Of a DNA stretch of 34,047 nucleotides, positions 1-34,047 are shown piece by piece. Under the pieces are notes generated by a model. That model made no database searches. It saw nothing but the letters and a program-made list of their open reading frames with translations, and was not told the origin of the DNA. Within the stretch, counting starts at the first letter, position 1, and each line of letters starts with the position of its first letter. The translations under genes were made by a program, and so were the position numbers. Origin of the DNA: a virus; the IMG/VR virus record IMGVR_UViG_3300038429_000072, positions 1-34,047 of that record, one strand, 5' to 3'.

Positions 1-2
1 AT

Positions 3-179
3 CTAAAATTGTTTGGCTGCGTGTACGGCGTGAGGTTGTTTTTTCCACGCCTTATACATTAAATAACTTTGATAGAACTTTTCTGGCGACGACTTATCTG
101 CATAGCCCGATCCATTGAAGCTAGCCATTGATAAGTAGAGCCATTCTGTCCCCGTTGTCTTGGGGTTTCGTTTGCTCAT
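3..179 (-). CDS. Small hypothetical protein, 58 aa
   Basis: This is a complete short frame reading MSKRNPKTTG... and ending ...HAAKQF before a TAG. It is preceded by a good ribosome site, AAGAAGG, 4 nt before the ATG. The protein is basic and rich in Lys, Tyr and Trp, with no signal peptide or membrane segment. I do not recognise a family. It is read leftward from a leader that contains an extended -10 and a hairpin, and the window edge lies just past its stop. A competing frame on the plus strand (128-316) has no comparable ribosome site and looks like a shadow. Confidence 0.55.
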   Translation of the reverse strand: MSKRNPKTTGTEWLYLSMASFNGSGYADKSSPEKFYQSYLMYKAWKKQPHAVHAAKQF

Positions 180-200
180 ATTACCTTCTTAATAGAAGAA

Positions 201-226
201 GCCCGCCACGCTTTCACGGTGCGGGC
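201..226 (-). promoter_or_regulatory. Leader hairpin upstream of the 58-aa gene
   Basis: GCCCGC at 221-226 (minus-strand reading) pairs with GCGGGC at 201-206, and the stem continues inward with one bulge. The hairpin sits about 20 nt upstream of the start codon of the 58-aa gene, within its predicted mRNA leader. It could affect translation or stability. It is not followed by a clear U-run, so I do not call it a terminator. Confidence 0.4.
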
Positions 227-239
227 AGGCTACTTCTAC

Positions 240-251
240 ATACAATTGTAT
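240..251. promoter_or_regulatory. 12-bp perfect palindrome ATACAATTGTAT, possible operator
   Basis: ATACAATTGTAT is its own reverse complement. It lies 16-28 nt downstream of the predicted start site of the leftward promoter at 275-283. A related but imperfect sequence (ATACAATTAGCAT) lies at the promoter of the ribbon-helix-helix gene near 926-938. Binding by that regulator is an inference only. Confidence 0.3.
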
Positions 252-274
252 ACGCTACCGTGATTAGCCTACTA

Positions 275-283
275 ATTATAACA
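275..283 (-). promoter_or_regulatory. Extended -10 promoter for the 58-aa gene
   Basis: On the minus strand the sequence reads TGTTATAAT, a perfect TATAAT with the TGn extension. No good -35 is seen at 16-18 nt, which is common for extended -10 promoters. The predicted start site is near 268, giving a leader of roughly 90 nt that contains the palindrome and hairpin. Confidence 0.45.
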
Positions 284-354
284 CAAGCGTCAACCCAGCG
301 TTTTTATAAACCTTAAGGGCGCTAGGTCTTCATTAAACTACGGGCAAGATTAAA

Positions 355-684
355 TTATTCTTCTGAAAGCATATATGAATCGGGAGCAGGTTGTTTAGTC
401 TGCTCTTCCAAGGTTGAGTGCTTCCTGAAACTCTCAACTTCTGCTCTACCTACGATAGAGTGGATTAACAGGACTCTATCTCTTGCGGAGTTGTATAGCT
501 CTCTGCGAACCAAGTCTTTAATAGCCTTAGACTGTTCTGCGTATGAGAACGATGCTTCTACTAAAGTGCAAAGAACTCCAACTAAATGGTCATTATTGGC
601 GTTGCTCATTTCACTTAACTTAACTGCTAACTGGGTACCTGCACTATCAGGCGTTGGTACAAATGTTGATTCTTTTTTTGACAT
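355..684 (-). CDS. Hypothetical protein, 109 aa
   Basis: The frame starts MSKKESTFVPTP and ends ...DSYMLSEE. The start has a ribosome site (GAAAGG) about 9 nt upstream. The predicted product is soluble and mostly helical, with a Ser/Thr/Pro-rich first 20 residues and charged helices afterwards; there is no signal peptide. I recognise no family. It is transcribed leftward from the extended -10 promoter at 841-849, divergently from the recombination-like operon that starts at 950. Confidence 0.65.
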   Translation of the reverse strand: MSKKESTFVPTPDSAGTQLAVKLSEMSNANNDHLVGVLCTLVEASFSYAEQSKAIKDLVRRELYNSARDRVLLIHSIVGRAEVESFRKHSTLEEQTKQPAPDSYMLSEE

Positions 685-790
685 GACTTGACCTTTCTTT
701 GTTTGCCCGTAGATTATTAAAGACCAGTGGCTGTCTATCCGTACAACTCTGGGTATAAGTCAGAGCCTGAGCTTTATGCTACCTTGGACA

Positions 791-900
791 TTTAACGCAA
801 TCTAGCCGAAGGACTGGCTAAAAAGACGCACCACAGATGTATTATAGCACCATAAAAGGTAAGGGCGCTATAAAAGGTAGGGGACTGGTTTGTCCACAGT
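791..900. other. Divergent intergenic region with repeats and a DnaA-box-like site
   Basis: The 265-nt gap between divergent genes holds a short hairpin (TAGCC/GGCTA near 803-820), two close copies of ATAAAAGGTA(A)GGG near 851-883, and TTGTCCACA at about 890-898, which matches the DnaA-box consensus TT(A/G)TCCACA. Short direct repeats, a DnaA-like box and divergent transcription are sometimes seen at phage origins, but this is weak evidence. Confidence 0.2.
841..849 (-). promoter_or_regulatory. Extended -10 promoter for the 109-aa gene
   Basis: The minus strand reads TGCTATAAT: a perfect -10 hexamer with the TGn extension. No convincing -35 is present. The start site would be near 834, leaving a leader of about 150 nt before the ATG at 684. 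Confidence 0.5.
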
Positions 901-914
901 TGTAGATATTACGC

Positions 915-943
915 TTGCATTGTGCATACAATTAGCATACGAT
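915..943 (+). promoter_or_regulatory. Promoter TTGCAT-17-TACGAT, probably giving a leaderless mRNA
   Basis: TTGCAT at 915-920 is separated by 17 nt from TACGAT at 938-943. The GTG start of the next gene is 7 nt downstream, exactly where transcription would start, so the mRNA would be leaderless or nearly so. The same TTGCA(T/C) -35 recurs at several other promoters in this window (15545, 18675, and 32096 on the minus strand). Confidence 0.4.
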
Positions 944-949
944 TAGAGC

Positions 950-1072
950 GTGAAAGATAAGAATATAAGAGTTGATGCGGATGTTTGGGAGTTGTTAGTT
1001 ATTCTTGCTAAAAAGCAAGGGAGGACAATTAAAGGTTTGTTAAGGGTCTTAGTTGAGGAAGCGTCTAAATGA
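950..1072 (+). CDS. Ribbon-helix-helix (CopG/Arc-like) DNA-binding protein, 40 aa
   Basis: A GTG-started frame encodes MKDKNIRVDADVWELLVILA... and ends ...RVLVEEASK. The pattern is typical of a ribbon-helix-helix repressor: a short beta strand (IRVD), then helix A (VWELLVILAKKQG), a turn with Arg-Thr, and helix B (IKGLLRVLVEEA). Such proteins dimerise and insert the paired strand in the DNA major groove. It is the first gene of the rightward operon, so autoregulation or control of the divergent genes is plausible but inferred. There is no strong ribosome site; the -10 lies 7 nt before the GTG. Confidence 0.6.
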   Translation: MKDKNIRVDADVWELLVILAKKQGRTIKGLLRVLVEEASK

Positions 1073-1131
1073 GAACCGACTTGGTAAACGATTTACTAGA
1101 ACAACACTATAAGAAGGCATCTAATGACTGA
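1069..1131 (+). CDS. Possible 20-aa peptide
   Basis: MRTDLVNDLLEQHYKKASND. The ATG overlaps the previous stop (ATGA) and has GAGGAAG 8 nt upstream, so it would be translationally coupled. Its end overlaps the start of the next gene by 8 nt. It is very short and has no recognisable domain; it may simply be a coupling ORF that carries ribosomes to the 89-aa gene. Confidence 0.35.
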   Translation: MRTDLVNDLLEQHYKKASND

Positions 1132-1393
1132 CGCTGATAACCTTGACATGGAACTGATTGTCCCAGGTATCACGGCTTTCATTAAACAGGATAAACCCGA
1201 AGTGGAAATGCCTATGCGTACTAGCGATTTATCTTTTGGGGTTATAAACGGGGATACAGCCTCAGTATTTACCTGCCAATGCCGCATTCCAGGCCAAGAT
1301 GATGGCGACACTACTTGTTGGCTACACCACGATTGCATGTTGCAGGAATGCACCCATGCGGAAGAGGACGAACAAGAGTTTGAGGAAGACTGA
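1124..1393 (+). CDS. Acidic hypothetical protein with Cys/His cluster, 89 aa
   Basis: The protein is strongly acidic, ending with EEDEQEFEED. It has a Cys/His cluster in the middle (CQC at about 50-52, then CWLHHDCMLQEC near 65-76) that could bind a metal. The start has AAGAAGG 8 nt upstream and its stop overlaps the ATG of the exonuclease gene. I recognise no family. Its position immediately before nuclease and SSB genes suggests an early DNA-metabolism role, but that is only context. Confidence 0.65.
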   Translation: MTDADNLDMELIVPGITAFIKQDKPEVEMPMRTSDLSFGVINGDTASVFTCQCRIPGQDDGDTTCWLHHDCMLQECTHAEEDEQEFEED

Positions 1394-2259
1394 TGACTGA
1401 CATCAAAGAATTAGGCAAAACCTATAAACTGGCAGAGGGTGAAATAACCCGTATTGAACAGGATGACGAGCACTACTACTTTATAGATGGTGAGTTCTGC
1501 ATATCAGTAACTAAGGTTCTTGACTTGGCCGCTCCCTTTCCTGAGGGTTTGCGACAGTGGCTAAGAAATACTGATGCCCAGGAGAGCTTAGACTACCTGA
1601 ACATGACCAAAGATCGGGGATCTAAACTCCACAATGCCCTAGAAGGACTTTTGCTGGCCGAAGGACTAGACAAGGAACTTTATCCTACGAAATATGAGCG
1701 TGAGGCCATAACCAGCTTTATTCGGGTGATGCGCTTCTTGCAGCCTACTAATATAGAAACCGAATTGGTAGTCGGCGATAAAGCTCTGCGCCTTGGCGGG
1801 ACTATGGATTTGATAGCCACCGCCGACCTACGAAGATTAGAAATCTTGCTTGAACCGACTAAATACTTGGATATTGTTGACGATAACTTTGTCCTTAAAG
1901 AGAAGTTTAAGGAAATGTTAGAAGGCGCACCTAATCTCATACGTTTTGTCTGGGATCATAAATTTACCGGACGTTCCACCTATAACCATAAAGTTCAAGC
2001 TAGTAAATATAAAGCTATGTATATCAAGAGTTATCCCGATAATCCTGCACCATCTTCGGCTTTTACTTGGCGCTATTCTGCACAGCATAAAAATAAGTTC
2101 CAACTTTGTAAGGCCAATTTATCTGAAAAATCTTTTGACCGTATTTACGATACAGCCATTGAATATTTGGGCAAGTTCCCCGAACCGCCAGAAATGCCAG
2201 TTTATCCTGATACATTCAGACTATTTGACCCCATAACAACTAATAAGAAAGGACAATGA
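1393..2259 (+). CDS. PD-(D/E)XK (RecB/Cas4-like) exonuclease, 288 aa
   Basis: This has the motif series of RecB/Cas4-type PD-(D/E)XK nucleases. H80 lies in GSKLHNALEG, D139 in GGTMDLIA, the core D188-H189-K190 in VWDHKFT, and the QxxxY motif at Q202-Y206 (VQASKYKAMY). In this family the Asp residues and Lys coordinate metal for phosphodiester cleavage, and the enzymes resect DNA ends for recombination. The 288-aa length is normal for phage examples. It starts with GAGGAAG upstream and an ATGA overlap, and is followed 1 nt later by a probable ssDNA-binding protein, the usual pairing in phage recombination modules. No annealase is visible. Confidence 0.85.
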   Translation: MTDIKELGKTYKLAEGEITRIEQDDEHYYFIDGEFCISVTKVLDLAAPFPEGLRQWLRNTDAQESLDYLNMTKDRGSKLHNALEGLLLAEGLDKELYPTKYEREAITSFIRVMRFLQPTNIETELVVGDKALRLGGTMDLIATADLRRLEILLEPTKYLDIVDDNFVLKEKFKEMLEGAPNLIRFVWDHKFTGRSTYNHKVQASKYKAMYIKSYPDNPAPSSAFTWRYSAQHKNKFQLCKANLSEKSFDRIYDTAIEYLGKFPEPPEMPVYPDTFRLFDPITTNKKGQ

Positions 2260-2260
2260 T

Positions 2261-2770
2261 ATGGGAATGTACGAAAGTGGATTAAAAAAGACCGGCGGCC
2301 AGTTTCTAAAAACTGAGTCTGGTGGAAAATACCGCCTAAGAATACTAAATATGCCGAGCGTGTCAGCTTTCAAAAAAGACGATGGTGGAATAACATATCG
2401 CTTTAACTGGCCTGTATGGAGCTATGATGACGAAGCCGTTAAGATTTTAACTAAAGGGCGGAGCGTTCTCACCCAATTAGATGCAATTTCCGAAGAGTAT
2501 GGCGAGAAGTTACCTATGGACTGCGATATAGTCCTAACCCATAAAGGTAGTGGTTTTGATACTGTCTACACGGTAGTACCTGGCAAGATTAAAAGCGAGC
2601 TACCGTCCGATTGGCAAGCTAAAATGCCAGATTTACTCACCGATCCTAAAAGTAACATCCCTTACGAGAACTGGGTTAAGGGTTCCGAACCGATAGCTAA
2701 GGAGTCTAGTGTTCATTCTGAGCAAGTTCCGGTGGAAACTTACAATAACGATCTAGAGGCGAGCGAATAA
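2261..2770 (+). CDS. Probable single-stranded DNA-binding protein, 169 aa
   Basis: The layout is that of a phage SSB. There is a short basic N-terminus (GLKKTGGQFLKTESGGKYRL), a beta-rich core (YRFNWPVWSYDD..., TKGRSVLTQLDAISEEYG, CDIVLTHKGSGFDTVYTVVPG), and an acidic flexible tail ending in NNDLEASE. Aromatic residues in the core (F, W, W, Y) suit stacking on ssDNA. SSB family proteins of this type usually follow a PD-(D/E)XK nuclease, as here. An alternative is an unrelated recombination accessory protein. The ribosome site is AAAGG, and its last base overlaps the next ATG. Confidence 0.7.
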   Translation: MGMYESGLKKTGGQFLKTESGGKYRLRILNMPSVSAFKKDDGGITYRFNWPVWSYDDEAVKILTKGRSVLTQLDAISEEYGEKLPMDCDIVLTHKGSGFDTVYTVVPGKIKSELPSDWQAKMPDLLTDPKSNIPYENWVKGSEPIAKESSVHSEQVPVETYNNDLEASE

Positions 2771-3156
2771 TGTTTGGCTCTGAGGATAGGGACTGGACTG
2801 AGATTAAAAAGCAGTTGGATGTACACCTGAACCGACTTTATGTTAAGGGTACTACTCTGGCCGAGCCTAACACTCTGTCCAACGAACTGGTCGTCATCAG
2901 TTCCCTTAAAGTCAATTTAGCTATCCTCAGCGCCGAGTTAATCAACGCCGCCGACAGACAGAAGGCCAAAGTCTATTTTGATATTTTAGCTAGAGCCAAT
3001 GTCAGCCGGGCCAAAGAAGAGTGCCGTTTAGACGGTTACTACTTAGACCTGAAACTGAAATCCGAACAGGTAGCAGCTTACTTAAAAGAAGTTAGCAGCT
3101 TGGTCAGTACCGTCCAAACTTACCTAAGATGGAAAGGCCAAGAGGTGAACCTATGA
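2770..3156 (+). CDS. Helical hypothetical protein, 128 aa
   Basis: An all-helical soluble protein (…NELVVISSLKVNLAILSAEL…, …RANVSRAKEECRLDGYYLDLKL…). Heptad-like spacing of hydrophobics suggests a helical bundle or short coiled coil. The GAGG ribosome site lies inside the end of the SSB gene, so the two are probably co-translated. Similar small helical proteins sit between SSB and replication genes in many phages, but I cannot assign a function. Confidence 0.7.
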   Translation: MFGSEDRDWTEIKKQLDVHLNRLYVKGTTLAEPNTLSNELVVISSLKVNLAILSAELINAADRQKAKVYFDILARANVSRAKEECRLDGYYLDLKLKSEQVAAYLKEVSSLVSTVQTYLRWKGQEVNL

Positions 3157-3479
3157 CCCAAAAATCTAAAATATATAACTACCTGAAACAAAACCCCCGA
3201 TGGTTTAAATCCTACGAGTTACAAACTATGGCGATAAGACAGTTCGGTTGTAGCCCTGAGACAGCTATTAGACGGACAAGAGAAATGTCTGAACCACCTT
3301 CCGAGAATAACCACCAGCGTGAACCAGTCCTAGAAAGACGCAGAGTTGGTAGATATGAAGAGTATCGTTTTGGACAAACCATCTCACCGGCTGAAGTAGC
3401 CGAAAACTTAAAAGACACTTTTGAGAATGAGCGATTATTTGACGCTCCAGTGGCTAAACGGAAGATAAGGATGCTATGA
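3153..3479 (+). CDS. Winged-helix-like DNA-binding protein, 108 aa
   Basis: I place the start at 3153, because AGAGGTG lies 6 nt upstream and the ATG overlaps the previous stop as ATGA; an upstream in-frame ATG at 3129 lacks this. The first 55 residues (SKIYNYLKQNPRWFKSYELQ... then CSPETAIRRTREM) fit a winged-helix fold of the type seen in phage replication or transcription regulators. A beta wing is suggested by RRRVGRYEEYRFG. The C-terminus is basic. A role in replication or regulation is inferred from fold and neighbours only. Confidence 0.6.
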   Translation: MTQKSKIYNYLKQNPRWFKSYELQTMAIRQFGCSPETAIRRTREMSEPPSENNHQREPVLERRRVGRYEEYRFGQTISPAEVAENLKDTFENERLFDAPVAKRKIRML

Positions 3480-3658
3480 ACTCTCTGAAGATTAAAAAAA
3501 CTGATGAACATAAGCATAAGTTTGTGGATATACCCGATAAGAAAGTTATGCTGACTAAAGGAAAAAGTGATAGCACTTCTGGGTATGATTTACTCAAACG
3601 GCGTAAATGTGATTGCGGTATGATTGAAACTTATGACATAGAAAGAATTAGGTTATGA
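3476..3658 (+). CDS. Small basic protein with a CxC motif, 60 aa
   Basis: It starts MNSLKIKKTDEHKHKF and ends ...DIERIRL. It has a His-rich start (HKHKF) and a CDCG motif near residue 48, so it may bind a metal, but there are too few ligands for a standard zinc ribbon. The start overlaps the preceding stop (ATGA) and AAGG lies upstream. No family recognised. Confidence 0.55.
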   Translation: MNSLKIKKTDEHKHKFVDIPDKKVMLTKGKSDSTSGYDLLKRRKCDCGMIETYDIERIRL

Positions 3659-3741
3659 ACACCTACACTTACGCCCTCACCCTAGTAATTTTCTTGGGTT
3701 TGGATATAACTTTAATATGGTACTTAGAAAGGAAGAAATAA
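3655..3741 (+). CDS. 28-aa single-pass membrane peptide
   Basis: MNTYTYALTLVIFLGLDITL then IWYLERKK. The ATG overlaps the previous stop as ATGA, and the TAA overlaps the next ATG (TAATG), so it sits exactly within the operon chain. Residues 5-24 form one hydrophobic segment, followed by a positive C-terminal tail (ERKK), which predicts an N-out, C-in membrane peptide. Function unknown; phage peptides of this kind may be superinfection-exclusion or holin-like factors. Confidence 0.5.
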   Translation: MNTYTYALTLVIFLGLDITLIWYLERKK

Positions 3742-4466
3742 TGAGCGCATCAAATAACACTAACTGTAAAAATATGGAGGGCTGCAACTCCTGCAACTTC
3801 TGCTACTCCTGCGACTCCTGCTACTCCTGCTACTCCTGCAACTTCTGCGACTCCTGCAACTCCTGCTACTCCTGCAACTCCTGCAACTTCTGCGACTCCT
3901 GCTACTCCTGCTACTCCTGCAACTTCTGCTACTCCTGCTACTCCTGCAACTCCTGCAACTTCTGCTACTCCTGCGACTCCTGCTACTCCTGCTACTCCTG
4001 CGACGGGTCTTACGGGTTGAGAATGTCCGAGCGTATGATATTTTGCCTTGGCGAAGGTGGCGTCAAATCTGAAGGTAACGGCTACCAGAAAAACAACCAG
4101 ATATTCAACGTAGAAGTAACCAAAGATGAGTGGGACGAGGCTAGAGCCAGTTTACCTGAACTTAAAATAGCCATTACAAAGTGGACAGATGAAGACAATA
4201 TGACCGACCAAGAGAAAAAAGACGTTACTGGCTGGAAAACTATGGGCGGTTTTCTGAAACGCTATGGACATAAAGAGGCGTGGGCTAACTGGTGGACGGA
4301 CGCTAGCAAGTCCGATAAGCAGAAAATCTTAGACCTCCCACATTTCGATGATGATATTTTTGAGAAAATCACCGGCATAAGGGTGAATACCCTGTCGGTT
4401 AAAGGCACTAAGGTTAAGATCCGACTTACTGACGGGCAGACTGTGGAAGGTGAAATCGTAGAATGA
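3741..4466 (+). CDS. Cys-rich tripeptide-repeat protein, 241 aa
   Basis: The start at 3741 is chosen because AGGAAG lies 5-10 nt upstream and the ATG overlaps the previous stop; an in-frame ATG at 3717 is inside the membrane-peptide gene. Residues 15-86 are 24 uninterrupted tripeptides of the form Cys-(Asn/Tyr/Asp)-(Ser/Phe), closed by C87, giving Cys at every third position. The C-terminal 140 residues form an ordinary globular region with GGFLKRYGHKEAWANWWTDA and KILDLPHFDDDIFEKITGI, a block I associate with phage hypothetical proteins that often carry N-terminal repeat segments. The array may form a beta-solenoid or bind metals or disulfides; function is unknown. Confidence 0.75.
   Translation: MSASNNTNCKNMEGCNSCNFCYSCDSCYSCYSCNFCDSCNSCYSCNSCNFCDSCYSCYSCNFCYSCYSCNSCNFCYSCDSCYSCYSCDGSYGLRMSERMIFCLGEGGVKSEGNGYQKNNQIFNVEVTKDEWDEARASLPELKIAITKWTDEDNMTDQEKKDVTGWKTMGGFLKRYGHKEAWANWWTDASKSDKQKILDLPHFDDDIFEKITGIRVNTLSVKGTKVKIRLTDGQTVEGEIVE
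3783..4001 (+). repeat. 9-bp tandem repeat TGC-NAC-TYC, 24 units
   Basis: Twenty-four 9-bp units follow each other without interruption. Every Cys codon is TGC, every middle codon is AAC, TAC or GAC, and every third codon is TCC or TTC. No synonymous change (TGT, AAT, TAT, GAT, TCT, TTT) occurs in the array, which points to recent expansion by slippage or unequal recombination, with variation only at two base positions. Confidence 0.9.
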
Positions 4467-4471
4467 CCTAT

Positions 4472-4495
4472 CTAATAATAGCGAAGCTAAGGGGG
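4472..4495 (+). repeat. Dispersed element copy A (TAATAGCGAAGCTAA + G-run)
   Basis: Core TAATAGCGAAGCTAA at 4476-4490 followed by GGGGG, which serves as the ribosome site of the gene at 4500. It lies just after the stop of the Cys-rich gene. First of four copies. Confidence 0.7.
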
Positions 4496-4499
4496 TGTA

Positions 4500-4841
4500 A
4501 TGAGTGGCTTTGATAGTATTCGGCAAGGCACATTTAGAATAACTTTTGATAATGGGGTTGGTGTTTCAATCCATTTCGCCGCTGGTAGCTATTCAGATAA
4601 CGATGATTTAGATTTCAAAACCAGACTGCAGAATAGCTATGAACTTGGCAAGCTAGAGTCCTCTAACGCTGAAGTTATGATAACGACTGACCCGACAGGT
4701 AAGGTTGTTAAATGGCTTGAGCGAAAGCACGGGGACAATCCGGCGGGTAGGCTTACGCCCAAAGAAGTATTGGAAGTTCTTAAAAAGGCGGAGTCAGTCC
4801 TAACCCCTAATAGCGAAGCTAATAAAGGAAAGGAGAAGTAG
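4500..4841 (+). CDS. Hypothetical phage protein, 113 aa
   Basis: A beta-rich N-terminal half (GTFRITFDNGVGVSIHFAAGSY...) is followed by SSNAEVMITTDPTGKVVKWL and a helical C-terminus (TPKEVLEVLKKAESVL). The pattern resembles a small family often seen in environmental phages, but I cannot name a function. The start follows AAGGGGG. The last codons (TPNSEAN...) are encoded by a copy of the dispersed element. Confidence 0.65.
   Translation: MSGFDSIRQGTFRITFDNGVGVSIHFAAGSYSDNDDLDFKTRLQNSYELGKLESSNAEVMITTDPTGKVVKWLERKHGDNPAGRLTPKEVLEVLKKAESVLTPNSEANKGKEK
4805..4835 (+). repeat. Dispersed element copy B
   Basis: CCCTAATAGCGAAGCTAA with the core at 4808-4822, followed by TAAAGGAAAGGAG, which supplies the ribosome site for the gene at 4846. 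Here the element is translated as the C-terminus of the preceding protein. Confidence 0.7.
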
Positions 4842-4845
4842 CTAA

Positions 4846-5052
4846 ATGAAATACCGCCCGATAAATGTTACTCCGCAAGAAGCTGATTTTATAGTTGAAG
4901 TTTTTACTAAAGTACTGGAAAAAGAGAGTTTTGTAATTAAGACTTATTACAGTGCAAGAGTGGGGGCAGTTTTTATTAAGAACTTAATCCGTAAAGCTGA
5001 AAAGGCTAAAGGGAAGCTATCCTCTACTAATAGCGAAGGGGGAGAAGAATAA
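4846..5052 (+). CDS. Small hypothetical protein, 68 aa
   Basis: MKYRPINVTPQEADFIVEVF... is a compact alpha/beta protein with a basic helix (KNLIRKAEKAKGK). It is preceded by AAGGAG and its stop overlaps the next ATG (TAATG). The C-terminal STNSEGGEE is encoded by dispersed element copy C. No family recognised. Confidence 0.6.
   Translation: MKYRPINVTPQEADFIVEVFTKVLEKESFVIKTYYSARVGAVFIKNLIRKAEKAKGKLSSTNSEGGEE
5025..5047 (+). repeat. Dispersed element copy C (degenerate 3' end)
   Basis: CTAATAGCGAAGG with the core start at 5028, then GGGAGAAG acting as ribosome site for the gene at 5052. The 3' half differs from copies A, B and D (GGGGGAG instead of CTAA). Confidence 0.6.
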
Positions 5053-5240
5053 TGTACCAAAAATGTCCAATCTGTGACGGTCAGGGTATCGTCAGTAAAC
5101 CGCCCTATGTTGCTGGCGACCAAAATACTTGGGTAAGTGATAGAACTAGCTACCCTTGCAAAACCTGTAACGGAACTGGCTTAATTGTCGCCCCCACCCC
5201 TAATAGCGAAGCTAAGGAGGCCAATAATGAAAACATCTAA
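5052..5240 (+). CDS. DnaJ-type zinc-finger-like protein, 62 aa
   Basis: Two CxxCxGxG motifs are present: CPICDGQG near residues 5-12 and CKTCNGTG near 37-44. This is the signature of the zinc-binding repeats of DnaJ-like proteins, which hold one Zn2+ between paired motifs. Small stand-alone versions are common in phages, with unknown role. The C-terminal PTPNSEAKEA is encoded by dispersed element copy D. The 3' end overlaps the next gene by 14 nt. Confidence 0.7.
   Translation: MYQKCPICDGQGIVSKPPYVAGDQNTWVSDRTSYPCKTCNGTGLIVAPTPNSEAKEANNENI
5201..5221 (+). repeat. Dispersed element copy D
   Basis: CTAATAGCGAAGCTAAGGAGG: core at 5202-5216 followed directly by a perfect AAGGAGG ribosome site for the gene at 5227. 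This copy shows most clearly that the element carries its own Shine-Dalgarno sequence. Confidence 0.7.
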
Positions 5241-5526
5241 AGCTGATGGGGAGCTGTCCAAGATTAAAAATAGCCACACTATGAAATTAGTACCGAGTAG
5301 CCAAAGAGAATTATTTTGGTCAGAACTAGAACCCCAAATCCAAGCCTATGTTGCTTCTGAGAATATCAAAGCAAGGATAAGTGAGGTTTGGAAAGCTCAC
5401 GATGCTAAGTTTAACTATGAACCAAATGACCCATGCCCTTATTGTATGGGTGAGGCTTACTCTCTAATACACAATACTTTTGAGACTAGAATTGAAGAAC
5501 TTAAAGCCCAGCTAGGAGATAAGTGA
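5227..5526 (+). CDS. Hypothetical protein with CxxC, 99 aa
   Basis: The start at 5227 is chosen because AAGGAGG lies 6 nt upstream; a longer in-frame start at 5185 lies inside the previous gene. The protein is mainly helical, with a CPYCMGEAYS knuckle near residue 75 followed by a coiled-coil-like C-terminus (ETRIEELKAQLGDK). A single CxxC suggests metal binding in a dimer, or no metal. No family recognised. Confidence 0.6.
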   Translation: MKTSKADGELSKIKNSHTMKLVPSSQRELFWSELEPQIQAYVASENIKARISEVWKAHDAKFNYEPNDPCPYCMGEAYSLIHNTFETRIEELKAQLGDK

Positions 5527-5559
5527 TGCTTAACTATATAAGGCTAGTAAGACGTTAAG

Positions 5560-5754
5560 GTGATAGAACATTTATGCGTAAATTGCCACAAACAAATAAA
5601 AGCCGATAATAAGCGCCCCAAGCTATACTGTCAATGTGAAGAAAACCGAGTGGCAAAAGACAAAAAAACAGTGGTTCAAGTTAAATCCAAGCAATCATCA
5701 AGGGTATTGGATGTGCGCTTTGTGCGGCAGATGGGTATCAAGCCCCGATCTTGA
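5560..5754 (+). CDS. N-terminal part of a frameshifted HNH gene
   Basis: A GTG-started frame begins with a zinc-knuckle segment (HLCVNCHKQ...KLYCQC, residues 3-28) and then runs out of frame into unconvincing sequence (VQVKSKQSSRVLDVRFV...). The HNH domain lies in the +1 frame from 5636. Both frames overlap across a run of seven A (5662-5668). With six A there, one continuous protein of about 103 aa would be read, with zinc knuckle then HNH. The shift could be a sequencing error, a real inactivating indel, or slippage on the A-run. Confidence 0.4.
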   Translation: MIEHLCVNCHKQIKADNKRPKLYCQCEENRVAKDKKTVVQVKSKQSSRVLDVRFVRQMGIKPRS

Positions 5755-5872
5755 CCACATTAAAACACGAGGCAGTCATCCTGAATTATCCACAGATTTA
5801 AATAATCTCAGACCTGTTTGCCGAAATTGCCATATAAAACGGCATAATTACAAGACTAGACAAGCAAAATGA
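5636..5872 (+). CDS. HNH endonuclease domain
   Basis: The frame contains a classical HNH (beta-beta-alpha-metal) domain: CALCGRW near residues 27-33, the catalytic LDHIKTRGSHPELS near 39-52, DLNNLRPVCRNCH near 54-66. The paired CxxC motifs bind structural zinc, and the DH and N/H residues form the metal-dependent nuclease site. The GTG at 5636 has no ribosome site, which supports the view that translation really begins at 5560 and changes frame. HNH proteins next to phage replication genes are often free-standing homing endonucleases or help packaging; here the former is more likely. Confidence 0.65.
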   Translation: MKKTEWQKTKKQWFKLNPSNHQGYWMCALCGRWVSSPDLDHIKTRGSHPELSTDLNNLRPVCRNCHIKRHNYKTRQAK

Positions 5873-6026
5873 ACATGATAGGCTGAAACGGTAAACTTAA
5901 AAACTGGGCCGCCCATTAGTAAGCAATCAATCCAATTTAGGTGCTGGTACGAAGAACTGCCTTTTAAGGTAAGGCGATTTGCACCCAAAAGTTCTCTGCA
6001 AAGGGATATGCGCCGTGAAGTGTGGG
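5873..6026 (+). other. Gene-poor stretch with stem-loop potential
   Basis: No convincing gene is visible between the HNH stop and the promoter at 6027. GGTGC near 5940 can pair with GCACC near 5981, enclosing GCCTT/AAGGC (about 5959-5975), and AGAACT near 5954 can pair with AGTTCT near 5990 as an alternative. I found no tRNA or known RNA family here. Confidence 0.3.
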
Positions 6027-6613
6027 TTGACTTATTTAATAACTTGCGCCATAATGCTTACGTCCTCCTTTGGACGCACCTTATACCCCCAACTATAAAA
6101 TTTGGTAGACGCTTAAACCGCCTTAAACTGGCGGTTTTTGCGTTCTTGAAAAAGCGTCACTTTGAGTTTACCATCCACGTCAAATGGTTGTTTATAATAG
6201 CCTTCTTGGGGATTTTAGCCTTTCCTAGCCATTCTACGCCCATTTCCTTACCGCAGCAGCCATATCCAGTCCCTAAAGCGCTAAAGCCCCTAGAAATGCC
6301 TAATTTAAGCCCACAGAGCCAAGTGGCTAGTGTTTATGTAGCACCTGCACCTGTCGTTATAACTGGGGGCAATTTATCTGCTATTCTTTTAGCGATAAGA
6401 CCCTGCGAAAGTTCTAATAATTACACAGCCCAAAATCCCACTTCTAGCGCATCGGGAGCATTTCAGATAATCATAAGCACTTGGGCTGATTATGGCGGTT
6501 ATTCGCAAGCTAAATATGCCCCGCCAGCCGTGCAGGATGCTAAAGCCCTGTTACTTTATCAAGCGGATGGTACACGTCCTTGGGTAAGTTCTGAAGGATG
6601 CTGGGGGGGCTGA
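6008..6613 (+). CDS. Rpf-like transglycosylase/lysozyme-fold secreted protein
   Basis: The C-terminal 80 residues match the Rpf/transglycosylase-like domain: LSAILLAIRPCESSNNY with likely catalytic E134, then NPTSSASGAFQIIISTWADYGGY, and PAVQDAKALLLY...WVSSEGCWG. Such domains cut peptidoglycan. Residues 60-72 (WLFIIAFLGILAF) after a KKR stretch look like a signal peptide or anchor, and a Pro-rich linker follows. The coordinates give the longest frame, but its first 46 codons run through a promoter and a terminator-like hairpin (6115-6139), so the true start may be the TTG at 6146, which would leave a normal signal peptide. C133 and C198 could form a disulfide. Likely role: lysis or wall remodelling. 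Confidence 0.75.
   Translation: MRREVWVDLFNNLRHNAYVLLWTHLIPPTIKFGRRLNRLKLAVFAFLKKRHFEFTIHVKWLFIIAFLGILAFPSHSTPISLPQQPYPVPKALKPLEMPNLSPQSQVASVYVAPAPVVITGGNLSAILLAIRPCESSNNYTAQNPTSSASGAFQIIISTWADYGGYSQAKYAPPAVQDAKALLLYQADGTRPWVSSEGCWGG
6027..6055 (+). promoter_or_regulatory. Promoter TTGACT-17-CATAAT
   Basis: TTGACT at 6027-6032 (5 of 6 consensus bases) and CATAAT at 6050-6055 (5 of 6) with an ideal 17-nt spacer. Five nt downstream begins the perfect hairpin CGTCC-TCCTTT-GGACG. It lies inside the longest reading frame of the Rpf-like gene, arguing that the frame's N-terminal part is not the real protein. Confidence 0.55.
6061..6139 (+). ncRNA. Candidate ~80-nt small RNA or attenuated leader
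   Basis: The segment runs from the predicted start site (6061) to an intrinsic terminator. It opens with a hairpin, CGTCC/GGACG (6061-6076), whose 5' arm and loop contain CCTCCTTT, the anti-Shine-Dalgarno sequence of 16S rRNA. It ends with AAACCGCC (6115-6122) pairing with GGCGGTTT (6130-6137) plus trailing T. It would give a free RNA of about 80 nt, or act as an attenuator ahead of the Rpf-like gene. Base pairing with AAAGGAG ribosome sites is possible but inferred. Confidence 0.4.
6115..6139 (+). terminator. Intrinsic terminator (8-bp stem)
   Basis: AAACCGCC-(7 nt)-GGCGGTTT followed by TT, giving five T in a row counting the stem end (6135-6139). It is a good rho-independent terminator by shape. 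It lies inside the N-terminal part of the Rpf-like frame. Confidence 0.5.
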
Positions 6614-6701
6614 TAGCGCTAGAGGGACAGTTCAGGCTCACTTCTTTCGTTCCCTGTCCATTCGTGAGCTGGCTCAACCTTTATTCGGCTGCTATCTTTT
6701 T
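6612..6701. terminator. Structured convergence region, possible pseudoknot and terminator
   Basis: The region separates convergent operons. GATAGC (6612-6617) pairs with GCTATC (6691-6696), which is followed by TTTTT. Inside, GGACAG (6625-6630) pairs with CTGTCC (6654-6659), and GCTCAC (6636-6641) pairs with GTGAGC (6664-6669). These two stems interlock (a-b-a'-b'), so both can form only as a pseudoknot. It could be an elaborate terminator for the rightward operon or a structured RNA. Confidence 0.4.
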
Positions 6702-6741
6702 ATAAGTTGGCCGGTTCTAGCAAGCCCTCTTGGATTATAAC

Positions 6742-6906
6742 TTATTCGTAACGGCTGTAGTCAACGGGTTCTTCAATAGTCAGTTGGTTCTGCTGTCTAA
6801 TTTCTTCCAAGTGGGTTTTTAGAAACTCCATGTATATTTTAAGGCTGTTTATTTGAAATACCAGTTTATCTTCTTCGGATTGCCAGGTTGATTTATCTTT
6901 TTCCAC
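6742..6906 (-). CDS. Small hypothetical protein, 54 aa
   Basis: A GTG-started frame overlaps the previous stop (TAGTG). The product, MEKDKSTWQSEEDKLVFQIN... ending ...DYSRYE, is charged and helical, with a central coiled-coil-like segment. It is the last gene of the leftward lysis block. The ribosome site is weak, so translation probably depends on coupling to the upstream gene. No family recognised. Confidence 0.45.
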   Translation of the reverse strand: MEKDKSTWQSEEDKLVFQINSLKIYMEFLKTHLEEIRQQNQLTIEEPVDYSRYE

Positions 6907-7352
6907 TACAACCACTCAATCGGTACGCCTTTTGCTGCCTCTACGTCCTGTTCAAGCCATTCGATGTAGACTTCCTCTTCCCAAGGTGACGGCTCTTCTT
7001 CAATTATCACATCGGGATGCCAGCCGTAATTACTAGCAAAAGTTCCATGTTCACGATTGGCTAGGTTCAGTATATGCAATCGGTCTTTTCCAAGAGCCAC
7101 ACCGCCCATCCAAGTTAAAAGTTCTAACTGCCCAAAAGCCCGTGTCCAGGTTTCTTCATCGGCATCGTCAATCCGAGAAGCTGCCAGATAATCCTGTTCT
7201 GATTTTTGCCAGAATAAAGCAATAACCAACATCCCCAACTTTCTAATATCCGTGCCAGGGTGTTCGTTAAAGTACTTTTCCCTGTCAGGATGGCTTCTGA
7301 AAAGCAGCATCCCCTCGCCGTCTATCTTGGCTGCCCAGGGTTTAATCTCCAT
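6906..7352 (-). CDS. Hypothetical protein, 148 aa
   Basis: MEIKPWAAKIDGEGMLLFRS... is a soluble acidic protein rich in Trp and Glu, with a central helical region (DADEETWTRAFGQLELLTWMGG) and an acidic C-terminal part (EEEPSPWEEEVYIEWLEQD). The start has GGAGG (ACGGAGGTGAAAG) just upstream and overlaps the preceding gene by 11 nt. It sits in the lysis block between tiny genes, with no recognised domain. Confidence 0.65.
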   Translation of the reverse strand: MEIKPWAAKIDGEGMLLFRSHPDREKYFNEHPGTDIRKLGMLVIALFWQKSEQDYLAASRIDDADEETWTRAFGQLELLTWMGGVALGKDRLHILNLANREHGTFASNYGWHPDVIIEEEPSPWEEEVYIEWLEQDVEAAKGVPIEWL

Positions 7353-7512
7353 CTTTCACCTCCGTATATTCGTAAGTGTACTCATCGGGATGTTCAGGGT
7401 CTACGGGGTAAATATCTATATAAACGGCGGTATCTTTTTTAGCCAGAGATAAAAGCAGCATCCCAAGTATGGCTTCGGTAGGGGCGTTGGAAATGGGATA
7501 AAGTTCACTCAT
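7342..7512 (-). CDS. Small hypothetical protein, 56 aa
   Basis: The frame reads MSELYPISNAPTEAILGMLL... and ends ...YEYTEVKDGD. The ATG overlaps the stop of the preceding gene (ATGA), and its end overlaps the next gene by 11 nt, so it is part of a tightly coupled chain. The product is alpha/beta with an acidic, Tyr-rich C-terminus. No family recognised. Confidence 0.5.
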   Translation of the reverse strand: MSELYPISNAPTEAILGMLLLSLAKKDTAVYIDIYPVDPEHPDEYTYEYTEVKDGD

Positions 7513-7799
7513 GGTTTATGTATACCTCTGGCTGCTAATTCTTGCCTCATCTTTTCGTGGTCTACTACATATTGCATAAGAGTTTCGGTGGGTTTGGGTG
7601 GTGGCTCCGTAGTCTGATGTAAGATAATTTCCTCATATTCGCACATCGGTACAAGGTTAATCTTCAACTCCCTAAACTTTTTTTCTAAAGGAGTAGTATA
7701 TTCACTGGCAGGCCAAAACAGATGATGTAGAATTATTCTACAACCTAATTGGCTGAGCCGCCGAGGGCAATCCTCGTGGTGTTGGCGGCAGCGTTCCAC
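7509..7799 (-). CDS. Hypothetical protein with Cys/His N-terminus, 96 aa
   Basis: A GTG-started frame begins 1 nt after the stop of the holin-like gene. It opens with MERCRQHHEDCPRR, whose Cys/His spacing could bind a metal, and continues with LGCRIILHHLFWPASEYTTP and a helical C-terminus (DHEKMRQELAARG). No ribosome site is clear, so coupling is likely. It lies directly behind the endolysin and holin-like genes. Function unknown. Confidence 0.5.
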   Translation of the reverse strand: MERCRQHHEDCPRRLSQLGCRIILHHLFWPASEYTTPLEKKFRELKINLVPMCEYEEIILHQTTEPPPKPTETLMQYVVDHEKMRQELAARGIHKP

Positions 7800-7800
7800 G

Positions 7801-8001
7801 TCAGATCTTTAATTTAGATACAGCAGCTCTAAGGGTTATAAGACCTAAGCCGTTAAAACCAATAATCCCCTGTACAGTTGTAAGGAACTGACTTAAAGTC
7901 GTATCACCTGTCAGATATTTCTCTAAAGCCGTCAGAAACATCAAAGTCCCAAGAATATAAGTCTTGTAACCTGATAGAAACTTTTTTACTGTGTTGAACA
8001 T
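7801..8001 (-). CDS. Holin-like small membrane protein, 66 aa
   Basis: The protein begins MFNTVKKFLSGYKTYILGTL and has two hydrophobic segments (about 13-27 and 40-57) separated by a short polar turn, ending with a basic tail (RAAVSKLKI). Short proteins with a KTYI start and GLGLITLRAAVSKL-type end are frequent beside phage endolysins and are thought to be holins or holin-like. It directly follows the CHAP endolysin gene and has a strong AAAGGAG site. Role in membrane permeabilisation is inferred. Confidence 0.65.
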   Translation of the reverse strand: MFNTVKKFLSGYKTYILGTLMFLTALEKYLTGDTTLSQFLTTVQGIIGFNGLGLITLRAAVSKLKI

Positions 8002-8003
8002 TG

Positions 8004-8744
8004 TTACTCCTTTCCTATAAATACTTTAATTAACCAAGCCAGCAATCCTGATCCCTTACCCGATGGCTGGGCCGCAGGTTCAACAGGAGTTGAAGTAACG
8101 GTTACTGTCGTATCGGCAGTACCCGTAGTCGATGTCAATTCTGTTATTTTAGTTTGGAGTTGTGGAACTTCAGCGGCTAATGCAGCAGTATTAGCTAGAG
8201 TGGTTTGTCTTTGGGCATATTCTGGGCTATCTAAGAGTTCCTGTAATACCACATCTGCGGGTTGGCCAATATAGCCATCCGCGCCTGGATGGTCAGGCGC
8301 ACGATCAAAGACTGCTTTATATAAATTATTGAGCATGTTCTCGTCAACCATTATCATTTCTCCTTGATTACTTACTACTCTAACATTTCCTACATCTTCG
8401 CTCCAACCTACATATTGCACCTCGTAAGCTGTAGCCAGCGCTTGAACTGATGGAAAAACTTTGTGGCCCGAACCACTCAGGGGATTAGTATAAACTCCGC
8501 TAGGAGTGGAGACGGCCACATGGCCCCAATTCCGTGTAACCCCGTCAATAGTTCCTGTCCATGAGAACCAAACTGGTACTGAATTAGCAGGCAGAGGGTC
8601 GGTGTGTTTGAACTGAGTATCTAACCATCCCTGCCATGCGTAAGGATCGGGGTCATTCTTCACTCCGAAAACCTGCTCTACATAAGCTAGACAATAATCC
8701 GGTTGGCCAACAACCGATAAATTAGGCTGGATTAACTGGTTCAT
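8004..8744 (-). CDS. CHAP-domain endolysin, 246 aa
   Basis: Residues 10-95 form a CHAP (NlpC/P60-like) amidase/peptidase domain: catalytic C18 in QPDYCLAYVEQVFG, H75 in RNWGHVAVS, and a probable third polar residue N87. It would cut peptide bonds in peptidoglycan. Residues 137-180 (LNNLYKAVFDRAPDHPGADG..., ELLDSPEYAQR) resemble a DUF4214-like repeat and may help bind the wall. A Thr/Pro-rich linker follows, then a C-terminal hydrophobic helix (GLLAWLIKVFIGKE) that could anchor it. The AGGTGAG site precedes the ATG. It neighbours holin-like genes, completing a lysis cassette. Confidence 0.8.
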   Translation of the reverse strand: MNQLIQPNLSVVGQPDYCLAYVEQVFGVKNDPDPYAWQGWLDTQFKHTDPLPANSVPVWFSWTGTIDGVTRNWGHVAVSTPSGVYTNPLSGSGHKVFPSVQALATAYEVQYVGWSEDVGNVRVVSNQGEMIMVDENMLNNLYKAVFDRAPDHPGADGYIGQPADVVLQELLDSPEYAQRQTTLANTAALAAEVPQLQTKITELTSTTGTADTTVTVTSTPVEPAAQPSGKGSGLLAWLIKVFIGKE

Positions 8745-8928
8745 TGCTCACCTGTACTAACGCTAACACATGGTCTTCCGAAGAGTCAATCGTCACGACA
8801 TAAGTGATTCTTCCCTGTTCAGTCTCAATTCTATTTAATTCCTCGGCTAGATGATTAGCGATAGGTTCTTCCACTAAATGTAAGAAAGATTTATTATCTC
8901 GGCGGACGTGTACGGGAAGCCAGCTCAT
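8722..8928 (-). CDS. Small hypothetical protein, 68 aa
   Basis: MSWLPVHVRRDNKSFLHLVE... is a short alpha/beta protein with a helix (EPIANHLAEELNRIETEQG) and a beta strand pair (RITYVVTIDSS, HVLALVQVSN). It overlaps the endolysin gene by 23 nt and its start overlaps the upstream stop (ATGA). There is no membrane segment. Its position between the XhlA-like and CHAP genes suggests a lysis-related role, but none is recognisable. Confidence 0.6.
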   Translation of the reverse strand: MSWLPVHVRRDNKSFLHLVEEPIANHLAEELNRIETEQGRITYVVTIDSSEDHVLALVQVSNEPVNPA

Positions 8929-9200
8929 TTTATAACCTTTAGGGCGTAAAGTACCAAATAACCAAAGACTAAAGATACTACCGCTGACACACTGGGATAT
9001 ACCCAGCCGACTCGAAAATTATGTTTTTTGAGAGCATTGAGTTCTTCTCGTATAGCAGTAACTTGTGTCTGCACCAAAGTCATATTATCAATTTTATTTA
9101 TTAGGGTATCAACTTTGGACTCAACTCGCCCTAGTTGGGTTGTATTAGTGGACATCTGTACTTCCAATCTGGCTATCTTAATACTATTAGCTTCGCTCAT
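8925..9200 (-). CDS. XhlA-like coiled-coil membrane protein, 91 aa
   Basis: Residues 5-60 are a coiled coil (IARLEVQMSTNTTQLGRVES, KVDTLINKID...) and residues 65-88 are one membrane helix (GWVYPSVSAVVSLVFGYLVL). This arrangement, coiled coil then C-terminal anchor, matches haemolysin XhlA-type holin partners of phage lysis modules, and the 91-aa length fits. ATGA overlaps exist on both sides. It may assist the holin-like protein encoded downstream. The assignment rests on architecture rather than strong motifs. Confidence 0.6.
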   Translation of the reverse strand: MSEANSIKIARLEVQMSTNTTQLGRVESKVDTLINKIDNMTLVQTQVTAIREELNALKKHNFRVGWVYPSVSAVVSLVFGYLVLYALKVIK

Positions 9201-9562
9201 TTCAACTTCTTATTTATGGCTGTAGTTAATTTATGGACTTCTCTGGTCAGTTTGGTATTCTCTAAAAGTTCCAATTCCTGATGTTTATACTGGTGCTCGG
9301 CTTGGGTCTTATCCCGCGCCGATTGTTGATTTTGACCCACCATAATAATTGAAAGAAGTACTAATTGCAGGAAAGTCTGAGCTAGCCACGCTACATCGGC
9401 AATTACACTATGTTCTTTAAGGATTGAGGGTAGGCTTATAAAGGCGATTACCGCAAAAATCCCCGCACATAGCATCGTGCCGACAAAAGCCGTAATTCTC
9501 AGTCCGAGCCTGTCGCTCCATGAGATTTTAGCTTTGTGTTCTTGGTGCCAGTTTTTATGCAT
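9197..9562 (-). CDS. DUF1003-like membrane protein, 121 aa
   Basis: The sequence follows the DUF1003 pattern: a charged start (SWSDRLGLRITAFVGTMLCA), membrane segment one (about 23-46), a polar loop, membrane segment two (about 60-78), and then the characteristic IIMVGQNQQSARDKTQAEHQ followed by a long helix. The family is found in bacteria and phages with unknown function. It heads the leftward lysis block together with the 28-aa gene upstream, downstream of a hairpin leader promoter. The C-terminal coiled-coil tail may interact with the XhlA-like protein. Confidence 0.7.
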   Translation of the reverse strand: MHKNWHQEHKAKISWSDRLGLRITAFVGTMLCAGIFAVIAFISLPSILKEHSVIADVAWLAQTFLQLVLLSIIMVGQNQQSARDKTQAEHQYKHQELELLENTKLTREVHKLTTAINKKLK

Positions 9563-9641
9563 CAGCTTTTACCTGTTCCTGTTCTACAGTAGATACGCCA
9601 TTAGTGATTTTGAGTGCTAACCAACGGTTAAATCTTTTCAT
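9555..9641 (-). CDS. 28-aa peptide resembling a truncated DUF1003 N-terminus
   Basis: MKRFNRWLALKITNGVSTVE ending in EQEQVKADA. It is the first frame after the hairpin leader and has no ribosome site, as the U-run of the hairpin ends at the ATG. The RWLALKITNGVST stretch resembles DRLGLRITAFVGT of the following DUF1003-like protein, so it may be a remnant of a duplication or a leader peptide. Its 3' end overlaps the next ATG. Confidence 0.4.
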   Translation of the reverse strand: MKRFNRWLALKITNGVSTVEQEQVKADA

Positions 9642-9649
9642 ATAAAAAA

Positions 9650-9702
9650 ACAGCCTCGGGCTGTCCTACTGGCATTATATATCAAAATCCCTAAATTATA
9701 AG
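9650..9702 (-). promoter_or_regulatory. Hairpin leader promoter 7 (lysis block)
   Basis: Minus strand: perfect TATAAT (+ coordinates 9674-9679), 7 nt, then GGACAGCC-CGA-GGCTGT followed by seven T (hairpin 9650-9664). A poor -35 (CTTATA, 9697-9702) sits at 17 nt. The transcript would start with the hairpin. One of seven equivalent modules in the window. By itself the hairpin looks like a strong intrinsic terminator. Confidence 0.6.
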
Positions 9703-9706
9703 GTTT

Positions 9707-10156
9707 TTAGTTGGCTAAGGTATATTCAATGAATATAAAGGGGACTGTTAAAGAAGCAACATAGGTGTGGGCAGTTGAATTAAAGACCGAGGCGGTCAAC
9801 GTAATCACGTTTCCGTTTATCTGCTGATACAAAGTCCCGGGCAAAGCCGCCCCACCGAATGGGATGTCGTAATAAGCTATATTGCCTGAATAAGTCCCGG
9901 ACGCCACTTCCATTTGATACCAATAGGGTTTAACAGTTCCAAATAATCCATCAAAAAGCTCGGTAAAATTAGCAAAAGCCATAGTAAACACTGGGTTGTC
10001 ACTCAAGGTTACATTAACTGTAGTTTGGGAAAAAGGTACACTTGGAGTAGCGGGAGGGACTGACGCAGGGAAAGTAATTGACCCAGGATAGGAATTGATG
10101 TTTTTGAAAGAGTTATAGCCGGTGTGTAAAATGAGTTTGGATAAATCAGGATTCAT
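9707..10156 (-). CDS. Virion or tail-associated protein, 149 aa
   Basis: A beta-rich, Thr/Val/Phe-rich protein (…SQTTVNVTLSDNPVFTMAFA…, …GNVITLTASVFNSTAHTYVA…) with the low charge typical of phage tail or decoration proteins. It is the last of four genes linked by ATGA overlaps at 10153, 10515 and 10892, which argues they make one structural unit. No signal peptide; residues 25-40 are Pro-rich. No specific family recognised. Confidence 0.65.
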   Translation of the reverse strand: MNPDLSKLILHTGYNSFKNINSYPGSITFPASVPPATPSVPFSQTTVNVTLSDNPVFTMAFANFTELFDGLFGTVKPYWYQMEVASGTYSGNIAYYDIPFGGAALPGTLYQQINGNVITLTASVFNSTAHTYVASLTVPFIFIEYTLAN

Positions 10157-10518
10157 AGGGCGTAATCCCTGTAAATCACATAGTAAATTAGATAAGTTCC
10201 AGTCAAAGTATTTTTCCAGTAGCCTAACTCAAGATAGATATTCGTGGCGTCCGCCCAACAGACCAAGTAAGGGCCAGAAACACCATTAACCAGAGTCTCA
10301 CCAACAATCCTGTTTCCCATTGGCGGGTAAATTACTCCATTTTGGAAAGGTTCATAATAAGTCCTGAACATTGGTACAAATCCTAAATTATGAGGAATTG
10401 GGGTTATAGTAACGTAATTTCCCAACAGAAGAGTAGCGGGTGCGGCCACAGCCTGCGAACCGCTGGAAGAATCCCGTTTCATATAGTTTTTCCCACTCCA
10501 AAAATTTATCTGGGTCAT
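10153..10518 (-). CDS. Virion or tail-associated protein, 121 aa
   Basis: The sequence (MTQINFWSGKNYMKRDSSSG...) opens with a short polar segment and continues as a beta-sandwich-like domain rich in Tyr and Pro (GNYVTITPIPHNLGFVPMFR, GPYLVCWADATNIYLELGYW). The HNLGFVPMF stretch is common in small phage minor tail proteins. It overlaps its neighbours on both sides as ATGA. Function is inferred from context only. Confidence 0.65.
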   Translation of the reverse strand: MTQINFWSGKNYMKRDSSSGSQAVAAPATLLLGNYVTITPIPHNLGFVPMFRTYYEPFQNGVIYPPMGNRIVGETLVNGVSGPYLVCWADATNIYLELGYWKNTLTGTYLIYYVIYRDYAL

Positions 10519-10895
10519 GAAATTGTATCCAAGGTATAGTTTATCGTTACATTCTGAGTTGCGGTGTAATTGGACAAAAAGATAAAAGAAATAGTCGTAT
10601 TACTACAAGCCATCGTCACGCCCATTTGCAATAGTTGCTGGGTCAATCCTGAATTGAAATAAGACAACTGGACAGATTGGTCATAAAAATTACTGCCATC
10701 CAGAGAATAAGAGAGCGTAGTATAGGCTTTTTTCCCATAAGGATTAGCTATCGTGAAAATTGTAGTCCTATCGTTGCCTCCTCCAGGAGTGGCTGGGCCA
10801 GGAACTGAATAAGTTACAGGAGAAGGATTTTGATAAACAATTTTATCTATCGGGTAATTAGAATAAAACTGTAATTTGGAGGCATCTACGGTCAT
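10515..10895 (-). CDS. Virion or tail-associated protein, 126 aa
   Basis: A beta-rich protein (…RTTIFTIANPYGKKAYTTLS…, …TTISFIFLSNYTATQNVTIN…) with a Gly/Pro-rich linker near residues 30-42 (VPGPATPGGGND). Its ending NYTLDTIS and overall composition match the neighbouring tail genes, to which it is joined by ATGA overlaps. No named family. Confidence 0.65.
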   Translation of the reverse strand: MTVDASKLQFYSNYPIDKIVYQNPSPVTYSVPGPATPGGGNDRTTIFTIANPYGKKAYTTLSYSLDGSNFYDQSVQLSYFNSGLTQQLLQMGVTMACSNTTISFIFLSNYTATQNVTINYTLDTIS

Positions 10896-11398
10896 GAGAA
10901 AGCGCTCGCCACACTATTCCCGGGTTTGGCAATGGCTAGACCATAGCTCCCATCCGGTAATAGCCCCATTTGGATATTATTGAGATCGTAAGTTTTGTCA
11001 TACCAATACTGTGTAGACCCTACGATTTTGTATAATAGATATCCGCTGGTGTCTAAAGCAAAGAATCCAAAATCTCCACTACCATCTGGGATTAAACCCA
11101 TTTCTACCTTTGAATTGTCATCATTGGTGACGGTTACGGCATTATTTGGGCCGTCTATTACTATTGCCCCCGAACCTACATTTATTGTTCCTGTAGTTCC
11201 GTCTATAGCTATATCTATCTCTCCGGTCACAGGATTAGTTACTGTGATTTTACCAGTTATATTTTGAGTTCCCCGTTGATTGCCAGTAGAAATCTGACGT
11301 GGCAAAACACGGGACAAATCACTACTACCGAGGTCAATCTCACTACTTTGGGCAGAATCAACGATAGTACCAGAGGAGGGCGTATAGGGAGTACTCAT
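10892..11398 (-). CDS. Tail fibre-like protein, 168 aa
   Basis: The first 45 residues are Ser/Thr/Gln-rich, then repeating short beta strands with Gly and Asn turns appear (GTTGTINVGSGAIVIDGPNN, NAVTVTNDDNSKVEMGLIPD). MGLIPDGSGDFGFFALDTSG is echoed later by MGLLPDGSYGLAIAKPGNS. This duplicated strand pattern fits a trimeric fibre or spike segment. It lies between the large tail hub gene and the small beta-rich genes, with ATGA overlaps to both. Confidence 0.65.
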   Translation of the reverse strand: MSTPYTPSSGTIVDSAQSSEIDLGSSDLSRVLPRQISTGNQRGTQNITGKITVTNPVTGEIDIAIDGTTGTINVGSGAIVIDGPNNAVTVTNDDNSKVEMGLIPDGSGDFGFFALDTSGYLLYKIVGSTQYWYDKTYDLNNIQMGLLPDGSYGLAIAKPGNSVASAFS

Positions 11399-13380
11399 AT
11401 CAAAGATTCTTGGTTAAGATTGTTGAATGGTACACCTATTCCTACGATTATAGGAGGTTCTGTTACGGTAGAATCGCAGTAAATATCTACCCCGACCTGT
11501 AATTCATAGTGTCGTTCCTCGGTTTCGGAATCGCCTATGTCAAATCTAGCGTATCCAGGAGCATCATTGGGTTGATATAGATTAGCGTTAGAAAATTTAT
11601 CAGAGTAAACCCAGTCACCCCTATCTATAGAGTATTTTAGAACTATTGAAACGCCGTCTTGGATGTCCGTCCACTTTGCCTCCACGTAGGAGGCTAGTTT
11701 TTGTTTGGTCGTAAAATCGGCGTCTTCAATCAGGGACTCCCAGGTTGCATAAGGGGCTGGCGTGGAACTGGCATCTATCACATCTACCCCGTAAGTTACT
11801 GCGCCAGAACTGTCATCACGCCAAGAGATATGCAGGATATTACCAAAGTTCTGCACCATTCCAATAGTCAGATTGTTAGAACCAGTTTTATACTGTGAAC
11901 CCGTGCTCAGAATATACGAATATCCAAAGGAATTAGGCTGCGAAGCATCAGTCTTGCCCCAGCCGTAAATCCCGTAAGGAATGTCGGTATTCGCTGTGGT
12001 GGACGGCCAGCCTAGGAGATGAACGCCGTATCTGACCGTAGCCACATAAGGGTAGACCCTGGTTTGAACATTACTAGAGGTATAGATATTTTCCGAACCA
12101 GGCAGGCGACGAATCTTCTCTGGCGTAGCGGTGACTGAAGTAATAGCGTACCAATTTCCCCCAGCTACAAAGTAAATAACATTCTCAAACGTATTTAAGG
12201 CTTCGGGAGAACCCTCAGGGATCGGAGTGAAGTAGTTATAAGTGTCCGAAAGTCCGTCCCAGTAAAAGATAATTCCACTTTGGGGAGTATTGTCACCTGT
12301 AGTTACAAGTTGGGCGGCTATAACTAGATATTCGTTAAAAACAGCTAATCCACAGACTTCATAACCTGGTGGAAAGACTAATTTTTGCCTTTGCCATTCA
12401 TCGTTTGTCGGTTGGGGTTCGCCCAGATTTTCCCAAACGCTCAAGTAACGCCCATTACCAATACAGGTAAATTGTTGGAAAGTAATCATTGGGTGGAGTC
12501 CGTTAACTGTCAGAACTAAGCGATTCGCCCATAGTTGCATATCGCAGGTAGATAAATCATTGGTCACTGTAGAACTCACCGTCCCATCTGCTACCGTCGA
12601 GGTAAGGTGAAAATGATAAGTTTGGGCATTATTAGGCCCGACATTTACCTGAATAGGAGTTGAGAAGACAAAATAATTCCAAGTAGCACTAGACAGATTA
12701 GTGTTAGTAACTGTAGCTGTACCAAGTTGGTTGTTTAGGCCATCATGGACTGTAAGTGTCCAATCACCAGTCCCCTTTGTGACAATATAAACACCAATTT
12801 TAGAAATTGGTTGAATATCAGTCTGAAAGAAACGCTCTTGGTCATTTCTGCTTTCCCCATAACTGGTTAAAACGGTAGTAGTTTTAGTACTGAGAGATTG
12901 ATTAGAATTAACATTAAATCCCGCGTTATCGCTGTTATCATAAGTAGACTGGGACTCTCCATAATAACCAGGGTTTAGGGTCGGGGTAGTAGAAACTGTC
13001 GTAATAGAACTGACTTGGGTAGTTCCTGCGATATAAATTGCATCTTGGTCTTGGCGATAATCTATCCCGAAAGTTCCACTTTGCCCGATATTCCCGAACA
13101 AACTCCATGCTCCTGCTGAGGTGCAAGCATAAACATTTCCAGTAGAGCCAATAGAATAAATCTCCCCAGCTTGAGTCATTATTTCATTCTGGACTAGATC
13201 TGTAATAACATTACTATCGGCTCGGCGAGTTCCTGGCAGAACGCTCATCTGAGAAGGTGATTTGCGGAAATCTAAAGATTGAGAATTAGCAAAAGAATTA
13301 GCCTGTCCTACCTTCTTGTCGGTAGCTTGTCCCCCTACCCACGATTTGTAGACGTAAGCCTGTATTTCACTTTTAGCCAT
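11395..13380 (-). CDS. Large tail hub/nozzle-like protein, 661 aa
   Basis: A large beta-rich protein without membrane segments. The first 70 residues are polar (VGGQATDKKVGQANSFANSQ…LPGTRR); the middle has repeated strand blocks with aromatic Trp/Tyr (…IIFYWDGLSDTYNYFTPIPE…, …NFGNILHISWRDDSSGAVTY…) that look like beta-propeller blades. Podovirus-type genomes usually carry such a protein next to the connector, as the tail nozzle or hub. Its C-terminus has a domain-like module (KWTDIQDGVSIVLKYSID...). The nozzle role is inferred from size, fold look and order. Confidence 0.65.
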   Translation of the reverse strand: MAKSEIQAYVYKSWVGGQATDKKVGQANSFANSQSLDFRKSPSQMSVLPGTRRADSNVITDLVQNEIMTQAGEIYSIGSTGNVYACTSAGAWSLFGNIGQSGTFGIDYRQDQDAIYIAGTTQVSSITTVSTTPTLNPGYYGESQSTYDNSDNAGFNVNSNQSLSTKTTTVLTSYGESRNDQERFFQTDIQPISKIGVYIVTKGTGDWTLTVHDGLNNQLGTATVTNTNLSSATWNYFVFSTPIQVNVGPNNAQTYHFHLTSTVADGTVSSTVTNDLSTCDMQLWANRLVLTVNGLHPMITFQQFTCIGNGRYLSVWENLGEPQPTNDEWQRQKLVFPPGYEVCGLAVFNEYLVIAAQLVTTGDNTPQSGIIFYWDGLSDTYNYFTPIPEGSPEALNTFENVIYFVAGGNWYAITSVTATPEKIRRLPGSENIYTSSNVQTRVYPYVATVRYGVHLLGWPSTTANTDIPYGIYGWGKTDASQPNSFGYSYILSTGSQYKTGSNNLTIGMVQNFGNILHISWRDDSSGAVTYGVDVIDASSTPAPYATWESLIEDADFTTKQKLASYVEAKWTDIQDGVSIVLKYSIDRGDWVYSDKFSNANLYQPNDAPGYARFDIGDSETEERHYELQVGVDIYCDSTVTEPPIIVGIGVPFNNLNQESLI

Positions 13381-13381
13381 T

Positions 13382-14218
13382 TTACGACCCTATCGGCGGT
13401 AGCGGGGTAAGTACCCAAGGGCTAATTTCACTACCATCGGAGAAGATTACATTACCCTCAGTCGAACTTGAGTACTGCGTAATTGCGTCATCTACAGCAT
13501 TATCAAATAGGGTTTTATGCTGAAGAGCTCGTTGCTCGTTGCCCTTTCCAGCAAAATAAAGCCATAGGGCATAATCAATTAAATTAGAGTGATATTCTCC
13601 AGGAATTATAGGCAACTGCCCAATCCTAAAACTCAATCCTGAACCCGAGTTGCCCACAAAAGCACTTTTTAACGTAAGCGTAGATGATGTGGGAACGTCT
13701 ACAATTTCGTACCAAGTTAAATCTGTTACTCCGGTAACTTGAAAAGATAAACCTATCATCTGATTAGCAAAAGTTGAACCTGTAGAAGTAACCAGAGTGC
13801 TTCCGTTCGTCATAGTGCAGGTCTGAGCAGGTTTTTGGTCGCCCGATATGAAATCTGGTACTGATAAAAAATGATCCTGTACTTGGTAGTAAAACCTTAT
13901 TCCATTAGTAATCCCAGAAGATGGCACCGGCCAAATCTCAACCTCATCGTTACCAATCATAAAATAATAAGTCGCCCAGTTTGAAGAGTAATTAGGGACG
14001 GTTTTAATCAAGCGCCATTCATACTCACTTCTAATCTCTTTGGTGGGCGGGGCGTAGCTGTTCTGCCCGGCAGCGGTTTTAACCGTCATGCCGATTATAC
14101 GGACACAATCTACCGGAGTTTGGTAGATACTCTGTCCTTGAATCGTATCTGTAAATTGCTGTTTGCGTGACCAGTAACGGGATAATTTAGCGTTAAATAA
14201 CTGATAGCCCTGATTCAT
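13382..14218 (-). CDS. Head-tail connector/adaptor-like protein, 278 aa or longer
   Basis: The start (MNQGYQLFNAKLSRYWSRKQ) is followed by TPVDCVRIIGMTV, a beta-rich middle insertion (TCTMTNGSTLVTSTGSTFAN... and STLTLKSAFVG), and a helical end (NLIDYALWLYFAGKGNEQRA…HKTLFDNAVDDAI). This layout resembles gp11/gp4-type adaptors, which seat under the portal. The reading frame stays open for 29 more codons upstream to about 14305 with coding-like sequence (TLTFTDLSNKFVRLTRD...), but it contains no ATG, GTG or TTG; an AGAGAGGA ribosome-like site lies at 14313-14320. The true start may be there, at a rare codon. Confidence 0.6.
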   Translation of the reverse strand: MNQGYQLFNAKLSRYWSRKQQFTDTIQGQSIYQTPVDCVRIIGMTVKTAAGQNSYAPPTKEIRSEYEWRLIKTVPNYSSNWATYYFMIGNDEVEIWPVPSSGITNGIRFYYQVQDHFLSVPDFISGDQKPAQTCTMTNGSTLVTSTGSTFANQMIGLSFQVTGVTDLTWYEIVDVPTSSTLTLKSAFVGNSGSGLSFRIGQLPIIPGEYHSNLIDYALWLYFAGKGNEQRALQHKTLFDNAVDDAITQYSSSTEGNVIFSDGSEISPWVLTPLPPIGS

Positions 14219-14322
14219 ATCTTGTTGACCCTGCGTAAGAGTTCCCGAAGTTGTATCTCGGGTTAAACGAACAAATTTGTTTGATAAATCTGTGAAAGTA
14301 AGCGTAAATCTATCCTCTCTTC

Positions 14323-15297
14323 CTATGCCGCCTGATAAGTACCTGTTAATTGCAAGAAGTCACCGGTAGTCCAGGTATTAGGTATTGTAGCTGTAAGACT
14401 TGTGACGGAAATCAAATAAGTGCCGCTTGAATCTTGGGCAACAGGACGCATGACAGTTGTAGAAGTCCACAAACAAGCTGATGAATAGTTTATGCCAGCA
14501 GATAATAAATGCCCCTCACCTATAACGTCATTGGCTACATAATCAGATGTGGAGGTTACTGGTAGAGAGATGGTTGGAGACGTACCCACTGCAGAGGTGC
14601 TCCCCAAGACAAACCTAAACTGGAAGAACACTGTTTTACCAGTCTGTATATATTTTGCAGTAACAGTTCCATTACCCAGGGTTAAACTAGTTAATGTTGG
14701 TGTCCAGCTTTGCCACGCCCACGATGCACCGGTTCCCGCTACTAACTTGGCAGGGGTAACGGCGGCATCGGTAATACTTGCCGTGACTATTCCGTTAGTT
14801 CCTACTTTTGCACTAGAAATACTTAATCCATAGATTGTTCCACTGGTAGAAGCAGATTGTCCCACAATAGCGTCTGTTGTAATTGTGGTTCCTGTGATAG
14901 AACCATTATTTATAACAGGGGCGGTTAAGGTCTTATTGGTTAATGTCTGTGAAGTAGAAATATCCGCTAAGGTGCTGGAAGCATTTGGCAGAGTATAGGT
15001 TCTCGTGGTAGCTGTGGTAATTCCAGAAAGCTGGAATTGAGCTTGTTTAGTAGTATCTCCGTCGTCTTGCAGGGTGAACAAGGTATCTTTCAAGGTAACA
15101 GTATTGGTATTGTCTAAAACCTTGTTAGTCAGATTCTGAGAGGTGGAGGTGTCTACAGGTTGTCCGTTCACCCCCAAAAAGGTCTGGCGGTTGATTCTGA
15201 AAGTCCCCAGAGGCGAGGCTCGGTTTATGGGGAAATAATCAGCACTTCCGTCTATGCCGGAAGCTGCTGTTAATTGGTTAAAGTTTACATCGCTCAT
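14323..15297 (-). CDS. Tail fibre protein, 324 aa
   Basis: A typical trimeric fibre sequence. The N-terminal adhesion part (MSDVNFNQLTAASGIDGSAD) is followed by repeats around TSTSQNLTNKVLDNTNT and STSQTLTNKTLTAPVINNGS. The C-terminal domain of about 125 residues begins at WQSWTPTLTSLTLGNGTVTA and is paralogous to the C-terminus of the protein at 24446-25099. That domain is the likely receptor-binding tip. I choose the start at 15297, which overlaps the previous stop (ATGA), with GGGAGGAAG upstream; a TTG at 15318 is in frame but less likely. Confidence 0.75.
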   Translation of the reverse strand: MSDVNFNQLTAASGIDGSADYFPINRASPLGTFRINRQTFLGVNGQPVDTSTSQNLTNKVLDNTNTVTLKDTLFTLQDDGDTTKQAQFQLSGITTATTRTYTLPNASSTLADISTSQTLTNKTLTAPVINNGSITGTTITTDAIVGQSASTSGTIYGLSISSAKVGTNGIVTASITDAAVTPAKLVAGTGASWAWQSWTPTLTSLTLGNGTVTAKYIQTGKTVFFQFRFVLGSTSAVGTSPTISLPVTSTSDYVANDVIGEGHLLSAGINYSSACLWTSTTVMRPVAQDSSGTYLISVTSLTATIPNTWTTGDFLQLTGTYQAA

Positions 15298-15485
15298 TGA
15301 CTGTTGTCTTCCTCCCAAACTGTGGCTGGGATTTGAGTGAATGAACTGTCTAGGGTCACAAGATTGTATCCCGCTAAGGTTATTAATTGGTTGCCACTAA
15401 GCGTAACCAGATAAAGCAGGGCAATGTTATTCATCTCTCCGTTATTACCGCCAGGTTGCCAAACAGTTGCGGGTGCGTTTACCAT
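15294..15485 (-). CDS. Small virion-type protein, 63 aa
   Basis: MVNAPATVWQPGGNNGEMNN... has a PATVW motif near both ends (residues 5-9 and 53-57) and a hydrophobic beta-repeat stretch (LVTLSGNQLITLAGYNLVTL) in between. It is the first gene after a hairpin leader promoter and overlaps the fibre gene by 4 nt, so it is probably part of the tail fibre unit. No named family. Confidence 0.6.
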   Translation of the reverse strand: MVNAPATVWQPGGNNGEMNNIALLYLVTLSGNQLITLAGYNLVTLDSSFTQIPATVWEEDNSQ

Positions 15486-15503
15486 AGGATTCCTTAAATA
15501 AAA

Positions 15504-15562
15504 ATAGCCCCCGAGAGGACTATCCTATTTCAAAGTATGAGCTATTGCACTCTCAAAATCAA
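15504..15562 (-). promoter_or_regulatory. Hairpin leader promoter 6 (fibre, connector, tail)
   Basis: Minus strand: TACTTT (15532-15537), 6 nt, then GGATAGTCCTCTCGGGGGCTAT with one mismatch in the stem, then TTTTTATTT. The best -35 is TTGATT (15557-15562) at 19 nt. The hairpin (15504-15523) lies in the leader of the 63-aa gene, preceding AAGGAATCCT-ATG. It overlaps the divergent promoter of the chaperonin cassette. Confidence 0.5.
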
Positions 15563-15573
15563 GTTGTTATACT
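15545..15573 (+). promoter_or_regulatory. Promoter TTGCAC-17-TATACT for the HNH-groES-groEL cassette
   Basis: TTGCAC at 15545-15550, a 17-nt spacer, and TATACT at 15568-15573. The predicted start is near 15580. The leader of about 80 nt contains a strong terminator-like structure (15611-15646) before the HNH start at 15661. It is divergent from and overlaps the tail leader promoter. Confidence 0.6.
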
Positions 15574-15587
15574 GCACTTGATGAAAT

Positions 15588-15646
15588 CCTCAGAACTCAA
15601 TTTTAATGATGGCTCGGCTATCTCTGAGGTTAGTCGGGCCTTTTTT
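15588..15646 (+). terminator. Terminator with loop complementary to an upstream leader segment
   Basis: GGCTCGGCTA (15611-15620) pairs with TAGTCGGGCC (15631-15640) over 10 bp with two G-T pairs, loop TCTCTGAGGT, followed by TTTTTT (15641-15646). The loop contains TCTGAGG (15623-15629), the exact complement of CCTCAGA (15588-15594) upstream. The upstream arm can form a pseudoknot with the loop, or an alternative hairpin that competes with the terminator. This is the shape of an attenuator controlling HNH and chaperonin genes. Confidence 0.65.
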
Positions 15647-15660
15647 GCAATGGAGGAATT

Positions 15661-16191
15661 ATGAAGACCTGTTCTATCGTTGAATGTCCTGAAGTACACC
15701 ATAGTAAAGGATACTGCAAAAAACACTATTTACGATGGTATCGGTGGGGCGACCCAAATATAGTCAAAAAAGAGTATCACGGATTAAACGATGCTCCAGA
15801 ACGCAATGTATGGCAAAAAATGAAACAGAGGTGCTACAACCCTAATGACAAATCGTATCCCGACTATGGCGGACGAGGGATAGAAGTATGTCCGAGATGG
15901 AGAGTTTCGTTTATGAATTTTTATAATGATATGGGCAAAAGACCTTCAGATACTCATTCCATAGAACGCATAAATAATGATGGTAACTATCGTCCTTCTA
16001 ACTGCAAATGGGCGACCAAAGACGAGCAAGTTAATAACTATAGACACAACCATTTTATTACTATTAACGGCAGAACTCAAAGTATGAAACGATGGGTTGA
16101 TGAACTGGGCTTAAAATATGGTCGTGTACAAATGCGACTATATCGTGGATGGACACCCGAGAGAGCTTTAGAGCTAGAAAGGAGTAAATAA
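15661..16191 (+). CDS. HNH endonuclease, 176 aa (paralogue 1)
   Basis: Begins MKTCSIVECPEVHHSKGYCK: a zinc motif formed by C4, C9, C19 and H22, then WYRWGDP. The core is MKQRCYNPND...YGGRGIEVCPRWRVSF followed by HSIERINNDGNYRPSNCKWA, a pattern seen in phage and bacterial HNH family proteins. The C-terminus carries a basic segment (GRTQSMKRWVDELGL...) likely for DNA recognition. A strong TGGAGG ribosome site lies upstream. About half of the residues in the central part match the second copy at 18106-18690 on the other side of groEL. It is probably a free-standing homing endonuclease. Confidence 0.8.
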   Translation: MKTCSIVECPEVHHSKGYCKKHYLRWYRWGDPNIVKKEYHGLNDAPERNVWQKMKQRCYNPNDKSYPDYGGRGIEVCPRWRVSFMNFYNDMGKRPSDTHSIERINNDGNYRPSNCKWATKDEQVNNYRHNHFITINGRTQSMKRWVDELGLKYGRVQMRLYRGWTPERALELERSK

Positions 16192-16578
16192 ATGGCACTG
16201 CACCCTGTTAATGATAGGTTCAAAGTAGAAGTTGCAACTAATGAGTTTGGTTTTAATGAAGAAAGTGGAGGGACTGAAACTGGCATAGTCGTAGAAGTTC
16301 CAGATATGTTAATTTACCTATCTTTCCATAGTTTCGCATTTGAGAATTCTATAATGAATGAGGATAACCTTAAGAAAATACAAAGTTACTATAATCAATT
16401 TTTAGGCAAGCGTATATATTGGGAGATGTTGCAAGATAGAGGTAGAAAAATAAAAGAAGGCGAAAAAGAATTTGTTTATCTACAGATGACTGACTTGCTA
16501 GCCTATTCAGACGATACAGAAGATAATGCACAAGTAATTAATCAGGTTGGCTCGGCAGGGTCATTTAACCTAAGTTAG
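16192..16578 (+). CDS. groES: GroES-like co-chaperonin, 128 aa
   Basis: The start MALHPVNDRFKVEVATNEFG matches the GroES beginning (IRPLHDRVIV), followed by a mobile-loop-like EESGGTETGIVVEV, where the Gly-Ile-Val motif binds the GroEL apical domain. The end (FLGKRIYWEMLQDRGRKIKE, KEFVYLQMTDLLAYSDD) matches the GroES C-terminal strands. At 128 aa it is longer than the usual 95-100 aa because of an insertion around 40-80 and a C-terminal tail. It is directly upstream of groEL with an AAAGGAG site. Assignment rests on this pairing plus motifs. Confidence 0.75.
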   Translation: MALHPVNDRFKVEVATNEFGFNEESGGTETGIVVEVPDMLIYLSFHSFAFENSIMNEDNLKKIQSYYNQFLGKRIYWEMLQDRGRKIKEGEKEFVYLQMTDLLAYSDDTEDNAQVINQVGSAGSFNLS

Positions 16579-16586
16579 GAGTACCG

Positions 16587-18182
16587 ATGAGTGAGAAAAA
16601 AGAAGGAAGAGAAGTATTAACCGAATCAGAACTACAAGTTAAAGTTCTTGAGGGTGCTCATGCGGCTTATCAGTCGGCAGCAATCTCTTATGGTCCAAAA
16701 GGTAAAAATGTAATCCTAGAAAAAGGTTTTGGCAGACCACTTTATACTCGTGACGGAATTACGATATTACGAGATACATTCTTTTCAGATAGAGGCAAAC
16801 AACTAGGTGCAGCTATGGTCAGAGAAGCTTCCGAAGCCTCAAATCAAGTAGCCGGAGACGGCTCTACAGCCGCCGGTATGCTAACTTATTTACTATACGA
16901 TAACGGTCTTAAATCTATAGCTGCCGGTAATCACCCTATGGACGTAGCCGATATAATCGTCAAAGATAGTTATTTATTACTAGAAGAACTTAAAAAGTTT
17001 GTCATTCCAGTCAAGGATAATCAGCTTAAAGACGTGGCTACAGTCGCCGCCGGTAATCCCCTGATCGGGCAACTGATCGCCGAGGCAGTTTTATATGTCG
17101 GTCAAGACGGCGGAATATTAACCGAAAAAGCCCCTATTGCCGAAGTAGAGCGGGAATATATAGACGGATATTATCTACAGTCCGGTTTTACCGCCCTACA
17201 GGGCGGCAAGAAGGAACTCGTAGACCCTTATGTGATTGTTTCTAGTAAAAGGTTAAGCTCCGCCGCTGATACGATTGAACTCTTAAACGGAGTGATGAAG
17301 TTCGGTGGACTGGAACAAGGGCAAATACCCCGTGTACTTTTCATAGGTAATTTTGAGGATGCCGCTTATACCACGATTGTAAACACCATAAACGCTGGGC
17401 AGATTGACGCTGTCATAATCAAAACTCCTCCGATGTACGGCGAACTTGGAAAGTATCTCTTAGAAGACATCGCTATCTACGCCGGTTGCCAACCTATTAC
17501 TGAGAATACTAAGATTAAATCATTCGTCTCTCAAACTACCGACCGCAAGTTCTTCTCTAGTTATATAGGCAGGATAGACAAAGTCATTGCTTCTAAGGGT
17601 GAATCTACCTTATTTGCTAATAAAGATGCGGAGGGTGTTAAAACCCGTATCCAAGAGATAAAAGACCAAATAAAAGACGAAAGTGTGGACGCTTTTGTTG
17701 AAAAGCTAAAGGATAGAGTAGCTAAACTAGAGGGTAAAATCGCTATCTTCAAAATCGGTGGGGCGACTGATACCGAAAAAGAACGCCTAGAATTTCAGAT
17801 AGAAGACGCTATTAACTCAACCCGACACGCCTATACAGACGGCATCGTACCTGGCGGTGGAGTTACACTTCTACAACTGAGTAAATTAGATATCTCAGAC
17901 ATTTACAAAACTTCCCTACAGACTATGTTTAAACAACTTCTAATCAACGCCAATCTGCCCTCTGAACTTAAATTAGATGAAGCCTTAAAAGCCCCCAAAG
18001 GACAAGGCTACAACTTACGCAAAGGTGGAGAACTGGTAGATGTCATCAAAGAGGGTATTATAGACCCCTATATAGTGCCTAAAGAGGTCATTTTCCACGC
18101 TACATCTATGGCTTCTGAGACTTTGAAACTTGGTCTAGGGCTCGTCTTCTCTGATGATGATAAAAAGTCAGCGCTTGCTTAG
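16587..18182 (+). CDS. groEL: Chaperonin GroEL, 531 aa
   Basis: A full-length group I chaperonin. Visible landmarks are SYGPKGKNVILEK, D56 in TRDGITIL, D91 in AGDGSTAAGML (nucleotide site), D407 in QIEDAINSTRHAYTDGIVPG (catalytic Asp), the GGG at 423-425, and D493 in GIIDPYIVP. The usual C-terminal Gly-Gly-Met tail is absent; it ends SDDDKKSALA. It would form ring complexes that fold proteins with ATP and the GroES-like partner. The start has TTAGGAG upstream. Phage-encoded GroEL with GroES is uncommon, and this pair is transcribed opposite to the surrounding virion genes. Its 3' end overlaps the opposing HNH gene by 77 nt. Confidence 0.95.
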   Translation: MSEKKEGREVLTESELQVKVLEGAHAAYQSAAISYGPKGKNVILEKGFGRPLYTRDGITILRDTFFSDRGKQLGAAMVREASEASNQVAGDGSTAAGMLTYLLYDNGLKSIAAGNHPMDVADIIVKDSYLLLEELKKFVIPVKDNQLKDVATVAAGNPLIGQLIAEAVLYVGQDGGILTEKAPIAEVEREYIDGYYLQSGFTALQGGKKELVDPYVIVSSKRLSSAADTIELLNGVMKFGGLEQGQIPRVLFIGNFEDAAYTTIVNTINAGQIDAVIIKTPPMYGELGKYLLEDIAIYAGCQPITENTKIKSFVSQTTDRKFFSSYIGRIDKVIASKGESTLFANKDAEGVKTRIQEIKDQIKDESVDAFVEKLKDRVAKLEGKIAIFKIGGATDTEKERLEFQIEDAINSTRHAYTDGIVPGGGVTLLQLSKLDISDIYKTSLQTMFKQLLINANLPSELKLDEALKAPKGQGYNLRKGGELVDVIKEGIIDPYIVPKEVIFHATSMASETLKLGLGLVFSDDDKKSALA

Positions 18183-18690
18183 TCGTAAATCCGTTCTGGA
18201 TTCTCCAACTCAGAGTATCCGCATCTATACCAGTCAGCTCCGACCATTCTCTTAGATTTAGAGCTTTGCCATTGAAAATCAATAATCGGTTAGTCGATTT
18301 ATTATTAGCCTGTTCCTTATAGGTAGCCCAACGACAATTTTGCGGAGAATAATTTCCATCATTATCTATACGCTCAATAGAATGCTTTGGAGTGGGTCTG
18401 GCCCCCATATCTTCATAAAATGTTGCAAACGAACTCCGCCATCTATCACATATTTCTATTCCCCTCCCCCCATATCTATAATATTTATGGTGATTTTTAT
18501 CATAACATCGTTGTTTCATTCCAGCCCATACAGTATATTCTGGTACTCTTCTCTTACTACTTCCCATCCCGTGCATTTCGTGACGAGTTACTAAGGGGTC
18601 ACCATTGCGTCTCCAGTGTTGCCAGTGTAGCTTGCACCATCCTCTAGCAGCGGCAGGTCTATTACAATCTACTATTGCACAGATATTCAT
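18106..18690 (-). CDS. HNH endonuclease, 194 aa (paralogue 2)
   Basis: Begins MNICAIVDCNRPAAARGWCK with the same zinc pattern as paralogue 1, then HWRRNGDP, a core MKQRCYDKNHHKYYRYGGRG, and HSIERIDNDGNYSPQNCRWA. The last 25 residues are encoded antisense to the 3' end of groEL. It is transcribed leftward, facing the chaperonin cassette. A perfect TATAAT lies 6 nt before the ATG, so the mRNA is probably leaderless. A homing or cassette-linked endonuclease is the most likely role. Confidence 0.8.
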   Translation of the reverse strand: MNICAIVDCNRPAAARGWCKLHWQHWRRNGDPLVTRHEMHGMGSSKRRVPEYTVWAGMKQRCYDKNHHKYYRYGGRGIEICDRWRSSFATFYEDMGARPTPKHSIERIDNDGNYSPQNCRWATYKEQANNKSTNRLLIFNGKALNLREWSELTGIDADTLSWRIQNGFTTKQALTFYHHQRRRALDQVSKSQKP

Positions 18691-18704
18691 AGTAGTATTA
18701 TAAT
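18675..18704 (+). promoter_or_regulatory. Promoter TTGCAC-18-TATAAT with near-leaderless start
   Basis: TTGCAC at 18675-18680 and TATAAT at 18699-18704, spacing 18 nt. The predicted start is near 18711, with the ATG at 18714, so the mRNA has almost no leader. Its -10 shares bases with the leftward -10 of the HNH gene. Confidence 0.55.
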
Positions 18705-18725
18705 TGAAGATATATGATTTATCTA
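18697..18725 (-). promoter_or_regulatory. Leftward promoter TAGATA-17-TATAAT of the HNH gene
   Basis: Minus strand TATAAT at 18697-18702 with TAGATA (18720-18725) 17 nt upstream. The predicted start coincides with the ATG at 18690, giving a leaderless mRNA. Together with the rightward promoter this makes overlapping -10 boxes within ATTATAAT. Confidence 0.5.
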
Positions 18726-18935
18726 GCCTGGATAATCTCGCTCATAGGGGTGTTTTTGTTAGGTTACCACTACGGGAATATCTCTAAAAAGGTCAAACAG
18801 CTAGAAGTTGAAGTCAAAAAGAAGATAGAAAAACCGCAAGAAGAACCCGAAAGTATGTTAATTGACGAACTAGACCCCGTACAGACAGCCCAGTACGAGC
18901 TAGAACAACAAAATAAAAGGCTAAATGGTGAGTAA
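18714..18935 (+). CDS. Single-pass membrane protein, 73 aa
   Basis: One N-terminal membrane helix (MIYLAWIISLIGVFLLGYHY) is followed by a basic coiled-coil helix (NISKKVKQLEVEVKKKIEKP) and an acidic tail (PESMLIDELDPVQTAQYELE). Small anchored coiled-coil proteins of this kind occur in many phages near the virion genes, with unknown role. Its stop overlaps the start of the next gene by 11 nt. It is expressed from the near-leaderless promoter just upstream. Confidence 0.65.
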   Translation: MIYLAWIISLIGVFLLGYHYGNISKKVKQLEVEVKKKIEKPQEEPESMLIDELDPVQTAQYELEQQNKRLNGE

Positions 18936-19146
18936 AATAGCCCGTATAATCAACGGAGAGATAGTTTACTCAGATAAGTCGGCTGAGGTTATAAAACCCC
19001 ATGATATGGCCTCTAGGAGTCGCAGGGAGGCTATGAAAGTCAAACACCGTAAGGATTTGCTCCAAAAAAATCAGGTGGACTATTACAAAGCCTACCCTAA
19101 AGAATTAGATAATTTGTCAGACGAAACTAAAAGATTACTAAGCTGA
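18925..19146 (+). CDS. Small basic protein, 73 aa
   Basis: The sequence (MVSKIARIINGEIVYSDKSA...) is followed by KHRKDLLQKNQVDYYKAYPK and ends with LSDETKRLLS. This looks like a small protein family recurrent in environmental phages, in which a basic helix precedes YYKAYP; function unknown. The AAAGG site lies inside the previous gene. It converges with the 60-aa gene on the other strand, overlapping by 9 nt. Confidence 0.65.
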   Translation: MVSKIARIINGEIVYSDKSAEVIKPHDMASRSRREAMKVKHRKDLLQKNQVDYYKAYPKELDNLSDETKRLLS

Positions 19147-19320
19147 TTTGCCTTTAGCCGACATCGCAGCCATCTTTTTCTTGCCGTATACTCGGCGACC
19201 TATGTAAGCGGCGAGAGCTGGGCTTTTACCTTGGTTAACTAACTGTTGGAATCTTCCACCACCACCGAGGGTGTTGGGCTTGCCATCAGTTGTACCTGTT
19301 TTTTTGAGCGGTTGTGCCAT
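19138..19320 (-). CDS. Small basic protein, 60 aa
   Basis: MAQPLKKTGTTDGKPNTLGG... is Gly/Lys-rich, with a helix (RFQQLVNQGKSPALAAYIGR) and a strongly basic end (GKKKMAAMSAKGKSA). It could bind nucleic acid or pack in the virion. It has its own hairpin leader promoter and a clear AAGGAG site, and nothing else follows on this strand before the convergent genes, so it is a one-gene unit. High expression of a small basic protein is inferred. Confidence 0.65.
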   Translation of the reverse strand: MAQPLKKTGTTDGKPNTLGGGGRFQQLVNQGKSPALAAYIGRRVYGKKKMAAMSAKGKSA

Positions 19321-19343
19321 TGTTATCTCCTTAAAATAAAAAT

Positions 19344-19398
19344 AAGTCCCGCTAGGACTTTCCTAGCTTAATTGTAACACTTACTGTTGGGGTTGCAA
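19344..19398 (-). promoter_or_regulatory. Hairpin leader promoter 5 (60-aa basic protein)
   Basis: Minus strand: TTGCAA (19393-19398), 16 nt, TACAAT (19371-19376), 7 nt, then GGAAAGTCC-TAGCG-GGACTT followed by ATTTTTATTTT. The hairpin occupies 19344-19360. The promoter lies at the end of the large virion gene and before AAGGAGATAACA-ATG. Confidence 0.6.
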
Positions 19399-21378
19399 CA
19401 TCTTTCTTAAAAAGGTGTCATTACTAGGAGTTTTAGCGGGAACATAAGTAAAACCGTGTTGCTCTAAAACTGCATTTTTTATCTGAGTTTTGGCATTAGA
19501 TATAAGGTTCTGCTGGGCTGTTGGAGACATTTGTTTATAGTAACTAGATTTAAGGGTACTGTCTAACCATTGACCGTATTTGGTGTTGTAGTCTTGGTTT
19601 GCTTGGGTAAACTCTTTAGTCCCTACTTGTTGCTTGAATTGAGTTAATTCTTTGCTGGTAGAAGTAGACCAATTTGTAGCAGAGCCGTAGGTATTAGACA
19701 GAACGCCTAGTTGTTGGGCTATCATCGTGGCAACAGTATTAGCCGATTTAGGGTCGTTTTTAAGCTGGGAGTAGGATTGAATAGGGATAGGTGTAGTTAA
19801 GGCTCCAACTTCGCTTCCTACTGTCGGCTTGCCCCCTGCAAAAGTTTTTTGATTGGCTAAATCAGATACTACTTGTCCGGCTGGTGAGGCTCGTCCTTGC
19901 AAGAAGTCACCCATTAGTTCTGCAAAAGAAGTCTGTCCGAATCCGCTACCAACTTTAGAAAAAGCACCCGTGCTTGAACTTTTAATAGCATTTTTGCCCG
20001 AGAGTGCCGAAGCGACTCTTGCTCCTAGAGTCACGATACTGTCGTAACCACCACCGATATTAAAGCGGGTGTCACCAATTTTAATCTTCCCAAAATTAGA
20101 ACTTCTAGGGTCAAACTCTGCTATTCCAGGCGAAATAGCATTGGCGGTAGTTATCAACGCTCCCACCCCGAGTATCATTTTAGCCAAGGTCTTAGCAGAT
20201 TGAACTTTAACGGCGGTTGTCGCCGCAGGGTCAAAAAGATGTGCCGTTAGGTTATTAGCTTGGGCTTTTAGTAGACGTTGCGAGAATAAGAAGTTATTTG
20301 CCAGGGCATCAGGATTAGTTGTTTTACCGCCAGTTTGGTCTATGGCTAACTTACCCCATGCTTTAGCTGTTTCGGGGTCTAGTGGGTCAAGCCCCATTCC
20401 TTTGACGATATTCACATAGTGGTCTACTAAATCCATACGCATTTTAAGGTTAAAGCCGTCAAACATGGTTTTACTGCCTTTATATAATCTTCCCAAAACT
20501 GGAATCTTCCCAGGCGCTAATGAGTGATATTCTTCGTTAGCTTTAGACAGTTCCCCTGGAATCCACTTATCATAAATACCGTTTATAGAGTTTTCCCTTG
20601 AATAACCTTCGGCTCGGATAGCACTCATTACATCTTTACCGCCGACTTCCTTAGCGGCATAGGAGAACTGGGTAACATAATTGCTTAACCAATTTTTAGG
20701 ATCTTCAAATAAAGCTGGAAAGCCATGCTTTAGGGGAGCGTGAGAAGCTAGTGAAGCCACTAATCCTTTAGTCGCTGCTAAAATATGGGTTACATTCTTT
20801 ATCGGATTAGTAGTAAGGGTCTGACCGATGGTCTTATGATTGGCTAGGGCTTTTTTCTGTGCCATGTATTTTTCTAGGGTTACTCGGGCAGCTCCAGCTT
20901 TTAGCCGTGCGTCCTCGGTTTCTTTAGTAAAGCCCTTTTCGGCAATCAAACTATCGGCGGTGGCTTTGGCTTCGGTAGCTTGAGCCGACATATCAGATAT
21001 GGCTTTGGCTTCTTCTTGGCTTACGCCTACGCCCAGTTTAGTTTCAGCTAAGTCTTTCAAAAACTGTTGTTCTTCTTGAGGGTTAAGAACTCTGTCCATT
21101 CTACTAATTCTAGTAAGTAAATCTCTGCGAACAGCCGGAGTAAGTCCAGCTACTTTTTTAGCCCAAGTCGTGTAACCCATCTGTTGATTCTTAAGTAAAA
21201 GTTTAGATTCAAATAAGGAGTTCACAGCTTTAGCATCACCCTCACCTACGAACTTAGCTAAAGCAGCTCGGCGTTCATCTGAAGACAGCTTAGATAACTG
21301 ATCGGGATTAATATCGCCATTTTTAACAGCGTCTAGGAAGGCTTGAGCTTGTTGGGGCATTAAGCAGAAGTTAGCCAT
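19381..21378 (-). CDS. Large internal virion/ejection-type protein, 665 aa
   Basis: A long helical protein. The first 30 residues are acidic and polar (MPQQAQAFLDAVKNGDINPD), then coiled-coil-like stretches, a central amphipathic region (…KTMFDGFNLKMRMDLVDHYV…), a hydrophobic stretch (KTLAKMILGVGALITTANAI) and a Gly-rich end region. Podovirus-type phages carry such proteins inside the capsid and eject them with DNA. The start at 21378 overlaps the previous stop (TGATG); upstream TTG at 21387 is in frame but has no better ribosome site. No enzymatic motif seen. Confidence 0.65.
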   Translation of the reverse strand: MANFCLMPQQAQAFLDAVKNGDINPDQLSKLSSDERRAALAKFVGEGDAKAVNSLFESKLLLKNQQMGYTTWAKKVAGLTPAVRRDLLTRISRMDRVLNPQEEQQFLKDLAETKLGVGVSQEEAKAISDMSAQATEAKATADSLIAEKGFTKETEDARLKAGAARVTLEKYMAQKKALANHKTIGQTLTTNPIKNVTHILAATKGLVASLASHAPLKHGFPALFEDPKNWLSNYVTQFSYAAKEVGGKDVMSAIRAEGYSRENSINGIYDKWIPGELSKANEEYHSLAPGKIPVLGRLYKGSKTMFDGFNLKMRMDLVDHYVNIVKGMGLDPLDPETAKAWGKLAIDQTGGKTTNPDALANNFLFSQRLLKAQANNLTAHLFDPAATTAVKVQSAKTLAKMILGVGALITTANAISPGIAEFDPRSSNFGKIKIGDTRFNIGGGYDSIVTLGARVASALSGKNAIKSSSTGAFSKVGSGFGQTSFAELMGDFLQGRASPAGQVVSDLANQKTFAGGKPTVGSEVGALTTPIPIQSYSQLKNDPKSANTVATMIAQQLGVLSNTYGSATNWSTSTSKELTQFKQQVGTKEFTQANQDYNTKYGQWLDSTLKSSYYKQMSPTAQQNLISNAKTQIKNAVLEQHGFTYVPAKTPSNDTFLRKMLQPQQ

Positions 21379-23294
21379 CAGGTACAACGCAATTCGTTTA
21401 CGAAGTCGTTCCAGTTCTGTCTAGTTGGTGGTTTAACATTAGTCCTGATATCAGCAGTGGTTTTTTTAACCGCTTGATTAACCTTCTCTACTCCACCCTT
21501 GGCTGCCGCTCTAATATCTCGGAGGTTCTTAATATGGGTAATAGGAGAGTTTGCTGAGCGTTCGGCTGCTAGTCTCAATTCCTGCGCTCCATAAGTAGAC
21601 TGTCCTACTAAATGCTCCGCTTGAGATAGTCGGTTCAGCAACTCAGGGTCTTTACTTAGAACAGGGTCTTTTTCTACTGCTGTGATAATAGAAGTCGCCC
21701 TTAGTCCTGTAGGTATAGGCGCTTCGCCGTTAATTACTTTATTCAGTAACTCTGGGTCTTTAGTTAAAGCGACGGCTTTTTGGGCTTGGTCGGCTATATC
21801 TACTCGTCCGTATTTAGCAGACTCGCCAAAGTTGTCCTCTAAGCCTTTAGCAACAGCATTTTCTTGAATACTTGCACCTATTTTGCTCGTTCCAGGGGTT
21901 TGATTTACCACGCCGACTGGTTTTTCTTCAGCGATAGGTACTTCTCTAGGTTCAAGAGCTTTAGCATGAATATCTTTTAATTGTTGAACGGTAAGGTCTG
22001 GTTGTTTAGCGACTAGGTCTTGAGTCTTAGCATTATCAATAAATCCCCCAAAAGTCTTAAACTTCATAGCATGGTCGGCTAGTTGGGTTTCGGGACTTAG
22101 AGCTACTGTAGGTTTAGGTGGGATGGGTTTAGATAGTTTTTCTGGATTGAATATCTGATAGGTGGTTTCGTTGCCATCTTTTAATTTAAGACCATCGTAG
22201 CCCTGATTTATAAGCTCTTGTGTGCCATACTTATCAGTTTCATTCCAACCGCCTAGTTTTAATTTATTCTCGTCTATAAGTCTTTTAACCACACCCCCCT
22301 TGCCACTAGCTGCTACTTCACCTATTTTTGGATTGTCGGTGAACCAAATAGTACCATCAGCAGACTTCTTAACATCGAAGCCACTCTTTTCTATTTGTTT
22401 AGCAATCTCAGGAGTAGTCCCGTGATAAATTGGTGTACCCCCTACATTCTTACCCTCTGCATTAACAGAAGGTTCAGTAGTCGGTGCGGTTTCGGTTGGT
22501 TTCGGTTCAATGGCTGATGTTTTTGGTTCAACTTGGTTCAAAGAGGTGCTTTTCGGTTCAGGGGTTGTTGGTTTTGGTTCTTCAGGAACTACCGTCTCTG
22601 TCTTGCTGCCAAGTTTATCTATAATCTTGGCAGCGCCCTTAGCGACTACAGGCAGAGCCACGCCAGCCGCTCCGCCTAGCGCAGCACTTTCGAATATCTG
22701 TTTCTTTGTGGCGTTGGGGTTTTGGTTTATGGTTGCCGCAGCGTTTCCGGCAGCCCCAGCAGTTCCTAATTTAAGAGCAGTCTTACCAACACTTTCTCCA
22801 CCCTTGGCTGCCGCTCCAGCTTCACCACTGCCTACAAATAAACTAGCCGTTCCTGCTGTACTAGCCGCAATCTTTTTAGCGATTTCTTTCGGGTCGGTTG
22901 TACCAAAGGCTTTTTTCTGAGTAGAGGCTTGAGCTTGAGGATTATTCGTAACATCAGCAGCTATCATTTGAGGAGTGTATTGTACACCCTTAGCAAACTG
23001 ATTAAGTAATCCACCAGTAACGTCTGAAGATAATTGAGCTGTATCGTGGGTTGCCTGTCCCCCTTGATGACTCGCCAGGTCTACTACTGGTTTAACTATA
23101 GCTTTATCAGCACTTATAAGGGCTTTAGGAGCGGCTTTGACAACTTTTGGAGCAGCGCTAATTACTTTCTTACCAATGTTTTCAGCTCCACCGAAGAATT
23201 TGCTTAGAAAACTCTGTTGGGGTTGGAAGGTGGGTTGCGGAGTCGGTTGGGCTGTTGGTACTTGAGATTGATACCAATTAGGGTTAATAGGCAT
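21378..23294 (-). CDS. Internal virion protein with ADP-ribosyltransferase-like domain, 638 aa
   Basis: The N-terminal 230 residues are Gln/Pro/Lys-rich and then Ala/Gly-rich, with membrane-like stretches (SLFVGSGEAGAAAKGG, ALGGAAGVALPVVAKGAAKI). A Thr/Pro/Lys linker (235-285) leads to a domain at about 287-388 with the ADP-ribosyltransferase pattern of phage polyvalent proteins: PIYHGTTPEIA (H291, G292), WFTDNPK (317-323), LINQGYDGLKLKDGNETTYQ and IFNPEKL (381-387). The C-terminal half is helical. In known families such enzymes modify host proteins after injection; activity here is inferred, since the catalytic residue is not certain. It pairs with the following large virion gene. Confidence 0.6.
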   Translation of the reverse strand: MPINPNWYQSQVPTAQPTPQPTFQPQQSFLSKFFGGAENIGKKVISAAPKVVKAAPKALISADKAIVKPVVDLASHQGGQATHDTAQLSSDVTGGLLNQFAKGVQYTPQMIAADVTNNPQAQASTQKKAFGTTDPKEIAKKIAASTAGTASLFVGSGEAGAAAKGGESVGKTALKLGTAGAAGNAAATINQNPNATKKQIFESAALGGAAGVALPVVAKGAAKIIDKLGSKTETVVPEEPKPTTPEPKSTSLNQVEPKTSAIEPKPTETAPTTEPSVNAEGKNVGGTPIYHGTTPEIAKQIEKSGFDVKKSADGTIWFTDNPKIGEVAASGKGGVVKRLIDENKLKLGGWNETDKYGTQELINQGYDGLKLKDGNETTYQIFNPEKLSKPIPPKPTVALSPETQLADHAMKFKTFGGFIDNAKTQDLVAKQPDLTVQQLKDIHAKALEPREVPIAEEKPVGVVNQTPGTSKIGASIQENAVAKGLEDNFGESAKYGRVDIADQAQKAVALTKDPELLNKVINGEAPIPTGLRATSIITAVEKDPVLSKDPELLNRLSQAEHLVGQSTYGAQELRLAAERSANSPITHIKNLRDIRAAAKGGVEKVNQAVKKTTADIRTNVKPPTRQNWNDFVNELRCT

Positions 23295-23296
23295 AA

Positions 23297-24058
23297 TTAA
23301 ACCGAATAGTTAGGATTTTTAGGATTCTTGTACTTGCTAAATTGCTTAGTAAAGGCGTTCGGGTCATAGCCTGCTGACACCCATTGATTAAATGCGGCTT
23401 GATAGGTCTGCGGAGATACATATCCATCACTTCCACTAAGATGTATTAGACCATTTTGGATAGACGCTATATCGGGAGCAGTAGGTGTAGCATAGTTTGG
23501 ACCAGTAGAACCAGTTTTCGTAGAGGCACTAAGATTAGCTTCTCTAGCCTGTTCAGCCAGACTGGCGGCTGCTTGCTGTTGTTGTGCTTGGTCTTCGGCT
23601 GCTTTTTGAGCCGCAGCGGCTTGATCTTTTTCCTGACCATATAAAGCATTATAGATATTCTGCAAGTAACTTAATTTATCCTGTTGTCCAGTATAGATAC
23701 CACTAGCAGCGGTTTGGGCTTGCTGCTGTTTAGTAGTTAGGTCTTGATTGGCCTGATCATATTGCGTAGTTTCGTTACCAATGGTCGTATTTAGGGGTGC
23801 TTGCTCGTTACCTATCTGTTTAGTGGCTTGGGCTTGAGTGACTAAAGAGTTCTGGGTTCGCCCCATAACCGAAGGAGCTACTTGCTGAAGTAGTTTAGTA
23901 GTGTTATTAAGCGCTCCTTGTAAGCCCTGTACGGTCTGTTGAGCCTGTCCTACGCCTAATTGGTTCTGTTGAGCCTGAAGTATAGCATTAGGGTCTTGAG
24001 CGCTCTGTTGAGCTGACTCAAGCTGACTAAGAGCGTCGGCTGAAGTCGTAGGGTTCAT
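23297..24058 (-). CDS. Gln/Ala-rich internal virion protein, 253 aa
   Basis: Residues 1-180 are almost entirely helical and very rich in Gln and Ala (QAQQNQLGVGQAQQTVQGLQ, EKDQAAAAQKAAEDQAQQQQ), fitting a coiled coil. The C-terminal 45 residues form a small domain (SGSDGYVSPQTYQAAFNQWV then FTKQFSKYKNPKNP) of a kind found in phage internal virion proteins. It follows the hairpin-led beta protein and precedes the large internal proteins, so the three probably assemble together. No enzymatic motif. Confidence 0.65.
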   Translation of the reverse strand: MNPTTSADALSQLESAQQSAQDPNAILQAQQNQLGVGQAQQTVQGLQGALNNTTKLLQQVAPSVMGRTQNSLVTQAQATKQIGNEQAPLNTTIGNETTQYDQANQDLTTKQQQAQTAASGIYTGQQDKLSYLQNIYNALYGQEKDQAAAAQKAAEDQAQQQQAAASLAEQAREANLSASTKTGSTGPNYATPTAPDIASIQNGLIHLSGSDGYVSPQTYQAAFNQWVSAGYDPNAFTKQFSKYKNPKNPNYSV

Positions 24059-24307
24059 TTACACGTCCTTATTCAGGAATGAAACAGTAATGTCACAACT
24101 ACCGTTAGGATTGACCGTTATTGCTCCCTGATTCCTCAAACCATTATAACGATACTGGCTACCAACGGTAGGGTTGGTAATGATAGCGAAAGTTGTACCT
24201 CCGGCGGCTAAGGTAATTGTTCCAGTTAATGCTGCATTGACTTGGATAAGTAGGCCATTAGCTGCCGCTGCAACAGTCTGAGACCCACTAGAAGTTATAT
24301 ACTTCAT
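24059..24307 (-). CDS. Small beta-rich virion protein, 82 aa
   Basis: The sequence (MKYITSSGSQTVAAAANGLL...) continues as short beta strands (NAALTGTITLAAGGTTFAII, GAITVNPNGSCDITVSFLN) typical of small phage structural or decoration subunits. It has AAGGAG before its ATG and heads the transcription unit driven by hairpin leader promoter 4. The next gene begins directly after its stop (TAAATG). Confidence 0.65.
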   Translation of the reverse strand: MKYITSSGSQTVAAAANGLLIQVNAALTGTITLAAGGTTFAIITNPTVGSQYRYNGLRNQGAITVNPNGSCDITVSFLNKDV

Positions 24308-24445
24308 TTATTTCTCCTTGTTAAAATAAAAATAGCCCTCAACGGGCTATCCTGATTGAATTGTAACTTAACTTGGTTCATTATACAACTTAATTAGGTT
24401 GCTGCATCGCCTCTGCGAATTGACTCATTGTGACTGGAAAATGTT
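24308..24445 (-). other. Intergenic leader between fibre and internal virion units
   Basis: The gap holds the hairpin leader promoter 4 and otherwise no gene. About 45 nt adjoining the fibre gene (24397-24445) show no feature that I can support. Confidence 0.6.
24332..24388 (-). promoter_or_regulatory. Hairpin leader promoter 4 (internal virion genes)
   Basis: Minus strand: TTGTAT (24383-24388), 17 nt, TACAAT (24360-24365), 7 nt, then GGATAGCCC-GTTGA-GGGCTAT and TTTTATTTT (hairpin 24332-24350, 7-bp perfect stem). The ATG at 24307 follows after AAGGAGAAATAA. Confidence 0.7.
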
Positions 24446-25099
24446 TTAAGCCGCTTCGTACACTCCATAACCACTAAAATCATTGCCAGTAGTCCATGTG
24501 CCTGGGACTGAAGCAGTAAAGCTTACAATCCCTCCGAGATATGTACCAGCCGCACCAATCGCTAAAGGACGGAAATGGGTCGTGTCTATTATTTCAAAAA
24601 GCCCTACACAACCGTTACCTCCAGAGTTTATAATTATGTGTCCCACGGGAAAGTCTTGATTGAGGGTTCCATAATAGGTATTAGCGGTTACGGGTAAAGT
24701 AATAGTTGGTGCGGTACCCACCGAAGAACCAGAACCTAACAAAAAACTATATCTAAAGATGACAGTTTTACCGATTTGAATATATTGAGCAATTTGAGTA
24801 CCGCCCGCCCCGATTGTGAGATTAGCTAAAGTCGGACTCCAACTCTGCCACGCCGAAGCCCATAATTTAGGCGCGAACCCATGCGCTGAAGTAGAAACAT
24901 CATCAGTCGTGTTGTCCGCTAGAGTAATTCTGGCTTCGGTTATAGCTCCATAAACACCCGAATCAAGCATCGCTCCCGTCCCAGCATTAGTCGCTTTAGG
25001 CTGGAACCCATGCTTGGAAGTAGAAACATTGTTAGTGGTAATATCTGAAGTCTGAAGGTTTCTGTCAGAGGCAGCGGAAGATGATTGTACCCTAGGCAT
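24446..25099 (-). CDS. Fibre or receptor-binding-type protein, 217 aa
   Basis: The N-terminal half has two copies of a TSxHGFxPK motif (STSKHGFQPKATN and STSAHGFAPKLW), a fibre-like trimer repeat, with ITTNNVSTS and DNTTDDVSTS before each. The C-terminal half (WQSWSPTLANLTIGAGGTQI onward) is paralogous to the tip domain of the fibre at 14323-15297, with the same PTI.LPVT and TWTTG motifs. This suggests two fibres with a related receptor-binding head. It overlaps the upstream gene by 1 nt. Confidence 0.7.
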   Translation of the reverse strand: MPRVQSSSAASDRNLQTSDITTNNVSTSKHGFQPKATNAGTGAMLDSGVYGAITEARITLADNTTDDVSTSAHGFAPKLWASAWQSWSPTLANLTIGAGGTQIAQYIQIGKTVIFRYSFLLGSGSSVGTAPTITLPVTANTYYGTLNQDFPVGHIIINSGGNGCVGLFEIIDTTHFRPLAIGAAGTYLGGIVSFTASVPGTWTTGNDFSGYGVYEAA

Positions 25100-26184
25100 T
25101 AGTTTACCCCCACATAAGTTACACCTTCACCATTGACTGAACTGTCTATATTGACCGTAGTTAGGTTGGCTATATCCATTGAAACACTTTCACCAGCTAG
25201 AAGTTGTAGACCATTTGTAGAGGCAACAGACGAGTTGCCAACATAAATAATCCCCGTATTAGTTGAGAGGGCTTTTATTGTCACTGATTGGATGGCTTGA
25301 GAGGAGGTTAATACAACCCTTGTCCCTGCGGTTGTGACAGCAGTTTTACCGCTATATATCGTTGTAGGAGCCGCAGGAGTGTTTTGAACGGCAAAAGTGC
25401 CCGTTCCTACTACGGTAGCATTTAGATTAGCGGCGGCAGATTGAGTGGCGATGAAAGACGTATTGCTTATCGAGCCGGAGATATTAGCCGTGACCGTTCC
25501 TGTAACTGTGGCTAAAATAGGGGTCATTGAAGTTATACCTTGGACAGTTAATACTCCAGTTGCTGCACTACCGGCAATTCCGCCGCCAGCCACTATCCAA
25601 GGTGAAGTGCTTTGTGTGACTGCGATAGAGGTTGGATTACCGGAAGATATGTTGACATTGACTTTAGATGAACTAACCGTTCCGGCTAAGGTTGCTAAAT
25701 TGCCCCCTGACTCTAAGGCTAATGCAGAAGTATTTAAGTTGGTTCCAGCATTGGCGGTAAATGCTGTATTAGTAATTGAACCGATGGCATTACTCCCCAC
25801 TGGTAGGGAGGTAGCTATCGAAACCTGAGGTCTGAAGGAACTATCTATCAGTCCGTAAGCTGGAACGGGCGTGGCATCTCCAGGGTCTTGAGAGAAGGTA
25901 GGCGCTGAATTAACTGTCCCGGAAAATGTTGCATTAACATCTAATTTCCCCCCAGTAGAGGTTATTGAGTTGCCTGAACCGTCTGCCAGACCAACTTTTA
26001 TTATCCCAGTGGCGGCTGTTGATACCGAGTTTCCGGCAATTTGGGCGATATTAACATTAGGATTACCAGATATAGTAGCGATTACGTCTAGGGCGTGATT
26101 AGTGCTATAGACAAACTCGTTCTCACCATTAATGCTAGAAACGGCTGAAAAAGATGGTTGGTGGTTAATAGATACATTTTTCAT
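25099..26184 (-). CDS. Beta-rich fibre or baseplate-type protein, 361 aa
   Basis: Multiple short repeats (KVGLADGSGNSITSTGGKLD, NSAPTFSQDPGDATPVPAYG, KVNVNISSGNPTSIAVTQST, ISGSISNTSFIATQSAAANL) are typical of phage fibre or baseplate proteins. The last 100 residues form a different domain (SGKTAVTTAGTRVVLTSSQA... VDSSVNGEG-like end) that resembles a head-binding or trimerisation module. It is the first gene of its unit after hairpin leader promoter 3. The ATG follows the hairpin directly, without a strong AAGGAG. Function in adsorption is inferred. Confidence 0.65.
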   Translation of the reverse strand: MKNVSINHQPSFSAVSSINGENEFVYSTNHALDVIATISGNPNVNIAQIAGNSVSTAATGIIKVGLADGSGNSITSTGGKLDVNATFSGTVNSAPTFSQDPGDATPVPAYGLIDSSFRPQVSIATSLPVGSNAIGSITNTAFTANAGTNLNTSALALESGGNLATLAGTVSSSKVNVNISSGNPTSIAVTQSTSPWIVAGGGIAGSAATGVLTVQGITSMTPILATVTGTVTANISGSISNTSFIATQSAAANLNATVVGTGTFAVQNTPAAPTTIYSGKTAVTTAGTRVVLTSSQAIQSVTIKALSTNTGIIYVGNSSVASTNGLQLLAGESVSMDIANLTTVNIDSSVNGEGVTYVGVN

Positions 26185-26190
26185 AATAAA

Positions 26191-26226
26191 ATAGCCCCTA
26201 AAAGGGCTATCCTCAAGCTCATTTTA
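26191..26226 (-). promoter_or_regulatory. Hairpin leader promoter 3 (fibre unit)
   Basis: Minus strand: extended -10 TGATAAAAT (hexamer 26221-26226), 8 nt, then GGATAGCCC-TTTTAG-GGGCTAT and TTTTATT (hairpin 26191-26210). No good -35; the TGn extension compensates. The ATG follows at 26184. The -10 lies 1 nt beyond the stop of the coiled-coil gene. Confidence 0.6.
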
Positions 26227-27012
26227 TCATAAATTGAGCAGATTATAGTTACGGGCAATGGATTTTTCTTTCTCGTTCACTTGGGCTTCTCTTATCCGCA
26301 GGTTTTCGTCTTTATCTTCTAGTTTTTTACTCCAATTAGCTAAGTTTTCCATAACTTTGTTATTCTGGTCTTGATTACTCATAATATCTTGCAATAACTT
26401 TTGTTTTTTGCCCTCTAGTGTCTTCAAGTCGGTCTGCCAAGACTCTTCTAATTGCTTGATGTCCTCTTTTAGATTGATTAAGTTAGTTTTCTGCAATTTT
26501 AGGGTCTCGTTATCCTCGGAAATCTCTCCTTTAATAGAGGTTTGCGTCTCTCGCAAGCCGACAATATCCTTTAGCGTAGTCTCTTTATCCGAAGTTATAT
26601 CACTAAGTTCTTCTTTGTTGATTTTTACCAAACTCTTAAGTTCGATATTTTCATGTGAAAGGTCAGAATTGGTCTGGAATAGAACTTTTTTGGCACGTTC
26701 CAGTTCTTCGATATCTACCGATAATTTAGACAGGTTATTCTCTTGCTCTTGATGCTGCTTCAGATAATCAGCATTACCATCCTCAATCTTTTTGTGCAAA
26801 TCAGCTAGCTTTTTTTTAGATTCCTTAGTGGAATCGGCTATAGCTTCTTTAGAAGTTTCAATAGTTACCTGAGTATCAGCCTCAATCTGTTTTTTTCGGT
26901 CTACCCACGCTTCTTCGGCTACTCTTACCGCCTGGTTTAACATTGATAGGTTCCGCTTCCTGGCCGCTATTTGGGTTTCTATCTTCTTTGAGTCCTGGGA
27001 AAGCTGTTTCAT
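26227..27012 (-). CDS. Long coiled-coil protein, 261 aa
   Basis: Nearly the whole protein is a coiled coil (KKIETQIAARKRNLSMLNQA, KKLADLHKKIEDGNADYLKQ, LKLQKTNLINLKEDIKQLEE). It is acidic with Lys/Glu/Leu heptads. It could be a scaffold, spike support or internal protein. The ATG at 27012 has GAGGTAAAAG 4 nt upstream and is preferred, although it lies inside the upstream gene by 131 nt. No enzymatic motif. Confidence 0.65.
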   Translation of the reverse strand: MKQLSQDSKKIETQIAARKRNLSMLNQAVRVAEEAWVDRKKQIEADTQVTIETSKEAIADSTKESKKKLADLHKKIEDGNADYLKQHQEQENNLSKLSVDIEELERAKKVLFQTNSDLSHENIELKSLVKINKEELSDITSDKETTLKDIVGLRETQTSIKGEISEDNETLKLQKTNLINLKEDIKQLEESWQTDLKTLEGKKQKLLQDIMSNQDQNNKVMENLANWSKKLEDKDENLRIREAQVNEKEKSIARNYNLLNL

Positions 27013-27532
27013 CTTTTACCTCATTAGATTTATCTATGGCTTCATCAATCATTTCTTTATGGGAACGTAAGCCCCCATCCATCATATCCTGTACTGAGCC
27101 ACGTCCTTTAACTAATCGGTCTTCTACTAATCTACGGGCACTAGGGTCAGCCATAAAGCGTTTATTGCCTTCACGCTGCATAACTTCGTTTACTAGTTGT
27201 CTTAGAGCCACTTGCGCCATATCACCCCTAAAGCGTCTCGTTTCACCAGCGGGGATGATAGTTTCGTTGTATATCCACTTCTTAGACTTGAAATCAGGGT
27301 TTTGGATGTCTATACCATAAGTTCTAACCACGTCTTGGGGCTGTTGGGTCATCTTCGTAGGATTATGTACTACAGAGGGCATATTAACGGGCACTTCTTG
27401 GGCTACTTTAACCTGAAAATCATCTGTTAGGGGATTATGAATAGTCACAAACTCCATTTCATTAGAACCTTGTAATAGAGGGTCGGGGTTGATATCGTGT
27501 TGGGTTTTTACGCCCGGTCCAACTAAGGCCAT
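26882..27532 (-). CDS. Hypothetical virion-region protein, 216 aa
   Basis: The first half is a mixed domain (…EFVTIHNPLTDDFQVKVAQE…, …NETIIPAGETRRFRGDMAQV…) that resembles small head or neck-associated proteins of environmental phages. The second half is helical (LRQLVNEVMQREGNKRFMAD) with a basic end (SSRRSVGRPKKTD), reminiscent of an AT-hook-like GRPKK. AAAAGGAG lies before its ATG. Its last 44 codons overlap the coiled-coil gene in another frame. Confidence 0.65.
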   Translation of the reverse strand: MALVGPGVKTQHDINPDPLLQGSNEMEFVTIHNPLTDDFQVKVAQEVPVNMPSVVHNPTKMTQQPQDVVRTYGIDIQNPDFKSKKWIYNETIIPAGETRRFRGDMAQVALRQLVNEVMQREGNKRFMADPSARRLVEDRLVKGRGSVQDMMDGGLRSHKEMIDEAIDKSNEVKDETAFPGLKEDRNPNSGQEAEPINVKPGGKSSRRSVGRPKKTD

Positions 27533-27534
27533 CG

Positions 27535-27735
27535 CTATTTCTCCTTTTTAGGTTTAATTATATCGGGTTCATCAGCCAGAGCTTTTAAGGCTCTATATTC
27601 GCCTTGTAACTTTAATAATTCGTCCTCAATATCTTTGTGGGCGACAACGAAATAAGCCTGTAGGAGTTTTTGTTTTGTTTGGTTTAGGTCGTTAAACTTT
27701 TGTTCTGCCTCTTGTAAGCGCTCTGCTATATTCAT
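27535..27735 (-). CDS. Small coiled-coil protein, 66 aa
   Basis: I use the ATG at 27735 (MNIAERLQEAEQKFNDLNQT); the longer frame to 27771 would start at TTG inside a hairpin flank. The product is a single helix with Leu/Glu heptads and a Pro/Lys-rich end (DIIKPKKEK). No ribosome site is clear upstream. It precedes the 216-aa gene by 2 nt. It may help oligomerise head or tail components; inferred from shape only. Confidence 0.5.
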   Translation of the reverse strand: MNIAERLQEAEQKFNDLNQTKQKLLQAYFVVAHKDIEDELLKLQGEYRALKALADEPDIIKPKKEK

Positions 27736-27771
27736 AGGAACAGTTAAACACAAACATAATATAAAATGCAA

Positions 27772-27794
27772 GCAACCCCTAAATTAGGGGTTGC
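27772..27794 (-). terminator. Perfect 9-bp hairpin, weak terminator
   Basis: GCAACCCCT-AATTT-AGGGGTTGC on the minus strand, followed by TTGCATTTTATATT, which is only partly U-rich. It lies between the Lys/Ala-repeat gene and the small coiled-coil gene, so it probably ends or attenuates the decoration-gene transcript. Confidence 0.5.
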
Positions 27795-27893
27795 GGATAA
27801 TTGCTTGCTTGTTAAAGTTGCGAGATGGAGTTTTGGGAGTTAATTGTTAGAACAATGTACTTTACGGGTTTACATTACCCTTGTATCCGTAAC
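27795..27893. other. Short intergenic stretch
   Basis: Between the hairpin and the repeat gene I see no gene or clear promoter. The sequence is of mixed composition. Confidence 0.5.
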
Positions 27894-28238
27894 CTATTTC
27901 TTGGCGGTCTTTTTAACCACTTTGGGTTTGGCAACAGGTTTTTCTGCGACTGGTTCAAGAGGTTCAACTTTCTTGGCGGTCTTTTTAACCACTTTGGGTT
28001 TGGCAACAGGTTTTTCTGCGACTGGTTCAAGAGGTTCAACTTTCTTGGCGGTCTTTTTAACCACTTTGGGTTTGGCAACAGGTTTTTCTGCGACTGGTTC
28101 AAGAGGTTCAACTAAAACCTCATAGTCAGGATGAGCCTTTAATCGAGCTTCGGCTGCTTCAAGTTCACCTTGAGCTTTAACAACTCCGAGTTTAGCGTCC
28201 TCTACGTCTGCGTGAAATGCGTTAATGTGTGTTCCCAT
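27894..28238 (-). CDS. Lys/Ala-repeat basic protein, 114 aa
   Basis: The first 42 residues are an acidic helical segment (MGTHINAFHADVEDAKLGVV…). Residues about 43-114 then consist of three copies of a 24-residue repeat, VEPLEPVAEKPVAKPKVVKK followed by TAKK, giving a Pro/Lys/Ala-rich tail like those of H1-type histones or HU-like proteins. It could bind DNA or the capsid interior. It has AAAGGAG upstream and belongs to the decoration-protein unit. The three DNA repeats are identical, so the array is recent. Confidence 0.7.
   Translation of the reverse strand: MGTHINAFHADVEDAKLGVVKAQGELEAAEARLKAHPDYEVLVEPLEPVAEKPVAKPKVVKKTAKKVEPLEPVAEKPVAKPKVVKKTAKKVEPLEPVAEKPVAKPKVVKKTAKK
27898..28113 (-). 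repeat. Three identical 72-bp tandem repeats
   Basis: Copies at 27898-27969, 27970-28041 and 28042-28113 are identical base for base, each encoding one 24-residue unit of the Lys/Ala protein. The identity implies recent expansion and a length likely to vary between strains. Confidence 0.95.
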
Positions 28239-28259
28239 ATTATTCTCCTTTAGTTAGGA

Positions 28260-29270
28260 CTAGTTAATGATTACGGCCTCTCCACCAGTCTTGACCGGCA
28301 GCGGCCCATTGGCAACCTTCAAGCGGTTAGTACCTGTATCTATCCAAACAGCTGTAGTAGCTCCTGGGGTATAGGCAGCGCAGTCTTTGATATTGATGTA
28401 GCCTTGAGTAAAATTGTCCATTGAACCGAAGATTTGAGTTTGGGCTGTGGCATCGTTGGTTGAGCCAGAGTAGAACAAACAGCGTACAAAGTTGGTGTAG
28501 CGATCTATTGAAGTTGTACCTGTAAAGGTAACGTGCGTGTAGGAGACGTTAGAGATGAAAGCTGGGAAAGTACAGTCAATGAAGTCGTTTTGGACTGCAC
28601 CGCTATCAAACCAGACTTCTCCTTGAGTAGTGTTGTCTCGGGCAATAGTATCTAGCCCGATCGTACAACCCTGGAAAACATTTTCTTCAGCACCTGTGAG
28701 GCGTAGTGAGTATCCACCAGTTGTAACAGCCGAAGTATTACCCATACCTGCAATGTTCACATTGTCAAAGACATTGCGTGTTCCTGTAACTTGTACAGCA
28801 CCTAGCGAAGTTGCGTCACTGGTGATCCCGCCGAATACCGAGATGTTGGAGATTAAACATCCATTAGCGCTGACTTTGAGAACTGGACTTACACCTGTAG
28901 CTGTTGAAAGAGCAGCAATTCTAGCTCTTTGCGAAACGGCTGTGGGCGCACAGACACCGATTAAGTGAGTTAAGCCTTTGTTCCAGTCCAAAGTTGTGGC
29001 TTGGTAATCGGTTGTAGCGGAAGCAGTGTTGCTTTCGGCTACTAGATAAATCACATCATTGTTATTGGCTGTGGCTGCTGAAAGAGCGTGTGATAGCGTC
29101 TTAAAAGCTGTGCTAGGAGTCTGGCCGTTATTGGTGTCAACACCATCGGCTGGTTTGACGTACCAAACATTTCCAGTAAATCCTAGACCACCTAGACCTA
29201 AAATCTCGCTAGGTAGCCATTGAGCGCCGTATCTGACGGCTGGCATATAGTTGTGTGCTAAATTTGACAT
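28260..29270 (-). CDS. Beta-helix (pectate-lyase-like) virion protein, 336 aa
   Basis: A right-handed beta-helix pattern is visible. After a short start (VWYVKPADGVDTNNGQTPST, then AFKTLSHALSAATANNNDVI) come repeated strands ending in N or D (VFDNVNIAGMGNTS, ENVFQGCTIGLDTIARDNTT, NDFIDCTFPAFISNVSYTHV). This start is common in pectate-lyase-type families. In phages such proteins can be decoration or surface-binding subunits; no catalytic residues are clear here. It lies between the head decoration and Lys/Ala genes, with AAAGGAG upstream. Confidence 0.7.
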   Translation of the reverse strand: MSNLAHNYMPAVRYGAQWLPSEILGLGGLGFTGNVWYVKPADGVDTNNGQTPSTAFKTLSHALSAATANNNDVIYLVAESNTASATTDYQATTLDWNKGLTHLIGVCAPTAVSQRARIAALSTATGVSPVLKVSANGCLISNISVFGGITSDATSLGAVQVTGTRNVFDNVNIAGMGNTSAVTTGGYSLRLTGAEENVFQGCTIGLDTIARDNTTQGEVWFDSGAVQNDFIDCTFPAFISNVSYTHVTFTGTTSIDRYTNFVRCLFYSGSTNDATAQTQIFGSMDNFTQGYINIKDCAAYTPGATTAVWIDTGTNRLKVANGPLPVKTGGEAVIIN

Positions 29271-29331
29271 TGTTTCTCCTTTGTATCTCTCCCTCTCGGA
29301 TCAAGTCCGGTAAAAGGCGAGGAAACTTTAT

Positions 29332-30072
29332 TTAGTAATCTAGTGTTAGAACGGTTGGGCTGTACTTAGTGCTGACACCTGCTTCAGGCATGTAACCTAC
29401 TCGGCGAGTAACAGTTGAAGTACCTTCTGTATCTACTGCACCATCGGTTGTGCTGGAGGCTATAACCCCTGCATTTTTACTGATAGTACCATTCTGTAGG
29501 ATTGAAGCCATACCACCAGTTTGAGTCCAGTAGAAGTAAGTAGCGGTTACGGCTATGATTGGTGCGCCTGATACTGGAACTGCTGGGGCTGCGGTGTGGT
29601 CGGCTATGATTTGTGCGCTGAACTGGCTTGGATAAGCACCTACAACACTTGTAGTATCTAGGGCTACATTCAGAGCGTCCCTGATATTGATGACTGTTGT
29701 GTTGCTGTTGCCTGAAGTTGCAGCGGTGTTCCCAGTGATGTAGTAAGAGCCTTGACCCTTACCAGTTCCATCAGTGACTACGAAGTTCCAGCCCTTAAAT
29801 TGGTCTTGAGTGGCTGTAGTGCCTAGAGTAACTGTGATCTGGTTTGCGCCAGCGGCAGCAGCTACTGAAAGAGTGCGAGTTACATAGTTAGCAGTGACAT
29901 TTGGTGGGGATGTAATCTTGCCTGCGGCTAGGTTGCTTGCACCAGCGTGAGTGTAGCTAAAGATACGACCATCTGGGGTTGAGGCAACTTGACCCTTTAG
30001 TTCTGCGCTTTGGGTGCTAACTGTTGTGTAAGCGTCCTGGTCGGTGATTTGTACGAGTGCTGATAGTGACAT
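29332..30072 (-). CDS. Head decoration-type protein, 246 aa
   Basis: The sequence (MSLSALVQITDQDAYTTVST...) is followed by beta-rich blocks (NYVTRTLSVAAAAGANQITV, TLGTTATQDQFKGWNFVVTD, KGQGSYYITGNTA) and ends RRVGYMPEAGVSTKYSPTVL. The layout resembles capsid-associated decoration-like proteins of podovirus-type phages. It is the first gene of its unit, driven by hairpin leader promoter 2, with AAAGGAG before the ATG. Placement next to the capsid gene supports a head role. Confidence 0.7.
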   Translation of the reverse strand: MSLSALVQITDQDAYTTVSTQSAELKGQVASTPDGRIFSYTHAGASNLAAGKITSPPNVTANYVTRTLSVAAAAGANQITVTLGTTATQDQFKGWNFVVTDGTGKGQGSYYITGNTAATSGNSNTTVINIRDALNVALDTTSVVGAYPSQFSAQIIADHTAAPAVPVSGAPIIAVTATYFYWTQTGGMASILQNGTISKNAGVIASSTTDGAVDTEGTSTVTRRVGYMPEAGVSTKYSPTVLTLDY

Positions 30073-30094
30073 AAAATCTCCTTTAAATAAAATA

Positions 30095-30150
30095 AGCCCC
30101 TTGCAGGGCTGTCCTAAAGACAGTATCTTATAGTTCTAAAGATTAGTCAA
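30095..30150 (-). promoter_or_regulatory. Hairpin leader promoter 2 (decoration unit)
   Basis: Minus strand: TTGACT (30145-30150), 17 nt, GATACT (30122-30127), 7 nt, then GGACAGCCC-TGCAAG-GGGCT and TATTTTATTT (hairpin 30095-30110). AAAGGAG and the ATG at 30072 follow. Confidence 0.65.
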
Positions 30151-30166
30151 CTAACTTAGCGTAATC

Positions 30167-30403
30167 TTAAACTTTAACACCTTTTAAATTCTCAATAATC
30201 TTTCGGCGGTGTTCTTCGGATAATTTTCGCCCTTTCATGATTTCTGACTGTCGTTTGATTCGCCACCCATATTTATCTAGGTAGTTTTTGATAGTCGTAC
30301 TAGAACACCCAAATATCCCTGCTACCTGAACTGCACTTCTATGCTCTACATAGTATAGTCGGCGTAACTTTTGAGGGGTTATTTTAACTCGCTGTTTGGG
30401 CAT
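30167..30403 (-). CDS. HTH-NUMOD3 protein, probable homing-endonuclease remnant, 78 aa
   Basis: Residues 10-45 form a helix-turn-helix (KLRRLYYVEHRSAVQVAGIF, CSSTTIKNYLDKYGW). It is followed by GRKLSEEHRRKIIENLKG, a NUMOD3-type DNA-binding motif typical of homing endonucleases. No HNH or GIY-YIG catalytic part follows, so it seems to be a truncated copy or a separate DNA-binding gene. Its 5' end overlaps the HNH gene by 20 nt. Domain order matches the N-terminal half of that neighbour. Confidence 0.65.
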   Translation of the reverse strand: MPKQRVKITPQKLRRLYYVEHRSAVQVAGIFGCSSTTIKNYLDKYGWRIKRQSEIMKGRKLSEEHRRKIIENLKGVKV

Positions 30404-30884
30404 TGCGTCTTAACCAATCTTTGCGCTTATGTTCATTAACAACAACCTCCAAGTTCTCCAATCTATTGTCAGTACGAATACCGTTAATATGGTGTACCTC
30501 GTGCCAAGTCTTAAGTTTATATTTTAAGTGTTGCTCCATGACATATCTATGTTCTTTGATTACTCTTCCGTCTATGCGTCTGATAACATATCCGTAGCTG
30601 TCTATGTATCGGCCACCTTTCCAAGAAGGATGCTTGTCTCCAAACTTACCTTTATGTAATTTTAATACATTTGCTGTTATTTTAGCCTTATGCTCTTTAG
30701 TCATCTTACGAAGTTTTAAAGCTTCTGATTTATTGCGAATAGCTATATTAAATCTTTTCATTGCCTGTCTGACAGACTCATCATCACACTCTAATTCTTT
30801 GGCTATGCGAAGTGTAGACCATTTATTTTTATCATACATTCGGCGGATATTGGATTCCGTTAAGCCTTTAATGCGTTTACTCAT
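30384..30884 (-). CDS. HNH homing endonuclease, 166 aa
   Basis: An N-terminal HTH (ESNIRRMYDKNKWSTLRIAK, residues 10-30) is followed by a NUMOD3-like stretch (RKMTKEHKAKITANVLKL) and an HNH_3-type domain: EHRYVMEQHL (111-120), then HEVHHINGIRTDNRLENLEV (128-147) with H131-H132, N140 and N144, and H152. I choose the ATG at 30884 (MSKRIKGL); an in-frame TTG at 30920 lies inside the terminator. It sits between the capsid gene and the decoration unit, as expected of a homing endonuclease that targets conserved phage genes. Confidence 0.8.
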   Translation of the reverse strand: MSKRIKGLTESNIRRMYDKNKWSTLRIAKELECDDESVRQAMKRFNIAIRNKSEALKLRKMTKEHKAKITANVLKLHKGKFGDKHPSWKGGRYIDSYGYVIRRIDGRVIKEHRYVMEQHLKYKLKTWHEVHHINGIRTDNRLENLEVVVNEHKRKDWLRRNAQTAS

Positions 30885-30888
30885 ACTT

Positions 30889-30914
30889 AAAAGGATACAC
30901 CTTTCGATGTATCC
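30889..30914 (-). terminator. Capsid-gene terminator
   Basis: Minus strand GGATACA-(TCGAAAGG)-TGTATCC then TTTT. The 7-bp perfect stem begins about 24 nt after the capsid gene stop, matching an intrinsic terminator that would end the capsid transcript before the HNH gene. Confidence 0.7.
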
Positions 30915-30938
30915 CGTCAAGTACCTAGATTCCGACTT

Positions 30939-32012
30939 CTAGCTAGTCGTTATACCTGTTATTTTGAAATTACGGTTGGGATTTTCACAGTAAAATTGAC
31001 CGTACATAACAAATATTCCCACTTCTGCGAGCTGGTTGACTGGCATGATTGGCTCACGGAACTGGAAGGCGCTAACTTTGTAAGAACTGTAAGCACCAGC
31101 GGTTACATCTTCCTGTGTTGCGACTAAGTCTAGCCCCATCATTTTCAAAGATTTGAAGTAGAACCAGTTTTCGTTAAGACCGAACATCTGACCGGAAGTA
31201 CATTTTTGGTCTCTTACTAGGGGTTTGCCACGGTAAGATACACTTGTTGCACCCTGTTTCAGCCACAAAGAGTCAGCTTGGCTAACACTCTGTTTAACAG
31301 CTGTAGAACCGTCTACAAATGAACCACCGTCACCCTCGTAGTGGGCAAAAACGGTTGGAGTTAGCAAAGATTCGTAAATGCTCCAAACTGTCTGAGTCGC
31401 CATGATGACATTTGGTGTTTCGCTTTCGTTACCGGAGATGGTTGCGCCGTCATCGGCGGAGGCCATCACATCTAGGTCAAGTACACCGCCAGAAGCGGCT
31501 ACGACATAACCATTGATTGTCGGGTAAGTGGCTCGGGTTAGTCCAGCATAGGTTGAGGTTGAAGTACCATCGTCTACGATCAGACCAAGACCGTCAAAGT
31601 CATTACCAGAACCGAAACCATAGAAGATTTGGCCAAGTGCCGTAATCATGGAGTTCTGAGCGTACTGGTATGAAGACTTGTATAGGTCAACCACACCGGA
31701 AGGAGTGGCGTTGATAGAGCGTTCAACAACCGATACACCGACAGGCTGAGCGTAACCAGTCGGGAACCAGGTCATCTGAGCTGTATTGTAGTCAATAGAG
31801 GTATCAAAAATTTCACTACCTTTGAATGACTGACCGAGTTGTGAGTTATTAGTAAAAACTGGTGAACTGTAGCTGCGACCATTCCATCGTTCAGGACGAG
31901 AAACTACTCGCTTCATAATTTCGCTAGATTTGCTGACAGTGTCAACTACGCTTGCGTTATAGTCCTGCAAAGTGATGTTGTTGACCCTGTCATTTTGTGC
32001 CGTTGCTGACAT
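30939..32012 (-). CDS. Major capsid protein (HK97-fold type), 357 aa
   Basis: The N-arm (NDRVNNITLQDYNASVVDTV) leads to an arrangement seen in HK97-fold capsid proteins: MKRVVSRPERWNGRSYSSPV, SIDYNTAQMTWFPTGYAQPV, a spine-helix region (VVDLYKSSYQYAQNSMITAL), and a long P-domain to FREPIMPVNQLAEVGIFVMY. It follows a scaffold-like gene and the portal, in the standard order. Its own promoter, hairpin leader, strong AAAGGAG and downstream terminator indicate very high expression. No sequence comparison was run, so the exact family is open. Confidence 0.8.
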   Translation of the reverse strand: MSATAQNDRVNNITLQDYNASVVDTVSKSSEIMKRVVSRPERWNGRSYSSPVFTNNSQLGQSFKGSEIFDTSIDYNTAQMTWFPTGYAQPVGVSVVERSINATPSGVVDLYKSSYQYAQNSMITALGQIFYGFGSGNDFDGLGLIVDDGTSTSTYAGLTRATYPTINGYVVAASGGVLDLDVMASADDGATISGNESETPNVIMATQTVWSIYESLLTPTVFAHYEGDGGSFVDGSTAVKQSVSQADSLWLKQGATSVSYRGKPLVRDQKCTSGQMFGLNENWFYFKSLKMMGLDLVATQEDVTAGAYSSYKVSAFQFREPIMPVNQLAEVGIFVMYGQFYCENPNRNFKITGITTS

Positions 32013-32038
32013 ATTAAGTCTCCTTTAGTAAATAAAAA

Positions 32039-32096
32039 ATAGCCCCGAAGGGCTATCCATAGTTAAATAGTAACACTAACTATTTTAACAATGCAA
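32039..32096 (-). promoter_or_regulatory. Hairpin leader promoter 1 (capsid)
   Basis: Minus strand: TTGCAT (32091-32096), 18 nt, TACTAT (32067-32072), 8 nt, then GGATAGCCC-TTCG-GGGCTAT and TTTTTTATT. The hairpin (32039-32056) has a 7-bp stem closed by a CUUCGG-type stable tetraloop. AAAGGAGACTTAAT-ATG follows. The best-defined of the seven leader modules. Confidence 0.75.
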
Positions 32097-32104
32097 GCAC
32101 ATTT

Positions 32105-33073
32105 TTAGTCGTCCCAAACAGCTTGGTCACGTTTGAAGACATTAGGATTGCCAACTGCTATGCCTTTAGGCACATAGGGGGCTTGGGCGGCAGGTGAAGT
32201 CCCAGCTACTCGTGAACCAGCGGCTTTACGGGACTCACCAGCAGCTTTATTCTCTTTACTCTTGGCTTCAACTTCGCTTTTAATCTCTCGCCACATGTCT
32301 ATAGCCGATACGTTGGGAGAAAGTCCAGCCTTAACACGAGCTTCACGCTCTTCGGCTATTTTATTAACTAACTGAATCTGTTTGGCTACGCCTGGGTTCT
32401 TGATGAACTCCTTATCTAGCGAGGCTTTGGGGTCAGTTTCCCATCTACGTCTAACTTCAGGATCAGTTATCTGCGGAAGTTCGCCTTTATCCAGCAAATA
32501 CTGAATTTCTTTAGCGACATTATCAACAATTTCCATGCGCTGAGACTCTTGAGCCGATTGTGACTCAAATTGTTCCTTTTGGGCTTGGTATTTCTCCTCG
32601 TCACGCTCTAAATTGCGGTTCATTTTGTTCTGTTTATTGATGAAATCCATTAACTGAGCTGGAGTTTCAAAGTTTTCGGGGTCTTCGGCTATATCTTCAG
32701 CGTCTTGGGGGGTTTTAACAGTCGTTTTCTTACCGTCTTTAAGTACAACCTTAAAAGAATAGTCGCCAGGCTTAAATTCGCCGGGGTCTTCCACGGTTAA
32801 TATAGGAGTTGGTTCGGTATATTCTACCGCTGGCGCTTCGGTAGGTTTCTCGGCGTCATCTCCTGCTTTAGCATCACCTTTTGTAGCGCTTCCATCGTCA
32901 GTTTTAGAGTCTTTCGATTTATCTCCATCATCTTCCTCTCGCTTATAAGGAACTTTTAAGTCTTCCTCGGAATAATCACCCTCCCATTTGGCTTTTTCAA
33001 GCTCATTGGCGGTTTTAACTTGTTCTTCAGTGGGCTTTTTGTCTTCAACTATTTTATTGTCATTGTCGGACAT
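32105..33073 (-). CDS. Scaffold-like protein, 322 aa
   Basis: A strongly acidic first third (DNDNKIVEDKKPTEEQVKTA, DDGSATKGDAKAGDDAEKPT) is followed by a helical middle (FINKQNKMNRNLERDEEKYQ…EQFESQSAQESQRMEIVDNV) and a basic C-terminus (GESRKAAGSRVAGTSPAAQA) of the type that contacts coat protein. Composition, size and position between portal and capsid fit a capsid assembly scaffold. It has AAGGAG before its ATG and a weak TGCTAGAAT extended -10 upstream. No protease motif. Confidence 0.7.
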   Translation of the reverse strand: MSDNDNKIVEDKKPTEEQVKTANELEKAKWEGDYSEEDLKVPYKREEDDGDKSKDSKTDDGSATKGDAKAGDDAEKPTEAPAVEYTEPTPILTVEDPGEFKPGDYSFKVVLKDGKKTTVKTPQDAEDIAEDPENFETPAQLMDFINKQNKMNRNLERDEEKYQAQKEQFESQSAQESQRMEIVDNVAKEIQYLLDKGELPQITDPEVRRRWETDPKASLDKEFIKNPGVAKQIQLVNKIAEEREARVKAGLSPNVSAIDMWREIKSEVEAKSKENKAAGESRKAAGSRVAGTSPAAQAPYVPKGIAVGNPNVFKRDQAVWDD

Positions 33074-33111
33074 GTAAGGGCTCTCCTTGTTAATGGTTAT
33101 ATTCTAGCACA

Positions 33112-34047
33112 CTATTGCGTGGGTACAGGTGGCGAAGTTGGCGGTGCGGCTGGTGGTTGATATGCCTGCCCCACAGGTGGCGGGTTGGTAATTCCAGATT
33201 CTTGGGTAGCAATCGTATCGGCAGTTTGCGGGTCAGGGTTAGCATTAACTCGGATAGTAGTCTTCGGCAGAGGCATTGGCATTGGAGCGTTACTGATTCC
33301 AGCCTCGTCGAGCATAACGCCTTGCAGATTAAGTGATTGCATAGCCGTATGCTGTATAGCCATGAGAAATGCAACCACTCGTTGAGCAGCCTTCGGGTCT
33401 TCGCCTTGAAGCTTAGCGAACCTATTAGAAGCCACAACTTGATTGTAGTAATTGAAGTAATCTTCAGAGTAATTATCCCGTTCTTCGGGTACTTTGTTGG
33501 CGATAAGCAGTTGAATATCGGCTTCGGCTTCAGTATCAATTTGTGACAGTTGTATAGATTTAAGGTAGTTAATTGGGTCAATGTTGCTCTTAAGATAACG
33601 CTCGGCTCTAATTTCAGGATTAGGTAGCCCAAGGTCTTGCATCATAGTTAGGTAATCAATAGCGTGTCCAGCGTTCCACAATTCCATCGCCGTGGAGCGT
33701 ACCATCGCTTTATCTAGCGGAAGCGTAGAATCAACCTGGACTGAAACCTTAACATTAGAGTCTAGGTTCTCGCCGTTTAATAGAATGAACTCATAAGCAC
33801 CGTCTCCGCCTTTGCATTGAAACCAGTAATCATCGGTGTAATAGACTCTCATCAGTTGAAGTTTAATCTTGTAATAAACAGCCATTGTGTTGGAGATAGC
33901 TCTAACTAGGTCGTCTTGCAAAGCTCCGGCTTGTTGCTTCATAAGTAGGTCTCGGCCTAGAGTATCTTGAGCTTGGGGTTGTGCGCCCTTAAAGACTGAC
34001 GGTGTACCCATCATTTCATCTACTTCATTGCGGGCATCATATACGGT
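33112..34047 (-). CDS. Portal protein, C-terminal part (runs off the window)
   Basis: The frame stays open to the last base, reading TVYDARNEVDEMMGTP at the right edge, so the true start is outside. The visible part has the helical layout of the C-terminal portal region (IKLQLMRVYYTDDYWFQCKG, DKAMVRSTAMELWNAGHAID, LTMMQDLGLPNPEIRAERYL) and a flexible Pro/Gln-rich end (QAYQPPAAPPTSPPVPTQ). In phages the portal forms the 12-mer DNA channel. It precedes scaffold and capsid, as usual. Terminase is presumably beyond the edge. Confidence 0.7.
   Translation of the reverse strand, partial: TVYDARNEVDEMMGTPSVFKGAQPQAQDTLGRDLLMKQQAGALQDDLVRAISNTMAVYYKIKLQLMRVYYTDDYWFQCKGGDGAYEFILLNGENLDSNVKVSVQVDSTLPLDKAMVRSTAMELWNAGHAIDYLTMMQDLGLPNPEIRAERYLKSNIDPINYLKSIQLSQIDTEAEADIQLLIANKVPEERDNYSEDYFNYYNQVVASNRFAKLQGEDPKAAQRVVAFLMAIQHTAMQSLNLQGVMLDEAGISNAPMPMPLPKTTIRVNANPDPQTADTIATQESGITNPPPVGQAYQPPAAPPTSPPVPTQ

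Follow-up and report, generated by a model that had tools for sequence, protein, structure and literature searches.

In phage HK022, the put RNA is a promoter-proximal RNA element carried on phage transcripts and linked to antitermination; it consists of two stem-loops, has no U-tract and occurs on two early transcripts. Late gene control through a terminator close to the promoter is exemplified by the lambdoid Q proteins acting at PR' of lambda and phage 21, where a host-type late promoter is followed by an intrinsic terminator that is bypassed for late expression, and where Q reads a DNA element located between the -35 and -10 boxes (PMC6606751). AlpA of Pseudomonas aeruginosa acts at several promoters that are each followed, before the first gene, by an intrinsic terminator; the bypass of these terminators controls lysis genes, and the AlpA site sits in the -35/-10 spacer (PMC7969949). 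Stem-loops located at the 5' terminus stabilise mRNAs of the ompA, papA and aprE type according to literature cited in PMC3997798, and in genes 38 and 25 of T4 the SD is brought closer to the AUG by a hairpin that lies between them (PMC3014915). A module in which late promoters are each followed by a promoter-proximal terminator or a 5' hairpin was not described in the open-access literature that we searched.

The linear IMG/VR virus record IMGVR_UViG_3300038429_000072 was analysed over its whole length of 34,047 nt (positions 1-34,047, hereafter the window). Few of its proteins matched known families, namely the major head protein (phrog_9953), a portal fragment, an exonuclease and GroEL. The major capsid protein (MCP) shares 40% identity with that of TM7 phage DolZOral124_53_65, and the clusters common to both phages comprise portal, scaffold-like, MCP, tail-type and GroEL proteins. 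Furthermore, an MCP relative at 35% identity was located in a MAG of ~0.9 Mb, in which a search for Rho gave no match over the cut-off. Because of the MCP and clusters shared with the TM7 phage, and of the 35% relative residing in this MAG, we infer that the host of the window phage and of the soil-phage family likely belongs to the Saccharibacteria/Patescibacteria. To our knowledge, gene timing in phages of these bacteria is uncharted.

Seven minus-strand sites had been described from the letters of the window as sharing one plan, and all seven read as described (Table 1): a -10 box is followed after 7-8 nt by the GG of a GGA(T/C)AG-type hairpin, more precisely GGA[T/C/A]AG[C/T]CC, a short loop and a GGGCT or GGACT 3' arm, and then by a U-rich tract. 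The accompanying claim that the gap fits a transcription start at the hairpin also held, as the predicted start falls at the hairpin or a few nt from it (median of 2 unpaired 5' nt), and the sequence confirmed that the hairpins resemble terminators yet stand 3' of their promoters. The -35 boxes differ in quality, matching at 2-5 of 6 positions, and the stems at 19344 and 30095 are imperfect or shorter. SD and ATG lie at most about 60 nt from the -10 box in five of the seven leaders. In leader 7 (hairpin at 9650), the first good ORF begins 86 nt past the stem. In leader 3 (hairpin at 26191), the ATG comes after the U-tract with no SD between, and the sole SD candidate is an AGGA located 5' of the hairpin.

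Table 1. Late leaders of the window and the MCP gene; E-values of leaders are those of the covariance model.
Feature	Position	Strand	Promoter	Hairpin and tract	Gene headed	Support
Late leader 1	32029-32096	-	-35 TTGCAT (32096), -10 TACTAT (32072-32067)	GGATAGCCC-UUCG-GGGCUAUUU (32058-32037), U-tract	MCP gene	E=0.0035 (match 32072-32031)
Late leader 2	30083-30150	-	-35 TTGACT, -10 GATACT (30127-30122)	AGGACAGCCC hairpin (about 30115-30090), U-tract	29332-30072	E=0.0075
Late leader 3	26180-26249	-	extended -10 TGaTAAAAT (26226-26221)	AGGATAGCCCT-UUUA-GGGGCUAUUUU (26213-26188)	25099-26184, ATG directly after	E=0.0014
Late leader 4	24318-24388	-	-10 TACAAT (24365-24360)	AGGATAGCCC-GUUGA-GGGCUAUUUU (24353-24329)	24059-24307	E=0.0019
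Late leader 5	19329-19399	-	-35 TTGCAA, TGtTACAAT (19376-19371)	imperfect, AGGAAAGUCC-UAGC-GGGACUUAUUU (19364-19340)	19138-19320	E=0.0059
Late leader 6	15490-15562	-	-35 TTGATT, -10 CATACT (15539-15534)	AGGAUAGUCCU-CUCG-GGGGCUAUUUU (15526-15501)	15294-15485	E=0.055
Late leader 7	9640-9702	-	-10 TATAAT (9679-9674)	AGGACAGCC-CGA-GGCUGUUUU (9667-9647), U-tract	upstream of 9197-9562 and lysis-type block	E=0.005
MCP gene, behind leader 1	30939-32012	-				phrog_9953 E=1.7e-42; 80 relatives

Lone hairpins with a U-run occur often in the window, its first half having 22 where 14 were expected, which would fit an effect of chance or of the composition of A+T-rich intergenic DNA. A consensus scanner for hairpins reported several of the seven sites, and a scan of the window for promoter, hairpin and U-tract together gave six minus-strand matches at five distinct sites and no plus-strand match, while Markov-simulated genomes gave 0-2 matches each over both strands. 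All seven sites were recovered by a wider scoring scan. A covariance model detected the seven leaders at E-values of 0.0014-0.055 over 725 kb, which are somewhat flattering since the model was trained on all leaders, those of the window included; nearly all of its remaining matches were to the late strand of relatives. Moreover, in the upstream regions of 63 distinct MCP genes, picked without any hairpin criterion, an automatic test found the layout at 55 of 63 heads, compared to 0-1 of 63 in shuffled sequences and 0 of 189 in upstream control segments. These MCP heads and the late-strand bias of the covariance-model matches argue against chance, an explanation that we can hardly credit. In the curated leader set, conservation of the U-tract is partly ascertained by the scan. 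No Rfam family matched the window at its gathering score. When viral contigs were scanned for the exact pattern of the window's full hairpin, no matches were obtained because the hairpin varies among relatives.

Upstream of the homologous genes of relatives, where the sequence-only reading had suggested looking, the same motif was found. MCP relatives were taken from IMG/VR, their genes being called with a simple ORF caller, and a wider MCP search then reached ~36% identity. Nearly all IMG/VR relatives have the same layout upstream of the MCP gene, often with a better promoter than that of the window, in the form TTGACA-17-TANNNT-7 nt-GGA-hairpin-U-tract. In 12 near-complete relatives, the module lies on the late strand at the heads of homologous operons (portal, MCP, fibre/tail, c11 and lysis blocks), with about 3-7 leaders per relative and seven in the window. 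It persists among the 55 positive MCP heads down to ~36% MCP identity. In the distant members the leader begins with AGGCA, and hairpin and U-tract are again present; most genomes of this distant subfamily that we looked at carry several such leaders. A second outer helix pairing the 5' AGGCAA of the distant subfamily with sequence 3' of the U-tract, although convincing by eye, was rejected (-3.45 kcal/mol for matched vs -3.27 kcal/mol for mismatched pairs, 186 of 1000). The module is absent upstream of the MCP gene of TM7 phage DolZOral124. Genomes of the host phylum gave matches in 4 of 145 cases at E<=0.01 with about 1.5 expected, and an origin of the module in the host is unsupported by these numbers. 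Together, these results confirm the observation made in the window and extend it to a family-wide late-gene leader module.

Among 66 unique leaders, an anchored alignment indicated that the seven inner pairs are largely maintained, by C-G, G-C, A-U and U-A combinations; because such an alignment maximises pairing, it overstates covariation. The outermost stem columns showed no covariation, and the eight columns 3' of the stem contain 60-90% T. In a MAFFT alignment, 33 double-change cells were counted vs 22.5 after shuffling, a number reached by none of 500 shuffles, and the covariation score also exceeded all 500; this pair count is weakened by the fact that a slide by +1 column scores equally high, since the leader sequences fall into two registers. 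Folding energies of the leaders were well below those of shuffled sequences (-12.8 vs -7.4 and -17.5 vs -8.4 kcal/mol). Loops range from 3 to 13 nt, also within genomes, G-U pairs occur, and GNRA or UUCG loops are recurrent. An inverted repeat at a fixed place across the start site, with arms alike within a genome, could also be a DNA operator bound by a dimeric regulator. However, the spacing of its half-sites is not constant, as the arms lie 3-13 nt apart even in the same genome, and the G-U pairs, the GNRA/UUCG loops and the maintenance of pairing while the sequence changes also speak against an operator, which we therefore regard as very improbable. Given the variable loop length and the recurrent GNRA/UUCG loops, RNA is the most likely form in which the element acts.

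The promoters of the leaders are of the ordinary sigma-70 type. Of 75 curated leaders, 25 have an extended -10 (TGn), 38 have a -35 box that matches at 4 or more of 6 positions, and 56 have one or the other; the distance from -10 to GG is 7-10 nt in 60 of 71. The hairpin followed none of 37 strong intergenic promoters on the early strand and 12 of 49 on the late strand (Fisher p=0.0009), and several of the strong late-strand promoters lacking the module drive genes of the early region. Therefore, the module marks late operons.

The form of an intrinsic terminator, with a G+C-rich stem directly followed by a U-tract, was found in all leaders except three of the G007/G008 subclade, and the leaders scored at least as high as hairpins between convergent genes (tail, 4.76 vs 3.86; stem, 18.2 vs 17.2). 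As one late operon directly follows another, the stop codon often being only a few tens of nt away from the next -10 box, each hairpin might be the terminator of the upstream operon that chanced to sit after the next promoter, acting as an insulator from which a polymerase starting nearby escapes. However, leaders behind divergent genes, such as leader 6 behind 15661-16191 (+), retain hairpin and U-tract equally, with a tract as strong as elsewhere (8.2 vs 8.2 T of 12), so the U-tract is not merely a stop for upstream transcripts. An insulator would also leave the position of the hairpin at +1 to +5 unexplained, and we consider it improbable. Furthermore, the U-tract adjoins the stem regardless of the distance to the start codon (4 or 86 nt), and the distant subfamily keeps it in its two structural types. 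Together with the divergent genes, these features favour termination or pausing as a conserved function. Conversely, three leaders (G007 c11, G008 c32 and G008 c11) have kept promoter, GCGGA and hairpin but lost the U-tract; therefore, termination cannot be the sole role.

A terminator thus lies, as far as the sequence goes, between late promoter and first gene. In the best reading, it would be a promoter-proximal attenuator present on every late operon and requiring antitermination, for which Q and AlpA are precedents; we give this reading somewhat less than an even chance. From a host sigma-70-type promoter, the RNA would begin with (A)GG, placed at about +1 to +4; its initial 25-35 nt would form a hairpin of the intrinsic-terminator type, with the U-tract after it, 5' of SD and ATG. 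Host RNA polymerase would initiate at all late promoters from the onset and terminate at about +30-35, until a putative infection-dependent factor recognises either the AGG/5' arm or the polymerase that has been loaded at this place and allows read-through. Several late operons would then be switched on together, and in the read-through mRNA the hairpin would stay as a 5'-terminal stem-loop that, in some operons, may also be part of the ribosome site. The predicted placement of the hairpin, unusually near the start site, speaks against such an attenuator.

This placement is that of a 5'-terminal stem-loop. The hairpin may protect late mRNAs from 5'-end-dependent decay and shape the ribosome site, the U-tract being a mere unstructured A/U-rich spacer; where no separate SD exists, the GGA located 5' of the hairpin would serve as SD, brought within 5-10 nt of the start codon by the hairpin. 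With the predicted start set 7 nt after the -10 box, at most 4 unpaired 5' nt precede the stem in 62 of 75 leaders. Moreover, about 15 of the 75 have a start codon 4-10 nt past the stem with no SD between, several of these starts being backed by conserved N-termini such as M..ISPN.RE, while most of the others have their own SD after the hairpin. Retention of the hairpin in the three leaders without a U-tract and the bridged SDs of T4 genes 38 and 25 (PMC3014915) point the same way. However, the U-tract remains beside the hairpin even in leaders whose SD and ATG lie 30-80 nt away, and GGA is not clearly enriched among the SD-less leaders. Pairing of the two 5' G only slightly exceeds that in shuffled sequences (0.65 vs 0.53 and 0.80 vs 0.73), and the stem core of the distant subfamily frequently begins about 10 nt in. 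We view protection and ribosome-site shaping as a real possibility, though well below an even chance. A mixture of the attenuator and the 5'-terminal stem-loop is also possible.

The 5' arms are more alike within genomes than between them. Over nine bases from GG, arms of different operons of one genome share 84% identity, compared to 66% for the same operon across genomes (0 of 2000 permutations), while identity of the 17-nt promoter spacer is 0.304 within a genome and 0.301-0.317 between genomes. Because the operon positions are common to the genomes and yet the arms are alike within each of them, the arms must have changed in concert. A common trans-acting reader of the arms would be the simplest cause, and short gene conversion may also account for the likeness. 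Some genomes (G002, G011, G012 and L004) have mixed 5' arms; therefore, any reader must tolerate variation. We tentatively propose, as a rather unlikely scheme, that one genome-specific 5' hairpin on all late mRNAs is read in trans by a putative phage factor, either an RNA-directed antiterminator or one for which the hairpin is a late-mRNA recognition tag. The many late promoters would then form one regulon through their RNA leaders and not through a sigma factor, an activator or a phage polymerase. No homologues of known antiterminators, sigma factors or RNA polymerases were found among the scanned proteins, which counts against the attenuator, and the 25 most frequent PHROG families listed for 80 early-region proteins of three relatives included no known antiterminator. 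These phages may encode an antiterminator of a new family.

The module is of interest because one common 5' RNA element defines an entire late regulon. Late messages may all pass the same kind of on/off checkpoint, or all carry a common 5' cap, and a late leader found across a family with MCP identity down to ~36% provides a specific point of control that can be put to the test. Should there be a trans-acting reader, it might represent a new antiterminator or RNA-binding family. Compared by description only, the leaders resemble HK022 put as promoter-proximal RNA on phage transcripts, and differ from it as late leaders with a U-tract. Like the ompA, papA and aprE stabilisers, they have a stem 0-4 nt from the (here predicted) 5' end; unlike these, which act on single genes and need no U-tract, they serve a whole late regulon and carry one. 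About 15 leaders have the layout of T4 genes 38 and 25, with GGA as the candidate SD before the hairpin, although here the hairpin is at the predicted 5' end of the mRNA and is followed in most leaders by a normal SD. As with Q, a late promoter of the host type is followed by a terminator-like hairpin before the first gene; unlike Q, several promoters per genome each have their own such hairpin at the extreme 5' end, and no Q homologue was found among the scanned proteins. Multiple promoters, each with a terminator-type hairpin 5' of the first gene, are also found with AlpA, of which the scanned proteins likewise include no homologue, whereas the hairpins described here are alike within a genome and begin at about +1. 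Since their -35/-10 spacer holds no shared element, the leaders would fall outside the Q/AlpA type even if they work alike.

Three homing-type HNH/NUMOD genes of the window lie between operons headed by late leaders or adjoin them. An HNH endonuclease gene is also contained in the portal leader of the relative G008 (L044-L046), where its start codon falls inside the 3' arm of a remade hairpin. In another relative, the large terminase appears to bear an intein-like insertion.

Coordinates of HNH/NUMOD, terminase, chaperonin-operon and repeat-protein features in the window and its relatives
Feature	Position	Strand	Remark
Homing-type HNH/NUMOD gene	window 15661-16191	+	
Homing-type HNH/NUMOD gene	window 18106-18690	-	
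Homing-type HNH/NUMOD gene	window 30167-30920	-	
Large terminase gene of relative	L013:2564-4966	+	
Divergent GroES/GroEL promoters	G010 4230, G011 9354, G012 22109 (L049, L052, L056)		
Small protein of GroEL operon, cluster c18	window 18925-19146	+	also in relatives
Cys-rich repeat protein	window 3717-4466	+	C-terminal domain matches phrog_14105
Small late-region protein	window 27894-28238	-	

The divergent GroES/GroEL promoters of three relatives lack the late-type hairpin. Downstream of them, all three share a long-looped inverted repeat of the CCGCAGC...GCTGCGG type, which may be an element of its own for control of the chaperonin operon. The small protein of the GroEL operon (c18) was found in most relatives, and a zinc-ribbon start with two CxxC motifs is present in some members of its cluster and missing from others. 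Several strong early promoters, in the early regions of G003, G006 and G012, have AGAGAYATAACA in common where transcription would start; this could be a leader motif of the early class.

A search of G015, a Patescibacteria-size and perhaps incomplete MAG (the genome of L061) with a 35% relative of the major capsid protein, returned no match to Rho above the cut-off. Therefore, intrinsic termination may be the only kind of termination in G015.

The Cys-rich protein of the window carries tandem repeats (YSCDSCNSC), and the small late-region protein contains three repeats of VEPLEPVAEKPVAKPKVVKKTAKK, resembling a histone H1 tail.
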